Assembly: GCF_021228795.1 (NCBI RefSeq) | Contig: NZ_CP089309.1 | Coordinates: 5,205,501 to 5,269,500, forward strand | Length of the DNA: 64,000 nucleotides | Direction: 5' to 3' | Origin: Thiocapsa bogorovii | GTDB lineage: Bacteria > Pseudomonadota > Gammaproteobacteria > Chromatiales > Chromatiaceae | Shown: positions 1 to 64,000 of the stretch, one piece after another | Layout of the letters: each line of letters starts with the position of its first letter | Numbering within the stretch: position 1 is the stretch's first letter | Position numbers and translations under genes: made by a program | Notes under the pieces: generated by a model | Seen by the model: the letters and a program-made list of their open reading frames with translations, nothing else | Databases searched by the model: none | Told to the model about the DNA's origin: nothing

Positions 1-113
1 AGCTCGATATAGGGATTACCCCGCATTTTGCAGAAAACGGTCGCGCCTTCGATGGCCTTGTACGCGAGCGGGTTAAGCTTGCCGAAGAGCGCGCTGCGGC
101 TGATCTCGGTCAT
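1..113 (-). CDS. clpV: Type VI secretion ATPase ClpV/TssH, N-terminal fragment
   Basis: Only the first 37 or so codons are inside the window; the gene continues past base 1. The translation begins MTEISRSALFGKLNPLAYKA and continues with a typical ClpV N-domain, ending at the edge with RGNPYIEL. ClpV is the cytoplasmic AAA+ ATPase that disassembles the contracted TssB/TssC sheath of the type VI secretion system. Its ATG overlaps the tssG stop as ATGA, so it is translationally coupled as the last visible gene of the cluster. The identification rests on a short but characteristic N-terminus; the AAA+ domains are not visible. Confidence 0.85.
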   Translation of the reverse strand, partial: MTEISRSALFGKLNPLAYKAIEGATVFCKMRGNPYIE

Positions 114-1201
114 CGTGCGGATCCTCCATTGGATACGGCTTGTTTTATTGTTTCTGGCGAAGGCGCGTTGATCGTTGTGATGATACTTGGGTCGAGCTTG
201 AGGTCATCGCCGTTACGGCCGAGTGGACGGCTCTTGACCCAGGTCGTCCAGCCCAGCCTTCCCGCTTGGCCCAGGCATGTCTGCGGGACTTCCGGCTGCG
301 CCAACACCGGGTTCAGATCCCAGCCGATCTGATCGCCGATGTAATTGCGCACGATGGCCTTGACCGCATCCAGGCTCTTGCCCCCCGGCAGCAGGCGCAG
401 GTAGTCCGGCAACTTCAGCGGTCCGATGCGGACCCTGAACTTGGACTGATGGTCCCAGACGCGGCCGCCGACCGTCGTCGTCTGACCAAGCGCACCGGTG
501 TTCGGCGACTCTCCGAGGCGCCAGCGGCAGTCATTCGGCAGCGTGAGCCAATGGCCGACGAATTCCTCGATCTGGACCGGCAGTTTCAGAAAGTCCGCGA
601 GGATGGCGCGCAACCCTTCCGGATGCCGTGCCTGGCAGGCGAGATGACCGGTGAAGTGCAGCTTTAGGAGATCTGGCATCTTGTCCCGATCGGCGCAGGA
701 AAACATGCCGGTGCCCTGCAGCGCGCCGAGGTAGACGGCGAATCGGTGCCTGTCGGCACGGTCGAAGGCGACCGCGGGCTGCGCCTGTGCCCAGGCTCGG
801 TAGAACAGCCCGAGCATGCGGTGATTGAAGAGATCGAGAAAGCGGGCGAAGGTGGGGTCGTCGTTGTTGCGCAAGCGGTCCCGCGCGTAGTCGGTCAGGT
901 GCAGAGGCAAGGGGCCATTCGGGCCGAGAAGACCAAGAAAATGGACCAGCAACAGCGGCGGGAGTCCGGCGCCGCGGCGCTGCAGAGCGGCAAGTTCGGC
1001 CGGTGCAAAGATCATCGACGGTGTCTGGCCGAGTCGGATCGGATCGTCCGCCGCCTTGGCCGAGCTGGCGACCCGTGGTCGCTCGGGATACCGGCACTCC
1101 AACTGCCGCAGCGTCTGCAGGAAACTGAAACGCCAGGGTTCGCGCTCCAGTTCGCTGAGCAGCGCTAGAGGGTCGGGCGCAGGCCGATGGTCGCCGGCCA
1201 T
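110..1201 (-). CDS. tssG: Type VI secretion baseplate protein TssG (ImpH/VasB family)
   Basis: This 363-residue protein is the usual length of TssG. It carries the family's conserved early segment (EPWRFSFLQTLRQLE, then RLGQTPSMIFAPAEL) and a middle part with FDLFNHRMLGLFYRAW-type residues near position 125. TssG joins TssE, TssF and TssK in the cytoplasmic baseplate wedge from which the sheath is built. The start lies inside the 3' end of tssF (37-nt overlap) and the stop overlaps clpV, consistent with one polycistronic operon. Assignment is by family resemblance and by its position between tssF and clpV. Confidence 0.93.
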   Translation of the reverse strand: MAGDHRPAPDPLALLSELEREPWRFSFLQTLRQLECRYPERPRVASSAKAADDPIRLGQTPSMIFAPAELAALQRRGAGLPPLLLVHFLGLLGPNGPLPLHLTDYARDRLRNNDDPTFARFLDLFNHRMLGLFYRAWAQAQPAVAFDRADRHRFAVYLGALQGTGMFSCADRDKMPDLLKLHFTGHLACQARHPEGLRAILADFLKLPVQIEEFVGHWLTLPNDCRWRLGESPNTGALGQTTTVGGRVWDHQSKFRVRIGPLKLPDYLRLLPGGKSLDAVKAIVRNYIGDQIGWDLNPVLAQPEVPQTCLGQAGRLGWTTWVKSRPLGRNGDDLKLDPSIITTINAPSPETIKQAVSNGGSAR

Positions 1202-3042
1202 CGCTTCAGCTCTCCGCGGTCGGGGGTCGTGAGCAAGGTCTCGGTAAATCCGTTGATGGAGGCATAGCGCGCGAAGAAGCGCTCGAGGACCGTGCCTAAC
1301 AGGTATGCACCGGTCCCCTCGAAGGCGCTCTCATCGAGGTCGAGCGCGATCTCGATTCCACGGGCATAGGTGATCGGGCGCACGCCGGGGAGACGGCGCG
1401 TGATGGGGCGCGAAGACACCGAGCGGAGCCCCTCGAGCTGATGGCGCGCCCCGGCGACGGTGAGGTCCGCGTATAGGGCCAACAATTCGCGCAGCGCTCC
1501 GGCACCGGTTCCGCCGTCGGTATCGGTGATGGACAAATAGTTCAGGGAAAGATGGCTGATCAGTCGCCAGGCCGTATCGCCGTGCGCATGGGATGGTTTC
1601 GGCGCGGTCGGTCCAGCACGCACCCGCACGGCCTGCACCGGAGCCCCGGATTCGAGAGAGAAGTCCGTCTTGCCCGCACCCACGGGCATTTGCAGCGGTA
1701 GGTCTCGATTGGTGCAGAGACAGGTGACCCCGAGCTGGCGCAGTTCTGCTGACCAGGGTGCCGCGGCGGCATCGACCAGGTTGACGTAGAGTTCGCTGCC
1801 GGAATAGCTCGATCGCGGACCCTGTCTGCGCTGACGCGACGAGAGTCTGCGGGGGACGCGGTGCACGCTGTAATAGGCCGGATGCTCGTCGGGGTGGGTT
1901 AGGTCGGTTGCGGCGTAGAAAGGACGAAATTCGCGGGAGGTCGTGCTCGATGCCCCATAGCCGGATACACCGTCGACACGATAGATCTCGAAGTCCATGG
2001 GTCGTATGCGGTCCGGGACGACATGGAATTCGGGCCCGCCCTTGTCGAGATGGATGCGATCGCAGCGCTTGGGAAACAGGTTGATGGCAGGCGTGCAGTG
2101 CAGTGCGAAGTTGCCGGCATCGAGGGCGCCGTCGAGTGCCTTCGCCGGCGACGGCAGGAGTACGATGATGTCGACCTCTGGTGCGTTCAGTTGAGCCAGT
2201 GCCGGGGCCAGACCGTCCAGCGCTACGAAGAGGTAGCGCTCGGGAAACGCGAAATACTCGTGGAGGTTGCGATAGCCTTGGAAAGAGGCCAGCGTGTATG
2301 GCAACAGGGCCTCGTCCGCCGAGAATCCAAGGGGTTTCAGCGTGGAGCCGGGAAGTTCCGTCAGCCAGGGCAGGGGGCGCGGCAACGGCTGTATGAGTAC
2401 GGCGACCGGATTCGCGGTGAGCTGTTCGTACAGCGTGAACGGCACCTCGTCGCTGCCTTGCAGGAAGAGCACCAATTGGTCGAGTTGGATGTCGCGCAGG
2501 TTCAAGCCCGCGGTTGCGCGCAGGCGCAGGCGGATGCCCGCCTTGCTGCGGTTCAGGGCTGGCAGGTCGGTCTTCGCGACCGGGCCGGCATGGCTGAAGT
2601 ATTCCGCCTGGGTGATCTCGATGGGCCAAAGAACCGTCTCGTGCGCTGTGCGGTACTCGCACGCTGTCTGCTCGCCCTTGCCGAGGGTCCCGCGCAGCAG
2701 GGTATCACGCGGGATCGCGAAGCCGGCTGCCAGCGCCCCCTCGGTCGGGTCCGGCTGCAACTGCACGACGGCCATCGACGGCGTTGGGGCCAGGTAGTGC
2801 GGATAGATCATCTCCAGCAGGTGCTGGGTGAAGGTCGGAAATTCGTCCTCGATCTTGAGCTGGACGCGAGCGGCGAGGAACGCGAAACCCTCGAGCAGGC
2901 GCTCGACGTAGGGGTCCGCGCATTCGAAGGCGGTGAGGCCGAGGCGGCCGGCGATCTTCGGGAACTCGGCTGCGAACTCCCCGCCGATTCCACGCAGGTG
3001 TTGGAGTTCTCGGTTGTAATGGGCGAGGAGACGTGGGTCCAT
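1165..3042 (-). CDS. tssF: Type VI secretion baseplate protein TssF (ImpG/VasA family)
   Basis: The product has about 625 residues, starting MDPRLLAHYNRELQHLRGIG, the classic TssF N-terminus, followed by FAAEFPKIAGRLGL and ADPYVERLLEGFAFLAARVQLK. TssF is the largest baseplate wedge component and pairs with TssG. An in-frame ATG lies 48 nt further upstream, inside tssE, but the start chosen here fits the family N-terminus and leaves a 7-nt gap after the tssE stop. No truncation or frameshift was seen. Confidence 0.93.
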   Translation of the reverse strand: MDPRLLAHYNRELQHLRGIGGEFAAEFPKIAGRLGLTAFECADPYVERLLEGFAFLAARVQLKIEDEFPTFTQHLLEMIYPHYLAPTPSMAVVQLQPDPTEGALAAGFAIPRDTLLRGTLGKGEQTACEYRTAHETVLWPIEITQAEYFSHAGPVAKTDLPALNRSKAGIRLRLRATAGLNLRDIQLDQLVLFLQGSDEVPFTLYEQLTANPVAVLIQPLPRPLPWLTELPGSTLKPLGFSADEALLPYTLASFQGYRNLHEYFAFPERYLFVALDGLAPALAQLNAPEVDIIVLLPSPAKALDGALDAGNFALHCTPAINLFPKRCDRIHLDKGGPEFHVVPDRIRPMDFEIYRVDGVSGYGASSTTSREFRPFYAATDLTHPDEHPAYYSVHRVPRRLSSRQRRQGPRSSYSGSELYVNLVDAAAAPWSAELRQLGVTCLCTNRDLPLQMPVGAGKTDFSLESGAPVQAVRVRAGPTAPKPSHAHGDTAWRLISHLSLNYLSITDTDGGTGAGALRELLALYADLTVAGARHQLEGLRSVSSRPITRRLPGVRPITYARGIEIALDLDESAFEGTGAYLLGTVLERFFARYASINGFTETLLTTPDRGELKRWPATIGLRPTL

Positions 3043-3049
3043 GATCGCG

Positions 3050-3562
3050 TCAGTCGCCGCCTCCTGTTGCTTCCACGACGGCCACCTCACCGGACTCCAG
3101 ATCCACTTCGGTCTTCAGGTAGAGCTGTTGCGGCAGGGGTTGCCCCCAGAGCTCGCCTTCGATGTCGAAACGGATGGCGTTGTGGTTCATGTGCGACTCG
3201 TCGACGACGGCGCGAATGACCAGCGACTGTCGCGTGATGCGCGGCTCAAAGCGCAGGATGGCTTGGCGCAGATCGCGTTCCAGCGTGAGGACATCCAGGC
3301 CGGACACATGCCGCCCGGCCAAGTCGGGCAAGCCGAAGTTCAATACGGACTGCCGGACCTCGGGGAAGGCGTCCAGTTCCGCAACGGATGCCAAATCGCA
3401 GGTATTCAGCAGCCATTTCAAATCACGTAAGACGCAGGCCTTGAGCCGCCGCGGCGACAGCACCCGGTCGTCGCGCGACTCCTCGGTCGTCTTGGGCGCG
3501 TTGTCCGTTAGTCGATCGAGTAGCGATGGTTGCAATCGCTCCTTCGGTGTCAGTTCAGCCAT
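3050..3562 (-). CDS. tssE: Type VI secretion baseplate protein TssE (gp25-like)
   Basis: The 170-residue product resembles T4 gp25/TssE lysozyme-like baseplate proteins: a basic N-terminal tract (LQPSLLDRLTDN), the segment RRLKACVLRDLKWLLNTCDL, then SVLNFGLPDLAG. It ends with the beta-rich part carrying DIEGELWGQPLPQQLYLKTEVDLE (split here only by description). TssE starts sheath polymerisation at the baseplate. The ATG was preferred to a GTG one codon upstream. The start overlaps the end of tagJ by 8 nt, so the two are likely co-translated. Confidence 0.9.
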   Translation of the reverse strand: MAELTPKERLQPSLLDRLTDNAPKTTEESRDDRVLSPRRLKACVLRDLKWLLNTCDLASVAELDAFPEVRQSVLNFGLPDLAGRHVSGLDVLTLERDLRQAILRFEPRITRQSLVIRAVVDESHMNHNAIRFDIEGELWGQPLPQQLYLKTEVDLESGEVAVVEATGGGD

Positions 3563-4376
3563 CACCGGTTCCGTCGGCTGCCGAATTGGTCTGTTCCAGA
3601 CTGATCTCGCGTATACCTAGCAGGGGGTACTCACCCTGATCGGTTGCGAGCATCCGTTGTCCCAGCCCGACGAACAGCCCTGAGCCGCGCTCTAGCCAAT
3701 CGGTACGGCGTGCGAGTCGGATGCTGGCGTCTTCGCTGAACTCAGATCCCGGATAGCGGGTCGGTACCAGCGCCACGGATTCACCGCCGTTGGTCCAGGT
3801 GACTCGAGCGGGTACCCACACGAGGTCGCGAAGATCGCTGGGTTCTTCGAAACGGATACAGCGAATGTGTTGAAAGGGGACCCAGTTGTATCGTCCGTTC
3901 AGCACCATTTCCACGACCGGTCCTAAGCGCATATCGGCGTCGGCGATCCATGCGAACGGATCGCCGTCAATTTGGCCGGCCGTCGCCGGGGCCTCGTCGA
4001 ATGCCTCAGAGCGCAACCCTTGTGATTCCTCCGCTTTGCCTTGTCCGCTCAGCCGAAGCGCTTGGAACAGCAGTGCGATCCAGCGCTGGGGTTCACCAAA
4101 GACGATGGGGTCGCGCTCACCGGCGAAGACGCGCTCGCGCAAGACAGCCGATTGCAGCGCAGGTCTGTAGGTTCCAGCCATTGCCAGCGTGCCGGCGTCG
4201 AGTTCAGCTGCAACATTCAATTGATTCAGGGCCTTTTTCCATTCGCCCAGGACCGAGAGCAGTTGGAACAAGAAGATCCGGAGTTTTGCATCGGCCGGCG
4301 CCTTGCGTACCTGCGACTGAAGCTGTTTCAGCGCAGTGTCAAGATCGCCTTCTTTCAGCGCCTGTTCTGCGTCCAT
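3555..4376 (-). CDS. tagJ: Type VI secretion accessory protein TagJ (ImpE family)
   Basis: The 273-residue protein begins MDAEQALKEGDLDTALKQLQ and shows a TPR-like helical N-terminal half followed by a conserved C-terminal beta domain (ADMRLGPVVEMVLNGRYNWV, then LRDLVWVPARVTW), as in ImpE/TagJ. In characterised systems TagJ binds the TssB N-terminus and assists ClpV-type sheath handling; it occurs only in some T6SS subtypes. A longer reading frame extends 114 nt upstream, but that part is unlike the family and runs into the hcp-tagJ hairpin, so the internal ATG was chosen. Confidence 0.88.
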   Translation of the reverse strand: MDAEQALKEGDLDTALKQLQSQVRKAPADAKLRIFLFQLLSVLGEWKKALNQLNVAAELDAGTLAMAGTYRPALQSAVLRERVFAGERDPIVFGEPQRWIALLFQALRLSGQGKAEESQGLRSEAFDEAPATAGQIDGDPFAWIADADMRLGPVVEMVLNGRYNWVPFQHIRCIRFEEPSDLRDLVWVPARVTWTNGGESVALVPTRYPGSEFSEDASIRLARRTDWLERGSGLFVGLGQRMLATDQGEYPLLGIREISLEQTNSAADGTGDG

Positions 4377-4438
4377 CGGGCTTCTCCACCGCCGAAGGAA
4401 AGTCCCCCAGCCGAACTCGGTTCGAGGACAAAATGAGG

Positions 4439-4458
4439 CGCTGACCAAATGGTCAGCG
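4439..4458 (-). promoter_or_regulatory. Hairpin in the hcp-tagJ intergenic gap
   Basis: A perfect 8-bp stem (CGCTGACC / GGTCAGCG) with a 4-nt loop lies in the 153-nt gap between hcp and tagJ. Read on the minus strand it is followed by CCTCATTTTG, too short a T run for a standard terminator. The likely role is partial termination or protection of the 3' end of the upstream hcp message, which would let the abundant Hcp tube subunit be made in excess over the baseplate proteins. The structure is seen directly; the role is inferred. Confidence 0.5.
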
Positions 4459-4529
4459 TCGTATCGTCGATAATGCCAAGAGGGACCCACCCTCCTGCAT
4501 CCTACCCCGGAGAGCGATGCGCAGACCCC

Positions 4530-5018
4530 TTATTCCTGGACGTTCTTCTCCAGACTCCATGTGCGATCGGTGCTTGAGCCCGGAGCACCCGTGTGATCAA
4601 TTGGTGTGTATTCCCATTTGATCTTTCCGTAGGCGAAAGAGACCTGCTCGATGGGTTTGATCTCATCGCCTTGCGATCCACCCGGCGTGATCGATGTGAC
4701 GATGCAATCTTCCAGCACGTACTTCATGAAGCAATGCTTGTCACCGGTCGCGAGGCACAACTCCAATTCGATTTTCGGAATATGCTCGCCTTTAGCGCAC
4801 TTGATGTTGAGGTCGCAGGTCGCGTTGTCGATGGTCTTTGCGACAACGAGATCTTGGAAATCAGCACGGCCCCCAGTGCGCCCCCCCGTTGCGCTGGCGC
4901 CCGACACCGGTTGACTAACGCCGTGACTGTAACTCAAAATTTCGATCCATTTGTCGTGTCCGTCGTCGGTGCTCTCTCCATCGACGCCCTCGATCTTCAT
5001 GAACATGTCGACTGCCAT
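4530..5018 (-). CDS. hcp: Type VI secretion tube protein Hcp (TssD)
   Basis: The 162-residue protein begins MAVDMFMKIEGVDGES and contains the Hcp signature HDKWIEILSYSHGVSQPVSG, the strand FQDLVVAKTIDNAT and the C-terminal IKWEYTPIDHTG. Hcp hexamers stack to form the inner tube that is ejected into target cells. A good Shine-Dalgarno (GGAGG) sits 9 nt before the ATG. The gene is flanked by the two largest gaps of the cluster (114 nt upstream, 153 nt downstream), suggesting separate transcript dosage. Confidence 0.95.
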   Translation of the reverse strand: MAVDMFMKIEGVDGESTDDGHDKWIEILSYSHGVSQPVSGASATGGRTGGRADFQDLVVAKTIDNATCDLNIKCAKGEHIPKIELELCLATGDKHCFMKYVLEDCIVTSITPGGSQGDEIKPIEQVSFAYGKIKWEYTPIDHTGAPGSSTDRTWSLEKNVQE

Positions 5019-5132
5019 CGCTCATTTCCTCCGACTCTCTTTTATATGCCCCTGAGGGCGAAGTTTGTGCGGCGGAATTTTGACCGCACGGATGAAGCCC
5101 GCGTTGATCGCTGGAGCAGGTTTATCTCTTCT

Positions 5133-6626
5133 TCAGCCCTTTTCCGAGGGAAGTCGCGACACGAGGCGTAGCGATACCGTCAAACCCTCCAACTGATAGT
5201 GTGGCCGGAGATAGAACTTGGAGGTGTAGTAGCCGGGGTTGCCCTCGACTTCTTCCACGACGACCTTCGCGGCTGCGAGCGGTTTGCGTGCCTTATCGAC
5301 TTCGGACGCATTGGCCGGATTGGGTTCGACGTATTTGTTGATCCATTTGTTGAGCCATTTCTCCATGTCTTCGCGCTCCTTAAACGATCCGACCTTGTCT
5401 CGGACAATCGCTTTGAGGTAATGCGCGAATCGACAGACGGCGAACAAGTAGGGCAAACGTGCGGCCAGGTTGGCGTTTGCAGTTGCGTCCGGGTCATCGT
5501 ACTCGAAGGGTTTTTGCAATGATTGCGCTCCGATGAACGCGGCAAAATCGGTGTTCTTCTTATGCAGCAGCGGCATGAATCCGTTCTTGGCCAGCTCAGC
5601 TTCCCGCCGATCGTCGATCGCGATTTCTGTGGGGCACTTCATGTCGATGCCGCCGTCGTCGGTCGGGAAGGTGTGCACCGGCAAACCTTCGACCGCACCG
5701 CCCGATTCCACACCGCGAATACGGGAGCACCAGCCGTAAAGTTTGAATGCCCGATTGATATTCACGGCCATGGCATAAGCTGCATTCGACCAGGTATACC
5801 GCGAATGGTCTCCGGCGGCAGTCTCCTCTTCGAAGTCGAACTCTTCGACCGGATCGGTCTTGGCTCCGTAAGGCAATCTGGATAGAAACCGCGGCATGGC
5901 CAAGCCGATGTAGCGCGAGTCTTCGGATTCACGCAAAGACTTCCAGGCGGCATACTCCGGGGTCTGGAATATTTTTGTTAGATCGCGTGGGTTACTCAAC
6001 TCTTGCCACGACTCCATCTGAAATACGCCCGGATCGGCGCCGGTAATGAAGGGAGTATGTGCGGCAGCGGAGATCTGCGCCATCTGTCCCAGTAGCTCGA
6101 CGTCTGGCGGACTGTGATCAAAGTAATAGTCACCAACCAGGCAGCCAAATGGTTCGCCGCCGAACATGCTGTATTCTTCCGTGTAGACCTTCTTAAAAAT
6201 AGGGCTTTGATCCCAAGCGGTGCCCTTGAATTTTTTCAGATTTTTATGGATTTCCTTTTTCGAAATGTTCATGACGCGAATCTTGAGCATCTCGTCTGTT
6301 TCGGTGTTGTTGACAAGGTAGTGCAATCCCCGCCAACTGCCTTCCAACTGACTGAAATCCTGGTGGTGCAGGATCAGATTGACCTGCTGGGTGAGTTTGC
6401 GATCGATCTCCGCGATGATCGATTCGATGGTCCGAACCGCGTCATCCGAAATGAGCCCGGTTTGTTCCAACGCCTGGGCCGCAAGGGTGTGAACCGCGTC
6501 TTGGACTGCCTCTCTTGCGCGGTCTGATCGCGGTTTGAACTCTTGCTGCAGAAGTGAAGCAAAGTCCCCTGCCGGCGCCGTCTCAAGTTGGACCGCGGAT
6601 TCGGCTTGTTTCTCGGTCTCAGCCAT
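5133..6626 (-). CDS. tssC: Type VI secretion contractile sheath large subunit TssC
   Basis: The 497-residue protein matches TssC/VipB: DRKLTQQVNLILHHQDFSQL and EGSWRGLHYLVNNTETDEML in the N-terminal third, the GGEPFGCLVGDYYFDHSPPD block near 155-175, and a C-terminus with NPGYYTSKFYLRPHYQLEGL. TssC pairs with TssB to form the contractile sheath. Its ATG lies 8 nt inside the end of tssB, which suggests stoichiometric coupled synthesis. Length and motifs are complete. Confidence 0.96.
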   Translation of the reverse strand: MAETEKQAESAVQLETAPAGDFASLLQQEFKPRSDRAREAVQDAVHTLAAQALEQTGLISDDAVRTIESIIAEIDRKLTQQVNLILHHQDFSQLEGSWRGLHYLVNNTETDEMLKIRVMNISKKEIHKNLKKFKGTAWDQSPIFKKVYTEEYSMFGGEPFGCLVGDYYFDHSPPDVELLGQMAQISAAAHTPFITGADPGVFQMESWQELSNPRDLTKIFQTPEYAAWKSLRESEDSRYIGLAMPRFLSRLPYGAKTDPVEEFDFEEETAAGDHSRYTWSNAAYAMAVNINRAFKLYGWCSRIRGVESGGAVEGLPVHTFPTDDGGIDMKCPTEIAIDDRREAELAKNGFMPLLHKKNTDFAAFIGAQSLQKPFEYDDPDATANANLAARLPYLFAVCRFAHYLKAIVRDKVGSFKEREDMEKWLNKWINKYVEPNPANASEVDKARKPLAAAKVVVEEVEGNPGYYTSKFYLRPHYQLEGLTVSLRLVSRLPSEKG

Positions 6627-7164
6627 TCTTGTTGTCCTCCGCGGCGGCGGTGTCGGCTTGGCCTGCTTCGTGCGGTTTCGGCATACTCGCCAGAGATTTG
6701 AGCAATGCGGGGTCGTTCAACGCGTTCGCGATGAGGTCTTCGGCCCCGCTTTTACCGTCCATGTAGGTCAGGAGGTTCGACAGCTGCGTTCTGGCTTGCA
6801 GAAGCTTGTTCAACGAGTCGACCTTGCGTGCGACCGCAGCGGGGGAGAAATCGTCCATGCTCTCGAAGGTCAGTTCAACATTGAGGTTGCCTTCACCAGT
6901 TAGGCTATTCGGCACCTGAAAGGCGACACGAGGCTTCATGGATTTGAGTCGGTCGTCGAAATTGTCGACGTCGATCTCAAGGAAAGCGCGGTCGCCGACG
7001 GGTGGAAGAGGGGTTTCCGGTTTGCCGGACAGATCCGACAACACGCCCATAACAAAAGGCAGCTGAATGGTCTTCTCAGCACCATAAAGCTCCACGTCAT
7101 ACTCGATCTGGACCCTGGGTGCCCGATTTCGAGCGACGAACTTTTGACTACTCTCTTTGGCCAT
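6619..7164 (-). CDS. tssB: Type VI secretion contractile sheath small subunit TssB
   Basis: The 181-residue product begins MAKESSQKFVARNRAPRVQI and continues with EYDVELYGAEKTIQLPFVMG and the invariant DLSGKP segment of TssB/VipA. The C-terminal helices include LNKLLQARTQLSNLLTYMDG, the ClpV/TagJ-proximal part of the subunit. It forms heterodimers with TssC. It follows tssA by 28 nt and overlaps tssC by 8 nt. Confidence 0.95.
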   Translation of the reverse strand: MAKESSQKFVARNRAPRVQIEYDVELYGAEKTIQLPFVMGVLSDLSGKPETPLPPVGDRAFLEIDVDNFDDRLKSMKPRVAFQVPNSLTGEGNLNVELTFESMDDFSPAAVARKVDSLNKLLQARTQLSNLLTYMDGKSGAEDLIANALNDPALLKSLASMPKPHEAGQADTAAAEDNKNG

Positions 7165-7192
7165 CTTCTCTCCCCCGTCTTATTTAAACCGT

Positions 7193-8245
7193 TTATGAAT
7201 CAGGTCCCTTGATCGCCGTAACCTTATCCAATGCCTCGGGTACTAGGTCGTTCATGATCGCCAAGAAATCCATCGTGGCGAGGCGGCGTGCGCGCTTCAA
7301 TAGCAACGGTACGGGACTTGACGGCTCACTGCGTGTGTAGTAAGCACAGACTGCGTCAAGCACGCGAACGACGTCATCTCGACCCGTGATCTGCATTGAA
7401 TCGGCATTGGACGAGGACATCCTTCCGCTGCCGCCATGACCGGACACACTGCTTGGTTGATGTGCGCTCGAGTCGGCATCGGGCGCGGCGTCTGCTGGCC
7501 GACGTTCGTTCAGGCGGGCACGCAGAGTCGTTTCGATACTCGACAGGAGCGTTAGCAACGCGTCGAAATCCGGAGACGCCATCGCCTGGACGTGCGCCCC
7601 CAGCGATGCGCTCAGTGCGCGAATCTGCTCCGAAGCAGAGGCTGCGGCGATCGCGTGTGACGCAAGCTCGTCTAGGTCGCAGTCCATGAATGCCGCGTGC
7701 ACGGACGCGGTGTCCAAAGGCGTCACGCCGGATGGCGGTTTGGACTTACCCTCCGCAAGCTCGATATCGCGTAAAGAGAGGGGGCCGAAGGTGCGTGAAC
7801 GAATCAGAGGCGCATCGCGAAGGGGCGTGAGAAGGACGGTTGGATCGGTCAGCGTTGCCAGTACGCTGATCCTCTCGGTCGCGTCGTTATCGTCGGACGC
7901 GTCGAGGGACGGGTACAGTTGATCCCAATAACGATCAACGATGCCGACCAGAACTTGTATGCCCGCTTGCAAGCCCGGCAGAGAGGATGTTCGAATCAAG
8001 GCCCGCAACAGCAATGTGGCGATGCGGAGATCTTTGGACTGCAGCAGAATGTCCACACAAGCGCTCTGGACTCTTTGCCAGTCTGGTTGTTCCGCCGGGA
8101 CGACAGTATTGCCCATGACCCGCTCAGGCGTTCCGGCTGCGAGCCTCATCACCTCAAGGAATGCCGGATCGTACTCCCGGTCCTCACCCGCGGGCATCTC
8201 TGCGGAAACAGGCGTCAGCAGCGCGTCAACATCGATTACCGGCAT
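7193..8245 (-). CDS. tssA: Type VI secretion protein TssA (ImpA N-terminal domain)
   Basis: The 350-residue protein has the ImpA N-terminal domain: DALLTPVSAEMPAGEDREYD, then QPDWQRVQSACVDILLQSKD and a helical block with DLRIATLLLRALIRTSSLPG near residues 70-90. A Ser/His/Gly-rich linker (about 255-285) precedes a C-terminal segment ending LPLLLKR-like residues and MDFLAIMNDLVPEALDK, as in short TssA proteins. TssA primes and coordinates tube/sheath assembly. It is the first gene of the visible cluster; the ATG was preferred to a GTG one codon upstream. Confidence 0.92.
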   Translation of the reverse strand: MPVIDVDALLTPVSAEMPAGEDREYDPAFLEVMRLAAGTPERVMGNTVVPAEQPDWQRVQSACVDILLQSKDLRIATLLLRALIRTSSLPGLQAGIQVLVGIVDRYWDQLYPSLDASDDNDATERISVLATLTDPTVLLTPLRDAPLIRSRTFGPLSLRDIELAEGKSKPPSGVTPLDTASVHAAFMDCDLDELASHAIAAASASEQIRALSASLGAHVQAMASPDFDALLTLLSSIETTLRARLNERRPADAAPDADSSAHQPSSVSGHGGSGRMSSSNADSMQITGRDDVVRVLDAVCAYYTRSEPSSPVPLLLKRARRLATMDFLAIMNDLVPEALDKVTAIKGPDS

Positions 8246-8947
8246 CACGGTTGCCCCGAGTTGGTCTTAGCGGTTCTTCGTGCCCCGTGTTGCGTGCAAT
8301 GTCTTTGTCGCATCGACGAGACGATTGGATAGGTTTTACAAACCTAGCCGGCTGCTGGGATTTTCTCTCGCGATGCTAGTCCAAATGGGCGCGATATGCC
8401 AAGCTGAAGTTTCCCCGTTTTCTCATGCGACCAAACTCGTGACCGCAGCGACGAGGGATTTCGTGTGCCCTGGCCGGGATCGTCGCAGTCGACCCCGAAG
8501 TTCAGGGAGAGGTTAGGTTTCCTCGATTCGGGAAGTGCTCAAAACGTCTCTATGGCGGTTTTCGTGTTGGGCTTTCGAGGCCCGATGCTAAAGAAATCAA
8601 GCAGAAGATCGGCAGTGAGCGGAAGCAGGCCCGCAATCCCGATGCGTTCAACAAACATCGGCAGTTCTGCATCGTGGCCAAAACTATCATCCGGATCGAT
8701 GGCCTCAGGTTTGAGCAGCCTCCCGCGCGGCGCGCCGGATATGCCTTCGCCGATTTGGGTGGGCGCTCGCCCATGATCTCGCCGACGTGGGTTTCGGAGT
8801 CGACTGCGGCGATCCCGGCCAGGGTACACGAAATCCCGTCGTCGAGGCAGTCATGGGGATGGTCAACGTAGGAAAACGAGAAACTCGGTTTTGTTACTTC
8901 CTCTAATTAAGAATGGGCGGTCGCTACTCTTCAGCTCTAGGTCGATC
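8246..8947. other. 700-bp stretch without a supportable gene, upstream of tssA
   Basis: No reading frame here has a recognisable product. The part next to tssA must hold the promoter of the T6SS operon (minus strand), but no confident -35/-10 or sigma-54 site was picked. The rest contains the imperfect inverted repeat listed separately and short open frames on both strands. One of these, on the minus strand at 8791-8900, is rich in acidic and Cys residues but has no clear start. The stretch looks like decayed accessory DNA next to the IS element. Confidence 0.6.
8449..8842. repeat. Imperfect inverted repeat, arms of about 50 bp
   Basis: The left arm (8449-8499) reads CGACGA-GGGATTTCGTGT then CCCTGGCCGGGATCG and ends CCCCGAA. 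The right arm (8793-8842) is its reverse complement with about four differences including one single-base indel. Weaker similarity extends some 40 bp further outward on both sides (GTTT..CGTTTTC..GACC). The arms enclose about 290 bp. In one frame both arms encode LAGI(V/A)AVD(P/S)E, so this may be a duplicated gene fragment in opposite orientation rather than a transposon terminus. Confidence 0.6.
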
Positions 8948-9303
8948 TTATGAACGTAGAGCTGCATGACCGATACCCGCGATTCCAACCGGAATTGGCC
9001 CGATCACGTGCTGCCTGCCAATGGTGTCTACGTCGACTACATATTGCACCTCACCGCCAGCCAACACCTCGTGCGGTAGGGCCTTTCTCTGGCTTGGGTC
9101 GGTGGTGGAAAAGAACGGTTGGGGCCTAGCTCGACCGACGTATGCCTGTAGCTCAACACCTGCGGGAACGCGAAGCTGATATAGCTTTCCAAACGAATTC
9201 CAGTCGTAGCACACAGCAGTTCCATCGCGAACCACGAGCTTAAGGTAGTGGTTGATTAATGAAACCTCCGAGTGGTGGTCCGTAATAAAATCGATCACCT
9301 TAC

Positions 9304-10806
9304 CTCGACTTTGGCCAATCTAGGCGGTCGCCGCGAGCTGTTCCAGCAGGCGATCGAGTCGCTTGGACGAAATTAGGACCATCTCCCCCTCGGACCGTGA
9401 GTAGGCGTAATTCTCCTCGGCCCAGATGGTGCGCCGCACCAGGGCCAGGCAATCGGAGAAGGTGGCGTGGGACTTCAGATACCAAGCCGTGGAGCGCGGC
9501 AGGGCGTCCCAGCGCTCGCGCCACCGGTAGACCATGAGACAGACGAGCGAGAACAGCGCCATCAGCATCGGCGTGGTGCGTGCGATCGCCAGATCGTTCC
9601 ACTGGCGCTGGGTCTCGACGCCGAGGTGGCGACGGACTTCCTCGAAGGTGACCTCGAGCGACCAGCGCTGAACAAACAGCTCCACGACGCGGGCCGGCGC
9701 CATGTTCAGGTCGGTGGTAAAGAAGGCTTGCGTCGGCAGCCGGCCCTCGGGATCGACCACGAGCACCCAGCGAATCGGCAACGGCGGCCATCCCGCGGTG
9801 TGCCACAGACACACCTCGCTAAGCAGGCGCAGCGTTTTGGGCTGTCCGTACCATTGAATCGCGACCTCCTCGCCTCGGGTGCGCGCCGCCTCCTCGCGTG
9901 TGGCGAGCTTGGCCAGTACGCCGCCTTTCTTCGGCTTGGGGCCGCGCCGCCCGGCGGGCACCGGCTCGGGAAAGGCGAACAGGCGTGCATCCAGGCGCAG
10001 GCGCGTGACCAGGGTCGCTTGCGCGGCCAGCACTTCCCCCCCCAGCTGAATGCAGGAGTAGCTGCCGTCGCCGAGCAGGATCCAGCGGCGTTGCTGCAGC
10101 CAGCGCGAGACCAGCCAGACCATCCCGATGGTGAGCTCCACGACCGTGCGATGGCGCCGCCCGGCCGCCTCGTCGGCCCGTTTCGACGGTGCCAAGCGGG
10201 TGAGAAAAGGCAGCGCCCAAGGCCGCGTGCTCCACGGCACGGCCACCAACAACGCCATGCAGATCCACTCCAGCCCCAAGCAGGTCACGACTTTGCTCCG
10301 TGACGAGCGCACCGCATCGCGATACATCCCCTTCGCTCGAATGCGCGCGCCCTTGCGCCGTTCCAGCGTCTCGTCGACCGCCACCACGATCGGCACCTGC
10401 GCCGGCAACATCCCGAGCAACAACCCCAGCAGAATCCGCGCCCCTTGGCGCGACGACCAACGCGCCCGATTCAGCACCCGGTGGTAACGCTCGAAGCGCC
10501 GCTCCGCGCTCAGCCCCATCGCCCGCAGCGCCGCCGTCACCGTGCGCGGCCCTTGCGCCAGCAGCGTTCCCGTGAGCAAGACGTGCAGATGCGCCAGGGT
10601 CGGCGCGGTGAACAGGCCGGCAAAGGGCTGCAGAACAGATACAATCGCGGCAGGCAGAGGGAACATCCGCAGGCAGGTCCGAGGTTTTGGTCGACATCGG
10701 ACGATACCGTCCGCGGCCCTCTGCCGCCACATCAATCGGGTCTGTCACCGTCGCTCCCGGCGCCTCGCGGCGCTTCCGCCGAGGCCCGGAAATGGCCAAA
10801 GTCGAG
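9304..10806 (-). mobile_element. Complete insertion sequence with terminal repeats and target duplication
   Basis: The 1503-bp element is bounded by perfect 14-bp terminal inverted repeats: CTCGACTTTGGCCA at 9304-9317 and its complement at 10793-10806. It is flanked on both sides by the 5-bp direct repeat CTTAC (9299-9303 and 10807-10811). It carries one DDE transposase on the minus strand. The intact ends and duplication show a clean and probably recent insertion. The transposase type fits the IS4/IS701-like group; the exact family was not determined. Confidence 0.93.
9320..10666 (-). CDS. DDE transposase (IS4/IS701-like)
   Basis: The 448-residue protein has the three acidic blocks of a DDE transposase: IVVAVDETLERRKGARIRAK near residue 95, the WILLGDGSYSCIQL block near 205, and QRWSLEVTFEEVRRHLGVET near 370. 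The basic linker GRRGPKPKKGG lies between the second and third. The start MFPLPAAIVSVLQPFAGLFT was chosen; the frame stays open 69 nt further upstream to a second ATG. The stop codon lies 16 bp from the left end of the IS and, by chance, in frame with the 3' half of the interrupted host gene. The protein appears intact. Confidence 0.88.
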   Translation of the reverse strand: MFPLPAAIVSVLQPFAGLFTAPTLAHLHVLLTGTLLAQGPRTVTAALRAMGLSAERRFERYHRVLNRARWSSRQGARILLGLLLGMLPAQVPIVVAVDETLERRKGARIRAKGMYRDAVRSSRSKVVTCLGLEWICMALLVAVPWSTRPWALPFLTRLAPSKRADEAAGRRHRTVVELTIGMVWLVSRWLQQRRWILLGDGSYSCIQLGGEVLAAQATLVTRLRLDARLFAFPEPVPAGRRGPKPKKGGVLAKLATREEAARTRGEEVAIQWYGQPKTLRLLSEVCLWHTAGWPPLPIRWVLVVDPEGRLPTQAFFTTDLNMAPARVVELFVQRWSLEVTFEEVRRHLGVETQRQWNDLAIARTTPMLMALFSLVCLMVYRWRERWDALPRSTAWYLKSHATFSDCLALVRRTIWAEENYAYSRSEGEMVLISSKRLDRLLEQLAATA

Positions 10807-11114
10807 CTTACAAAAGTACCGTTCGTTAAACCAGTATCGCCCGAACGGATCATTCGCACGGCCAGCCGATGTTGTTCCAACCAACCGCATGAGCGCAACC
10901 GGCCCTCGGACGCGTACCGGTCGTGGATTTCCTTCAAAGCTGGCGCGCTCATCGGGAGTGAGTTGGAATTTGACGTTCATTTCGTTCTCCTCGGTGTTTG
11001 CGTTTACGTTTCACGCCAAGCTCCCTGGAAGTCGACTGGAGCGACGCGAAATCATTAGTAATCGTTTCGTCCATCCCATTACATACGTCTCATGACTCAT
11101 GGAGCTGTCGGGCA

Positions 11115-11492
11115 CTATCTTAGCCCGGCGGCGAAGTCCGTGACGCGTTGCAGGCCGAGCCAAAGCGTCTTCACGCCGGGTTCGTCGTCGCCCTTGCGCC
11201 CGAGGAATCCGCCGAGGCCGGCAATCAGGCGGATCACGGTGTTGAGGCGTGGCGGCTCTTTGGGCGGGGGTTTCTCGGAGAGCGTGTAGGCGGCCTGCCA
11301 CTCTTCGGGCGCGAAGAACAGCTCGGCCTCCAGCTTCGGCAGGGTCCGACCCAAGCGCATCAGCTGCGCGACGCGCCAGGCGACGACCAGAAACAGCGCC
11401 AAGGCGCGCTCGAGGCGTTCCAGGGTGCTCAACTGCAACGCCTCCACGCGGCAGCCTTCCTTCAACACCAAGAACAGCCGTTCGGCACACCC
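11115..11492 (-). pseudogene. C-terminal remnant of a Tn5-type (IS4 family) transposase
   Basis: About 125 codons resemble the C-terminal end of IS4-family transposases of the Tn5/IS50 type: RLFLVLKEGCRVEALQLSTL (corresponding to the catalytic Glu helix), ERLERALALFLVVAWRVAQL, then LIAGLGGFLGRKGDDEPGVK and TLWLGLQRVTDFA. The N-terminal two thirds with the first two catalytic acids are missing, and the frame ends abruptly near 11492, where a different reading frame takes over. No terminal repeats were identified. It is a dead fragment. Confidence 0.75.
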
Positions 11493-11790
11493 GACGCGTC
11501 TCCGGCAGCTCGGCCGCCAGCTCGGCGACGCGCGCAAACCCCGCTTGCAGATCGCACACCCGGTCGAAGATAACGGTCGCAAGGTGCGAGCAAGCTGCTT
11601 CGACGGCCTGCCAGTCATGCCAGTGTGGCGCGAGGTTCTTGCACTCGCTAAGCTCGGTTTCTTCCAGGTCGTAGGGCAGCGCGTTGGCAAGATGCACCTG
11701 CAACTGCCGTAGCGGCGACTCCCCATTGTCCTGCGGGTAGAGTGGATCGAATGTTTGCAGTGCGCGCGCAACGTTCATCGCCCATGTCAT
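11493..11790 (-). pseudogene. Unrecognised ORF fragment fused out of frame to the transposase remnant
   Basis: Reading from an ATG at 11790, a frame begins MTWAMNVARALQTFDPLYPQ and continues LRQLQVHLANALPYDLEETE, then HWHDWQAVEAACSHLATVIF and ends near AELAAELPETRRV, where the transposase-like sequence begins in another frame. Residue composition is protein-like and unlike a shadow frame. I do not recognise it. The frame is open for over 100 nt further upstream, so its true start may be lost. It could be the 5' remnant of a host gene into which the Tn5-type element inserted. Confidence 0.35.
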
Positions 11791-11989
11791 CGGCCAAGCA
11801 AAGTCGCCATCCTCTAAGGCCCGGACCCTTCGACGATGGGCAGGGTCAGCTCGTTGCCCGAGTGCGACCCAAGCCGGATACGCCTTATCGATTGGGCTGA
11901 TCGATGAGCTCTTTGCAACCATCCCATGGATGATGGTCAAACTCCGGGATTCTAAAGTCCGCTCGGCGGATGCCATTCGGAGGTTATCT

Positions 11990-12922
11990 ATGGATCGATC
12001 TTGCGTATCGAGTCGGCGTGCCTTTCTTGCGGCCCTTGCGGTCGGGCCTTTGCCCTTCTTCACGCTTCCGGGCAAGGCGAGGGCGGTGGAGGGACAATTC
12101 CTCGCCAAGCCCATCCCATCGACCGGCGAGCCTCTGCCGGTCGTCGGCATGGGAACCTGGATCACCTTCAACGTCGGCGACGACCCGGTGGCGCGCGATG
12201 CGCGCACCGATGTCTTGCGGACTTTCTTCAACTCGGGCGGCGGCATGATCGACTCCTCGCCCATGTACGGCACGGCCGAGGCGGTCGTCGGCAGTTGCCT
12301 GGCGCGGCTCGATCGCCCCAAGGGTTTGTTTTCGGCGACCAAGGTCTGGACCTCCTCGACCGCGGAGGGTCTCGAGCAGATCGCGGCATCGGAGCGTCTC
12401 TGGGGTTTGCCGCGACTGGATCTTCTGCAGGTCCACAACCTGGTCAACTGGCGCGACCATCTGGAGACCCTGTCGGCGATGAAGGCCGACGGGAAGGTGC
12501 GTTATATCGGTATCACCACCTCGCACGGTCGTCGCCATGCGGAGCTTGCGCAGATCATGGAGACGCAGCCGATCGATTTCGTGCAGTTGACCTACAACAT
12601 CGCGGATCGCGAGGCCGAAGCCCGTCTGCTTCCGTTGGCGGCGGAGCGGGGGATCGCGGTAATCGCCAATCGGCCCTTTCAGGGCGGTTCACTGATCGAC
12701 CGCGTCGAGCGCCACCCCTTACCGGGTTGGGCGCGCGAGATCGACTGCACCGCCTGGTCGCAGATCCTGCTCAAATTCATCGTCTCGCACCCCGCCGTGA
12801 CCTGTGCCATCCCGGCGACCAGTCGGGTGGATCATATGGAGGAGAATATGGCGGGCGGGCGCGGTGGTATGCCGGATGCGGCACTGCGACGCCGCATGGC
12901 TGCCGACGTCGCCGCGCTCTGA
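11990..12922 (+). CDS. Aldo/keto reductase with a twin-arginine signal
   Basis: The 310-residue protein starts MDRSCVSSRRAFLAALAVGP, a Tat-like signal (SRRAFLA) with a cleavage region near KARA. The mature part has the aldo/keto reductase catalytic set: Asp/Tyr in MIDSSPMYGTAEAVVG, Lys in FSATKVW, His in LLQVHNLVNW. It probably reduces carbonyls with NAD(P)H; export by Tat suggests folding with cofactor before translocation. A GGAGG lies 6 nt before the ATG; the frame extends 60 nt upstream but lacks an equally good start. The stop overlaps the next gene (TGATG). Confidence 0.85.
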   Translation: MDRSCVSSRRAFLAALAVGPLPFFTLPGKARAVEGQFLAKPIPSTGEPLPVVGMGTWITFNVGDDPVARDARTDVLRTFFNSGGGMIDSSPMYGTAEAVVGSCLARLDRPKGLFSATKVWTSSTAEGLEQIAASERLWGLPRLDLLQVHNLVNWRDHLETLSAMKADGKVRYIGITTSHGRRHAELAQIMETQPIDFVQLTYNIADREAEARLLPLAAERGIAVIANRPFQGGSLIDRVERHPLPGWAREIDCTAWSQILLKFIVSHPAVTCAIPATSRVDHMEENMAGGRGGMPDAALRRRMAADVAAL

Positions 12923-13608
12923 TGGACCTCCTGAGCTACTCGCTCGTCGACCTGATCCCGTTTTCGCGCGAGACCTATTTCAGGCTGTTCGAGCGCTACA
13001 ACGTCGGGGTGTGGCCGGCGCCGATCATCGGGCTGGCGATGGGGCTGATGGCCCTGTTCACGGCGCGTCGGGTAGAGGGCAGGGTGCTTCGCGCGCCGTT
13101 TCTTCTAGCCGGGGTCTGCTGGATTTGGGTCGGTTGGGTCTTTCAGATCTACTGGTACGCGCCTTTGAGCTGGCCGGGGCTCTATTTCGGGGTCGGCTTC
13201 GTGCTGCAGGGCGTGCTACTGGTCATCCTTCTCGGGTGGCGCCCGGTTGCGGGGTCGCCGGAAGGCGCGGATAGGGGGTTCGGCGCGGCGATCTGGCTCC
13301 TCGTTTTCGCACTTGCGCTGCAGCCACTGATTGGTCTTGTCTCCGGTCGGCCCTGGTACGGCCTGGAGGTCTTCGGCAGTGCACCGGATCCGACGGTTGT
13401 CGCGACGCTTGGTTTCCTGCTGCTCGTTCGCCACCCGCTGCGCTGGTTGCTGTCGATCATCCCGCTCGCCTGGTGTCTCGTCAGCGGGGCGACCCTCTGG
13501 GTTCTGGGCCTTCCGACCTGGCCGGTCATGCCACTTGCCGCCTTGCTCTACCTGGGCGTCGTGGGTTGGCCGTGGGCGTCCAGGCGAAGCGTGCTCAAGG
13601 CCCCGTGA
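12922..13608 (+). CDS. DUF6064-type integral membrane protein
   Basis: The 228-residue protein begins MDLLSYSLVDLIPFSRETYF and has about seven hydrophobic helices (for example PIIGLAMGLMALFTA, APFLLAGVCWIWVGWVFQIY and the late LLSIIPLAWCLVSGATLWVL). The pattern fits the DUF6064 family of small membrane proteins of unknown function. The ATG overlaps the stop of the aldo/keto reductase, so the two are co-translated and may act together, for example in a membrane-linked redox process. That link is inference. Confidence 0.7.
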   Translation: MDLLSYSLVDLIPFSRETYFRLFERYNVGVWPAPIIGLAMGLMALFTARRVEGRVLRAPFLLAGVCWIWVGWVFQIYWYAPLSWPGLYFGVGFVLQGVLLVILLGWRPVAGSPEGADRGFGAAIWLLVFALALQPLIGLVSGRPWYGLEVFGSAPDPTVVATLGFLLLVRHPLRWLLSIIPLAWCLVSGATLWVLGLPTWPVMPLAALLYLGVVGWPWASRRSVLKAP

Positions 13609-13677
13609 GCTGCCGCGATGCCCTCCTGTCCTAACCCTCGCGGACGGGAAGCAACCGGCGGATCCCGGCTCGACGGT

Positions 13678-14112
13678 TCAGTGCATGCGGGGCTTCGGCG
13701 CTTCCGTAACTGTCCTATCGGGTCGTTTTCGCATGAGCGGCAACGAGGCGTGATGGGCGGTCATCCGCCAGCCCTCTGCGGTCTGCCGGTAGACGTTCGT
13801 CGCCAAGATCCGGTTGGGCTCCTCGCGAGAGCGGCTCGGGCGGATCAACTCCTCGACCAGATGGACGGCAAGCTCCCGGGTCGCGGAGCGTTGGATCACG
13901 CGGTAGTGCAGATCCGGCGGCTCGGCCCCGGTCAAGACCTCGCGCCAACTGCGCAGCACCTCGCTGCGCCCCAGCAGGAGATCACCGCCGGGGTGGACGC
14001 AGACGGGGCTTGGCTCCTTTGCCCAGACCCCTCCCATTAAGGCGATATCGAGCGTCTCGAAGGCGGCATAGAAGGCGGCTTCGACCTCCTCCGGGGTCTG
14101 GAATTGGCTCAT
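13678..14112 (-). CDS. NTF2-like (SnoaL/DUF4440-type) protein
   Basis: The 144-residue product MSQFQTPEEVEAAFYAAFET contains a single NTF2-like fold: a helical start, GGVWAKEPSPVCVHPGGDLL, the helix EVLRSWREVL and a beta-rich end with LATNVYRQTAEGWRMTAHHA. Such proteins range from small hydrolases/isomerases to binding scaffolds; the conserved WRMTAHH ending is typical of the SnoaL-like subgroup. No substrate can be named. The ATG overlaps the stop of the Uma2 gene (ATGA). Confidence 0.75.
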   Translation of the reverse strand: MSQFQTPEEVEAAFYAAFETLDIALMGGVWAKEPSPVCVHPGGDLLLGRSEVLRSWREVLTGAEPPDLHYRVIQRSATRELAVHLVEELIRPSRSREEPNRILATNVYRQTAEGWRMTAHHASLPLMRKRPDRTVTEAPKPRMH

Positions 14113-14744
14113 CTGCCTGAATCCGGCCCCGCCGGGGCGCCGAGGAGCGCGGTGCGCAACGCGCGGATCGCGCGCGTTTGGGTCGGCTCTCCCATGCAGC
14201 GGACGATGAGGGCGGGATCGAGATCGGGCAGCGCGCGGCTGCGCGTCGCGGCGAGATAGGTCTCGTCCTGCAGCACGAAGAAGCGCAGCGTGCCGTCCTC
14301 CCAAAACCAGACCTCGGGCACGCCGAGTCCGCGATAGACCGCGAGCTTGTCCACACCGCCGCTGGTCCAGATCACCTCGATCGCGATATCCGGAATCTTC
14401 GATGCCGGGCGGATCGGGCCGACCAGATAGCACTCGTCCGCCTCGGCACCGAGCCGCTTCGCCTTTTCCTTCAGGGTCCAAGAGCCGTAGCCTTCGAGCT
14501 CGATGTCCCTGATCTCGGCATAGGTCTCAAGTAGACGGGCGAGCCGCTTCTTGAGCGATTCGTGGTCGACGGAAGGTGTCATCAGCTCCAGCTCACCGTT
14601 GAAATAGGTGATGCGCACTCCGCCGTCGTCGCCGCGGGCGGACAGCACGGCCTCGTAGTCGTCCCAGCCGACGTTGCGCAGGAAGATACGTTGATCGACA
14701 TGGTCGGTGTCGCAGACGGACGAAGCCTGGTTGGCGGGCATCAT
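14109..14744 (-). CDS. Uma2 family (DUF820) putative nuclease
   Basis: The 211-residue protein shows the Uma2 pattern: FNGELELMTPSVDHESLKKR, then a PD-(D/E)xK-like core KIPDIAIEVIWTSGGVDKLA, followed by YRGLGVPEVWFWEDG. The Asp of IPDIAIEV, the Glu two residues on and the Lys of DKL form the expected catalytic set. Such genes are common and often repeated in cyanobacteria and purple sulfur bacteria; the biological role is unknown. Two adjacent ATGs can start it. Confidence 0.82.
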   Translation of the reverse strand: MMPANQASSVCDTDHVDQRIFLRNVGWDDYEAVLSARGDDGGVRITYFNGELELMTPSVDHESLKKRLARLLETYAEIRDIELEGYGSWTLKEKAKRLGAEADECYLVGPIRPASKIPDIAIEVIWTSGGVDKLAVYRGLGVPEVWFWEDGTLRFFVLQDETYLAATRSRALPDLDPALIVRCMGEPTQTRAIRALRTALLGAPAGPDSGR

Positions 14745-14768
14745 GGCTGTGGTCGCTCTCGGTGAGCT

Positions 14769-14792
14769 TTGTGTCCTTTGCGCCTTTGCGGT
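14769..14792. repeat. GCAAAGGCGCAAAGG-type short repeat
   Basis: Upstream of the Uma2 gene the minus strand reads ACCGCAAAGGCGCAAAGGAC, a short motif that recurs in many bacterial genomes in intergenic positions. It is seen once here. No function is assigned. Confidence 0.4.
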
Positions 14793-14859
14793 TCAAAATG
14801 CCGGATCTAGTTCAAAGATTAGTCGCCTGCCCGAGCCGGGGCAAGGACACCCGGCACGC

Positions 14860-16476
14860 TCATGGCCGGGGTCTTTCGGGATTGGGATCCGCGTCTGCCA
14901 TGACCCCGTCCGTCGGTTTCAAGCGCAGCCCGCGCGGCACCACCCAGCGCTCGGCAAACTCGAAAAGCCCTTGGAGTCCGAGCGCGAGCAACGCAGCCGG
15001 GACGGCGCCCTGCATGATGAGCGCGGTGTCGTCCAGGCGAATCCCGGTGAGGATCGGCTGTCCGTAACCTCCGGCGCCGATGAGTGCCGCGACGGTGGCC
15101 GTGCCGACATTGAGCACGGCCGAGGTCTTGATCCCGGCCAGAATGGTGTTGGCGGCCAGCGGCAGCTCGATCAGGCGCAGGCGTGCGCCGCGGGTCAGCC
15201 CGAGGACGTCGGCCGATTCGCGGACCGGCACCGGGATGTCCATCAACCCGGCGTGGGTGTTGCGCACGATGGGGAGGAGGCTGTAGAGAAAGAGCGCGAC
15301 GACCGTCGGCAGCCAGCCGATCCCGAGCCAGGGGATGAGAAAGACGAAGAGCGCGAGCGAGGGGATGGTCTGGATCATCCCGGTGATGCCCAGGATCAGA
15401 TGACCGAGCCGCGCCTGCTGCGCCGCCAGCACACCGAGCGGCACGGCGAAAAGAATGGCCGCGCCGAGCGAGACCCCGACCAGTCCCAGATGCTCGAGCG
15501 TGCGTTGGCCGAGCTGGCTCCAGAAACCTCGACCCGAAACCTTGACCGCGAGCCCGAGGCGCTCCGATAAGAGGCGAGCGGCGACCGTTTGCTCGGAGTC
15601 GCCCTCCAGCTTCACCGCCCCGTTCATGCCCGCCATGGTGGGTTCGTCGATGGCGCCTTCGAGACGGCGAAAGGCGGTCACGGCGTCGGGCGCCTCCTCG
15701 GCCAGCTCCGCGCGGTAGAGCAGGATGGCTTGGTAGTCCTCGAAATAGCCCAGATCGTCCTCGAGCATCCGAAGCCCGTAGCGGGCGATCTCGGCATCCG
15801 TGGTGTAGACCACCGTCACGTCCAGATGTCCGGCGGCGATGCCACGATAGACCAGGTCGTGATCCAACCCCTGCACGCGGGTTTGGGGGAGTCGGTAGCG
15901 CTGTCTCAGGCCCGGCCAGCCGTCGGCGCGATCCAAAAACTCGCTGCTGAAGCCGAGTCTCAGGTCCGGATGGTCGCGCAGATCGGAGATGCGTTGTAGG
16001 CCGAGCTGCTCCGCCAAGACCTCGGGTACCGCGATCGCGTAGGTGTTCTCGAACCCCAGCGAGGCCGATGATCGCACCCCACGCGACGCGAGCGCCGCCT
16101 CCAGCAATTCGGGCGAGGAGACGTCCTCGTCGGCCAGGATCTCGCGGGCCAGTGTGCCGCTGTATTCCGGATAGATGTCGATCTCGCCGCTCAGCAGCGC
16201 GCCCCAGAGGATGCGTGTCCCGCCCAGCTCAGCGCGATGACGCGCCGGGTGGCCGGCGTCGAGTGCCAGCAGGCGCAGCGTTTCGCCCAAGATGACCGAC
16301 TCGGTGAACTTCTTCGAGCCGATCGTCACCGGGCGGGGTGTCGATTCCTCGGCGGACGGCTCGGGCGAACAGCCGGCGAGTCCGATGGCCAGCAGCACGG
16401 CGACGACGGTCGCAAGCACGAGGACGACGGCTGGAAGCCGGCGGCTGGAGGCCCTCATCGATGTGCCGCGCCTCAT
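14860..16476 (-). CDS. ABC transporter: fused substrate-binding lipoprotein and permease (osmoprotectant type)
   Basis: The 538-residue protein begins with a lipoprotein-type signal (LAIGLAGC near residue 35), followed by an OpuAC/QAT-like binding domain (about 48-310; PVTIGSKKFTESVILGETLR, EIDIYPEYSGTLAREIL). After this comes a BPD-type permease domain with five to six helices (about 330-520), including SLGAAILFAVPLGVLAAQQA and the coupling segment ESADVLGLTRGARLRLIELP. It is likely to import a quaternary amine such as glycine betaine or choline, or a related compound. The binding domain is N-terminal to the permease, the reverse of OpuABC. The start overlaps the ATPase gene (ATGA). Confidence 0.85.
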   Translation of the reverse strand: MRRGTSMRASSRRLPAVVLVLATVVAVLLAIGLAGCSPEPSAEESTPRPVTIGSKKFTESVILGETLRLLALDAGHPARHRAELGGTRILWGALLSGEIDIYPEYSGTLAREILADEDVSSPELLEAALASRGVRSSASLGFENTYAIAVPEVLAEQLGLQRISDLRDHPDLRLGFSSEFLDRADGWPGLRQRYRLPQTRVQGLDHDLVYRGIAAGHLDVTVVYTTDAEIARYGLRMLEDDLGYFEDYQAILLYRAELAEEAPDAVTAFRRLEGAIDEPTMAGMNGAVKLEGDSEQTVAARLLSERLGLAVKVSGRGFWSQLGQRTLEHLGLVGVSLGAAILFAVPLGVLAAQQARLGHLILGITGMIQTIPSLALFVFLIPWLGIGWLPTVVALFLYSLLPIVRNTHAGLMDIPVPVRESADVLGLTRGARLRLIELPLAANTILAGIKTSAVLNVGTATVAALIGAGGYGQPILTGIRLDDTALIMQGAVPAALLALGLQGLFEFAERWVVPRGLRLKPTDGVMADADPNPERPRP

Positions 16477-17225
16477 CCTCCCGCTCCTAGCAAGATGCGC
16501 TGCGGCTCGCGTTGCGCTGCGACGAACTGCGCGACAAAGGGTTCTGTGGGACTGTCGAGGAGCACCCGCGGCTCGGCCTGCTGGACGATGCGACCGGACC
16601 GCAGCAGGACGATCCGATGCCCGAAGAAGACCGCCTCCGCCAGGTCATGCGTCACCATCAGCACCGTCTTGCCGAGTCTGGCGAAGATGCCCTTAAGCTC
16701 GCGCTGCAGCTCGAAGCGGATCATGGGGTCAAGCGCTCCGAGCGGCTCGTCGAGCAATAGGAGGTCGGGGTCGAGCATGAGTGCGCGCATGAGGGCGACG
16801 CGCTGACGCTGACCGCCGGAAAGCTCGATCGGGTAGCGCGCCAGCAGCTCGGTCGGGAGTTGCACCAGGTCCGCAAGCTCGGCGAGACGCTGTTCGCGAC
16901 GCTCGCGCGGCCAGTCGAGCTGGCGCGCCATCAATGTCACGTTGTCGCGTACGCTCAGATGCGGGAAGAGACCGCCGTCCTGGATCATGTAACCCATGCG
17001 CAGCCGGGCAGGGCGCATACTTCCGGTCTCCAGCCGGGCGCCCTCGAACCAGACCTGGCCACGATCGGGCCGGATCAGACCGGCGGCGAGACGCAGCAAT
17101 GTGGATTTGCCGCAACCGCTAGGGCCGATCAGAACGGTGGTCTGCGCCTCCGGTACATCGAGGTCGACACCTGCGAGCGCCGGTGTACCGCCGTAGTCTT
17201 TGAGGATCCCCTCGAATCTCAGCAT
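16473..17225 (-). CDS. ABC transporter ATP-binding protein (osmoprotectant type)
   Basis: The 250-residue ATPase has Walker A GPSGCGKST (about 33-41), the signature LSGGQRQRVALMRALM (about 134), Walker B DPDLLLLDEPLGALDP and the switch His in VLMVTHDLAEA. It ends soon after the nucleotide-binding domain, without the CBS pair found in OpuAA/ProV. It powers the downstream fused binding protein-permease, overlapping it by 4 nt. The gene is divergent from the molybdoenzyme gene across a 97-bp gap. Confidence 0.92.
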   Translation of the reverse strand: MLRFEGILKDYGGTPALAGVDLDVPEAQTTVLIGPSGCGKSTLLRLAAGLIRPDRGQVWFEGARLETGSMRPARLRMGYMIQDGGLFPHLSVRDNVTLMARQLDWPRERREQRLAELADLVQLPTELLARYPIELSGGQRQRVALMRALMLDPDLLLLDEPLGALDPMIRFELQRELKGIFARLGKTVLMVTHDLAEAVFFGHRIVLLRSGRIVQQAEPRVLLDSPTEPFVAQFVAAQREPQRILLGAGG

Positions 17226-17322
17226 CGCATGATTCCCGTCGGCTGTGCATGAGCGCTTGAATTCGTGCCTCTTGGCTCGAATTCCAGTGCATCGTCAAAA
17301 GGAGCTTCAGGATTCTCGCCGT

Positions 17323-19401
17323 ATGTCGTGGAAAACCAGTACCTGTTACGAGTGTGATGCCAACTGCGGGATTCAGGTCGAGCTTGACGACGACGGCGAG
17401 CCGATTCGCGTCCAAGGCCCCGATTGTCCGCGTTGCTACGTGCAGCTGGACCGACGCAACCACCCCGACCGCATCCTCTATCCGCTCAAGCGCGTCGGTC
17501 CGCGCGGGAGCGGCGAGTTCGAGCGCGTCTCCTGGGACGAGGCCCTCGACACCATCGCCGAGCGTCTCAGCGCTGCGAAGGCCGAGCATGGCGCGCCGGC
17601 CGTCGGCTTCTTCGCCGGTTACACCAAGGAGGCCCGTCCCCAGCTGCAGCGTCTGGCGCACGCCTTCGGCTCTCCGAACTACCTGACCGAGAGCGGTTGC
17701 TGCTTCTCGGCGACCATGGTGGCCGAGAAGGTGACCTTCGGCTACAAGATCAAGACCACGTCGACGGTGGTCTCGCCGAAGACGCGTTGCCATCTCATCT
17801 GGTCGACCAACCCGCGCGGCTCGATTCCGCCCTTCGATACGCACCCGCTGGTCCTGCGCAGGCCGGGCAAGACCCTCATCGTGGTCGACCCGCGTCGCAC
17901 GCCGCTCGCCGAGGAGGCCGATATCCATCTGGCGATCCGCCCCGGGACCGACGGCGCACTCGCCTTGGGCTTCCATCATCTGATCTTCGAGAACGGCTGG
18001 CAGGACCAGGCCTTCCTCGACGAATGGGCCAACGGTGTCGAGGGCTTCCGAGACTATGTCCGCGACTTCACGCCGGCGCGTGTCGCCGAGATCTGCGGCA
18101 TCGCGGAGCAGGATCTGCGGAGGGCTGCCGAGCTGTTCGCGACCACGCCGCCGGCCCAGATCACGCTGTCACCCACCGCGACGGTCCAGCACAGCAACGG
18201 CTTCCAGAACCACCGCGCGGTCATCCTACTCTCGGCGGTGACCGGCAACCTCGACCGCGAGGGCGGCAACCGCTTTTTCAACGACAAGGCCGCGCCCAAA
18301 CCGATCGAGCTGTTCGACTACTGCCGCACCCATCTCCCGCCGCGCGTCGGCGACGAGGTCTATCCAGTCTGGACACGCTATTGGCCGGCGGCTCAGAGCA
18401 TGCTGCTGCCCGATTGCATCCTGGACGGGCGCCCGCAACCCATTCGGGCCCTGTTGGCGATGGGCATCAACACCGCCATGTGGCCCAACTCCAAGCGGAT
18501 GGAGCAGGCGCTCGGCGCCCTCGATTTCTTCGTGGCGACCGACTTTTTTCATAACCCGGCCACCCGTATGGCCGACTTCGTGCTCCCGGCGGCGACCAGT
18601 CTGGAGCGCCCCGCGCTGATCGCCTATCCCGGCTGTGCCTATCAGGGCGAGCTGCGCTATCGCCGGCCGGTCGTCGCGCCCAAGGGCGAGGCGCGTCCGG
18701 ACGGCGAGATCTTCCTGCAGCTCGGCGTGCGACTCGGCATGGCGGACCAATTCTGGAACGGCGACCTTGCCGCCTCCTGGGCCGAGGCGGCCGAAGGCAT
18801 CCCGGAGGAGATCCGCCGCGAGGTCTACGACAACCCTGACGGCGTGGTCGTTTATGCCGAGGCGATTGAGGATCTGGTCGAGAGCGGCTTTATGGATGCC
18901 GATCGACTCTATCGGCTCCGTGGTTTCCGCACGCGTACCGGAAAGGTGGAATTCGACTCGGACGAGCTGCGCGAGGCCGGTCATGATGGACTCCCGATCT
19001 ATCGCGAGCCGGCCGAGAGCCCGATCTCCACACCCGCGCTGGCGGTCGACTATCCGCTGGTCCTGACCAGCGGGGCGCGCACCAAGTTCGACACTCATTC
19101 GCAGCACAACTATATCGAGCGGATGCGCCGCGCGGTCCCGCACCCTCTGGCCGAGATCCACCCGGACGACGCGGCGCCGCGCGGCATCGAGAACGGCGAT
19201 CCGGTCATGGTCAGCTCTCCGCGCGGCTCCGTGCGATTCCTCGCCAAGGTGACCGACCGGATCAAGCCGGGCGTGGTGCATTGCACCCACGGTCGGAACG
19301 ACGCGAACATCAACGAGCTGACCGACGACAAGCACCTGGATCCGATCAGTGGGTTTCCGCCCTTCAAGTCGCTTTTGTGTCAGGTGGAGCGGGTGGTTTA
19401 G
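17323..19401 (+). CDS. Molybdopterin (bis-MGD) oxidoreductase, cytoplasmic, DMSO reductase family
   Basis: The 692-residue protein has an N-terminal [4Fe-4S] motif (Cys8, 11, 15 and 35/38), LYPLKRVGPRGSGEFERVSW, and a candidate metal-ligand region ESGCCFSATMVAEK with Cys126/127. The C-terminal cap includes YPLVLTSGARTKFDTHSQHN. There is no Tat signal, so it works in the cytoplasm. Overall similarity runs toward the acetylene hydratase/thiosulfate reductase side of the family, but the reaction is unknown. No electron-transfer partner subunit lies next to it. The start was chosen for its AGGA 10 nt upstream and because the Fe-S motif follows immediately. Confidence 0.85.
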   Translation: MSWKTSTCYECDANCGIQVELDDDGEPIRVQGPDCPRCYVQLDRRNHPDRILYPLKRVGPRGSGEFERVSWDEALDTIAERLSAAKAEHGAPAVGFFAGYTKEARPQLQRLAHAFGSPNYLTESGCCFSATMVAEKVTFGYKIKTTSTVVSPKTRCHLIWSTNPRGSIPPFDTHPLVLRRPGKTLIVVDPRRTPLAEEADIHLAIRPGTDGALALGFHHLIFENGWQDQAFLDEWANGVEGFRDYVRDFTPARVAEICGIAEQDLRRAAELFATTPPAQITLSPTATVQHSNGFQNHRAVILLSAVTGNLDREGGNRFFNDKAAPKPIELFDYCRTHLPPRVGDEVYPVWTRYWPAAQSMLLPDCILDGRPQPIRALLAMGINTAMWPNSKRMEQALGALDFFVATDFFHNPATRMADFVLPAATSLERPALIAYPGCAYQGELRYRRPVVAPKGEARPDGEIFLQLGVRLGMADQFWNGDLAASWAEAAEGIPEEIRREVYDNPDGVVVYAEAIEDLVESGFMDADRLYRLRGFRTRTGKVEFDSDELREAGHDGLPIYREPAESPISTPALAVDYPLVLTSGARTKFDTHSQHNYIERMRRAVPHPLAEIHPDDAAPRGIENGDPVMVSSPRGSVRFLAKVTDRIKPGVVHCTHGRNDANINELTDDKHLDPISGFPPFKSLLCQVERVV

Positions 19402-19410
19402 AGCCCCCAG

Positions 19411-19438
19411 CCTTCAGCCTTCAGCCTTCAGCCTTCAG
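19411..19438. repeat. Four tandem copies of CCTTCAG
   Basis: Directly after the molybdoenzyme gene, the heptamer CCTTCAG is repeated four times without interruption, preceded by a partial unit. It lies in the gap before the next gene and could vary in copy number by slippage. No gene is disrupted. Confidence 0.85.
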
Positions 19439-19551
19439 ACGGAGCTTGTGGGATTGCAGGCGTGAGCCCTGGATCTTGAAAGGTTATTTCCAATCCGCAG
19501 AGACTTGTCGCAGGAGGCGGGAGGCTAACCCCCAACCCGAGGTCCTAGAAC

Positions 19552-20394
19552 GTGTCCTTCATAGGTGTACTGCCCGAACGCGAGTCCTTGTTCCAACCTT
19601 CGCCCCGGTGCGATGTCGGGGTGAACGATGCAGCCGCTTGGCGGCTTAACCCCGCGCATCGACAGGTCTACGACAAGCTCTCTCTTGCGCTCGATGCGGG
19701 TTTGCGTGCGGCGCCCTGCGGTGTCGACCCGCGCGACTGCGGGATCGCGCCCGATGCGCAGGTGTTCGTCAAGCCCATCGTCAATCTTGCCGGTATGGCA
19801 GTGCGCGCCCGCGCGTTGCCCGCCGACGCCGTGCCGATCGAGCCGGGCAGCTTCTGGTGCGAGCGGCTCGAAGGTCCGCACACGAGCAGCGATTGTCTTG
19901 TGCAGGACGGACGGGCAGTCTGGTTTGCCCATACCCGCGGCTCGACCGAGAAGGATCGGGAGCGACCGATCTATTGGGAGGTCGGAGCCGATCTGCCCGA
20001 CTTGGAGCCGTTGATGGCGGATTGGGTTGCCCGACACCTGAAGGGCTATAGCGGTCTGTGCAACCTGGAGATGATCGGCGGGCGACCGATCGAGGTGCAC
20101 CTGCGGGGATCGAACGGATTTTTCGACTTCTACGGTCCCGATTTCATTCCGGCCTGGGTCGCGCTGGTCGATGGGGACGCTTTCAGGTCGCCGCCGCGGA
20201 TACCGGGTGGTTTCGTGATCTCGGTCTTCGGCGAGATGCCGATCGGCGAAGCGCAGCGCGAGGCCGCGGCCGAGCAGGGTGTCCGGATCGATCTCGATAC
20301 CCGCACCGCCGATCGTGCGGCGATCCTGCGCTGCTCGCAGAAAGATGTCGGGCTGGAGGTTCTGCGGAGACTGACGGGGCGCACCCTCGCCTGA
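19552..20394 (+). CDS. Conserved hypothetical protein, possibly ATP-grasp-like
   Basis: The 280-residue protein starts at GTG, 9 nt after a GAGG. It is not confidently recognised. The middle reads VFVKPIVNLAGMAVRAR, FWCERLEGPHTSSDCLV, IYWEVGADLPDLEPLMADWV and NLEMIGGRPIEVHLRGSNGF; Lys-containing strand, Glu-rich middle and a C-terminal N-x-E-x-IGG-x-x-IEVHLR resemble the ATP-binding elements of ATP-grasp enzymes. If so it would be a ligase-like enzyme. It is followed by a convergent hydrolase gene and has no obvious operon partner. Confidence 0.5.
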   Translation: MSFIGVLPERESLFQPSPRCDVGVNDAAAWRLNPAHRQVYDKLSLALDAGLRAAPCGVDPRDCGIAPDAQVFVKPIVNLAGMAVRARALPADAVPIEPGSFWCERLEGPHTSSDCLVQDGRAVWFAHTRGSTEKDRERPIYWEVGADLPDLEPLMADWVARHLKGYSGLCNLEMIGGRPIEVHLRGSNGFFDFYGPDFIPAWVALVDGDAFRSPPRIPGGFVISVFGEMPIGEAQREAAAEQGVRIDLDTRTADRAAILRCSQKDVGLEVLRRLTGRTLA

Positions 20395-20470
20395 GCGATC
20401 TTCGAGCACCAACCACCGGCCTATGCATGCACCCGGTAGACCCTCCCCGTAGCTCGCCTTAATCGCCCAT

Positions 20471-21436
20471 TTAGCCCGGTCGGCATGTCTTCCTTAGGCC
20501 GCTGACGATCCGATCCTCGAGCCAGTAGTGCGCACGCCACGGCCAGCGGCCGTCGATGAAGCCGACATGGCCACCGTGATCGGCGAGCTCCAGGGTGATC
20601 CCTGGGCCGAGCTCATGCTCCCAAGGGATGGTGGTCGGAAACATGAATGGATCGTCGACGGCCTGGATGATGAGCGTCGGGGTGCGGATGGTCGGAAGGT
20701 ACTGCCGGCAGCTCGCCCGGCTGTAGTAATCGAAGACGCCCTCGAACCCGTTCAGGGGTGCGGTTACCGAGTCGTCGAACGCGTTGAAATCACGGATGGC
20801 GTCCAAATCGACGTCGAGCGGGAAGCGCCGCCCGGCGAACTTCCGCCGCAGGCTGACCTTGAGCTTTCCGAGCAGATAGCGCCGATAGATCTTGGAGAAT
20901 CCGATATCCAGTCTGAGCATGGCATCGCGTAAGACGAAGGGGACCGACACCGCGATGGCGGATCCGACGGCGGGCTGCTCGGTTTCCCCGAGATATTTCA
21001 GCAGTAGGTTTGCGCCGAGCGAGAAACCGATCGCGGCGGCCGGCGGACCCTGGGGGTCCGCACGGAGGACGGCGAGGACCTCGGCCAGGTCTTCGGTGGC
21101 ACCCGAGTGGTAGGCCCGATCGAGCCGATTGGGCTCCTCGGAGCAGCCGCGCAGGAACATGAAAAGGGGTTGATAGCCCTCGCGTTCCAGGCGGGCAACA
21201 AGAGTCGCGGCATAGTGAGACTCGAGCCCGCCCTCAAGCCCATGAATCACCAGGACTCGCGGTCCGGCGCCACGGCCGATCGCGAGATCGATGAAATCGC
21301 CGTCCGCCAGCTCGATGCGTCGGCGCGCGAGATCGGGTCGCCGCCGCGGCCGCGACAGACTCGGCCAAAGCGTTTGTAGGTGTGCACCTGGAAGCCACCA
21401 GGCCGGTCGGAAGGTGCTGCGTGTGATCGCGCCCAT
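20471..21436 (-). CDS. YheT-family alpha/beta hydrolase
   Basis: The 321-residue protein begins MGAITRSTFRPAWWLPGAHL followed by QTLWPSL, the YheT/UPF0017 N-terminal signature. The nucleophile elbow is AAIGFSLGANLLLKYLGE (Ser139); the acid is in VDDPFMFP and the His in LADHGGHVGFIDG. It is predicted to be a soluble carboxylesterase-like hydrolase of unknown substrate. The frame stays open 258 nt upstream, but that part has no family resemblance, so the internal ATG was chosen. It is transcribed away from tolC. Confidence 0.88.
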   Translation of the reverse strand: MGAITRSTFRPAWWLPGAHLQTLWPSLSRPRRRPDLARRRIELADGDFIDLAIGRGAGPRVLVIHGLEGGLESHYAATLVARLEREGYQPLFMFLRGCSEEPNRLDRAYHSGATEDLAEVLAVLRADPQGPPAAAIGFSLGANLLLKYLGETEQPAVGSAIAVSVPFVLRDAMLRLDIGFSKIYRRYLLGKLKVSLRRKFAGRRFPLDVDLDAIRDFNAFDDSVTAPLNGFEGVFDYYSRASCRQYLPTIRTPTLIIQAVDDPFMFPTTIPWEHELGPGITLELADHGGHVGFIDGRWPWRAHYWLEDRIVSGLRKTCRPG

Positions 21437-21692
21437 GGTGGACGAAGTCTCCTTGTGATCCAGGCCGAATTGACCGAGGGTGCGCAGGCTGAGCCGGCAT
21501 TCTCCGAACCGCTGTTGCTCTCGGCGGCGGCTCGGCGAGATCGGCTCGTGCAGGATAGGCGCGTCGGCGTGACCGCACCGGGTTTGATTGCGCGTGCCGA
21601 GCTCCCCAGATTGAGAGGCGGGCTGTTTGTCCCCTATACTGGCGCCCTTCAGGGTACCACCTGACCCCGCGAGCCCGACCAAGGAAGCCAAC

Positions 21693-23045
21693 ATGCGAAC
21701 ACGCCTTTCGACCCTGATCGCCGCACTACTTTGCGGTCTGGCAACGGCGAGCCAAGCCGAAGATCTGCTTCAGATCTACGACCTGGCAGTTCAGAGCGAC
21801 CCGACGATTCGCGAGGCCGAGCAAAATCTCTTCGCGACACGCGAGGTGAAACCCCAAGCTCGAGCCCTGCTCTTGCCGAATCTGAGCGTCGTCGGCACGG
21901 CGGACTATCAAAACGTCGATGCGAGCGGGACCACCAGTTTCGGGACGAGTTTCAGTCGAAACGATACCTTCGGCACCCAGGGGGTCCAGGCCGTGGTGAG
22001 CCAATCGGTCTACAACCGGGCTAACTGGATGACCTTGAGTCAGACCGAAAACATTATTGCCCAGGCCGAGGCGCAATACCGCGATGCCCAGATCGCCTTG
22101 ATGGTCAATACGACCGATGCCTATCTCCAGGTCTTGCGCGCTTCCGACGCCGTGACTGTGCAGGCCGCGTTGGTTCGGGCGAACGAGCGCCAACTCGAGC
22201 AATCGCGGCAGCGCTTCGAGGTCGGACTGGTCGCCATCACGGACGTCAACGACAGCTTGGCCGCTTACGATCAATCGCGCGCCAATCTGATCTCGGCGCA
22301 AAACCTCCTCGACAACGCTTGGGAGGCGCTGCGCCGAATCGTCGGCCCGATCCGCGTGCCGCTCGCGCGTCTGGGCGATAAGCTGCCGCTCGCGCCGCCG
22401 GACCCGAACGACATCGATGCCTGGGCTGAAGCCGCCATGCGTGGGAACTACGGCATCATTGCCGCAAGCGAGGCGGTCGGTGCAGCCAAGAAGTCCATCG
22501 AGATCGAGCGTTCTGGCTTTTATCCCTCGGTGGATCTGCAGGCCGGCTACGACATCGCGCGATCGGGAGCGGAGTTCAACACCGACTCGGATACGGGCTT
22601 CGTCGGACTGACCGTCAATGTGCCCATCTACCAAGGCGGCGCGGTTGCGTCTCGAACCCGCCAGGCCGGTTTCAACTTCCGCGCGACGCAGGACCAACTC
22701 GACGCGACGCGCCGTCAGGTCGATCAACAGGTGAAGGACGCCTTTCGCGGCGTCATGTCGAGCATCGCCGATGTGCAGGCGCGACAAGCCGCGGTGGTGT
22801 CGGCGCGCTCGTCGCTCGAGTCCACGGAGGCCGGCCAGGAGGTCGGAACCCGCACCCAGGTCGACGTTCTGAATGCTCAGCGCCTGTTGTTTCAGGCCGA
22901 GTTCGATTATCTGAGCTCGCGCTACGACTACATCCTCAACGGCGTGCGTCTGCACCAGGCGACCAGCACCCTGACGCGGGACATCATCGCCAGGGGCAAT
23001 GCCTGGCTCGATCCCTCGGACACCGTGCAGCCCCCGGCCTACTGA
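21693..23045 (+). CDS. tolC: TolC-family outer membrane efflux/type I secretion protein
   Basis: The 450-residue protein starts [20 protein letters not shown] with a Sec signal ending at SQA, behind AAGGAAG. The mature protein has two internally repeated OEP domains rich in long helices ([60 protein letters not shown]), as in TolC trimers that form the outer membrane channel-tunnel for RND pumps and type I secretion. The RND pump at 52103-56335 has no outer membrane gene of its own, so this protein could serve it. The stop is 2 nt before aroC. Confidence 0.9.
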
Positions 23046-23047
23046 AG

Positions 23048-24139
23048 ATGTCCGGGAACAGCTTCGGGCGCGTCTTCGTCTTCACCAGCTTCGGCGAGAG
23101 CCACGGTCCGGCCATCGGCGGCGTCGTCGACGGCTGTCCCCCCGGCCTTGCACTCGCGGCCGCGGATCTGCAGCGTGACTTGGATCGACGCAAGCCGGGG
23201 CAGTCGCGTCACACCACCCAGCGGCGCGAGTCCGATACCGTGGAGATCCTCTCGGGTGTCTTCGAAGGCGTGACCACGGGAGCACCTATCGGGCTGCTGA
23301 TCCGCAACGAGGATCAGCGCTCCAAGGACTACTCGGAGATCGCCGCGCGCTATCGGCCGGGTCACGCCGACTACACCTACGACCAGAAATATGGTCGACG
23401 CGACTATCGCGGCGGCGGGCGTTCCTCGGCGCGGGAGACCGCCGTGCGGGTCGCGGCCGGGGCGATCGCCAAGAAATACCTGTCCGAGCACGCCGGTATC
23501 TTGGTGCGCGGCTATCTGTCGCAACTCGGCCCGATCCGCCCCGCAAGCCTCGACTGGGATCAGGTCGAGCGCAACCCCTTCTTCTGCCCCTGTGCCGAGA
23601 CGGTGCCTCGACTCGAGGCGTACATGGACGAGCTGCGTAAAGAAGGCAACTCCATCGGCGCGGCGATCACGGTCGTGGCGAGCGGCATGCCGACGGGTCT
23701 CGGCGAGCCTGTATTCGATCGGCTCGATGCCGACATCGCCCACGGCATGATGAGCATCAACGCCGTCAAGGGTGTCGAGATCGGCGCCGGCTTCGCCTGC
23801 GTCGAGCAAAAGGGCACCGAGCACCGCGACGAGATGACCCCCGAGGGGTTTCTCTCCAACCACGCCGGCGGCATGCTCGGCGGGATCTCCTCGGGCCAGG
23901 ACGTGCTGGTGCGCATCGCGTTGAAGCCGACCTCCAGCATTCGGCTGCCGGGTCGTACCATCGACACCGCCGGTCATGCGACGGAGGTGGTCACCAAGGG
24001 GCGACACGACCCTTGCGTCGGAATTCGTGCCACACCCATCGCCGAGGCCATGCTCGCATTGGTCCTGATGGACCACCTGCTGCGGCATCGCGGCCAGAAC
24101 GCCGGGGTCGTCCCGCCGACACCGCCTATCCCCGCCTGA
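23048..24139 (+). CDS. aroC: Chorismate synthase
   Basis: The 363-residue enzyme converts 5-enolpyruvylshikimate-3-phosphate to chorismate with reduced FMN, the last step of the shikimate pathway. It shows [20 protein letters not shown] at the start, the conserved [20 protein letters not shown] block (about 120-140), and the C-terminal [18 protein letters not shown]. The start lies 2 nt after the tolC stop, so translation is probably coupled, though the functions are unrelated. Confidence 0.97.
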
Positions 24140-24298
24140 ACCGCATCCGTAACAACAGGCGTCGATTCGACACCTGTTCGCCGTGATCCCTGGCCGCGAC
24201 CTCCACGAGGCGCGGGGCGGGAAAGCCTCAATGAACGAAAGCGCGTCGACTGTGGCCCCAAGGGCCCGCCCGAGGTCGATTCAGGACCCCAAGTAAGC

Positions 24299-25489
24299 AT
24301 GTCACGACGGACGCGGTTTAGCGCTTGGCCAGACGCGATGCCCTACTGGCGACTTTCCGGCTATTATTTTTTCTATTTCGCCGCCCTAGGTGCCTTGGTG
24401 CCTTTTTGGGGCCCCTATCTGCAATCGAAGGGGTTCGACGCCCTGGCGATCGGCCAACTCATGGCGATCCTGGTGGGCACCAAGATCGTCGCGCCGATGC
24501 TTTGGGGGCATATCGTCGACATCACCGGTCGGCGAATGCCGATCGTGCGTTTCGCCGCGCTGGTCTCGGCGGTGACCTTTATCGGCGTCTTTCCGGCCGA
24601 ACGCTTTTGGACCATCGCGGCGGCCATGGTCCTGTTCAGCTTCTTCTGGAACGCATCGCTCCCGCAGATGGAGGCGGTCACCTTCAATCACCTGCGTCAT
24701 CGGCCTGCGGGCTACGCCCTGATTCGGCTATGGGGCTCGGTCGGGTTCATCTTGGTGGTCGCGATTTTGGGCGTTCAGTTGGAGTCGGCGCCGATGAGCG
24801 TGGTGCCGATCTGGGTGCTCATCCTTTTCGTCGGCATTTGGCTCTCGACCCTGGCGGTCCCGGACAGTGCGCCCGTCACCGGGGGGCACGCCACCCTGTC
24901 GTTGCGCGCGCTCCTGGCGCGTCCGGACGTCAGGGCATTCCTCGCCGCATGCTTTCTCATGCAGGCGAGTCACGGGATCTATTACGCGTTTTACTCGATT
25001 CATCTTGCCGCGATGGGGTACTCGACCTCCGCGATCGGCGCGCTTTGGGCACTCGGCGTGGTCGCCGAGGTGCTGGTGTTTCTCGTGATGCGCAACCTGC
25101 TTGAGCGTTTCGGCGCGCGCCATGTCTTGATCTGGAGTCTGGCGATCGCGGTCGTTCGGTGGATTCTGATCGGTATCTTCGTGGCGATCCCAGCGATTGC
25201 GATCTTTGCCCAACTCATGCACGCCGCCACCTTCGGGACCTTCCATGCCGCCGCGATCCATCTCGTCCATCAGTATTTTCGCGGACGCACCCAGGGGCGC
25301 GGACAGGCCCTGTACAACAGCCTGAGCTTCGGTGCCGGCGGGGCGCTCGGCAGTCTGATCGGGGGGCTGCTCTGGAGCAGCGCGGGTGCAGGTGTCACGT
25401 TCGGGATCGCATCGGGTGCCGCAGCGCTTGGACTGCTCGCGACCTGGCGCTGGGTGGATCGTTCCCCGACGAAGGTTGCCGGCCACTAA
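24299..25489 (+). CDS. MFS transporter (HcaT / MFS_1_like type)
   Basis: The 396-residue protein has about twelve membrane helices. Its first part, MPYWRLSGYYFFYFAALGAL followed by VPFWGPYLQSKGFDALAIGQ, is typical of the 3-phenylpropionate/nucleoside-H+-symporter-like MFS group. Homologues in purple sulfur bacteria are annotated only as MFS transporters; the substrate is unknown. The stop codon TAA is also the first three bases of a palindromic repeat element. Transcription points toward glgX. Confidence 0.85.
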   Translation: MSRRTRFSAWPDAMPYWRLSGYYFFYFAALGALVPFWGPYLQSKGFDALAIGQLMAILVGTKIVAPMLWGHIVDITGRRMPIVRFAALVSAVTFIGVFPAERFWTIAAAMVLFSFFWNASLPQMEAVTFNHLRHRPAGYALIRLWGSVGFILVVAILGVQLESAPMSVVPIWVLILFVGIWLSTLAVPDSAPVTGGHATLSLRALLARPDVRAFLAACFLMQASHGIYYAFYSIHLAAMGYSTSAIGALWALGVVAEVLVFLVMRNLLERFGARHVLIWSLAIAVVRWILIGIFVAIPAIAIFAQLMHAATFGTFHAAAIHLVHQYFRGRTQGRGQALYNSLSFGAGGALGSLIGGLLWSSAGAGVTFGIASGAAALGLLATWRWVDRSPTKVAGH

Positions 25490-25674
25490 GCCGCCCCCGT
25501 TGCGGCATGCGTCGTTTGTTGGATTGGCTGGGCCGCGCCAGCTCAGACGACTGAGCTTGCGCGGTTTAAGGTATTAAAAACGTTAAAGTTTAAGCCGCGC
25601 CTTCGCTAAAGGTCGTGGGTGCACAAAACGTCGAACGCACTCGACAATGAGCATCTCGCTCTGGACGCGGTTTA
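25487..25674 (-). repeat. Paired palindromic element, locus 1 (modules B and A, inverted)
   Basis: Reversed copy of the element. Module B (25487-25568) begins TAAGCCGCC and ends GCGCGGTTTA; an AT-rich spacer (25569-25590) follows; module A (25591-25674) begins TAAGCCGCG and ends GGACGCGGTTTA. The first TAA is the stop codon of the MFS gene. The reverse complement of module A contains CAGAGCGAGATGCTCA and CGACGTTTTG as in the other loci. The element fills most of the gap to glgX. Confidence 0.8.
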
Positions 25675-25766
25675 ACGGGTCGCGTGTTATTCTATTTCCT
25701 TTCGCGGGTCCGCCGACGCCGCCAACCGCACCGAGCTTTCTCGGTTTGAGCTCATTCATCACAGCC

Positions 25767-27857
25767 ATGCCAGTCGATCAAGGTCCTTTTCAGATCCTAC
25801 CGGGTCGGCGCTACCCTAACGGGGCGAGCGTCGAAGACGACGGGGTCAACTTCTCCGTGTTCAGCCGCCATGCCTGCGGGGCCGAGCTGCTGCTGTATCG
25901 GAGCGCGGACAGCGCGGAGCCCTCCCAGGTCGTTCGGCTGGATCCGGAGGTCAACCACACGTTCTTCTATTGGCATGTTCTCGTCGTGGATCTTCCGCCG
26001 GGAACCCACTACACCTGGCGCATGGAAGGTCCGTTCGAGCCCCGTGCGCACGGTTGGCGTTTCGACGCCGGGACCGAGCTGCTGGACCCCTGGGCGCGCG
26101 CCGTCAACCTGTCGCATTGGGATCGCTGGAGTCGCCTGAACAAGGGGGTGAAGCCGCATGACTCGCCCCGCGCCCTGGTCCTTGCCGAAGAGTACGATTG
26201 GGAGGGAGACACGCCGATCCGCCGCCCGACCGAGCAGACGATCATCTACGAGCTGCATGTCGGCGGCTTTACCCGCCATGCCAGCTCGGGCGTGCATAAC
26301 CCCGGGACCTTCCTCGGTCTGATCGAAAAGATCCCGTATCTGAAGGATCTCGGCATCACACATGTCGAGCTGATGCCGGTCATGGCGTTCGACGAGCAGG
26401 ACGTCCCGCCGGGTGTCTGGGAGGCCGGGCTACGGAATTTTTGGGGCTACAGCAGCTTCGGTTTTTTCTCGCCCCATCCCGGTTACTGCGTCACGCCCGA
26501 GCAGGGCACGCATCGGCGCGAGTTCCGCGACATGGTCAAGGCCCTCCACAAGGCCGGGATCGGCGTCATCCTGGATGTGGTGTTCAACCACACCAGCGAG
26601 GGCGGCAACGGCGGTCCGATCATGAGCTTCAAGGGGCTCGGCAACGAGACCTTCTATTGCCTGGACAGTCTGGACAAACGCATCTACATGGACTTCACGG
26701 GCTGCGGCAATACGGTCAACGCCAATCACCCCGTGGTGTCTCGTTTCATCATCGACGCCCTCGAGTATTGGGTCCGCGAGATGCATGTGGACGGCTTCCG
26801 TTTCGATCTCGCCAGCGCCATGGCACGGGACTCGGACGGACGGCCGATGGCCAATCCGCCCGTGCTCTGGGCGATCGAGCTCTCCGATACGCTCAGCGCG
26901 TCCAAGATCATCGCCGAGGCATGGGATGCCGCCGGTCTGTATCAGGTCGGCAGCTTTCCGGGCTATCGCTGGATGGAATGGAACGGCTGCTTTCGCGACA
27001 GCGTGCGGCGGTTCGTTCGCGGCGACCCGGGGCTGGTTCCGGAGATCGCGACCCGGCTCGCGGGCAGCAGCGACCTCTACCAGGCCAACCTGCGTCAGCC
27101 CATCAACAGCGTGAACTTCGTCACCTGCCACGACGGCTTCACACTCTGGGATCTCGTTTCCTACGAGCGCAAGTACAATCATGCGAACCGCGAGGATAAT
27201 CGCGACGGGACCGACAACAACCTGAGCTGGAACTGCGGGGTCGAGGGTGAGACCGAGAACCCCGAGATCCTCGCGCTGCGCCGACGTCAGGCCAAGAATC
27301 TGTTGACCCTGATGTTCATGAGCCAGGGTATCCCGATGCTGTTGGCCGGCGACGAGGTGCTGCGTACCCAGCAAGGCAACAACAACACCTGGTGCCAGGA
27401 CAACCCCGTCGGCTGGTTCGACTGGTCGTTGGTCGAGCGCAACGGCGATATGCTGCGGTTCGTGCGCGGATTGATCGCATTGCGCAAGCGTCATGCGAGT
27501 CTGCGTCGCCGCCACTTCCTGTCCGGACAGCCGCGCAACGGCAGCGATTTTCCGGATGTCGTGTGGCATGGAACCACGCCGGGCGATCCGCCTTGGGACG
27601 ACCCGGACGCTCGGGTGCTCGCCTTCACCTTGGCGCGCGCGCGCCAAGACGAGGACTTGCTCTGCGTGCTCATCAACATGGATGCCGAGGCGAAGCGCTT
27701 CGAGATTCCGAAGATCGAGCAGTGTCGGTGGTTCACTGCGCTCGACACCGGACGGGCGAGCCCGACCGATCTGATCCTGCCCGAGGATCAGATTGCGCTC
27801 GAAACCGCGTCGGTCCTGGTGCGTTCGCGTAGTATTCAGATCTTGGAGGGACGCTAA
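25767..27857 (+). CDS. glgX: Glycogen debranching enzyme GlgX
   Basis: The 696-residue protein has an N-terminal CBM48/isoamylase domain (ILPGRRYPNGASVEDDGVNF) and a GH13 catalytic barrel. It shows the conserved VVFNHTSEGGNGGP, the nucleophile Asp in VDGFRFDLASAM, the acid/base Glu in IIAEAWDA and the third Asp in FVTCHDGFTLWD. It removes alpha-1,6 branches from glycogen. A longer open frame upstream is the repeat element, so the start MPVDQGPFQILPGRRYPN was taken. The stop TAA is the first triplet of another repeat copy. Confidence 0.95.
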   Translation: MPVDQGPFQILPGRRYPNGASVEDDGVNFSVFSRHACGAELLLYRSADSAEPSQVVRLDPEVNHTFFYWHVLVVDLPPGTHYTWRMEGPFEPRAHGWRFDAGTELLDPWARAVNLSHWDRWSRLNKGVKPHDSPRALVLAEEYDWEGDTPIRRPTEQTIIYELHVGGFTRHASSGVHNPGTFLGLIEKIPYLKDLGITHVELMPVMAFDEQDVPPGVWEAGLRNFWGYSSFGFFSPHPGYCVTPEQGTHRREFRDMVKALHKAGIGVILDVVFNHTSEGGNGGPIMSFKGLGNETFYCLDSLDKRIYMDFTGCGNTVNANHPVVSRFIIDALEYWVREMHVDGFRFDLASAMARDSDGRPMANPPVLWAIELSDTLSASKIIAEAWDAAGLYQVGSFPGYRWMEWNGCFRDSVRRFVRGDPGLVPEIATRLAGSSDLYQANLRQPINSVNFVTCHDGFTLWDLVSYERKYNHANREDNRDGTDNNLSWNCGVEGETENPEILALRRRQAKNLLTLMFMSQGIPMLLAGDEVLRTQQGNNNTWCQDNPVGWFDWSLVERNGDMLRFVRGLIALRKRHASLRRRHFLSGQPRNGSDFPDVVWHGTTPGDPPWDDPDARVLAFTLARARQDEDLLCVLINMDAEAKRFEIPKIEQCRWFTALDTGRASPTDLILPEDQIALETASVLVRSRSIQILEGR

Positions 27858-28104
27858 ACCGCGTCCAGAGCGAGATGCTCACTTTCGAGTGAGTTCGACG
27901 TTTGGTGCATTCACGGCCCTTAGCGGAGACGCGGTTTAGAATGATATATTTTTAATACTTTGAACCGCGCCGGCTCCGACCTTTGTGGAGACGCGGTTTA
28001 AATCTCCTTTCATCCCTTAAACCGCGTCAGCTCCGACCGTTGTCGGAGCTGACGCGGCCAAGCCAATCCAAAACACTACGCGTATCGAACCGGGCGCGGT
28101 TTAA
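27855..28104 (+). repeat. Paired palindromic element, locus 2 (A plus an enlarged B)
   Basis: Module A (27855-27938) runs TAAACCGCGTCCAGAGCGAG to GAGACGCGGTTTA; its TAA is the glgX stop. After a spacer rich in A/T (27939-27960), module B starts TGAACCGCGCCGGCTCC. It is interrupted by an extra GAGACGCGGTTTA end and restarts at 28017, ending GGGCGCGGTTTA at 28103. Inside is a perfect 16-bp stem, CCGCGTCAGCTCCGAC / GTCGGAGCTGACGCGG, with loop CGTT (28022-28057). The whole gap between glgX and the GH57 gene consists mainly of this element. Confidence 0.85.
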
Positions 28105-28148
28105 GGCGCCGACGATCCAGACAGGCATCTCCCTGACTGTGGTGATTC

Positions 28149-29378
28149 ATGACTCGGACCGACATTTATCACGCCCTCGGGTTGCACATGCACCAGCCGC
28201 CGGGCAACCTGCGCCTCCTGATCGATGCCAATCCTTGGGAGGCCGAGGAGATCATTCGGTGCTATGAGCGCGTGCCGCGCTACGCCCTGGAGTATCGCGA
28301 CGTCGCAAGGCTGCATGTCGGGTTTTCAGGTGTGTTGCTCGAGCAGCTTATCGATCCGGAGATCGTCGACCGGTATCGTCACATCGTCGACATTCCGGCG
28401 ATGCTCGAGCGCTACCGAGAAGCCGACAACATCGAGCTGATCGGCATGGGCTACTCCCACCCGATCTTCCCTTTGATACCGCATGCCGATTGGTCGGAGC
28501 AGCTTGCCTTGGGACGGGCGCAGATGGAGCAGGTCTTCGGGCGCGCGCCGCGCGGCTTTTGGCCCCCGGAGATGGCCTTCACCATGGCGATGATTCCCGC
28601 GCTGGTGCAGGCCGGCTACGACTATGTGGTCGTCGACGGCGTGCATGTCCGGCCGGAGGACGGCGTCAGCGACGTCTTTCGCCCCTATATCGCCTGCCAT
28701 GAGGGCGTCTGCATCAGCGTCGTTCCGCGCGATCGCGATGTCTCCAACGCCCAGGAGAGCGGACTCAACCCGCGTTGGTTTCGCGACGAGGTCCTGTGGC
28801 GGACGGCAGGCTCGCCGAGGCCGGACGAGAGGCGGCTCGTCACGACCTGGTCGGACGGCGAGAACGGCGGCTGGTTTCGCCAGACCCACGAGCCATCCGG
28901 ATTTTTCGGTCACTTCTTCGCGCCTTACATGGAGCAGGTGCGCGACGGGACCTGCCCGATCATCCCGGTACGTCTCGGGGACTATCTCGGGCGGGCGACG
29001 CCGACGGCCTATGCGCAGATCCAAACCGGTGCCTGGAACGTCGGATCCACCTCCGGAGAGGATCTCTCACAGTGGGCGGGCAGCGAGCGGCAGCGCGAAG
29101 CGGTCGCGGAGGTCGCACGGCTCAGTGCCCGCTATTGGCAGCTCGTGCGTGGATCCGCGGATGCGGCCGCTCAGGGCGGGGAGCCCCTGTCGCGTGCTCG
29201 TCGCTTGATTCTCGAGGCCGAGACCAGTTGCTTTCTCTTTTGGGGCGATTCCTGGATCCCGTATCTGCAGGAACGCACCCATGACGCATCGCTCGCATTG
29301 GACGCGGCGGAGATCGCGCTTGTGCAGCCGCCCCGGGCGAATGCGACAGGGCTTGGTTTGGGCGGCCTCGCGGAGTGA
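28149..29378 (+). CDS. Glycoside hydrolase family 57 protein
   Basis: The 409-residue protein begins MTRTDIYHALGLHMHQPPGN, with the GH57 motif HMHQPPG. The nucleophile is probably Glu141 in RGFWPPEMAFT and the acid Asp236 in TTWSDGENGGWF. GH57 enzymes act on alpha-glucans as amylopullulanase, glucanotransferase or branching enzyme; the short length excludes the large branching type. Its neighbours glgX and a DUF4912 gene support a role in glycogen metabolism. The stop overlaps the next start (GTGA). Confidence 0.88.
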   Translation: MTRTDIYHALGLHMHQPPGNLRLLIDANPWEAEEIIRCYERVPRYALEYRDVARLHVGFSGVLLEQLIDPEIVDRYRHIVDIPAMLERYREADNIELIGMGYSHPIFPLIPHADWSEQLALGRAQMEQVFGRAPRGFWPPEMAFTMAMIPALVQAGYDYVVVDGVHVRPEDGVSDVFRPYIACHEGVCISVVPRDRDVSNAQESGLNPRWFRDEVLWRTAGSPRPDERRLVTTWSDGENGGWFRQTHEPSGFFGHFFAPYMEQVRDGTCPIIPVRLGDYLGRATPTAYAQIQTGAWNVGSTSGEDLSQWAGSERQREAVAEVARLSARYWQLVRGSADAAAQGGEPLSRARRLILEAETSCFLFWGDSWIPYLQERTHDASLALDAAEIALVQPPRANATGLGLGGLAE

Positions 29379-30430
29379 AACGGACGCTTGTTCCACGGTT
29401 CCCCTTACGAGAACGAGGGACGCATCTCGTGCTCGCAAGCGCAGGCGATGGTGGACTTTGCGCCTTCTGGCACCTCTCGGGCGACGACGTGATCCCCGCC
29501 ACGGCCGGTTTCGCACGCGGCGGCGCAAAGCCGGTGCCGGTGCTGCGTCTACGGCGCCTTGACGCCGGCGGTACAACGCAGGTGAAGGAAGTCACCCTGC
29601 CGCTGCGGGGTCCGGGGGGGCACGGGGAGCAGATCTTTGCGGTCGATCCTAGGCCGTCGCGTTACGACGCCGAGTTGGGTCTGAGCGACGCTGCCGGTGG
29701 TTGGGTGATGCTCACCCGTTCAAATGTTCTGGAGCACGGCGCGCGGGTCGATATCCGCTTGTCGCCAGCCGAGCGCCCGAAGATACCCACCGATAGGTCG
29801 ATCAAGGCGCCGGCGCCGTCTGCGAGGCCCCTAACGGATCATCCGCAGACGGGATCTACAGCGCCGCCGTCAATACAGCCGCGCGAGCAGTTCAACGCGC
29901 CGCCTACTGTTCCCGAGCAGCCGGGGATCCGCGCTGTCGACGTCTTGGCGCGGCGCCGTGCGGGCCTCGATCAGGGCCCCGGTCGCGATCCGGGCTTTGC
30001 TCACCACCGCGAGGCCAAGCCGTTCGCTGAGGGCCCGTTACAACCTGGTCGCACCGATCAATCGACGACCACGCCGTCGGATTTCGATTCCGAAGCCTCA
30101 GCGTCGCGAGACCCGGTGTCGGGATTGCGAAGCGAAGTTGCCGTCCCCGAGCCGGCTGATTCACCCGGCCGGCGCTCGAGCCTATCGCCCACCGCGCCCG
30201 TGCGTTACGGCCAGCCGACGCCGGGCAGCACCGAGCTGATGATCGAGGCCGAGCTTCGTGTCAACGGCTGTGCCGCACCCGGCTCGCTGATTGATCTCTT
30301 CGGACACCCCTACCGTGTCGGACCGGGAGGCCGTTTCCAGCTGGTCATTCGGGTCGATGATCCGGAATTGATCAAGCGGGCTTTCGAGCTCAATCCTCCG
30401 AACCTGCCCGATCGCTCCACGGACGCCTAA
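29375..30430 (+). CDS. DUF4912 domain protein
   Basis: The 351-residue protein starts at GTG overlapping the GH57 stop. The N-terminal part resembles a carbohydrate-binding-like beta domain (LVLASAGDGGLCAFWHLSGD ... AELGLSDAAGGWVMLTRSNV). A low-complexity linker rich in Pro/Arg/Ser follows (about 135-275), then a conserved C-terminal segment ELRVNGCAAPGSLIDLFGHP with YRVGPGGRFQLVIRVDD. DUF4912 genes often sit beside GH57 and glycogen genes, so a scaffold or carbohydrate-binding role is likely but unproven. Confidence 0.78.
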   Translation: MKRTLVPRFPLRERGTHLVLASAGDGGLCAFWHLSGDDVIPATAGFARGGAKPVPVLRLRRLDAGGTTQVKEVTLPLRGPGGHGEQIFAVDPRPSRYDAELGLSDAAGGWVMLTRSNVLEHGARVDIRLSPAERPKIPTDRSIKAPAPSARPLTDHPQTGSTAPPSIQPREQFNAPPTVPEQPGIRAVDVLARRRAGLDQGPGRDPGFAHHREAKPFAEGPLQPGRTDQSTTTPSDFDSEASASRDPVSGLRSEVAVPEPADSPGRRSSLSPTAPVRYGQPTPGSTELMIEAELRVNGCAAPGSLIDLFGHPYRVGPGGRFQLVIRVDDPELIKRAFELNPPNLPDRSTDA

Positions 30431-30507
30431 GCGCGCAGGCGGGAAGGGTACGGCCACTAGTACCCCGTTGAGGTCGATGTCGATAATGGGAACAAGGTGC
30501 ACTTCTG

Positions 30508-31185
30508 ATGATCGGATCAAGATTGAATACTCTGCGCAGGACGACGACCCTGGTCTGCGCCCTTCTTCTGGTGTTTGGAGGGACTCCTGCGATGGCCGTC
30601 GAGGAACCGGATTACACGGTTGTTCGGACCTTTCCGGATTTCGAGCTTCGGCGTTATCCGCCGTATGCCGTTGCGGAAACCGAGGTCGCGGGCCCCTTCG
30701 ACGAGGCCGGGAATCAGGCGTTTCGCATCCTCGCCGGCTACATCTTCGGAGACAATCGCGCGAAGGCCAAGATCGAGATGACGGCGCCGGTCAGCCAACG
30801 GCCTGCGGCGGACGAGGGCGAGCGCATCGAGATGACTGCACCCGTGGTGCAGCGTCCTGCGAGGGGGGCCGAAGGCGAGACCTTCGTGGTCAGCTTCGTC
30901 ATGCCGGATCGGTTTACGCTGGACACCCTGCCCGAGCCGAGCGACCCTCGTGTGCGCCTGCGTGAAGAGCCCGGCAAGCTGATGGCGGTGCGCCGCTATT
31001 CCGGCCGTTGGACCGAAAAGAGCTATCGCGAGAACGAGACCCGGCTGCTGCGTGCCGTTGAGGAAGCCGGTCTGAAGCCTCTCGCCGCACCCGTCTATGC
31101 GCGCTACAACTCGCCCTTCTCGCTCTGGTTTATGCGACGAAACGAGGTCATGGTCGAGGTTGCGGAGTCCGGGACGAACCCTTGA
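30508..31185 (+). CDS. SOUL family heme-binding protein, exported
   Basis: The 225-residue protein has a Sec signal (TLVCALLLVFGGTPAMA) and a SOUL domain: VVRTFPDFELRRYPPYAVAE, IEMTAPVSQRP and the second EMTAPVVQRP, then YARYNSPFSLWFMRRNEVMV at the end. SOUL proteins bind heme or tetrapyrroles; in a photosynthetic host such a periplasmic protein could handle tetrapyrrole or heme. The repeated EMTAPV motif is probably a small internal duplication. Start ATG chosen for the signal peptide. Confidence 0.9.
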   Translation: MIGSRLNTLRRTTTLVCALLLVFGGTPAMAVEEPDYTVVRTFPDFELRRYPPYAVAETEVAGPFDEAGNQAFRILAGYIFGDNRAKAKIEMTAPVSQRPAADEGERIEMTAPVVQRPARGAEGETFVVSFVMPDRFTLDTLPEPSDPRVRLREEPGKLMAVRRYSGRWTEKSYRENETRLLRAVEEAGLKPLAAPVYARYNSPFSLWFMRRNEVMVEVAESGTNP

Positions 31186-31259
31186 CCGAGTGCTCCGATT
31201 CCGAGTTTGGCCGAGATCGATGCTCGTCGGGTCGCATGCGACGAGCAAACCGGCCTCTC

Positions 31260-31448
31260 TCAACGGGTCTCGGCGGATCGTTCGGAGAGAATCGGCGCCG
31301 CGCCCGGCGACTTGGCCTGCTGCTTTTCACGCGCCTCGGCGTCCTCGCGCCGGATTCGTCGCGTCACGGCGAGCTGCCACAGACAAAATCCCATGGCGCT
31401 GCCGAAGAACAATAGGGCCTGCAGTGATTTGAAGGTGGAGTAATCCAT
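31260..31448 (-). CDS. Small single-helix membrane protein
   Basis: The 62-residue protein begins MDYSTFKSLQALLFFGSAMG with one membrane helix (about 8-27), followed by a basic and acidic tail (VTRRIRREDAEAREKQQ). An almost ideal Shine-Dalgarno, GGAGG, lies 4 nt before the ATG, which supports that it is translated. I do not recognise a family. It lies downstream of the DUF1840 gene on the same strand. Confidence 0.6.
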   Translation of the reverse strand: MDYSTFKSLQALLFFGSAMGFCLWQLAVTRRIRREDAEAREKQQAKSPGAAPILSERSAETR

Positions 31449-31613
31449 CTGGCCTCCGGTCGGCTTGAGAGTGGTTTGACGATGGAAGATCTTGCCGCCG
31501 CCTTGCTGCTGCGCCTCGCGTTGGCGCCCCGCGACTCTCCGGAGATCGTTTCGACCGGACCGCGACTCAACGCTGTCCTTTTCATGGAAATCAGCAACCG
31601 CCTGGGGCGCGCG

Positions 31614-31937
31614 TCAGTCCCACATGACATATTCGCCGTCGGCCGCCGCTGCGGTCAGCAGCTCGATCAAAGGCAGCGCCCGATGGGCAAGACTCACATA
31701 TTGGCCCTCTTTGCCGTCCTGCGGTGACGGTTGAGTGCCGCTGGGAGCCGGGTCGAGCGGTTCCTCCGCGTGCTCCTCCACTGCAGCCTTCAGTCTTGAC
31801 AATGCCGCCGGGATATCCTCCGGCATCAGTGCCCCCGGGACTGCACCGCTGTGTCCCATGAGTTTGAGGAGGGCGACGGCGACGTCGCCGAACATGGTGA
31901 TGTTGGCATAGGCCTTGGTTCGAAATGTGACCAGCAT
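31614..31937 (-). CDS. DUF1840 family protein
   Basis: The 107-residue protein MLVTFRTKAYANITMFGDVA and continuing AVALLKLMGHSGAVPGALMP, then EDIPAALSRLKAAVEE, is a full-length DUF1840 member. It ends with LIELLTAAAADGEYVMWD. The family is small, soluble and of unknown function, found across beta- and gammaproteobacteria. It is followed at a 165-nt distance by the small membrane protein gene. Confidence 0.85.
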   Translation of the reverse strand: MLVTFRTKAYANITMFGDVAVALLKLMGHSGAVPGALMPEDIPAALSRLKAAVEEHAEEPLDPAPSGTQPSPQDGKEGQYVSLAHRALPLIELLTAAAADGEYVMWD

Positions 31938-32144
31938 GAACGATGACCTCGAGTGGGCTGAGTGTGTCTCGAATGGGCGGTAGGTCAGGATAGCGCAACT
32001 CGCCGCGGTAAGGGCGTCCTTTACCCGAGGCCCTCGGGCGCGGATCTCAAGCCGTCCGCGACCCTTTCAATCCGGGCGGCAGACGCTAGAATGCGGTGCT
32101 CGGGGCCGATTCGGGGATCGCACGGCCCACCCGCCAATCTCAGT

Positions 32145-32345
32145 TAAACCGCGCCCAGAGCGAGAAACGTCGTTTTGTGGCTTTCTCCAGCTTTGCGCCA
32201 CGACGGACGTCTCGGTGAGGCGCGGTTTAAGACATTGACAAATATAATTTTGAATACCTTTAACCGCGTCGCCTCCAGCGCTTGTCGAGTCTGCCGGGGC
32301 CGATCCCATCCAAAAACATCGCATACCGCGCCGGGCGCGGTTTAA
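32145..32345 (+). repeat. Paired palindromic element, locus 3 (A and B)
   Basis: Module A (32145-32229) runs TAAACCGCGCCCAGAGCGAG to GGCGCGGTTTA and is diverged inside. The AT-rich spacer (32230-32259) contains AATATAATTTTGAATACC. Module B (32260-32344) starts TTAACCGCGTCGCCTCC and contains GTCTGCCGGGGCCGATCCCA and CAAAAACATCGCATACCGCG. It ends 8 nt before the glnS start, so the glnS leader is the end of the element. There is no gene stop at its left end. The 200 bp before it hold nothing recognisable. Confidence 0.85.
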
Positions 32346-32352
32346 GAGCATC

Positions 32353-34026
32353 ATGAGCGACACCGTCGAGACGCCACGAACCAATTTCATCCGCCAGATC
32401 ATCGAAGCCGATCTGGCCGCCGGCAAGCATACGCGTATCGTCACGCGCTTCCCGCCCGAGCCGAACGGTTATCTGCATATCGGGCATGCCAAGTCCATCG
32501 TGCTGAATTTCGGCATTGCGCAGGCGTTCGGGGGCACCTGCAATCTGCGATTCGACGATACCAATCCGCACAAGGAAAATGTCGAGTTCGTTGACTCCAT
32601 CAAGGCGGATGTGCGGTGGCTCGGGTTCGACTGGGGAGAACGGGTCTATTTCGCGTCCGATTACTTCGAGCAACTCTACGGATTCGCCATCGAGCTGATC
32701 GAAAAGGGTCTGGCTTACGTCTGCGACCTGACCGCCGAAGAGACCCGCAGCTACCGCGGCACCTTGACCGAGCCCGGACGGGACAGCCCCTACCGCAACC
32801 GCTCGGTCGAGGAAAATCTGGACCTCTTCAAACGGATGCGCGCCGGCGAATTCCCGGACGGCGCCCGCACCCTGCGCGCGCGCATCGACATGGCTTCCCC
32901 GAACATCAACCTGCGAGACCCCGTCCTCTATCGGATCAAGCACGGGGTTGTCCATCATCAGACCGGCTCCGCCTGGTGCCTCTATCCGACCTACGACTAC
33001 ACCCATCCCATCTCCGATGCGCTGGAAGGCATCACCCATTCACTGTGCACGCTCGAGTTCGAGGACCATCGCCCGCTCTACGACTGGTGCGTGAACAACG
33101 TCTCGGTGCCCTGCAAGCCGCGTCAGATCGAGTTTAGCCGGCTGAATCTCGAATATACGGTCATGAGCAAGCGACGCCTGACCGAGCTGGTCGGCGAGCG
33201 TCATGTCCACGGTTGGGACGACCCGCGCATGCCGACCGTCGCCGGACTGCGGCGTCGTGGTTACACGCCGGGTGCGATCCGTGACTTCTGCGAGCGTGTG
33301 GGGGTGACCAAATCCGACAACCTGGTCGAGATGGCCCTGCTCGAAAGCACCATTCGCGACGACCTGGATGCGACGGCGCCGCGTCGCATGGCCGTGCTGC
33401 GTCCGCTGAAGGTGGTGATCACAAACTATCCAGAGGGCCGAACCGAGTCGATCGAGGCGCGCAATCATCCCAAGGACGAGAGGCTGGGCCTACGTACCGT
33501 CCCCTTCGGACGCGTGATCTATATCGACCGGACGGACTTCGAGGAGGTCCCGCCCAAAGGCTTCAAGCGTTTGATCCCGGGCGGCGAGGTGCGACTGCGC
33601 AACGCCTATGTGATCCGCTGCGAGGAGGTGGTCAAGGATGCAGAGGGCAATATCGTCGAGCTTCGGGTAACCGCCGACCTCGAAACGCTCGGCCGCAATC
33701 CGGAAGACCGCAAGGTGAAGGGCGTGATCCATTGGGTGTCGGCCGATCATGGGGTGCGGGCCGAAGTCAGGCTGTATGATCGGCTGTTCCGCGTCCCGGT
33801 GCCGGGCGCCGGCGGGGCCGATTTTCGTTCCGACATCAACCCAGATTCATTGCGCATCCTCACCGGCACAGTGCTCGAACCGGCACTGCAGGATGCCGAG
33901 GCGGGCGCCCGTTTTCAGTTCGAACGCGAGGGCTACTTCGTGGTCGACGCCGATTCGACGCCGGAGCGCCCCGTCTTCAATCTCACCGTCGGGCTCCGCG
34001 ATACCTGGGGTAAGAGCCGGCCATGA
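32353..34026 (+). CDS. glnS: Glutaminyl-tRNA synthetase
   Basis: The 557-residue class I synthetase has the HIGH motif in [20 protein letters not shown] (about 36-50) and the KMSKS counterpart VMSKRRL (about 270), with NFGIAQ and [14 protein letters not shown] between. The C-terminal anticodon-binding beta barrels follow. It charges tRNA-Gln directly, as in most gammaproteobacteria. The ATG is 8 nt after the repeat element; the stop overlaps the DinB-like gene by 4 nt (ATGA). Confidence 0.97.
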
Positions 34027-34604
34027 GCGACGCGCGAGACGATCTCAAGGCTGCTCCTGCCCGGATCCCGTGGCATGAGCGTCGCGCCGCTGATCTCGGG
34101 CTGCGTCTTTACGCGTCCTTCGTGTCCCCGGCAGCGATCCTGCGGGCGTTCCGGCGCGATGCTCTGCAGGCCAGAACACTCGCGCAAGGCCTCTCGGAAG
34201 AGCAGGGGAGAGCTCGGGTCCGGATCGCGCGCTTTCCGGGGATCGAGGAGAGCAGCCGCGATTGGTCCGTCTACATGACGCTCGACCATCTCGTCATGGT
34301 CAATACCGCGGTGATGGTCCTGATCCACGCGATCTGCACCGATCCCAATCACGGCGCCGAGATCGGTCTGGAGGACGTCCGTCCGCATGAGGACGCCGGG
34401 CCGGACCGGATCCTTGCGCTGGAAGCCGCTGTCGAGCGCTACACGGATGTGGTCCAGCGATTGGGTACGCTGCGCGCGCGGGAGCGCCACCCGCATCCTT
34501 GGTTCGGCCCACTCAACGCCCGCCAGTGGCACGCCGTGGCCGCGATTCACAATCGAACGCATCGTGCCCAGATCGAAAGGATCCTGCGGCGCCTCCAATC
34601 ATGA
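34023..34604 (+). CDS. DinB-like (DUF1569-type) protein
   Basis: The 193-residue protein starts [20 protein letters not shown], overlapping glnS by 4 nt. It shows a DinB-like helical pattern with putative metal-binding His residues: [16 protein letters not shown] (His in the second helix) and [19 protein letters not shown] at the C-terminus. DinB-fold proteins are metal-dependent hydrolases or transferases; the reaction here is unknown. It overlaps the next gene too, so the three genes are probably one transcript. Confidence 0.7.
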
Positions 34605-35278
34605 GTGCGGCCGAGGAGGCGCGCGGCCCCGATGGCCTCGCGCGCCTTTATCGCGATCTCGTCGACTGCCGGCGTTGCGCCGGGATGCAGGGGCCACCCG
34701 TGCACGGTCAGGCCGTCATCTCGCCGGTCATGATGGTCGGCCAGGCCCCGGGCACGCGTGAGATCCTGCAGGGCATTCCGTTTTGCTGGACCGCCGGCAA
34801 GACGCTCTTTCGTTGGTTCGAATCCATCGGGATCGACGAGTCGACCTTTCGCAGCCGTGCCCTCATGAGTGCCGTCTGTCGCTGCTTTCCGGGCAAAAAC
34901 CCGAAAGGCGGCGATCGGGTTCCCGATGCCGCAGAGGTGGAGCGATGCAGCGGCTGGTGGCGAACGGAGGTCGAGATCGCGCGGCCCCGATTGATCATCC
35001 CGGTCGGCAAGCTCGCCATCACTCAGTTCATGGCGTCCAAGCGTCTGAACGATGTCGTCGGAGCCCAATGGCCCTATCGCTCACCGAGCGGTTTGGAGGC
35101 CGACCTCATCCCTCTCCCGCATCCATCGGGAGCCTCGACCTGGTTCAAGATGGAGCCGGGCAAGACGTTGCTCGCGAGAGCGTTGTCGCTGATCGACGCG
35201 CACCCGGCCTGGCAGGAGATTCGGATGTCTTCTCCTGTGGTGCAAACATCCCGCGCCGGTCGGATCGGCGCAACCTGA
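34601..35278 (+). CDS. Uracil-DNA glycosylase family protein
   Basis: The 225-residue protein has motif A as VGQAPGTRE (about 46-54) and motif B as LPHPSGAST (His174). Cys23/26, 93/95 and 116 fit the [4Fe-4S] ligands of family 4/5 glycosylases. It is expected to remove uracil from DNA. Motif A has Gln where many family 4 enzymes have Glu (GEAPG), which may alter activity or specificity. The ATG overlaps the DinB-like stop (ATGA); a longer frame upstream is within the preceding gene. Confidence 0.85.
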   Translation: MSAAEEARGPDGLARLYRDLVDCRRCAGMQGPPVHGQAVISPVMMVGQAPGTREILQGIPFCWTAGKTLFRWFESIGIDESTFRSRALMSAVCRCFPGKNPKGGDRVPDAAEVERCSGWWRTEVEIARPRLIIPVGKLAITQFMASKRLNDVVGAQWPYRSPSGLEADLIPLPHPSGASTWFKMEPGKTLLARALSLIDAHPAWQEIRMSSPVVQTSRAGRIGAT

Positions 35279-35310
35279 TGCAAGACTCGGTCGTGTCGTC
35301 GCGATCGGTC

Positions 35311-35503
35311 TAAACCGCGTCCAGAGCGATATGCTTATTTTCGAGTGAGCACAACGTTTGGTGGATCCACAACCTTTGGCCAGGACGCCGTTTAAAATAG
35401 TATGTTTTTTAGAATCTTAAACCGCACCGACTCCAGCGGTCGTCAAGTCTGCCGGGGCCGATCCCATCCAAAAACGTCGCATACTGCGCTGGGCGCGGTT
35501 TAA
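35311..35503 (+). repeat. Paired palindromic element, locus 4 (A and B)
   Basis: Module A (35311-35394) reads TAAACCGCGTCCAGAGCGAT and contains CTTATT-TTCG-AGTGAG, ending GGACGCCGTTTA. The spacer (35395-35417) has TAGTATGTTTTTTAGAATC. Module B (35418-35502) begins TAAACCGCACCGACTCC and ends GGGCGCGGTTTA. It occupies the gap between the glycosylase gene and frmA. Its left end is 32 nt beyond the glycosylase stop, unlike the loci where the element supplies the stop. Confidence 0.88.
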
Positions 35504-35571
35504 TTCGGGAACACTCGCTTCCGCGTCGCGCCTGCGGCGCCCCCTTCCGCCGATCACCACCGGAGAGAACC

Positions 35572-36681
35572 ATGAAAGCACGTGCCGCCGTCGCCTGGGA
35601 GCCTGCGAAGCCTCTGTCCATCGAAGAAATCGACGTCGAGGGTCCGAAGACGGGCGAGGTCCTGCTCAAGGTCATCGCCTCCGGCGTCTGCCATACCGAC
35701 GCCTTCACGCTGTCCGGACAGGATCCGGAGGGTGCCTTCCCTTGCGTGCTCGGACACGAAGGCGGATGCGAGGTGGTGGAATGCGGCCCGGGCGTGAAGG
35801 GTCTGAAACCGGGCGACCATGTCATCCCGCTCTACATCCCGGAGTGCGGAGACTGCGAATACTGTCACTCGACCAAGTCCAACCTCTGCCAATCCATCGC
35901 CTCGACGGTCTGGACCGGCTACATGCCGGACGGGACACGTCGCTTCTCACACCAGGGCAAGCCGATTTTCCATTACATGGGCTGCTCGACCTTCTCCGAA
36001 TATACGGTCGTGCCCGAGATCGCTTTGGCGAAGATCAATCCCGCGGCGCCGCTCGACAAGGTCTGCCTGCTCGGTTGCGGAATCACGACCGGAATCGGTG
36101 CGGTTTTGAATACGGCCAAGGTCGAAGCCGGATCGACGGTCGCGGTCTTCGGTCTCGGCGGGATCGGCCTGTCCGTCATCCAGGGCGCTGTCATGGCGAA
36201 GGCTGCCCGCATTATTGGCATCGACCTGAATCCGGCCAAGTTCGAGATGGCCCGCCAGCTCGGCGCCACCGACTGTATCAACCCGAGGGATCTCGCGGGC
36301 AGCGTCACCGAGGCCATCGTCGAGATGACCCGGGGCGGCGTGGACTATTCCTTCGAGTGCATCGGCAACGTGGACGTGATGCGACAGGCGCTCGAGTGCT
36401 GCCGCATGGGATGGGGCGTGTCCACCATCATCGGCGTGGCCGGTGGCGGTCAGGAGATCCGCACCCGGCCGTTTCAACTGGTGACCGGCCGCACCTGGAA
36501 GGGCAGCGCCTTCGGCGGCGTCAAGGGTCGCAGCCAACTGCCCGGCTATGTCGAGCAATACCTCGCCGGCGAGATCGAGGTGGACCGGATGGTGACCCAC
36601 ACCATGCCGCTGGAAGACATCAACCATGCCTTCGATCTGATGCACAATGGCGAGAGCATCCGCTCCGTCATCGTGTTCTAA
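35572..36681 (+). CDS. frmA: S-(hydroxymethyl)glutathione dehydrogenase / class III alcohol dehydrogenase
   Basis: The 369-residue zinc enzyme oxidises S-hydroxymethylglutathione to S-formylglutathione with NAD+, the first enzymatic step of glutathione-dependent formaldehyde detoxification. Catalytic zinc ligands lie in [13 protein letters not shown] and [10 protein letters not shown]; the structural-zinc cluster is [15 protein letters not shown] (about 93-107). The NAD site is [23 protein letters not shown] precedes the ATG. The stop TAA is the first triplet of the repeat that separates it from fghA. Confidence 0.96.
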
Positions 36682-36880
36682 ATCGCGTCCAGAGCGAGAT
36701 GCTCACTTTCGAGTGAACTCAACGTTTGATGCGTCAACGGCCCTTGACGGGGACGCGGTTTAAAATGGTTCAAGATGGTTTATTTTTTAGTTTCTCAAAC
36801 CGCGCCGTCTCCAGCGGGCGTCAAATCTGCCAGGGCCGATCCCGTCCAAGAACATCGCATACCGCGCTGGGCGCGGTTTA
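36679..36880 (+). repeat. Paired palindromic element, locus 5 (A and B), between frmA and fghA
   Basis: Module A (36679-36762) starts TAAATCGCGTCCAGAGCGAG, ends GGACGCGGTTTA and supplies the frmA stop. The spacer (36763-36794) is AT-rich, with TTTATTTTTTAGTTTCTC. Module B (36795-36880) starts CAAACCGCGCCGTCTCC and ends GGGCGCGGTTTA. The fghA Shine-Dalgarno AGGAGGT starts at the next base, so frmA stop to fghA start is element plus 11 nt. The pair of co-functional genes is therefore separated exactly by this element. Confidence 0.9.
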
Positions 36881-36891
36881 AGGAGGTCACG

Positions 36892-37737
36892 ATGGAACGC
36901 ATCGAACACATTCGCGAATTCGGCGGCTGGCTGGAGCGCTATACCCACGACTCCGCCGCCTGCAATTGCCGCATGACCTTCTCGGTCTACCTGCCGCCTC
37001 AGGCCGAGGCCGCGCCGGTTCCGGCGGTCTATTTTCTCTCCGGGCTGACCTGCACCGACGACAACGTCCGGGTCAAGGCCGGCGCTCAGCGCTATGCCGC
37101 CGAGCTGGGCCTTGCGCTCGTGATGCCGGACACCAGCCCGCGCGGCGAGCAGGTGGCCGATGCGCCGGACCGTTACGATCTCGGGCAGGGAGCCGGCTTT
37201 TACATCAACGCGGCGCGTGAGCCCTGGGCGGCGCACTATCGGATGTTCGACTACGTGAATCTGGAGCTGCCGACCTTGGTGGAGCGCGAGCTGCCGCTCA
37301 TCCCCGGACGGCGCTCCATCACCGGGCATTCCATGGGCGGGCACGGCGCCTTGATCAGCGCACTGAAGAACCCCGGACTCTACCGCTCGGTTTCCGCATT
37401 CGCGCCCATCTGTAACCCGGTCGAATCCGCCTGGGGTCGAGGCTGCTTCGCCGCCTATTTGGGCGAGGATACGCCGAGCTGGAAGGACTGGGACGCCACC
37501 GAGCTGATCCGCGCGGGTGCCGAGTCCTTACCCTTGTTCATCGACCAGGGGACCGACGACGAGTTTCTCATCGAAGGCCAGCTCAGACCCGAGGCCTTGT
37601 CGCAAGCGTGCAAGGAGCGCGGCATCCCGCTGATCCTGAGGATGCAGCCCGACTATGACCACAGCTATCACTTTATCGCCACCTTCATCGGGGAGCATTT
37701 GGCCTATCACGCGCGTGCTCTGACGGCTCGGAGCTGA
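36892..37737 (+). CDS. fghA: S-formylglutathione hydrolase
   Basis: The 281-residue serine esterase hydrolyses S-formylglutathione to formate and glutathione, the step after FrmA. It shows the oxyanion/nucleophile elbow ITGHSMGGHGALISALKNPG (Ser about 147) and the family segments YFLSGLTCTDDNVRVKAGAQ and DTSPRG. Catalytic Asp lies in IDQGTDDEFL and His in PDYDHSYHFIATFI. AGGAGGT is 5 nt from the ATG. The open frame upstream lies in the repeat and was excluded. Confidence 0.95.
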   Translation: MERIEHIREFGGWLERYTHDSAACNCRMTFSVYLPPQAEAAPVPAVYFLSGLTCTDDNVRVKAGAQRYAAELGLALVMPDTSPRGEQVADAPDRYDLGQGAGFYINAAREPWAAHYRMFDYVNLELPTLVERELPLIPGRRSITGHSMGGHGALISALKNPGLYRSVSAFAPICNPVESAWGRGCFAAYLGEDTPSWKDWDATELIRAGAESLPLFIDQGTDDEFLIEGQLRPEALSQACKERGIPLILRMQPDYDHSYHFIATFIGEHLAYHARALTARS

Positions 37738-37766
37738 GCCCGTTTGCGGGCCCGATCAGCCTCGTG

Positions 37767-38462
37767 TCATAGCCCGCCGACGCGCACGTAAATCAGGCAC
37801 CCTACGTCCGAGAAGGGGGTGTGTTGGCTCATGTGCGGACTGCGGATCCAGGTCCCTTGCGGATAGCGTCCATGCTCGTCGGCAAATTCGCCCTCGAGTA
37901 CCAGGATCTCCTCGCCGCCCCAATGCGTGTGGCGCTGGAAGTGCGTCCCGGGTGCCCACCGCACCAGCGCGACGCTCTGCGGATAACCGCCCTGCGAATA
38001 CAGGGGTCGTACCTCGAGCCCGTCTACGAGTCCGGGTCGCCAACTGTCCCTCGCGGTCGTGTTCTCGACCAGACGCGGCCGATCCATCCCCGGGTACTGA
38101 CGCAGACGCACGAACAGGGTACACCCGGTCTGCGAACGCGGTGAATGTCGACTGCCGTGGGGATTCATCAGGAAGGTCCCGGCCGGGTAGTCGCCGCGCT
38201 CGTCGGAGAAGACCCCATCCAGCACCAGGATCTCCTCGCCCTCCGGATGGGCGTGCTCAGGAAAGGCCCCTCCCGGAGCATAGCGCACCAGGCTGGTCAC
38301 GGGGCCCGACTCGCCCCCCTCTCGGTACAGCGGCTTCCGCGAGACGGTGCCGCTTGGGCTGGGCTCCCAGGGCATCGACGTCGTTTTGATCACCACGCGC
38401 TGAGTCGTGTCGGCGTTGACGTCGGCCAGGGCCGGGGAGGACGGGGACTTTAGGGTGTGCAT
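37767..38462 (-). CDS. ChrR-like bicupin protein
   Basis: The protein of about 231 residues has two ChrR-type cupin domains: one with APGGAFPEHAHPEGEEILVL (about 60-90) and a second with APGTHFQRHTHWGGEEILVL (about 165-195). Each has the His-x-His...Glu metal set. It lacks the N-terminal zinc anti-sigma domain of ChrR, so it is probably a metal-binding cupin enzyme or stress protein rather than an anti-sigma factor. Of two in-frame ATGs, the second has GGAAG 5 nt upstream and was chosen. It faces fghA tail to tail. Confidence 0.8.
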   Translation of the reverse strand: MHTLKSPSSPALADVNADTTQRVVIKTTSMPWEPSPSGTVSRKPLYREGGESGPVTSLVRYAPGGAFPEHAHPEGEEILVLDGVFSDERGDYPAGTFLMNPHGSRHSPRSQTGCTLFVRLRQYPGMDRPRLVENTTARDSWRPGLVDGLEVRPLYSQGGYPQSVALVRWAPGTHFQRHTHWGGEEILVLEGEFADEHGRYPQGTWIRSPHMSQHTPFSDVGCLIYVRVGGL

Positions 38463-38698
38463 GAGGACTTCCATCATCAGAGCGCGGATCGGCCGGGGAG
38501 TATCAGCATCGTCGACGAGTAAGTTGCGGCGGTCGACCCCCTCGTCAACGGACCGCCAAGGCCAAGACTGTCATCCGTTTCATTCCAACGACATCTGTCT
38601 TCGGGAGGCAGTGCACGATTGCGACTTGGATTGACGGCACGGGACCCGATCTCCGACGCCATCCAACGAGAGTCGTTTTGATTAAGGAGCCTGTAACC

Positions 38699-39136
38699 AT
38701 GTCCGTTCTTCGATCCATCCGCCACAACGCAGTCGTCGCGCTTGCGGCGCTTTCTCTGATCGGCTGCGTGGCGCAAGCCGACTCGACCCTGACCGCCACC
38801 GAGGCGATGGAGAAGGCCCGCGCCGGCGAGATCACATTCATCGACATCCGCACCCCGGCTGAATGGCGACAGACCGGGGTTGCGGAAGGTGCGCTCACGA
38901 TCGACATGACCGCGCCGACCTTCGTGCAGGACGTTCTGAAGGCCGTCGATGGTGATAGGAACGCCCCCATCGTACTCATTTGCCGCACCGGAAACCGGAC
39001 CGGCTACACTCGAGACGCGCTCGAAAAGCTCGGGTTTACCAATGTCTTGCATGTCGCCGAGGGCATGGCGGGCAGTAAGGCCGGTCCCGGCTGGGTGCGC
39101 CGAGGGTTGCCGGTGGAAAGCTGCAAGACCTGCTGA
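38699..39136 (+). CDS. Rhodanese-domain lipoprotein
   Basis: The 145-residue protein begins MSVLRSIRHNAVVALAALSL and has a lipobox LSLIGC (Cys23). The rhodanese domain has TFIDIRTPAEWRQTGVAEGA and the active loop LICRTGNRTG (Cys95), followed by HVAEGMAGSKAGPGWVRRGL. It should carry sulfane sulfur on the outer side of the membrane, in keeping with a sulfur-oxidising host. AAGGAG lies upstream of the ATG; an earlier in-frame ATG was rejected. Confidence 0.88.
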   Translation: MSVLRSIRHNAVVALAALSLIGCVAQADSTLTATEAMEKARAGEITFIDIRTPAEWRQTGVAEGALTIDMTAPTFVQDVLKAVDGDRNAPIVLICRTGNRTGYTRDALEKLGFTNVLHVAEGMAGSKAGPGWVRRGLPVESCKTC

Positions 39137-39171
39137 GGGACCGGGCCGGTGGAGAGCCTTCGGGGCGGGCG

Positions 39172-40104
39172 CTAACGGAGGTGCCGATCCGCCCGTCCGC
39201 CCGACTTCCGCCATCGGATGCCGTTGGCTAGAGCGATGCCCGCGCCGACCATCAGTCCGCCGATCAGATGGTAGGCATGTAGGCGCTCCCCGAGCAGCAA
39301 GACAGCAAGTCCGGCGCCGAAAACCGGGATCAGGTGCATGTACTGCCCGGTGCGGTTCGGCCCCATCTCCGTCACGGCGCGGTTCCAGAACACGTAGGCA
39401 AGCACCGACGGAAACACGGCCACGTATCCGATCGCGGCGAGGTTGGTCGCGTTCGGCTCGAAACGATGCCCCAAGGCGAGATCCCAGCTATAGAGTCCCG
39501 ACAACGGGAGAAGGCCGATGGCGATGATCGCGGCGAGAAAGGTTTTGGGGTCCAACGCCGTGGGACGCCAGCGCAGGAAGACCGAATAGAGCGCCCAGTC
39601 CAGGCTTGCGGCAAGGATCCATAGATCGCCGCGGTTGAGCTGCATTTCACCGAACAGCCTGAACCGACCTTCGATCGCGATGACGACCACCCCGGCAAGC
39701 GAAAGCAGGACTCCGATGACCTGTGTGATCCGCAGCGGGGCGCGGAAGAGCACGACGGACAACCCGATGATCACCACCGGCGTCACCGAGGTGAGCAGCA
39801 CGCCGTTCGTTGCCGTGGTGTGCTGAAGGCCCAAGTAGGCAAAGGTGTTGTAGCCCGTGACCCCCAGCAGGGCGAATAGCGTCAGCACGGCCCAATGGCG
39901 ACGCAGCAGAGCACGCTGTCGCCAAAGACCGGAGTACGCGAACGGCAGCAGAACGAGCAGCGCGATTGTCCAGCGCCAAAAGGACAGGGCGATCGGAGGG
40001 ATGTCAGCGCGCAGGGCTCTGGCCATCACGAAATTGCCGGCCCAAAACAGCGGCGGAAGCGCGGCCAAAAACCCGATCGGGATGAGCCGGCGGAGCGCGG
40101 TCAT
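39172..40104 (-). CDS. EamA (DMT) family transporter
   Basis: The protein of about 310 residues has ten membrane helices in two EamA repeats (FLAALPPLFWAGNFVMARAL at the start; LAASLDWALYSVFLRWRPTA begins the second). Such transporters export amino acids or metabolites; the substrate is unknown. The start is uncertain: ATGs at 40104, 40125 and 40209 are in frame, and 40104 was chosen because the family N-terminus begins there. It converges with the rhodanese gene. Confidence 0.82.
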   Translation of the reverse strand: MTALRRLIPIGFLAALPPLFWAGNFVMARALRADIPPIALSFWRWTIALLVLLPFAYSGLWRQRALLRRHWAVLTLFALLGVTGYNTFAYLGLQHTTATNGVLLTSVTPVVIIGLSVVLFRAPLRITQVIGVLLSLAGVVVIAIEGRFRLFGEMQLNRGDLWILAASLDWALYSVFLRWRPTALDPKTFLAAIIAIGLLPLSGLYSWDLALGHRFEPNATNLAAIGYVAVFPSVLAYVFWNRAVTEMGPNRTGQYMHLIPVFGAGLAVLLLGERLHAYHLIGGLMVGAGIALANGIRWRKSGGRADRHLR

Positions 40105-40315
40105 CGGCCTGTGATCTGTTCGCATTTCCGGGATGCTGTCGACGGTCCGGCGATCAAACCAGGATACGGAGTCGTGCGGCCGTAGGCCCGTTCGAGAACC
40201 GCTCGACACACGCGATGGTTCAGGCGCGAACCGGGCTGATCACGGCCGACCTGCCCAAGCTCGACGCCGAGGCCGAATCAACAGGTGCACCCGGCCCGAT
40301 CGTGGGCATCCCGCT

Positions 40316-40936
40316 TCAATCCTCCATGTTGCGAGGCCAGGGCGGGATTCGCCAATCCATGCTCAGTGCCAAGAGGCGCAGCCCGGTCGTGGTGACGGCG
40401 CCGGCGATCAGCGCCAGCCAAGGCTCTGCGCCAACCGCGTCGAAACCGATGAAGATCCAGCAGCCGACGAAGGCGCATAGGGCATAGGGGCGATGATCCT
40501 GGAACACGACGGGGATCTCGTTGCAGAGCACGTCCCGCAACACCCCGCCGAAGACGCCCGTCACGACACCCATCATGACGACGACGATGAGCGGCATCTC
40601 CGCAGCCATCGCCAGCGCAGCCCCCGAGACCGCAAACAGCCCCAGCCCAAGGGCGTCCGTGAGGTTCATGAGCCGATCCGCCCAGCGATGCCGCATCAAG
40701 CCGAGCAAGGGCGAGCCGATCACGGTCAGCCCCAAGACCAGCCACACATACTCCTGATGCTGTACCCAGAAGAGCGGCCGGCGCTCGAGGAGGACGTCAC
40801 GGAGCGTTCCGCCGCCGAACGCGGTGACGAAGGCGACCGTGAAGACCCCGACGATATCCATCCGCCGCCGCGCGGCCTCGATGAGGCCTGATATGGCGAA
40901 CGCGATGATGGCGCCGATTTCGATGATGGTCAGCAT
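40316..40936 (-). CDS. TRIC/UPF0126 family membrane protein (YicG-like)
   Basis: The 206-residue protein has seven helices in two similar halves, with the glycine-kinked signatures TAFGGGTLRDVLLERRPLFW and TGVFGGVLRDVLCNEIPVVF. These are characteristic of prokaryotic TRIC cation channels. It probably conducts monovalent cations across the inner membrane. It stands alone, with 190-240 nt of non-coding DNA on each side. Confidence 0.9.
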   Translation of the reverse strand: MLTIIEIGAIIAFAISGLIEAARRRMDIVGVFTVAFVTAFGGGTLRDVLLERRPLFWVQHQEYVWLVLGLTVIGSPLLGLMRHRWADRLMNLTDALGLGLFAVSGAALAMAAEMPLIVVVMMGVVTGVFGGVLRDVLCNEIPVVFQDHRPYALCAFVGCWIFIGFDAVGAEPWLALIAGAVTTTGLRLLALSMDWRIPPWPRNMED

Positions 40937-41121
40937 AAGCCTTTAATTCCGCCAGGCGACTCGCACTGCCCGCCAGGGTCTGGACGCAATTCCCGCCGGA
41001 TCCTTCCGTGAGGTTCGCCGACCCCTGACTCCATTCCGGGATGCGTCCGGAGAAGCAGAGCTGACCACAAAGAAAGAACTTCAGATCGCACTCCAGGGGC
41101 CGTTCAACCGCCGGTTTTAGG

Positions 41122-41178
41122 ATGATGGGCATCCTGCTCGGAGGCGTGATGGCCCTTTTGCTCGAGTCCTTTCTCTAA
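41122..41178 (+). CDS. Possible 18-residue hydrophobic peptide ending in the repeat
   Basis: A tiny frame encodes MMGILLGGVMALLLESFL and ends in a TAA that is the first triplet of repeat locus 6. It matches the pattern in which the element supplies a gene's stop, which is the only reason to list it. There is no good ribosome binding site. It may equally be the end of a lost gene, or nothing. Confidence 0.2.
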   Translation: MMGILLGGVMALLLESFL

Positions 41179-41260
41179 ACCGCGCCGGCTCCAACGGTCG
41201 TCAAGTCTGCCGGCGCCGATCCGATCCAAACAGATCGCATACCGTGCCGGGCGCGGTTTA
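41176..41260 (+). repeat. Palindromic element, locus 6 (module B only)
   Basis: A single module B: TAAACCGCGCCGGCTCC, then GTCGTCAAGTCTGCCGGCGC, CGCATACCGTGCC and finally GGGCGCGGTTTA. It ends 2 nt before the ilvD stop codon (minus strand), so it forms the immediate 3' flank of ilvD. It shows that B can exist without A. Confidence 0.88.
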
Positions 41261-41262
41261 GG

Positions 41263-43176
41263 TCATCCGAGCCGCGACAAATCCCGGACGGCCCCGTGAG
41301 CCGCGCTGGTCGTCAATAAGGCGTAGGCCTTGAGCGCCGTCGAGACCTGACGATGCCGGTCGAGCGGCTTCCAGGCTGCAGCACCCCGTGCCTCCATGGC
41401 GGCCCGGCGGGCGGCGAGGGTTTGATCGTCCACGGCGAGGTGGATGCGCCGGCTCGCGATCTCGATTTCGATTCTGTCGCCGTCCTCCACGAGCGCGATC
41501 AAGCCGCCCTCTGCAGCCTCGGGCGAGACGTGGCCGATCGACAGCCCCGAGGTCCCGCCGGAGAATCGCCCGTCCGTGATGAGCGCGCAATGTTTCCCGA
41601 GCCCTTTGGATTTGAGATAGCTGGTCGGATAGAGCATCTCCTGCATCCCGGGTCCACCCTTGGGCCCTTCGTAGCGGATGACGACCACGTCGCCCGTCTT
41701 GACCTGATCGGTGAGGATGGCGGTCACGGCGTCTTCCTGACTCTCGAAGACGCGGGCCGGCCCCACGAAGGCACGGAGCACCGAGGTCGGCACGCTGGTC
41801 GTATAGCGCAGCTCGTCCTTCTCGATCGCGTCTGTCTCGAACATGCTGGGGTCGACGCCGGCGGTCTTCACGATACAGCCCTCTTCGGCCAGATTGCCGA
41901 AGAGTACCGCCAGGCCGCCGTCGCGGCTGTAGGCGTGCTCGAGATCACGGATACAGCCCTCGGCCCGATCCAGGTCCAGATCCGGCCAGAGCTGGGCCTG
42001 GCTGAAGGCCACCTGGGTCGGGATGCCGCCCGGCGCAGCCAGATAGCGCCGACGCGCCTCTTCATCCTCCGTGTAGCGCACGTCCCAGCGCGCGAGCGCC
42101 TCGCCGAGCGAAGCGCTGTGAACGGTCGCTAGATCGCGATGGATGAGCCCCGCGCGGTCCAGCTCGGCCAGGATGCCGATCACGCCGCCGGCCCGATGGA
42201 CGTCTTCCATATGATATTTCTGGGTCGAGGGCGCGACCTTACAGAGGTTGGGCACGCGGCGGCTCAGCCGATCGATGTCCTCCATACTGAAGGGCACGCC
42301 GCCCTCGTAGGCCGCCGCGAGCAGATGCAGCACCGTGTTGGTGGATCCGCCCATCGCGATGTCCAAGCTCATGGCGTTCTCGAACGCCTCGAAGGTCGCG
42401 ATCGAGCGGGGCAGTGCGCTGGCGTCGTCCTGCTCGTACCAGCGGCGTGCGAGCGAGACGATCAGCCGGCCGGCCTCCAGGAAGAGATCCTTGCGCGCGG
42501 CATGGGTGGCGAGCAGCGATCCGTTGCCGGGCAGGCTGAGCCCGAGCGCCTCGGTCAGGCAGTTCATGGAGTTTGCGGTGAACATGCCGGAGCAGGATCC
42601 GCAGGTCGGACAGGCGGAGCGCTCGAGCTCGGCGACCGATGCGTCGCTTTGGGTCTCGTCACCCGCGGCGACCATGGCGTCGACTAGGTCCAGATGCAGC
42701 TCTTCGCCTTTGCGAATCACCTTGCCGGCCTCCATCGGCCCGCCCGAGACGAAGACCGCCGGGATATTCAGGCGCAGCGCGGCCATGAGCATGCCGGGCG
42801 TGATCTTGTCGCAGTTGGAGATGCAGACCAGGGCATCCGCGCAGTGGGCATTGGCCATGTACTCGACCGAGTCTGCGATCACCTCGCGCGAGGGCAGGGA
42901 ATAGAGCATGCCGCCGTGCCCCATTGCGATGCCGTCGTCGACCGCGATGGTGTTGAACTCCTTTGCCACGCCGCCGGCGGCTTCGATCTCGCGCGCGACG
43001 AGCTGGCCCATATCCTTCAGATGCACGTGGCCGGGGACGAACTGGGTGAAGGAATTGACGACCGCGATGATCGGTTTGTCGAAATCTCCATCCGTCATGC
43101 CGGTGGCGCGCCAGAGCGCGCGAGCGCCGGCCATATTGCGGCCATGGGTGGTGGTGCGTGAGCGGTACTGGGGCAT
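41263..43176 (-). CDS. ilvD: Dihydroxy-acid dehydratase
   Basis: The 637-residue enzyme makes 2-keto acids for valine, isoleucine and pantothenate synthesis. Fe-S and metal ligands lie in [20 protein letters not shown] and [20 protein letters not shown]; the N-terminus [20 protein letters not shown] and the C-terminal [20 protein letters not shown] are typical of the IlvD form. It stands alone with a 225-nt promoter region upstream. Its stop is 2 nt from repeat locus 6. Confidence 0.97.
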
Positions 43177-43401
43177 GGGAAGCTACCTGGCGGGAAGGAT
43201 CGGATCCCGCCAAGTATACCCGGCTGAAACGCGCCCGATAGGGCATGGCGGGTTCGGAATTTGGGTTTGCCGGCGTGCGACAAACAACCTCGGCAGGGCG
43301 CGTTTCAGGGTGTTGAGAACTCCATGAACCACGTCTTCGCCAGGGTCGAACATGACTCAAGCCGTTTACATGCTAAAGAATCTGTCTTGGACTCGTTATC
43401 T

Positions 43402-43487
43402 TGAACCGCGTCCGCGCCGATGTCGCGGGAGAATGCGAGCTTTTGAGACCCACCCCGACCCACACCGGGGGCACGGGACGCGGTTCA
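43402..43487. repeat. Palindromic element, locus 7 (single, diverged)
   Basis: A single module with ends TGAACCGCGTCC and GGGACGCGGTTCA; the inside does not match modules A or B closely. The right end, read on the minus strand as TGAACCGCG, provides the TGA stop of cowN. This is the reverse-strand version of the stop-codon pattern. The 225 bp between it and ilvD hold no gene. Confidence 0.7.
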
Positions 43488-43781
43488 ACAACACTCCGTC
43501 TCGAGGACGTCGAGCTCGGCGATCAGCTCGGGTGCCTCGAGGCGATCCAGCAGGTCGCGGATATCGTTGAGATGACAGTGGATGTGATAGAGCTCGTCGT
43601 GCGCCGGCCCCTTCTCGCCGTCGAGCTTGGCCGCGAGGTAGGTCCAGAAGGGATCCCGTCGGTCGGGGTCGAGCATCAGGTCGCGGAGCCCGGCGACGAA
43701 ACGCTGCGCCCTGGCGTCGCAGTCGAGTCCGAGAAAAGAGATGTAACGGTCGCTGAAGGCAGGTGTGTTGTCGGTCGTCAT
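43485..43781 (-). CDS. cowN: N2-fixation sustaining protein CowN
   Basis: The 98-residue protein matches CowN: SDRYISFLGLDCDARAQRFV, then DPFWTYLAAKLDGEKGPAHD, LYHIHCHLNDIRDLLDRL and the terminal Cys-Cys (LETECC). CowN protects nitrogenase activity from carbon monoxide and allows N2-dependent growth. No nif gene lies in the window, so it is outside its usual context. The ATG giving MTTDNTPAFSDRY was chosen over one seven codons upstream. Its stop is provided by repeat locus 7. Confidence 0.88.
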   Translation of the reverse strand: MTTDNTPAFSDRYISFLGLDCDARAQRFVAGLRDLMLDPDRRDPFWTYLAAKLDGEKGPAHDELYHIHCHLNDIRDLLDRLEAPELIAELDVLETECC

Positions 43782-43845
43782 CGTCGCTCGTGAACAGGTC
43801 ATCGGGGCATTCCGCGCATGCTAGCGCATCCCGGCGCCCTGCGGG

Positions 43846-43906
43846 TCGGACTCAAGTCCGAGGGCACGCAGCCAACCTTTGCCGGTGGCGTCGGGCTGAA
43901 GCCCGA
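43846..43906. repeat. Two related hairpins upstream of cowN
   Basis: TCGGACTCAAGTCCGA (43846-43861) and TCGGGCTGAAGCCCGA (43891-43906) are each 7-bp stems around a 2-nt centre, 29 bp apart, sharing the pattern TCGG(A/G)CT..AAG..CCGA with compensating changes. They lie about 65-125 bp upstream of the cowN start and resemble REP-like hairpins or a tandem regulatory site. Confidence 0.6.
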
Positions 43907-44126
43907 ACCCTGGGGACTGTGATCCGTGGAGGTGCTCGTCCGGCATACGGACGCTTCCCGTCACGGTGGATCCGACAATGGTTTCGACATCGTCGCTCCT
44001 CCGACGCGTCGGCGTATAATCGTACGAAATATCCGGATTTAGACCGGCCCAGGATTGGCTCCTGCCGAGCTGCCCGTCAGACAACGGCCGAAACTCATCG
44101 ACAATTCAGAGGCGGAAGACTTGACC

Positions 44127-45056
44127 ATGACCGGAGAGACCACGACTACAACCAAGAGAAGCGCCGGTCGAAAGGGGCGGGGGATTCCTCTCGGCGAGGC
44201 GGTCGATGCACCGCGTTCGCAGTTCACGAGCGCAAACGGCTGGCGGATCGCCTATTACGCCGACACCTCGGCCAGGGGGCGGCCACTGGTGCTGGTGCAT
44301 AGCGTCAACGCCGCGCCGAGTAGCTTCGAGGTCAAGCCGCTGTTCGAGCACTACCGCTCCAAACGTCCCGTCTACAGCCTGGATCTACCTGGATTCGGCC
44401 ACTCGGAGCGTCGCCCGGCGGGCTATACGCCAAAGCTCTTCGCAGACGTCCTCGCCCGGTTCCTGGAGCAGGTCGTCGGGCAGCCCGCGGACATGGTTGC
44501 GCTGTCGCTCAGCGGGGAGTTCGCGGCACGTGCGATCGGCAACAAGCCCGGGACGGTCGCCTCCCTGGCGCTCATCGCACCGACCGGATTCAGTCAACGC
44601 GTCCCGCCGGGGCCTGGTTTCGGTCGGATCGTCCATCCGATCCTCAAGACTCCCGGACTGAGTCAACTCCTCTTCGATCTCGTCGCATCCAAGCGCAGCA
44701 TCCGGTACTACCTCGGACAGTCCTTCGTCGGCGAGCCGCCACAAGAGATCCTCGACTACGCCTACGCCACATCACATCAGCCGGGAGCGCGACACGCCCC
44801 ACTGGTCTTCCTCTCAATGCAACTCTTTACGCCGGAAGCGGGCGACCGACTCTACGCTAAGCTCACGGACCTGCCCGTGCTGGCGATCGCCGATCGCGAC
44901 CCCTACGTCGATTTCGAGCGACTTGACGACTTCATCGCCCGTCACCCGAATTGGTCACGCCAGCGTTTGGCGCCGAACATGGGCCTGCCGCACTGGGAGC
45001 GGTTGTCGGAGACCCTTGCGGCTTTGGATGCCTTTTGGCCGAAATCGGGCGGTTAA
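44127..45056 (+). CDS. Alpha/beta hydrolase
   Basis: The 309-residue protein begins MTGETTTTTKRSAGRKGRGI, a basic, disordered N-terminus before the hydrolase fold (GRPLVLVHSVNAAPSSFEVK; SLDLPGFGHSERRPAG). The nucleophile region is MVALSLSGEFAARA, where the usual GxSxG is altered; the acid is in AIADRDPYVD and the His in GLPHWERLSE. The substrate is unknown. A longer frame starts at TTG 72 nt upstream, but GGAAG sits before the ATG. The stop TAA is part of repeat locus 8. Confidence 0.78.
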   Translation: MTGETTTTTKRSAGRKGRGIPLGEAVDAPRSQFTSANGWRIAYYADTSARGRPLVLVHSVNAAPSSFEVKPLFEHYRSKRPVYSLDLPGFGHSERRPAGYTPKLFADVLARFLEQVVGQPADMVALSLSGEFAARAIGNKPGTVASLALIAPTGFSQRVPPGPGFGRIVHPILKTPGLSQLLFDLVASKRSIRYYLGQSFVGEPPQEILDYAYATSHQPGARHAPLVFLSMQLFTPEAGDRLYAKLTDLPVLAIADRDPYVDFERLDDFIARHPNWSRQRLAPNMGLPHWERLSETLAALDAFWPKSGG

Positions 45057-45135
45057 ACCGCGTGCAGAGTGAGCGGCTCCCTCTTGATTGAGTCCAAATC
45101 GGTTCACTCCGACTCTCGACGTCCACGCGGTTTGA
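45054..45135 (+). repeat. Palindromic element, locus 8 (single, A-like)
   Basis: One module with ends TAAACCGCGTGCAGAGTGAG and CCACGCGGTTTGA. The start resembles module A (CAGAG.GAG..GCTC) but the rest has diverged. Its TAA is the stop of the alpha/beta hydrolase gene. It lies in the convergent gap before pilY1. Confidence 0.72.
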
Positions 45136-45175
45136 AACGCCCGATCATCAGTCACGTTTAAAAGTGTAGACGTCC

Positions 45176-48100
45176 TCAACGATCCGTACCGCTGCTCCAA
45201 AAGACGCGGCCGCGTTTGTTCGCGATGGCCGGCCTGATTTCTTGCGGGCTGATCGGCGTGCCGGTCGAGCCGTCGCGAGGCGGTGCGCCGATGACAACGG
45301 TGGTGGGCTTGCCATCCACCGGCACGGTCGCGAGCACGGGCGCGGGTGGCAAACCGCCGCCGGCAAGATCGCTGGATCTCCGTCCGCCGCAGGTCTCGGC
45401 AACACCGATCGCACCCGAGCCGTTGAACAGGTTCACCCAATAGCCCGAAGCGATCCCGATCGGTCGTGAGCAGATCCCGACCCCAGATCCGCCGGGACGG
45501 GAGGTACTGAAGGTCGCCATGCCGGCGACGATAAGCGCGTTGGTCACGGTCTGCTCGCCGCGATTCTGCAGATCCATGAACCAGCCCCGATGCTGCGACT
45601 CGGGCGTCAGGATTTCGTCCGCGCATGTCGTGTTGGTGCTGTAGTCGAGCAGCATTGTGGTGTCGTCGAGATCGATCGGATGGGTTTCTGCCGTCGTCGG
45701 ATCTTCGTGCGGCCTGTCGAGGAAGACATAGAAGCGATCCTGGATGCTGGAGGTATAAGGATAGTTCGTCTCCAGCGGCCGTTCCCGATTGCCGGAGCCG
45801 AGCGCGAGGTAGACGTAGCCCTTGTAGGGCATGACCGCCGGTCCGTAGAGGAACTTACGCCCGCCACCCTGAGTTGTTGCGATCTTGAGCATCGACCAGG
45901 ATTCGGGCGAGAGCGGTGCGTCGTCGTTGGCCGAATCGATAAAGCTGATGCGGTAGAGATTTCCTCCGGTATCAGTGGCATAGGCCAGGTCCATCGTGCC
46001 GTCATAATCCAGATCCACTAGGCTGACGTCTGCAGTGACGGGGCGATCCGTCGCGAAGGTTCGGATGATCGCGCCGGTTGCCGCGCTAAGAACGTAGATC
46101 GTCCGGCCCTTGCTGCTCCCGCAGCTTGGTGTGGCCGAGTCCGTGTCCTCGCAGGCGTCATAGCCTCCGCCCATCACCAGCACCGGATCCGCACCGCTCA
46201 AATAGCCCGCGACATAGCCGGCGTTCGGAATGGACCAGGTCTGGCCGATGTCGGTAAACCCGCTCGAACAACTCGTATCGTTCGTCAGGTTCGGGCATCC
46301 GACGTACCACTTGAGCGTGGGATTGTCCGGCGACGTGACATCTAAGGCATAGACCAGACGTCCGCCTCGCCGCATTGTCGGAAAGATCCACACCGCAGAG
46401 GCTTGATTGTCCAAGCCATAGCGCACGACCTGACCGATCGAGCCATCAAAGAAATAGTCCTTCGGAAGCGGATTCGCGGCCTGATCCTGATTCGGGTAGG
46501 CCACCAGTGGCTCATTGGCACGAAGTCGCGTCAATTTATCGAAATGCTCCGGCGCGATAAACGACCACCGCTCGGCACCGTTGGTCGCATTGACCGCTCG
46601 TAGAGTTCCGTCATTCGCGCCATAGAAGACGGTTACGCCATGGTAAGAGCCATAATTCACCGGCAAAGGGCGCGAGTGTACGATGTCGCCGTGGATGGTG
46701 GGTCGCGGATCAGTCAGGGTATTGTCCTTAATGATGTGGTCAATATCCATGCCGCGCGTGTAGTCCACGAGCTCGGAGTCTAAACTGGTATTCGACGTAT
46801 TGAATGCAACCAGTGCATTGCCAGATCGTGTATAAACATGGCGATTCGCGATCGTTGAACGGCGCAAGACCTGACCGGCGCCGCCCTTCTCGACGAAAGG
46901 TCCGTCCGGCTTGTCCGAGTAGGGTTCGGCCGTGCCCAGGCACTGACTCATGGGTTCAGGAACAATACCCAATAAGGCCCAGTAATCCTCCGAGTCCGTC
47001 GTCCAATAACTCGCTGCGCACTCGGCAACGAAACCACTCAGGTTGTTGACGGCTCGTCTGCCTTCGGCATCGGCAAGGTCAATCCGGTCGTCGAAATGAG
47101 CCAATTGATAGCGCTTTAGGTTGCCGAACCAGCGCGGACGCGCGAGTGGCTCAGGGCGAAACATCCCGATGAAGACCTGATTCTCGTTTTGCGCACGGTT
47201 GGTCGCGCTGATCGGCAATGATGCGGACGCGAAAGTCGAATTCACTGAGATGATCTCTGAGATGATAGTCCCGATCGCATCCTCAAGCGCCTCCTGACTC
47301 TTTGCCATAAAATAGCCACCACCGCCGACTTTCGCCGTGCTTAAGAGGAGGCCGGTATGCTCCTTGCTTTGCTGGGCGTTGAAGACATCGATCGTATATG
47401 TGATCACGCGCCCCCGCGGATCATCCGTGGTGGCGCCCGGAATCGGCACGCCATGCACGAACATAAACTTGGCCCAATCGTCAAGATTCCAGGCCGCCCC
47501 AATCCGGCTGTCGAAATCGCCGGTTGGAATAGCCGTATCCGTGGTGATTTTTCCTATTAAATCATAATTATCTTCGTTGCTCTTGCTGCATGTATGAGGC
47601 GTCTTAACGTTAGAGCCGCATAGACACTGGGAATAACCAGCTTCCCGGCAGGCGCCGCCTTCAGTATTTTCGGCTGCCGTGCAATCGGTCTGTTTCTTGT
47701 AACAGGTGTCAGTGTATCCTAGGGCGACGTTTTCACCGCGGCTGTCGATTATGAATTCAGGAATCGGAATGGGTCCGGTGCCGCTGGGCGCCAGTCCATC
47801 CGGGGTGCCGCCCGCGGCGGTCACGAGCGATCCAAGCGCGCTTGAATTTTCAAGATCGTCGTTTGTTACACCGGTTTGAACCGCGTTGGCGATAAAGATC
47901 ACATAGGTGTCGGCGCAAAGATTATCACTGGTCAATGGCGACGCGAATCTTGAGTAATTCGTCTGGTAGCCCGCGGAGTCTGCTAGACTTGGTGTTCCAG
48001 CACCATTATTGACTGCGTTTCCTCCGATGAGATACTGGTAGACATCCTGCATCAGATAGCCATATTTCGGTTGCGCCGGACGCTTTTCAGCAGGTTCGTT

Positions 48101-48499
48101 AATATTGTTGTAGATCCGATCAAACTTTGCGTTCAGGACGGCCTGATTCGTTGCGTTTAATGGCTTGATGGCATGTCGGACATAACCGGCATCGACATTG
48201 GGCTCCTGCGTTGCAAACATCATCACGCCGACGTTCACCTTGTTGGTCAAACCCGTTAGCGCATTTCGGATCGCGCGCACCTCGGCTTGCCCCTGGACCA
48301 CCCCTTTGGGCAGCCAGTGCTGAGCATTACGACTCCAGTTTGCCGAGTTGTCGAGCACGAACAGGATATTCGGCGTCGTCGTTTCCGTGCCTGTTCCGCC
48401 CACGAAGATATCGATGTCCTCCGCCCGGGTCGAGAGACAGATCAGGAGCAGGCCGGCCGTAAGGCCGATCGCTTGATGGCTCCTTACGAATGTGAACAT
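45176..48499 (-). CDS. pilY1: PilY1/PilC-type type IV pilus tip adhesin
   Basis: The 1107-residue protein has a signal peptide (LTAGLLLICLSTRA), a vWA-like N-terminal domain (TTPNILFVLDNSANWSRNAQ; the MIDAS DxSxS is degenerate) and a C-terminal beta-propeller typical of PilY1. The propeller has the calcium-loop motif DLDYDGTMDLAYATD (about residue 825-840). Many Cys residues suggest disulfides. PilY1 promotes pilus extension and adhesion. The start used has AGGAG 8 nt upstream; an ATG six codons earlier was rejected. It is the last gene of the minor pilin operon. Confidence 0.92.
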   Translation of the reverse strand: MFTFVRSHQAIGLTAGLLLICLSTRAEDIDIFVGGTGTETTTPNILFVLDNSANWSRNAQHWLPKGVVQGQAEVRAIRNALTGLTNKVNVGVMMFATQEPNVDAGYVRHAIKPLNATNQAVLNAKFDRIYNNINEPAEKRPAQPKYGYLMQDVYQYLIGGNAVNNGAGTPSLADSAGYQTNYSRFASPLTSDNLCADTYVIFIANAVQTGVTNDDLENSSALGSLVTAAGGTPDGLAPSGTGPIPIPEFIIDSRGENVALGYTDTCYKKQTDCTAAENTEGGACREAGYSQCLCGSNVKTPHTCSKSNEDNYDLIGKITTDTAIPTGDFDSRIGAAWNLDDWAKFMFVHGVPIPGATTDDPRGRVITYTIDVFNAQQSKEHTGLLLSTAKVGGGGYFMAKSQEALEDAIGTIISEIISVNSTFASASLPISATNRAQNENQVFIGMFRPEPLARPRWFGNLKRYQLAHFDDRIDLADAEGRRAVNNLSGFVAECAASYWTTDSEDYWALLGIVPEPMSQCLGTAEPYSDKPDGPFVEKGGAGQVLRRSTIANRHVYTRSGNALVAFNTSNTSLDSELVDYTRGMDIDHIIKDNTLTDPRPTIHGDIVHSRPLPVNYGSYHGVTVFYGANDGTLRAVNATNGAERWSFIAPEHFDKLTRLRANEPLVAYPNQDQAANPLPKDYFFDGSIGQVVRYGLDNQASAVWIFPTMRRGGRLVYALDVTSPDNPTLKWYVGCPNLTNDTSCSSGFTDIGQTWSIPNAGYVAGYLSGADPVLVMGGGYDACEDTDSATPSCGSSKGRTIYVLSAATGAIIRTFATDRPVTADVSLVDLDYDGTMDLAYATDTGGNLYRISFIDSANDDAPLSPESWSMLKIATTQGGGRKFLYGPAVMPYKGYVYLALGSGNRERPLETNYPYTSSIQDRFYVFLDRPHEDPTTAETHPIDLDDTTMLLDYSTNTTCADEILTPESQHRGWFMDLQNRGEQTVTNALIVAGMATFSTSRPGGSGVGICSRPIGIASGYWVNLFNGSGAIGVAETCGGRRSSDLAGGGLPPAPVLATVPVDGKPTTVVIGAPPRDGSTGTPISPQEIRPAIANKRGRVFWSSGTDR

Positions 48500-48520
48500 G
48501 TGAGTTCTCCTGTTCATCTG

Positions 48521-49117
48521 TTACGGGCACTCGGTCGCGACGTCGTTGTTCGACACCCGAACGCTGACGCCCTGTCTCACCCGTGCTTCGGCTTGCGTCA
48601 TGACGTCAACGGCAACGGCCCTGAGATCCCATACCGATGCGGAGCACATCGACTGACCAGTGGCGCCGGCGCCGTCGACCGCGCCTCCTTGTTGAGTGCC
48701 GATGAAGCAGCCTTGATCATTGATGTCGGTCACGTCGAGCTCATCGTTACGTGTCGGTGTCACCAACATGCAACTCGGCTGCGGATCCGTGAGTGACACC
48801 TCGATATCGAGCAGACCGTCTCCGTCGATGTCATGGCACTGGTGATTCTTATGACCTTCACAGAAAAAGACGGCCTTTGGACTATCTGGCGCGAGGCTTT
48901 CGATCAACAGGGCGAGATTCTCGATCGCGACTTCCAAGGTGTCTTCCGCGGCCTTTCTGGTTTGCTCACGACTCTCCAGATTTGCAACCACGACTAGATT
49001 ATTGCTGCCCATCTCGAAGACCGAGATGCCGATCAAGGTGGTTACCAATAGCATAATGAGGGCGATGATGAGCACCGCGCCGCTGTGGCGAGAATTGATG
49101 CCTCGATGGCCGTCCAT
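48521..49117 (-). CDS. pilX: Minor pilin assembly protein PilX
   Basis: The 198-residue protein begins MDGHRGINSRHSGAVLIIAL and has a PilX-type N-terminal helix (MLLVTTLIGISVFEMGSNNL) lacking the G-F-T-L-x-E of ordinary pilins, then an acidic, Cys-containing globular part (FFCEGHKNHQCHDIDGDGLL). PilX is part of the PilVWX-PilY1 priming complex. The ATG overlaps the pilW stop by one base (TGATG). Confidence 0.85.
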   Translation of the reverse strand: MDGHRGINSRHSGAVLIIALIMLLVTTLIGISVFEMGSNNLVVVANLESREQTRKAAEDTLEVAIENLALLIESLAPDSPKAVFFCEGHKNHQCHDIDGDGLLDIEVSLTDPQPSCMLVTPTRNDELDVTDINDQGCFIGTQQGGAVDGAGATGQSMCSASVWDLRAVAVDVMTQAEARVRQGVSVRVSNNDVATECP

Positions 49118-50166
49118 CAGTTGGTCTCCCGAGGACCGGCGATATTGTTCAATCGCACGGTCTTACTGTAGGCTTGGCGCTTGAAGCTGTCCTGGAATGG
49201 GCCAAACTCGCCCTCGCTCCCGAGTCGATAGGTCCGCTCATCCTCATAGCCGTCGGTGGGCAGTACATTGCGTGCAATGAGATGGATTCGAACCGCGACG
49301 ACGTTACGCCAATCATCCCAATGCAGCGTGCCAGCCTGGCTGTACAGATCGGGATCGCCATTCTCATCGGCATCGACGCCGTATTCAATTTGCAGGTGTT
49401 CGATCCCTTCGGCGATTGGTGTGATAATGTAGCCGTCCGCAGCTAATTCAGCGCGCTTCAGAGTGGGGATGCCGTCGTTGGGGCGATTGTTGCGCGCTAC
49501 ATAATAGACGTGATTGAGCAGTCGGTAGATGGGTGCCAAGACGTTCGGGTCGCAGACCCGAGTCATGCCGCCTGCGAAGGCAGCTGTAGAGGTTGCAACG
49601 ATGGGCTGCGCACCTGCGATACAGGCCGGCTGTTGGATGTGCAGGGCACCGTCCTGAAAGGCATCGCACTGGTCCTCGTCAATGTCGCAGGTACTGGCAC
49701 GGCGCACAACGACAACATCGTTGCCCGTGCGGACGTCATCCATTGCACTGCAGCCGTTTGGTCGGTTTGCGATATCGTCCGAACCCTGGATCGGAAATGC
49801 CCGTTCCAGCTTCATACAGACCTCGTTCGGGCAGGTTAGCGGCAAACCGTTGTTAGGTAGATCGAGACACAAAAGTAACCATCCGGAGGTGTTGGGTATT
49901 CCGGCCTCGCCGTAGAAGCCCGTATTGCTCAGATCATCGGCGAGGGTTTGCAGGGCATAGCGAGCATTCTGGATCTGGCCGATGGATTTCTGCAGCTCGT
50001 AACGAGTTCGGCTGTTGTTGGAAAGCACGAGCGCGAGGCCGCCGAGCAGGAAAAGCCCGATGGTCATGGCGATCATCAGCTCAATGATGGTGAAACCGCG
50101 CGCGCGCGCCGGTCGAGGTATCGGCTGTTGCAATGCCGCGACGTGAGGAGAGGTGATGCTGAACAT
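49117..50166 (-). CDS. pilW: Type IV pilus minor pilin PilW
   Basis: The 349-residue protein has the class III prepilin signal ARARGFTIIELMIAMTIGLF and a long globular domain with pairs of Cys residues (WLLLCLDLPNNGLPLTCPNE). It ends with TVRLNNIAGPRETN. PilW belongs to the priming complex with PilV, PilX and PilY1. It follows pilV by 11 nt. The size and order fit PilW rather than FimU. Confidence 0.88.
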   Translation of the reverse strand: MFSITSPHVAALQQPIPRPARARGFTIIELMIAMTIGLFLLGGLALVLSNNSRTRYELQKSIGQIQNARYALQTLADDLSNTGFYGEAGIPNTSGWLLLCLDLPNNGLPLTCPNEVCMKLERAFPIQGSDDIANRPNGCSAMDDVRTGNDVVVVRRASTCDIDEDQCDAFQDGALHIQQPACIAGAQPIVATSTAAFAGGMTRVCDPNVLAPIYRLLNHVYYVARNNRPNDGIPTLKRAELAADGYIITPIAEGIEHLQIEYGVDADENGDPDLYSQAGTLHWDDWRNVVAVRIHLIARNVLPTDGYEDERTYRLGSEGEFGPFQDSFKRQAYSKTVRLNNIAGPRETN

Positions 50167-50177
50167 GTTTAGCCGCC

Positions 50178-50753
50178 TCAGTCCAAGTCCGCGAGTGTGA
50201 CCCGCACCGCGAGAACCCGACGCATGGTGTCGTCAGGGTATTCGCCGCTTCCACAGGTCAAACTCGGGGAGACGGTTTCGGTGAGTCCCTGCCAGGCCAC
50301 GGTGACCAGAAAGGTTTCCGGATCCTCATTGATGCGATCGATACAGCCGCGCGCTCCGAGCATGGCGCCGAGGAAGCGGCCGTCATTGGCTGTTGTGCCC
50401 ACGCCCTTAAGCGCCTGGCTCCATTCGCAGAGATCCCGTGCCGGTAGGTTTGCTTCGTCGCTACAGTCATTGCTTGGATCATTGGCATCGCCGTCTCCAA
50501 CGGTGGTGGTCGTCCCCGTGGTTGCATAGGCGCCGGCCTCGGCCGCGCGCCGCTGGGTCGCGATACGTGCCGCCATGTCCTCGACCAGTACCAGGGCGTG
50601 GGCGCGTTGATATGACTCCATCTGGGTGGCCGTCATCTTAGCCTGGAGTCCAGCCAGGCTCAGCAACCCGAACGCAATGATCACCGCGGTCACAAGGATC
50701 TCGATCAGCGTGAAACCGGATTGCCGACAACCTTGGAGCGGACGGTTGATCAT
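50178..50753 (-). CDS. pilV: Type IV pilus minor pilin PilV
   Basis: The 191-residue protein begins MINRPLQGCRQSGFTLIEIL with a prepilin peptidase site (G-FTLIE) and the PilV-typical helix LVTAVIIAFGLLSLAGLQAK. The globular part has Cys residues at both ends (NDCSDEANLPARDLCEW; LTCGSGEYPDDTMRRVL). The ATG overlaps the fimT stop (TAATG). Confidence 0.88.
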   Translation of the reverse strand: MINRPLQGCRQSGFTLIEILVTAVIIAFGLLSLAGLQAKMTATQMESYQRAHALVLVEDMAARIATQRRAAEAGAYATTGTTTTVGDGDANDPSNDCSDEANLPARDLCEWSQALKGVGTTANDGRFLGAMLGARGCIDRINEDPETFLVTVAWQGLTETVSPSLTCGSGEYPDDTMRRVLAVRVTLADLD

Positions 50754-51271
50754 TACGGGCAACCTGTCCTCATGAGCGTCGGCTGACCGCTGAGATCGAC
50801 CCCGATACAGCGTTTATCCGCCGAGCGACTCGTCTTGGATGCAAACTCGATCCCCGCGATACTGCTGCCACGCAGCCGCCCCGAGGCACGATAGATGATG
50901 CTGTCCGGTCCACCGCTTATCATCACGCCATCCAAAGCATCGCCATGGATCAGGGCATGGTCGTCATCGCTCGGATCATTCGCCACCCAGCCGGATTCCC
51001 AACCGATTTCGGCATCCGTTGGCGACAGGGTGACATCGCGATTGAGTCGGATCGCCTCCGAACGGGTGCGCCACAGGGCCATCTGAAAATCACCGGCCGC
51101 GGCGATGGTGCGTTGCGAGGCGACGAAGTTTGAAAACGAGGGCACCCCGATGCCCGTGAGGATCACCAGAATCGTCACCGCGATCATGAGTTCAAGGAGC
51201 GTGAAGCCAGCGCATTGCCGGGGAGGAGCGCCCGCGATCAGACCACAAAAGGCCGTATGACGTTTGCGCAT
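50753..51271 (-). CDS. fimT: Minor pilin GspH/FimT family
   Basis: The 172-residue protein starts MRKRHTAFCGLIAGAPPRQC and has the pilin signal AGFTLLELMIAVTILVILTG, then a GspH-type region (ALWRTRSEAIRLNRDVTLSP). GspH/FimU/FimT proteins form the pilus tip with PilVWX. The start was chosen for GGAG nine nt upstream; an ATG eight codons earlier is possible. Its stop overlaps pilV. Confidence 0.82.
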   Translation of the reverse strand: MRKRHTAFCGLIAGAPPRQCAGFTLLELMIAVTILVILTGIGVPSFSNFVASQRTIAAAGDFQMALWRTRSEAIRLNRDVTLSPTDAEIGWESGWVANDPSDDDHALIHGDALDGVMISGGPDSIIYRASGRLRGSSIAGIEFASKTSRSADKRCIGVDLSGQPTLMRTGCP

Positions 51272-51298
51272 GTCTGTTTCTCCAAATGCGCTCATACT

Positions 51299-51733
51299 TC
51301 ACCAGGCATCCGCCGGAGTCTTGGCGCCGGCCTGATTGATCGTCAGGACCGCACCGCCGAGATCCGCGACTTGCTGTGTGCCGACTTTCGGCGCCGCAGT
51401 GATCGTGAAGCCCGGTGGACTGACCACGATGGTGAAAGGCTCCGTGATCGTGTAGAACTTGGCGACATGCTCAGGGATCGTCGAATTCAAATCAGCGACC
51501 GACGAGGCATATCTGCGTGCGTCCATTAGAAATTGCTGTTGCCGTTGCGCCAGGTCCATCAAAAATGACTGCGCTTCGGTGCGATTGGCTCTGCGGAAAT
51601 ATTCCTGATAACTCGGATAGGCCACCGCGGCCAGGATGCTGATGATGGCGACCGTGATCATGAGCTCGATCAGGGTGAAGCCGCCCTTGCGACCGGCGAG
51701 CGGGCTTGCGGGTTCTTGGGCTGCTCTGAACAT
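51299..51733 (-). CDS. pilE: Type IV pilin-like protein PilE
   Basis: The 144-residue protein [20 protein letters not shown] continues with [20 protein letters not shown] and [20 protein letters not shown], the PilE minor pilin pattern. It is the first gene of the operon; in Pseudomonas pilE is the last. The frame is open further upstream but without pilin features, so the ATG 53 codons in was used. Confidence 0.85.
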
Positions 51734-52102
51734 GATAGATGGCTCGGTTCTCGATCCCACGAGCACTGCCGCGGGGTCTCTAATGGTGGAGATCGCCATC
51801 CATGGAGTCTTCGCCGAACAGGGGATCGTCGTGCGGTGACCCCGTGAGATCGACTCCGAACTCAGGGGCGCAGGCTCGCCGGCGGAGCACATAAGCCGAT
51901 GACCGATCCTTGACCTCGCATTGAGTATGGCCGGTCGCGCGGATTGAAGATTTCGGTCAGCTCACAAAACCGACAAAAAATGCCGGAATCTGACCATCGC
52001 GGGTTGACAAGAGGAAAAAAGGGCGGGGCGATTGGCCCGTGGGTCTGTGGGATTTGGCTTTCGAGACCGGCAACAGCGGATCACTGTTGTGGGAAAGCGC
52101 GG
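51734..52102. other. Gap between pilE and the RND pump gene
   Basis: No gene is supported in these 369 bp. The part next to pilE should hold the promoter of the minor pilin operon. A poor terminator candidate for the RND operon lies at 52015-52039. No repeat of the TAAACCGCG family occurs here. Confidence 0.6.
52015..52039 (-). terminator. Weak intrinsic terminator candidate after the RND gene
   Basis: Read on the minus strand, GGGCCAATCGCCC is followed after a few bases by a run of six T. The stem is only 4 bp, so the call is weak; it lies 64 nt beyond the RND stop codon. Confidence 0.3.
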
Positions 52103-55100
52103 TCAACGATTGCTCGGGTGATTCAACTCCGAGCGATCGCCTCTGTTTTTGCTGCGCGTTGCCCGTTTGGCGTCTCGTTTTTCTTCCCATTCGGTCAAAA
52201 GATCCCACGCGACCGGGACGACAAAGAGCGTGAGAAATGTCGCAGTTGCCAGGCCAGTGACGAAGGTGGATGCCATCGAACCCCAGATGACGGAGTAGCT
52301 GGGGATGCCGAGGGCCATCGGCATGAGTCCCAACGTGGTGGTCAGGGTGGTGAGGACGATGGGTCGCAGACGCAGGCGTACGCCCTCGCGGATGGCCGCG
52401 TGGCGGTCGAGTCCATCTCGGTAGCGTTGGTTGACGAAGGCGAGGAGGACGAGCGAGTCGTTGACGACCACGCCGGTGACGCCGACCACGGCGATGAAGC
52501 TGTTGATGGTGAACAGCGACTGGGTGACGACCTTGCCGAAGACGATCCCGATGATCGAGAACATGACCGCCGAGAGGATGATCAGCGGTTGGGTGTAGGA
52601 CTTGAACTGGGTTGCGAGGATCAGGTAGATCAACAGCACGGCGAGGCCGAACGCCTGGGCGAGGCTGTCGAAGGAGCGTTGGGTTTCTTCGAACTCGCCG
52701 CCGAAGATCAGTGTAGCCCCGGGGTAAAGGGCGCGTAGCTCCGGGTATTGAGCACGCACCCAGGCCGTGACCTGGGCGGAGGAGATTGGTGCGCCGGAGC
52801 GGATATTCGCGGTGACGGTCAGGCTGCGTTGGCGTTGATAGCGTTTGAGCTCGCCGGGCTGGACCTCGGCGATAGGCTGGACAATGTCGCGCAGCAAGAC
52901 CGGCCCGGAGGGGTGCTCGAGGACCGGAATGTCGAGCGCGGCTTCGGGCGCGTCCAGATAGGCGGGGTCGACCCGGAGCTTGAGGTCGACCTCTTCGTCG
53001 CTCAGACGGTATTTGCCGATGTAGCGCCCGTCCAGGACCGAGGCGGCCATGCGTGCGGCGTCGCCCGCGGTGAGGTCGAGCTCGCGGGCGCGTGACTCGT
53101 CGACCGCAAGCCGAAACACCCGCGAGGGGATACCGCGATCGTCTTGAAGATCGATCAGGTTGGGGCCGAATTCGGGATGGTCCCGCAAGCGCTGCAATAG
53201 ATCAGCACTCATCCCCCGCACGGCTGTTTCGCTCGATCCGGCAATCTGGATGTTGACGTCCTTTCCGGTGGGTGGACCGTCCTTCTCGGCTCGGACGCGG
53301 ATCTTGACGTCTGGCTCTGCAAACTGCTCGATCAGGCGCTCGCGCATCCGGTCGAGATGCCCCAGCGGGTCGTCGAAGGCCTGATCTGACTTGTTCGGCA
53401 AGGCGACCATGACCGTGCCCAGATGGCGTCCGAGCTCGTCTTCGTAATCCTCGCTGATGGTGAAGCCGGCAAAGCCGGCGGCGGAGCGTGCGTAGCCGGG
53501 GCCGTCGGCCATGATGAAGCGGGCGATCGCCTTTACGCGTTCGTGAGTCTGCTCGATCGGCGTCTCGGGCGGGCCTTCGATGAAGGCATAGTAGGTGGTG
53601 TAGTCGTCCGGGAAGAACTGAATACGCACCAGGGGCGCAATGCCGGCGATCGAGACGCCGAGGACGGCGATGGCCGTGAGGAAGGCTACGAGCACCACCG
53701 ATAGGCTCAACACCCGAAAGCGCATCGTGACCCGGATCAGGCGATCGGTCATGGCTCGGAGAAGACGCATCAAGCGGTTTTCCCGCTCGCTGTGCACGCT
53801 GTCTCGGCCGGCTGCCGATGCGTTCGGTCGTGGTCCGAAATCAAGGTAGTGCAGTGGTAGGATCAACAAGCACTCGAACAGCGAAGCCAAGATGGCGAAG
53901 CTTACGGCCTTCGGGATGAGCGCGAAGAACTCGCCCGTGGAGCCGGTCATGATCAGCATCGGCAGGAACGCCGCGACAGTCGTGGCGGTCGCGGAGATCA
54001 CCGGCCAGGCGACCTCGGCGGTACCCTCGATGATCGCCTGCTCGATCGGCTCGCCATCCTGAACATGCCGGTAGATGTTCTCCACGACGACGATGGCATC
54101 GTCGACGATGATCCCGGACACCAAAACGAAGCTGAAGAGCGTGATCTCGTTGAGCGAGTTGCCGGTCAGCTGCATCAGGACCGCGGTGACCATGAATGAA
54201 AAAGGAATCCCGACGGTGACCAGGCCGGCGTTGCGTATCCCCATGAAGTACCAGAGGATCAGGCTAACCAGCATGACCCCGACGATCATATTCCAGCCAA
54301 GGGTTTGGATGGATTCCTTAATGTAGGTTGTCGAGTCTTGGGTAAGGACAACCTCGATGCCTTCCCGCTCGAGCAGGGGCGCGATCTCCTCGATGATGGT
54401 CTCGGCCGCGGCGTAGATCTCCATGGCGTTGCCGCCCTTGGCCTTGAGCAGCCGCAGTGCGACACCGTCCTTGCCGTCTGCGGAGGTGATGACGCTCGGG
54501 GTGCGATACCCGAGGCCGGCGTCCGAGATGAGGTCGTCAACGGTGACGAAAGAGCCGTCGGCGTCGCGTCGGACCACGGTGGTGACCACCTGGTCGCGGG
54601 TGCGGAAGCGCTCGTCCACGCGCACCACGTATTCGCCGGTGCCGTCGCTGAAATCGCCGGCCGGGAGGGTGACGTTGGCGTCCTGCAGGGCCGCGGCGAC
54701 CTGATCCAGGCTCACGCCCTGCGACTTAAGCTTCCAGGGATCGAGAAAGATGTGGAACTCGCGACGCTGCTCCCCGTCGAGCTTCACCTCGGTGACCCCC
54801 GGAATCTGGGCCATGCGAATCTGCAATTCCTTCGCGATCAGTGACAATGCGCGGTTGGAGCGATCGCCGACGAGGTTGACCGCGACGACAGGCAGCCAGA
54901 ACGAGGTACGAATCAGGTCGAAGCGCGGTGGGTCGACGCCTTGGGGAAGGCGCTCGAGGATGCTGAGCACGCGAAAGCGCAGCTCGTCGTATAGAGCGCC
55001 GTAATCGGTATCGTCGCGAAACTTCACGACCAGGGTCGAGCGCTCGCGCACCGAGTTGGCGCGGATGAACTCGACGTGCTCCAGACCGTCGAGCGCCAGC

Positions 55101-55306
55101 TCGATCTCACGCGTGACCAGGGCTTCCACATCGCGGGGGGAGGCGCCCGGATAGACCGTTGTGATGACGACCTTGCCGAAGTTGACCTCGGGATAGCGCT
55201 CGGTCGGCAGGGCGTCGAGCGCGAAGACGCCGGCGACGATCATGAAGACGAACAGCAGATTAAAGAGCACCCGCTGGCGGAGGGTGAAACGAACGACGGC
55301 GCGCAC
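52103..55306 (-). CDS. RND family efflux transporter
   Basis: The 1067-residue protein has twelve membrane helices and two large periplasmic loops. The N-terminus FTLRQRVLFNLLFVFMIVAG and the segment SGIIVDDAIVVVENIYRHVQ (with charged TM4 residues) fit the proton-relay helix of RND pumps. It is closer to the broad AcrB/MdtB-like group than to metal-specific CusA. The GTG start is 3 nt after the adaptor stop, behind GGGAG. It needs an outer membrane partner, possibly the TolC at 21693. Confidence 0.92.
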   Translation of the reverse strand: MRAVVRFTLRQRVLFNLLFVFMIVAGVFALDALPTERYPEVNFGKVVITTVYPGASPRDVEALVTREIELALDGLEHVEFIRANSVRERSTLVVKFRDDTDYGALYDELRFRVLSILERLPQGVDPPRFDLIRTSFWLPVVAVNLVGDRSNRALSLIAKELQIRMAQIPGVTEVKLDGEQRREFHIFLDPWKLKSQGVSLDQVAAALQDANVTLPAGDFSDGTGEYVVRVDERFRTRDQVVTTVVRRDADGSFVTVDDLISDAGLGYRTPSVITSADGKDGVALRLLKAKGGNAMEIYAAAETIIEEIAPLLEREGIEVVLTQDSTTYIKESIQTLGWNMIVGVMLVSLILWYFMGIRNAGLVTVGIPFSFMVTAVLMQLTGNSLNEITLFSFVLVSGIIVDDAIVVVENIYRHVQDGEPIEQAIIEGTAEVAWPVISATATTVAAFLPMLIMTGSTGEFFALIPKAVSFAILASLFECLLILPLHYLDFGPRPNASAAGRDSVHSERENRLMRLLRAMTDRLIRVTMRFRVLSLSVVLVAFLTAIAVLGVSIAGIAPLVRIQFFPDDYTTYYAFIEGPPETPIEQTHERVKAIARFIMADGPGYARSAAGFAGFTISEDYEDELGRHLGTVMVALPNKSDQAFDDPLGHLDRMRERLIEQFAEPDVKIRVRAEKDGPPTGKDVNIQIAGSSETAVRGMSADLLQRLRDHPEFGPNLIDLQDDRGIPSRVFRLAVDESRARELDLTAGDAARMAASVLDGRYIGKYRLSDEEVDLKLRVDPAYLDAPEAALDIPVLEHPSGPVLLRDIVQPIAEVQPGELKRYQRQRSLTVTANIRSGAPISSAQVTAWVRAQYPELRALYPGATLIFGGEFEETQRSFDSLAQAFGLAVLLIYLILATQFKSYTQPLIILSAVMFSIIGIVFGKVVTQSLFTINSFIAVVGVTGVVVNDSLVLLAFVNQRYRDGLDRHAAIREGVRLRLRPIVLTTLTTTLGLMPMALGIPSYSVIWGSMASTFVTGLATATFLTLFVVPVAWDLLTEWEEKRDAKRATRSKNRGDRSELNHPSNR

Positions 55307-55309
55307 GGT

Positions 55310-56335
55310 TCAGCGACTCCCGAACACGCGAACGCGATCGCCGGGCTTCAGCCCCGTGGCCTTGACACGGATGAGGTCCGGGTTCAGCGCGTCGGGGCCG
55401 AGAGTGAGCGCCGAAATCCGCTCGCCGCTCTCTCGAATGACCCAGGATTCCTCGTAGCTGGAGTCGAGCGCCGATGGCGGGAGACTGACGGCGCCCGTGA
55501 CTTCGGGCAGGCTTAGGCGCAGACGCATGCGAAGGCCGCCGCGCGCGGGTTCCAACGGTTCGGTCAAGGCCAGCTCCACGGCAATCTTGCGGGTTTCCGG
55601 ATCGAAGCCGGGGTTTACGCGATAGATGCGTGCCCGGGTTGAATCGCCGGCAGTGTTGCCGACGTCGAGGATCTCTAACGCGAGATCCGATCGTGTCTGC
55701 TCAAGGGCGGCGAATTGCTCCGGGGTCAAGGCGAAGGGGACCAAGAGGGTCGAGAAATCCGCCGCGCGACCGACCGTCTCGCCGCCGCGGACCCATTGTC
55801 CGAGCTCGATACTGCGTGCGGTGACCGACCAACCGACCGGCGCCGAGATGGTCGCGCGCGCCAAACGCTCTTCGAGCATGCGCCGTTTGACATTCAGCGC
55901 CCTCAAGGCGTGACTGTTGTCGCGCAGCGATTGCTCGAGCGTGTCCAATTGGGAGGCCGAAGCGCTGTTTTGGCGCACCAGCTCCCGAAATCGGGTGACC
56001 TCGCGTTGATCGTATTCGATCTGCGAGCGCAGACGTTCCTCTTGGACGCCGACCTCCTCGAGATCGAGCTCCAAGAACGTGGTGTCCAGTTGAGCGAAGC
56101 GCCCGCTCTCGTCGATCCGGTCGCCGACATCGGCGAAGAGCGCTTGGACCCGCCCGTCCGTCTCTGCGACCAAGGGTGCCTCGGCGAGGGCGCGGGTAAA
56201 CCCTACGAGTGCGATCTCTCGCATCGCGGGGACCGCGGTGACCAGGGCCGGCTCGGAGATGTCAGCAGCCGCGACACCCTCGAGCGCGGCGATCAGCAGA
56301 CAAGCCGCGGACGCTGTGAGTCGAAAAAATCTCAT
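55310..56335 (-). CDS. RND efflux periplasmic adaptor protein
   Basis: The 341-residue protein begins MRFFRLTASAACLLIAALEG with a Sec signal (VAAA). It has a lipoyl/barrel-sandwich domain (PLVAETDGRVQALFADVGDR), a coiled-coil helical hairpin (EERLRSQIEYDQREVTRFRE; LRALNVKRRMLEERLARATI), and beta-barrel and C-terminal domains ending RVRVFGSR. It couples the pump to the outer membrane channel. The frame extends far upstream, antisense to other features; the ATG before the signal was chosen. Confidence 0.9.
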   Translation of the reverse strand: MRFFRLTASAACLLIAALEGVAAADISEPALVTAVPAMREIALVGFTRALAEAPLVAETDGRVQALFADVGDRIDESGRFAQLDTTFLELDLEEVGVQEERLRSQIEYDQREVTRFRELVRQNSASASQLDTLEQSLRDNSHALRALNVKRRMLEERLARATISAPVGWSVTARSIELGQWVRGGETVGRAADFSTLLVPFALTPEQFAALEQTRSDLALEILDVGNTAGDSTRARIYRVNPGFDPETRKIAVELALTEPLEPARGGLRMRLRLSLPEVTGAVSLPPSALDSSYEESWVIRESGERISALTLGPDALNPDLIRVKATGLKPGDRVRVFGSR

Positions 56336-56622
56336 GAGAGACGCGGTTTGTGCCGACAGTGTCGCGTCGCCCCCAAGCCGGGATGGAGATCGCAGGGGAA
56401 CGAATCCAATTCGCGCATGACAAGCCCTCTCCAGTGTTTCGACGCCAAGCTGCCGTCGGTTTCGCCGGCGACGACCTGAGGTTCGGATCGCGTTCGACGC
56501 CCGATCGAGCGCGGCCGGCTCAGACTGCCCTAGTGTACAATCGCTCGCGAGAAAAATGACGAAGAGACTTGCTGCACCCGGGAGACATCCGCGTCGACCG
56601 GGCGGGGCGGGCGGAGGGGTAC

Positions 56623-59301
56623 TTGAACCGAAAGTCCGATAGCTCGACGCCGGGATCCGGTGGGGGTGTGCCGCCCGAGAAACGTTCGACGGAGCGCGAA
56701 CGGGTTCGTTCCGATTTCCGATCTGATGCCGGCTCCGACGCGGATTTCGGCTTTGAGCCGGGCGCGCGCTCGCAGCCGCCTCGCCCGAGTCCGACATCCG
56801 AGGGGTCGGCGGCGCGTGCCGCAAGAATCAATCATCGCCGTGATCGGGGTTCATCACGGCGCGGCCGCTCCGTTTTCGGTTGGTTCACCGGCTTTCTCGC
56901 CGTCTTGGGCGCGCCCCTACAACTCCTCGCACTGGGGCTGCTCGGGGCGGGTGTCTTCGTAGCGGTCCATGCACCGGAGCTTCCGAGCGTCGAGAGTCTG
57001 CGTCAGGTCCAGTTCGAGGAGCCGCTGCGCGTCTTCAGCAGCGACGGTGGTCTGATCGCGGAGTTCGGCGTCGAACGCCGCCGTCCGGTGGCCTACGAAG
57101 ACATCCCGCCGCTGGTGGTCAACGCCTTTCTCGCCACCGAGGATGCCCGCTTCTTCGAGCACGGCGGGGTCGATGCGATCGGCATGGGCCGCGCCTTGCT
57201 GAGCTTCGCCTCCACCGGCACCAAGGCTCAGGGCGGAAGCACCATCACCATGCAGGTGACCCGAAACTTCCTGCTCAGCTCGGAAAAGACCTTCCAACGC
57301 AAGCTCGCCGAGATCTTGCTCACGCTGCAGGTCGAACGGACCCTGACGAAGGATCAGATCCTCGATCTCTATCTGAATCAGATCTTTTTCGGGCACCGCG
57401 CCTACGGCATCTCGGCGGCCGCCGCGCTTTACTACAACAAGGAGCTCGACCAACTCACACCCGCCGAGGCGGCGATGTTGGCGGGTATCCCGAAGGCGCC
57501 CTCCAGCAACAACCCCGTCACCAATCCCGAACGGGCGCTCGAGCGACGCAACTACATCCTCTCGCGCATGCTCGAGCTCGGTCAGATCGATCAGGAGGAG
57601 TACGAGATCGCGGTCTTGACACCCGATATGGCGCGACTGCATCGACGTCAGCCGGATCTCGACGCGGGTTACATCGCGGAGATGGCGCGCCAGACCATTG
57701 TCCAGCATTACGGCGAGGAGGCTCTCAGTCAGGGGTTTCGGGTCACCACGACGATCGATTCGCGTTTGCAGAGCGCCGCGCAGGAGGCGGTGCGCCGAGC
57801 CTTGCGCGATTACGACCGCCGCCACGGCTATCGCGGGGCCGAGGCCAAGATCGACCTCGAGGGTGCGACGGAGGCCGACATGGACGCTTATCTCGAGACC
57901 GTCACGACGATCCCGGACCTGACGCCCGGACTGGTGACGCGCGCCTCCACCGGCGAGGCGGAGGTCTACATCGGCTCGGGTCGTCGCATCGAGCTGGGCC
58001 TCAAGCAGGTGGCTTGGGCACAGGAGTTCCGCAACGCGAATTGGCGCGGCCCCCGGCCGAGGCGGGTAACGGACGTGCTTGCGGTCGGCGATCTGGTGAG
58101 ACTCCAACGCGATGGCGCCGCGAAGGATGGCGAGGGAGATTGGGAGCTTGGTCAGACGCCGAGTGTCGCCGGCGCCTTGGTCTCGATCGCGCCGCAGGAC
58201 GGCGCGGTGCGCGCCTTGGTCGGGGGTTATTCGTTCAGTGTGAGCAAGTTCAACCGGGCCGTCGATATGCGCCGTCAGCCAGGCTCGAGCTTCAAGCCCT
58301 TCGTCTTTGCTGCAGCACTGCATGAGGGCTGGACGCCGGCGAGTCTGATCAAGGACGAGTCCGTGAAGCTGACCGGGGACCAGGATTGGAACCCGCGTAA
58401 CTCGGATCGCAAAGAATTGGGGCCGATTCGGATGCGGCGTGCCCTGGCGCTCTCGCGCAACCTGGCGGCCATCAATCTGCTGCAGAGCGTCGGCTTGGAG
58501 GACGCTCAAAACTACATCCGGGCTTTCGGATTCGACCTGGATGCCATGCCTCTGGGTCTGTCAATGGCGCTGGGGACGGGCGAGATGTCGCCGATGAAAC
58601 TGGCCGAAGGCTATGCCGTTTTCGCCAACGGCGGATTCCATGTGACGCCCTATTTCATCCAGCGGATCGAGAGCGGCGACGGGCGGATTCTCTTCGAGTC
58701 CAACGCACCGCGATCCTGCTCGGATTGTTGGTACCGCTACGGCGATGATTCGGCGCGGGTGCAGGGCACGCAGGCCGGCGCGAAGGCCCCGCAGGTGATC
58801 GACCCGCGGATCGCCTATCAGATCACCTCGCTGCTGCGCGAGGTCGTCGAGGCCGGCACGGGAACACGCGCCAAGAAGCTGAAGCGCGAGGACATCGTGG
58901 GCAAGACGGGCACGACCAACGACGTGCGCGATTCTTGGTTTGCCGGCTATCAGGCCGACTTCGCCACGGTCGCCTGGATGGGCTTCGATGATTTCGAGAA
59001 GCTCGGCCGGGGCGAGGAGGGCGGCCGGGCCGCGCTGGGCATGTGGGTCGATTTCATGGGCAATGCACTGGAGAATCTCCCGATCGCACAGCTCGATCCG
59101 CCGCCGGGCATGGTACAGGTGCGGGTCGACCCGAACCGCGGCACCGAGACCAAGGCCAGGAACGGTATCCTCGAGATGGTGAACGAGGAATTCAGCAATG
59201 CCCTTCTCGGTCCCGAGCCGGTCAGAATCGCGGGCCCGACCCGGAAGAAGGACACCTCCGTGCGTCGCTCCGCGCCGCGGGTGATGGACGATCTCTTCTG
59301 A
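56623..59301 (+). CDS. mrcA: Penicillin-binding protein 1A (bifunctional glycosyltransferase/transpeptidase)
   Basis: The protein of about 892 residues has a long disordered, basic N-terminus, one membrane helix (FLAVLGAPLQLLALGLLGAG), a GT51 domain (NAFLATEDARFFEHGGVDAI; AQGGSTITMQVTRNF), an OB-like insert and a transpeptidase with PGSSFKPF, the SRN motif and GKTGTTND. It polymerises and cross-links peptidoglycan. The start is uncertain: a TTG at 56623 with GGAGG before it was chosen; another TTG 54 nt upstream also fits. The cytoplasmic N-terminal tail is longer than in E. coli PBP1A. Confidence 0.93.
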   Translation: MNRKSDSSTPGSGGGVPPEKRSTERERVRSDFRSDAGSDADFGFEPGARSQPPRPSPTSEGSAARAARINHRRDRGSSRRGRSVFGWFTGFLAVLGAPLQLLALGLLGAGVFVAVHAPELPSVESLRQVQFEEPLRVFSSDGGLIAEFGVERRRPVAYEDIPPLVVNAFLATEDARFFEHGGVDAIGMGRALLSFASTGTKAQGGSTITMQVTRNFLLSSEKTFQRKLAEILLTLQVERTLTKDQILDLYLNQIFFGHRAYGISAAAALYYNKELDQLTPAEAAMLAGIPKAPSSNNPVTNPERALERRNYILSRMLELGQIDQEEYEIAVLTPDMARLHRRQPDLDAGYIAEMARQTIVQHYGEEALSQGFRVTTTIDSRLQSAAQEAVRRALRDYDRRHGYRGAEAKIDLEGATEADMDAYLETVTTIPDLTPGLVTRASTGEAEVYIGSGRRIELGLKQVAWAQEFRNANWRGPRPRRVTDVLAVGDLVRLQRDGAAKDGEGDWELGQTPSVAGALVSIAPQDGAVRALVGGYSFSVSKFNRAVDMRRQPGSSFKPFVFAAALHEGWTPASLIKDESVKLTGDQDWNPRNSDRKELGPIRMRRALALSRNLAAINLLQSVGLEDAQNYIRAFGFDLDAMPLGLSMALGTGEMSPMKLAEGYAVFANGGFHVTPYFIQRIESGDGRILFESNAPRSCSDCWYRYGDDSARVQGTQAGAKAPQVIDPRIAYQITSLLREVVEAGTGTRAKKLKREDIVGKTGTTNDVRDSWFAGYQADFATVAWMGFDDFEKLGRGEEGGRAALGMWVDFMGNALENLPIAQLDPPPGMVQVRVDPNRGTETKARNGILEMVNEEFSNALLGPEPVRIAGPTRKKDTSVRRSAPRVMDDLF

Positions 59302-59304
59302 AGC

Positions 59305-59498
59305 TAAACCGCGTCTCGAGCCATTTAGGACGTTTGGTGTGAACTCCTCCGGCTCTTTAATTCAATAGGTTGGAGCTGGACGCGGGTTAGAAAGTGAAAA
59401 AATTTTTACTCTTGAACCGCGTCGACTCGAAATCCTATTGGTCCCGGAAGCGCTTGAAGCTCATGCAACTGGTGCATGATGCTCCGGACGCGGTTCAA
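59305..59498 (+). repeat. Paired palindromic element, locus 9 (A and B, diverged)
   Basis: Module A (59305-59389) starts TAAACCGCGTCTCGAGCC, contains ACGTTTGGTGTGAAC, and ends GGACGCGGGTTA. The spacer has GTGAAAAAATTTTTACTC, itself nearly palindromic. Module B (59413-59497) starts TGAACCGCGTCGACTC and ends GGACGCGGTTCA. Its left end is 3 nt after the PBP1A stop; its right end supplies the TGA stop of the DUF6279 gene on the minus strand. Confidence 0.82.
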
Positions 59499-60376
59499 CA
59501 GGTCAGCTGCGCCATCTTCGGTTGCTTCTGAAGCTTCATGAAATCATCCCGAAGATTACGTAAGCGCTTGTTCAATCGATCGCGTTGACTGGCGTCGAAG
59601 GTCTTGCCGAGACTGACGAAGAGCTCGCCGATCCGCTCTCCCAGCACGCGGCCGCCTTGTTCGAGATCCGCTGGCAGATCGTCGAATTCGACGAGCCAAT
59701 CCGTGAGGAATCGCGCGATCTCGGGCTCGGAGGCCTTGGCTCGGATCAGCGCCATCAAGCGCTCTCGTTTGCCGGTGCGATACTCGACTAGGCTCGCCTG
59801 GGTGTCGGGCATGCGGCCGGTCACCTCCGCGACGATCGCCTGCTGCTCGGCGCTCAGCGGGCCGGTCCAGTCCTCGATGGATTCAACGTAGCGACGCGCG
59901 CGTTTCTCCTTCTCGCGCGTGCTGCTGCGCCCGGCAACCTCTGCGCGATCCTCTGCGGCCTCTTTGCGGAAGCGCTGTTCCAGGCGCTCGATCTGCGCCG
60001 GAGTCAACTCGGCCAGAAGCGGGGCGGCAAGGGTCACGGCGAAACGCGCTTGGCGCTTGTACAGATCCCGAAATCCCTCGGTCAGGCATCCCATGTTGGT
60101 TGCATCGAACCCTGCCTCGCTTGCCGAGAGGGCTTCGTCGAAATAGGCCGCCAGATAGGGCAGCTCTTCGGCGCGATGGCGTGCCAGCTCGGCCTCCAGA
60201 AGGGGCTCCCACCGCTGCAGCTGGGCTTGCTCCAGGTCCAGGTAGTCCTTGGCGTAGGCCGTCACGAGAAAGTCGCCGGTGTTGTATGCAATACCGACAC
60301 GGCTGCATCCCGCGATCGTGAGTGCGGTCGCGACGATGGCCGCGGCGAGGCGGAGCGGGAGAGAGATTCTGGGCAT
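59495..60376 (-). CDS. DUF6279 family lipoprotein
   Basis: The 293-residue protein begins MPRISLPLRLAAAIVATALT with lipobox LTIAGC (Cys24), then the family start SRVGIAYNTGDFLVTAYAKD and an alpha-helical domain rich in charged residues. The C-terminus reads LRNLRDDFMKLQKQPKMAQL. The function is unknown; it is a membrane-anchored periplasmic protein. Its stop is contributed by repeat locus 9. Confidence 0.8.
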   Translation of the reverse strand: MPRISLPLRLAAAIVATALTIAGCSRVGIAYNTGDFLVTAYAKDYLDLEQAQLQRWEPLLEAELARHRAEELPYLAAYFDEALSASEAGFDATNMGCLTEGFRDLYKRQARFAVTLAAPLLAELTPAQIERLEQRFRKEAAEDRAEVAGRSSTREKEKRARRYVESIEDWTGPLSAEQQAIVAEVTGRMPDTQASLVEYRTGKRERLMALIRAKASEPEIARFLTDWLVEFDDLPADLEQGGRVLGERIGELFVSLGKTFDASQRDRLNKRLRNLRDDFMKLQKQPKMAQLTC

Positions 60377-60575
60377 GGCGAATGACGTCTGGTTGAGGTT
60401 GTTCTTGGTCGGAAGACAGCGCGAATGCCAACCTTATCAGTCAGCGCAACGGCTGTCCGCGGTTGGACGGCACCGAGGCCGAAAGGATCCCTCGGGCCGT
60501 ATGCACGTCTTGTCCTGTTTCTCGTTGCCCCGATCTTGCCTTGACGAGCAGAGTTTCAATCCACGGGCGCGTTGC

Positions 60576-61088
60576 ATGAATTCTCTTTCTGATCTCCTTT
60601 CCCGATTTCCGTATCTCGGCGAGGTGGTGTGGATCGGTCTGCGGCCGGGGCGGCGGGCGGATATCATCCCCTGTGAAGCGGCGACCGCGTTGGCCGGGCG
60701 CGGCCTGGAGGGCGATCATTACGCGGGGAGATCGGGTTCTCGCGGGATCACGCTCGTGCAAGCCGAACACCTTGCGGTCTTGGGTGCGCTCTTGCGACGG
60801 GATCCGATCGATCCCGCGGTGCTACGGCGTAATCTTGTCGTCTCAGGTGTCAACTTGACGGCGTTGAAAGGCCAACGATTTCGTATCGGGACGGCGGTGC
60901 TCGAAGGAACGGGTCCGTGTCCGCCCTGCTCGCGTATGGAGGAAGCACTGGGTCCGGGCGGATACAACGCGATGCGTGGCCATGCCGGAGCGAACGCGCG
61001 GGTGGTCACGAGCGGGATGATCCGGCTCGGTGATGCCGTCGTTCGGCTTCATGACGCGATCGATCGAGAGGAGACTCTTCCGCGATGA
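60576..61088 (+). CDS. MOSC domain protein
   Basis: The 170-residue protein begins MNSLSDLLSRFPYLGEVVWI. The MOSC domain has GRGLEGDHYAGRSGSRGITL, LRRNLVVSGVNLTALKGQRF and TGPCPPCSRMEEALGPGGYN. MOSC proteins handle sulfur bound to a conserved Cys, for example in molybdenum cofactor sulfuration. The internal ATG is preferred over the longer frame because the family starts there. The gene overlaps the next by ATGA. Confidence 0.85.
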   Translation: MNSLSDLLSRFPYLGEVVWIGLRPGRRADIIPCEAATALAGRGLEGDHYAGRSGSRGITLVQAEHLAVLGALLRRDPIDPAVLRRNLVVSGVNLTALKGQRFRIGTAVLEGTGPCPPCSRMEEALGPGGYNAMRGHAGANARVVTSGMIRLGDAVVRLHDAIDREETLPR

Positions 61089-61495
61089 AATGCCCCTTCG
61101 CCGCTCCACTCATGAAGGCCACGGCGGCCTGCCCGCATGCTCGCGAGGTCGTCCGCCGAGGTGGCTCTGAATTCGACTGCGACTCCGAGCTTGCACATGA
61201 CCGTTGCGAGCAGGTTTTCGCCGGTCTCAAGGCGTGCGCGTTGGCCGCCTCGAACATCGAGGACGATCCGACGCAGATGCCCCACAGTTTGCTGGTCAAG
61301 ATCCAGTCCGGGGGGCTGATCGGTCTCCAGCGTCTTCTCGGGGAGCCCGACGCGGAAGGTCGGGTGGCCGATATCGGCGACTTGGTGACACGTGCGTCCG
61401 CGCACTTCGGCGGAGCCGATCGCATCCCATACGCGGCGCTGACCGAGGATATGACGGCGTTCAGATTGGAGCGGCGAGCAGGGCGGCGCCGGTAA
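61085..61495 (+). CDS. Cys-rich conserved hypothetical protein
   Basis: The 136-residue protein MKCPFAAPLMKATAACPHAR has Cys at 3, 16, 32, 42 and 51 and the motif EDDPTQMPHSLLVKIQSGGL. I do not recognise a named family, but the pattern suggests a conserved metal- or thiol-binding protein. It overlaps both neighbours (ATGA with the MOSC gene, TAATG with dsbD), so the three form a tight operon that may deal with sulfur/thiol transfer. Confidence 0.7.
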   Translation: MKCPFAAPLMKATAACPHAREVVRRGGSEFDCDSELAHDRCEQVFAGLKACALAASNIEDDPTQMPHSLLVKIQSGGLIGLQRLLGEPDAEGRVADIGDLVTRASAHFGGADRIPYAALTEDMTAFRLERRAGRRR

Positions 61496-63699
61496 TGACG
61501 GAAGCGTTCACCGAGCCGTGGTCGAGCAAACTTCGGCGCCAATCGGGTCATTGCCGGGTCTCTCGGATCAGCCTCGCTCTGCTCGTGTTATCGCTCGTCT
61601 GGGCGAGCTTGGTCTCGGCCAACCCCGTGACAACCGAAAACGTGACGGCTCGCTTGGTCGCGGAACGAATCGAGATTGCGCCGGGAGAGACGCTCGACTT
61701 GGCCCTCGTGTTTGAGATCCGACCGGGATGGCACACCTACTGGCGCAATCCGGGCGACTCGGGAGATCCGCCGCGCATCGACTGGACGCTGCCGGAGGGT
61801 GTCGAAGCCGGTCCTCTGCGCTGGCCGAGACCGGAGCTGATCCCGGTCGGTCCATTGGCCAACTACGGATACTCCGAGCGCGCCGTTCATCTGATTGCCC
61901 TTTCCGTGCCGGCGGATTGGCCGATCGGCGAGCCCGTGCGCATCCGCGCCGATGTGGATTGGCTGGTGTGCGAGGAGCATTGTGTTCCGGAGTCAGGCCG
62001 CCTCGACTTGACGCTCGCCACTGTTGCCGTGACCCGGGCAGCGACCGGGGCCGCGGTTGGACCTGGCCCGATCGATCCTGCACAGGCCGAGGTCTTCGCC
62101 GCGGCCCGCGCGGGATTGCCGCAAGGGCGGATCGAGGGTGCGGTCCTCGGCGCTGCAGGCGAGCGTCTCGGTCTCGTCGTGCCGGCACAGGAACTGCCGG
62201 AGACGATCGAGGGGGTGTGGTTCTTCGCAGGTGCTTGGGGCCTGATCGAGCACGCCGCGGCGCAGCCCTGGCGAAAGGTCGGGAACGTACTGCGGATCGA
62301 TCTATCGCCCGGCGCGGCTGTCGAGCAAGCTGCGCCCGAGGGCCTCCTGGTGGTCGCGGACGCGCGCGGGGAGGTCCACTCCTACGAGGTCGCCGCGGTG
62401 CGCGGGCCGCTGGCCGAAGACACCGCTCGCGATCGCCCGATCGGGTTGCCGTTGGCCTTCCTCTTTGCATTCCTCGGCGGCCTCATCCTGAACCTGATGC
62501 CCTGCGTCTTTCCGATCTTGGCGATGAAGGCCTTGAATCTGATCAATGGCCTGTCCGGGCAAAGCCCGGACGCGGCGCGCGATCGCGCTGTTCACGGCGT
62601 GGCCTACACCGCGGGAGTGCTCCTCTTCTTCACCGGGCTCGCGGCGCTCTTGTTGGCCTTGCGTGCCGGCGGGGCGGCCGTCGGTTGGGGTTTTCAGCTC
62701 CAGTATCCGCCGTTCGTCGTTTTCATGGCCTACGTCTTCTTCGTGATCGGTCTGAGCCTTTCGGGCGCGGTCACGATCGGCGCCCGGCTGATGAGCCTGG
62801 GTGGCGCTAAAACGGGATCGGGTACCGCGGGTGCCTTCGGAACCGGCGCCTTGGCAGCCCTGGTCGCTGCACCCTGCACCGCGCCCTTCATGGGAGCCGC
62901 CTTGGGCTACGCCGTCACGCTGAGTTGGCCGCTCGCGTTGGCGATCATGCTGACCTTGGGATTCGGCCTGGCGCTCCCCTTTCTCGTGTTGTCGCTGGTG
63001 CCGCGGTTGGCTCGTCTGCTGCCGAGGCCGGGGGCCTGGATGGAGACCCTCAAGCAGGCGCTCGCCTTTCCGATGTTTGCGGCTGCGGCCTGGCTGGTTT
63101 GGGTCCTGAGCGTGCAGACCGGATCGGGCGGGGTCGCGCTGGTGCTCGGCGGGCTGGTGTTGTTGGCCTTCGGGCTCTGGTTGCGCGAGCGCTCACGCAG
63201 CTTGCCCTCGGCGCGGCGACGCTGGGCTGTTGCCGCAACGTCGGCGTCGCTGGTCGGCGCCCTTTATCTCGGGTTGGAGACAGATCGGTTGGCGTCTGCG
63301 ACGCTGTCGGAGAGCGAACAATCTGCGAGCGGACTCGCGAGCGAGCCCTATTCGCCGGAGCGTCTCGCCACGGCGCGGGACGCGCGCCGACCTGTTTTCG
63401 TCAACATGACGGCCGCTTGGTGTATCACCTGCCTGGTCAACGAACGCGTTGCCTTGAGCGCGGTGGAGGTTGCGCAGCGCTTTGCGGATGCCGGGGTGCT
63501 GTATTTGAAGGGCGATTGGACCAACCGCGACCCTGCGATTACCGCCTATCTCGCCGATCACGGTCGCAACGGCGTCCCGCTCTATGTCTTCTACCCGCCC
63601 GACGGGGATCCGCAGGTCCTGCCGCAGATCCTGACCGAGGACATGGTGCTGCGCGCGATCGGCTCCTCGGCGCCGGGGTCGTCGGGGCGCGATGGATGA
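61495..63699 (+). CDS. dsbD: DsbD-type thiol:disulfide interchange protein
   Basis: The 734-residue protein has a signal region (LALLVLSLVWASLVSA) and a DsbC-like N-terminal domain (WHTYWRNPGDSGDPPRIDW; the CEEHC pair near 158). Next comes a DsbD membrane domain with active cysteines in LNLMPCVFPILAMKA and AAPCTAPFMG, and a C-terminal thioredoxin domain with AAWCITCLVNE. It passes electrons from cytoplasmic thioredoxin to periplasmic targets. The N-terminal domain is longer than in E. coli DsbD, nearer ScsB-like proteins. The start overlaps the previous gene. Confidence 0.88.
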   Translation: MTEAFTEPWSSKLRRQSGHCRVSRISLALLVLSLVWASLVSANPVTTENVTARLVAERIEIAPGETLDLALVFEIRPGWHTYWRNPGDSGDPPRIDWTLPEGVEAGPLRWPRPELIPVGPLANYGYSERAVHLIALSVPADWPIGEPVRIRADVDWLVCEEHCVPESGRLDLTLATVAVTRAATGAAVGPGPIDPAQAEVFAAARAGLPQGRIEGAVLGAAGERLGLVVPAQELPETIEGVWFFAGAWGLIEHAAAQPWRKVGNVLRIDLSPGAAVEQAAPEGLLVVADARGEVHSYEVAAVRGPLAEDTARDRPIGLPLAFLFAFLGGLILNLMPCVFPILAMKALNLINGLSGQSPDAARDRAVHGVAYTAGVLLFFTGLAALLLALRAGGAAVGWGFQLQYPPFVVFMAYVFFVIGLSLSGAVTIGARLMSLGGAKTGSGTAGAFGTGALAALVAAPCTAPFMGAALGYAVTLSWPLALAIMLTLGFGLALPFLVLSLVPRLARLLPRPGAWMETLKQALAFPMFAAAAWLVWVLSVQTGSGGVALVLGGLVLLAFGLWLRERSRSLPSARRRWAVAATSASLVGALYLGLETDRLASATLSESEQSASGLASEPYSPERLATARDARRPVFVNMTAAWCITCLVNERVALSAVEVAQRFADAGVLYLKGDWTNRDPAITAYLADHGRNGVPLYVFYPPDGDPQVLPQILTEDMVLRAIGSSAPGSSGRDG

Positions 63700-63797
63700 G
63701 TCGAGTCCAAGACGTCGTGTCTCGGTGGCCTTAAGCCGACAGAAATCGCCGAAGCATCACGGATCAATGATCACCCACCAGAGAGAAGGAGAAAACC

Positions 63798-64000
63798 ATG
63801 AAGCACGCTTTTCCGAAGACCCTTGCCGTGGGCGCTGTCACATTCGCGGCGGCGCTGAGCTTCAGCGTTGCCGCCGCAGCCCCGAAGGTCGGCGCTCCGG
63901 CCCCGGATTTCAGCGTTGTCGACACGGCCGGCGAGACTTGGACCCTTGGCGGTCTTGCGGGCAAAAAGGTCGTCCTGGAATGGACCAATCACGATTGCCC
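63798..64000 (+). CDS. Exported thioredoxin-fold (AhpC/TSA-like) protein, partial
   Basis: The gene begins MKHAFPKTLAVGAVTFAAAL behind AAGGAG and runs off the window. A Sec signal (SFSVAAAA) is followed by PKVGAPAPDFSVVDTAGETW and VVLEWTNHDCP, as in peroxiredoxin/TlpA-like redoxins, with the first Cys just at the edge. Its place 98 nt after dsbD suggests it could be a periplasmic client reduced by DsbD. The C-terminal part is not visible. Confidence 0.8.
   Translation, partial: MKHAFPKTLAVGAVTFAAALSFSVAAAAPKVGAPAPDFSVVDTAGETWTLGGLAGKKVVLEWTNHDC

Follow-up and report, generated by a model that had tools for sequence, protein, structure and literature searches.

Repeat modules of the window and of its genome

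The window, a stretch of 64,000 nucleotides from Thiocapsa bogorovii (genome G000), contains nine repeat loci whose modules, 81-86 bp long and bounded by inverted ends, lie where the initial annotation had placed them (Table 1). As first described, six loci have two modules, the locus at 25487 stands in inverted orientation, 41176 consists of a B module and nothing else, and the diverged A at 45054 has no partner; missing from the initial list was 43225-43307, the partner module of 43402-43487. The description of the loci as entirely intergenic holds broadly, but at six of the nine the outer TAA or TGA doubles as the stop codon of a neighbouring gene according to our own gene finder (25487, 27855, 36679, 43487, 45054 and 59497), and 35311 is a possible seventh, where a 183-codon open frame terminates, the gene caller having preferred another frame. 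The codon matching the 25487 stop is TAG in G004 and is followed there by other DNA.

Table 1. Repeat modules in the window, with DDE_3 matches elsewhere in G000
Feature	Position	Strand	Remark
B-type module, inverted locus	25487..25568	-	TAA is the stop of a + gene ending at 25489
A-type module of inverted pair	25591..25674	-
A module	27855..27938	+	TAA is the stop of a gene ending at 27857
Truncated 40-bp module in locus 2, start B-like, end A-like	27961..28000	+
B-type module	28018..28103	+
A-type module	32145..32229	+	Orthologous copy in G004
B module	32260..32344	+
A module	35311..35394	+	Possible stop for an open frame that ends at 35313
B module	35418..35502	+
A module	36679..36762	+	TAA is the stop of a gene ending at 36681
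B module	36796..36880	+
Single B module	41176..41260	+
Old module	43225..43307	.	TGA..TCA in G000, TAA..TTA in G002/G010
Old partner module	43402..43487	.	Right end is the TGA stop of a - strand gene
Single diverged A module	45054..45134	+	TAA is the stop of a gene ending at 45056
Old module	59305..59389	+	6 bp past first base of a TGA stop
Old module	59413..59497	+	Right end is the TGA stop of a - strand gene, 59495-60376
Weak, degenerate pair	24137..24320	.	Left end is the TGA stop of a + gene
DDE_3 matches in G000	G000:C1:742120, 3978297, 5366025, 5519919		Loci L200, L216, L209, L226

The spacer of the old pair (43308-43401) measures 94 bp in G000, is similarly long in G004, and is about 20 bp in G002, G003, G008 and G010; its G001 version contains a GTAG-REP-like repeat. 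This repeat (GTAGGATGGGTAGAGCGCAGCGAAACCCATC and variants) also lies at the same intergenic sites in relatives, at orthologues of 45054, 27855 and 41176 (G001, G004, G010, G003 and G007; L167, L161, L163, L165, L166 and L176), and in G001 it apparently forms the TAG stop of the 45054 orthologue. At the G008 orthologue of 59305-59498 (L175, about 16740-16800), the terminal GCGGTTCA is present three times in tandem beside the stop of the minus-strand gene.

The family extends far beyond nine loci. The strict pattern TAAACCGCG-N(50-80)-CGCGGTTTA has 213 matches in the 5.65-Mb genome and its reversed control none, so the repeats are not a product of chance; a looser pattern (TRA/TYA ends, 62-72 inner bases) has 281. 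With one 193-bp pair as BLAST query there were 210 candidate places, and the 40 that were scored match it at 78-100% along almost its whole length. A set of twenty 20-kb stretches, selected partly for holding copies, contains 88 modules (80-90 bp, most of them 84-86) that bear the 11-bp terminal stem TRAACCGCGYC, and a larger sample gave 280 modules against 19 in the same sequence reversed. The mobile unit is the 193-bp pair, and the consensus of 30 pairs with fetched loci confirms the proposed plan, in which an AT-rich spacer of 23 bp joins A to B. The view of A and B as different modules, in contrast, did not stand: A is homologous to B read on the opposite strand, with an interior score matched by 28 of 2000 shuffles, and one A' copy and one B copy of G028 gave a score matched by 5 of 5000. 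Judged from these alignments, the unit consists of two inverted homologous modules of about 84 bp, and B is an inverted, diverged copy of A. An IHF-type spacer was also considered, and a by-eye comparison with the consensus gave no good match.

Because of its length the element holds no gene, and the sampled stretches yielded no autonomous copy: an inverted partner lies at module distance from 136 of 146 strict plus-strand ends, and of the other 10, three have an inverted end 141-2950 bp off, their sequences being unlike outer ends.

The strict pattern is found in 13 of 74 genomes, G000 included, all from one family. Within the genus it is carried by 8 of 11 genomes, in 121-588 copies, and five genomes of other genera of the same family carry 269, 80, 3, 1 and 1. 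It is absent from the congeners G005, G006 and G009, although the exact 18-base outer end is present in each of G005 and G006; G025, with no strict match, has one pair with a one-base mismatch. Further afield, 369 genomes sampled across the class gave no match besides G000, plasmid records gave none, and 80 loci (1.34 Mb, e.g. from Thiocystis, Thiodictyon and Thiohalocapsa), a set from which records very near G000 are possibly missing, held no module at threshold.

Relatives also differ in whether they carry pairs or singles. At one locus G002 has a pair, G004 only a module matching its right half (94%) and G010 only a left-half match (90%), while G000 and G008 are empty; at three further loci (103823, 115862 and 102687 in block coordinates) G000 and G004 differ as pair versus single, with the common module in place. 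Since deletion between repeated module ends explains both the reciprocal singles and the pair/single differences, single modules would, where their history is visible, be deletion derivatives of pairs.

Target duplication and insertion into stop codons

Comparison of syntenic blocks of G000, G004, G001, G010, G002 and G008 revealed the empty sites that the initial annotation had proposed to look for. The 29 filled/empty comparisons, in which the same locus often recurs, include 16 with a gap of exactly 2 bases; 12 of the 16, from five loci, show a clean TA. The other 17 comprise 13 with other gaps (-14 to 10) and four in which CA, TC or TG replaces TA; at one of the latter loci both empty relatives have a TGA stop. 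The target site duplication is TA, as in IS630/Tc1-mariner elements. The insertion target is YTAR: among TA..TA elements at one stop, 55 of 57 have an R just beyond the far TA, and for those away from stops an R adjoins the TA in 90 of 98 flanks. One study of an IS630-associated transposon reportedly states in its title a preference for CTAG.

The main property of the family, absent from the initial annotation, is insertion into stop codons. Read on its own strand, each end gives TAA, so that insertion into a TAA or TAG stop regenerates TAA, and host genes stay intact. In G000, for example, CACCATG-TA-[element]-TA-GGAGAG stands where G004 and G008 have the empty CACCATGTAGGAGAG, the stop having changed from TAG to TAA. 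A second locus, empty in G008 (CTTTAACC), has a TTAA common to two convergent genes, both of which retain a stop where the site is filled in G000, G004, G002 or G010.

Genes being called with a home-made gene finder, none of 61 elements in a first sample lay inside genes, and the TRA of the module was the stop itself in 37 of 77 3' gene flanks. In a larger set 19 of 199 elements were called inside genes; the 20 in-gene modules are probably false, because all score 23-28, while 242 of 280 modules score 29-34. The remaining elements lie in tandem (67 >>, 55 <<), convergent (43 ><) and divergent (14 <>) gene contexts. A 3' neighbour is present for 165 elements, 91 of which are at offset 0 of its stop and 23 lie 1-12 bp downstream, and across five syntenic blocks an exact module end coincides with the gene end for 57 of 839 predicted genes.

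Stops are occupied above the supply of YTAR sites. In the five blocks, selected for their synteny, 53 of the 110 elements lie at a stop, against 114 of 884 free noncoding YTAR sites (p 2e-16), a p-value that is overstated because the blocks are orthologous to each other and their counts are not independent. This enrichment could reflect survival of insertions alone, with no targeting, and the chances of that are about even. In-gene insertions are rare, insertion into a stop codon is harmless by design, and merely 11 of the 110 elements lie between divergent genes, all of which fits survival. The enrichment nevertheless persists in convergent gaps, expected to be promoter-free, where 12 of 24 elements are at a stop versus 51 of 224 free sites (p 0.006, again too small since loci are common to several species). 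The reuse of sites also speaks against survival alone. The stops at 36679 and 45054 hold different subtypes in different species, and between 36679-36880 of the window and L161 12824-13017 of G004, a close species, the stop codon and flanks are the same while the module subtypes differ, which points to repeated (parallel) insertion or replacement. At a third locus with an empty site, in G002, insertions occurred at two TAs 5 bp apart in G000 and G004. We regard targeting and survival as nearly balanced.

An IS630-family partner element

When 31 relatives that carry few copies or none were searched for the outer end, nine had matches. One such match, in G006, bounds a 1277-bp TA-to-TA element (L206, 1371-2647) whose 317-residue open frame scores as an IS630 transposase (NF033545, 155 bits, cutoff 100; also PF13358/PF13592), this partner being the only element of the two kinds with such a DDE_3 domain. 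Over about 30 bp its ends share 21-24 of 30 positions with the outer ends of the MITE and 15-17 of 30 with inner module ends, and the insertion coincides exactly with the stop codon that closes an open frame of 456 codons or more. At E<=1e-20, relatives of the transposase occur among the 74 genomes only in G006 (one) and G014 (five fragments), and neither in G000 nor in any MITE-rich genome. The five G014 loci each have one similar end (22-24/30; shuffled loci give 0.2 matches of >=18 per locus), and only frames of 3-49 codons end at the visible end of these copies, so that stop-codon insertion by the autonomous element is represented by one case.

Other IS630-type genes were also considered as partners. 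PF13358 has 45 matches in the 11 genomes of the genus, and a mismatch-tolerant end scan of the 30 with a fetched locus found both ends in L206 only and one MITE-like end in L207; the rest reached 18-19/30, with 11 such matches in shuffled loci. The four other DDE_3 matches in G000 have no end above 18/30 against the consensus end of the partner. A lone IS630-type end was seen at L281 1518 in G044 (28/30), with no partner end found in the 3-kb locus.

The TA duplication, the YTAR target and the matching IS630-family element together identify the family as a MITE, as do its terminal inverted repeats, its ends common to an autonomous element of a related genome and to the G014 fragments, its small size (84-193 bp) and its high copy number. 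We are confident that these are non-autonomous MITEs of IS630/Tc1-mariner type, moved by an IS630 enzyme into YTAR sites and stops and decaying to singles. An IS630-family transposase acting in trans would have recognized the outer ends of about 30 bp (TA-AACCGCGYCCAGMGCGRNATGCGT...); the entry of the 193-bp unit into YTAR with duplication of the TA is seen in the comparisons, and insertion into TAA or TAG restores TAA, and into the TTAA of two convergent stops restores both. Later deletion between directly repeated module ends would then reduce a pair to a single module. Mobilization in trans is what we infer from the lack of a matching transposase in the MITE-rich genomes, where, to judge from the searches, the source copy has probably been lost. 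The copies in G000 are thus probably relics, unless another enzyme serves.

Conserved stems and relation to described repeats

At end position 2, within the duplicated TA, 259 modules have A-T in 182 cases and G-C in 44, with 227 paired versus 161 expected. In pairs, with other letters left out, this position agrees within modules (104 A-T, 24 G-C, 8 mixed R/Y) and shows no covariation between the outer ends (49 A-T, 3 G-C, 14 mixed); one module switches between TGA..TCA and TAA..TTA between species at the same locus. Among relatives of the detecting genome the 11-bp stems diverge 0.26 times as much as the interiors (bootstrap 0.09-0.47), and less than them at all five unique old loci, although each locus was detected in several genomes and some bias to intact ends may therefore remain. 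These five were obtained from 30 clusters after removal of eight in genes and four with fewer than two similar relatives, the other 18 being merged. With stems about four times less divergent and covariation within modules, something keeps the hairpin paired. Compensatory change is weakly indicated: double changes occur in stems at two of the five loci and other changes at three.

One possibility, which we consider tentative, is that neutral template-switch correction of quasipalindromes, and not selection, keeps the stems paired. It agrees with covariation that stays within modules and does not link a pair's outer ends, and with the lack of an RNA wobble bias, but correction alone should not, by our reasoning, cut the substitution rate of the stems about fourfold, a figure that comes from five loci.

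We think it unlikely that the modules are structured RNA or terminator elements placed at gene ends by selection, with mobility secondary. Their 3' location, the conservation of stems over interiors and the within-module covariation would suit such a role. A role in RNA predicts that G-U mismatches outnumber A-C in the transcribed sense. In sense orientation, however, 1991 cells contain 49 G-U and 50 A-C mismatches (positions 1-5, 28 and 10; positions 6-11, 21 and 40), pairs show no preferred orientation relative to the gene that they stop (14 AB, 16 BA, 7 same), Rfam has no match at E<=1 in 24000-61000 of the window, and the strict pattern is absent from three congeners. A canonical terminator was likewise rejected, the T-run of the consensus lying about 11 bases past the stem and orientation being unbiased. 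Predicted folds have z from -3.19 to -0.01 for single modules and -1.96 for the DNA fold of the pair. For the kept pairing, a cause at the level of DNA is no less likely than one in RNA.

The initial remark that no described repeat with this plan was known stands in that neither the open-access literature nor Rfam held a description, and one elsewhere is possible; as a class the repeat is not new, being a MITE. A term search of a 2024 review of prokaryotic MITEs (PMC10969869) did not return 'stop codon', 'IS630' or 'Chromati'. The family is a new one, with an unusual paired-module plan and stop-codon insertion, of a kind that is itself known (RUP/IS630-Spn1, ERIC, GTAG-REPs).

By analogy of mechanism, and as far as the available text of the sources goes, the closest described system is RUP of Streptococcus pneumoniae, with about 110 copies of 107 bp thought to be mobilized by IS630-Spn1 (PMC2229807, PMC3049150). 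RUP, too, is a short intergenic MITE with TA at its IS630-type ends and is over-represented between convergent genes, but, compared by description, it is a single AT-rich 107-bp unit and not a pair of modules (PMC2229807, PMC3049150, in part). ERIC/IRU of enterobacteria similarly has TA at the ends and a target site duplication, and ERIC (127 bp) is co-transcribed with neighbours in Yersinia; unlike the present family, it is one unit of other sequence (PMC2229807, in part). The accessible portions of these papers make no mention of stop-codon insertion for RUP (PMC2229807, PMC3049150) or ERIC (PMC2229807). BOX of pneumococcus is a modular MITE of variable module number, but its modules are others, the inner boxB can be absent or multiplied, and there is no end-to-end inverted pair in the part of the source available (PMC3049150). 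IS630/ISY100 elements share TA insertion with duplication, theirs by cut-and-paste, and differ in being autonomous or marked (PMC2170065, in part). In TnRErm46 the parB stop is supplied by the TAG of its CTAG-containing flanking repeat; this is a single resistance transposon at one gene and no MITE family (PMC6794481, in part).

That the ends of a repeat can supply stop codons has a precedent in GTAG REPs and BIMEs, inverted palindrome dimers near gene 3' ends whose termini often supply a TAG stop (PMC3733652, in part). Those are units of 20-40 bp with a GTAG tag and tyrosine transposases (RAYTs), whereas here modules of about 84 bp have TRAACCGCG ends, a TA duplication and an IS630-family DDE transposase; no 20-40 bp hairpin with a GTAG/CGTC tag at its base was found, the modules starting with TRAACCGCG and being mostly 84-86 bp. 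It is very improbable that a RAYT transposase of IS200/IS605 type, which duplicates no target, spread the family as REP/BIME-like palindromes. The intergenic 3'-end sites, inverted dimers with spacer and stop-supplying ends are shared with GTAG REPs (PMC3733652, in part), but the ends are symmetric and TA stands on either side, YTAR is preferred, empty sites keep one TA and the ends match those of the IS630 element, even if the second TA might, were the target one-sided, formally be part of the element.

As IS630-type MITEs, these elements show a route to high transposon abundance in a compact genome: with a YTAR target and ends that start with A, stop codons are safe landing sites on either strand. 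Pairs, reciprocal singles and empty sites within one genus form a natural series for the decay of MITEs, and the conserved stems make later use by the host testable. We would give only a small chance to the bolder proposal that the host has co-opted the stop-anchored hairpins as a genome-wide 3'-end device for several percent of its genes and that the IS630 relative seeks gene ends. If the former were true, the device could serve insulation, termination or mRNA protection; if the latter were, a mobile element would be a distributor of stop-codon-plus-hairpin cassettes.
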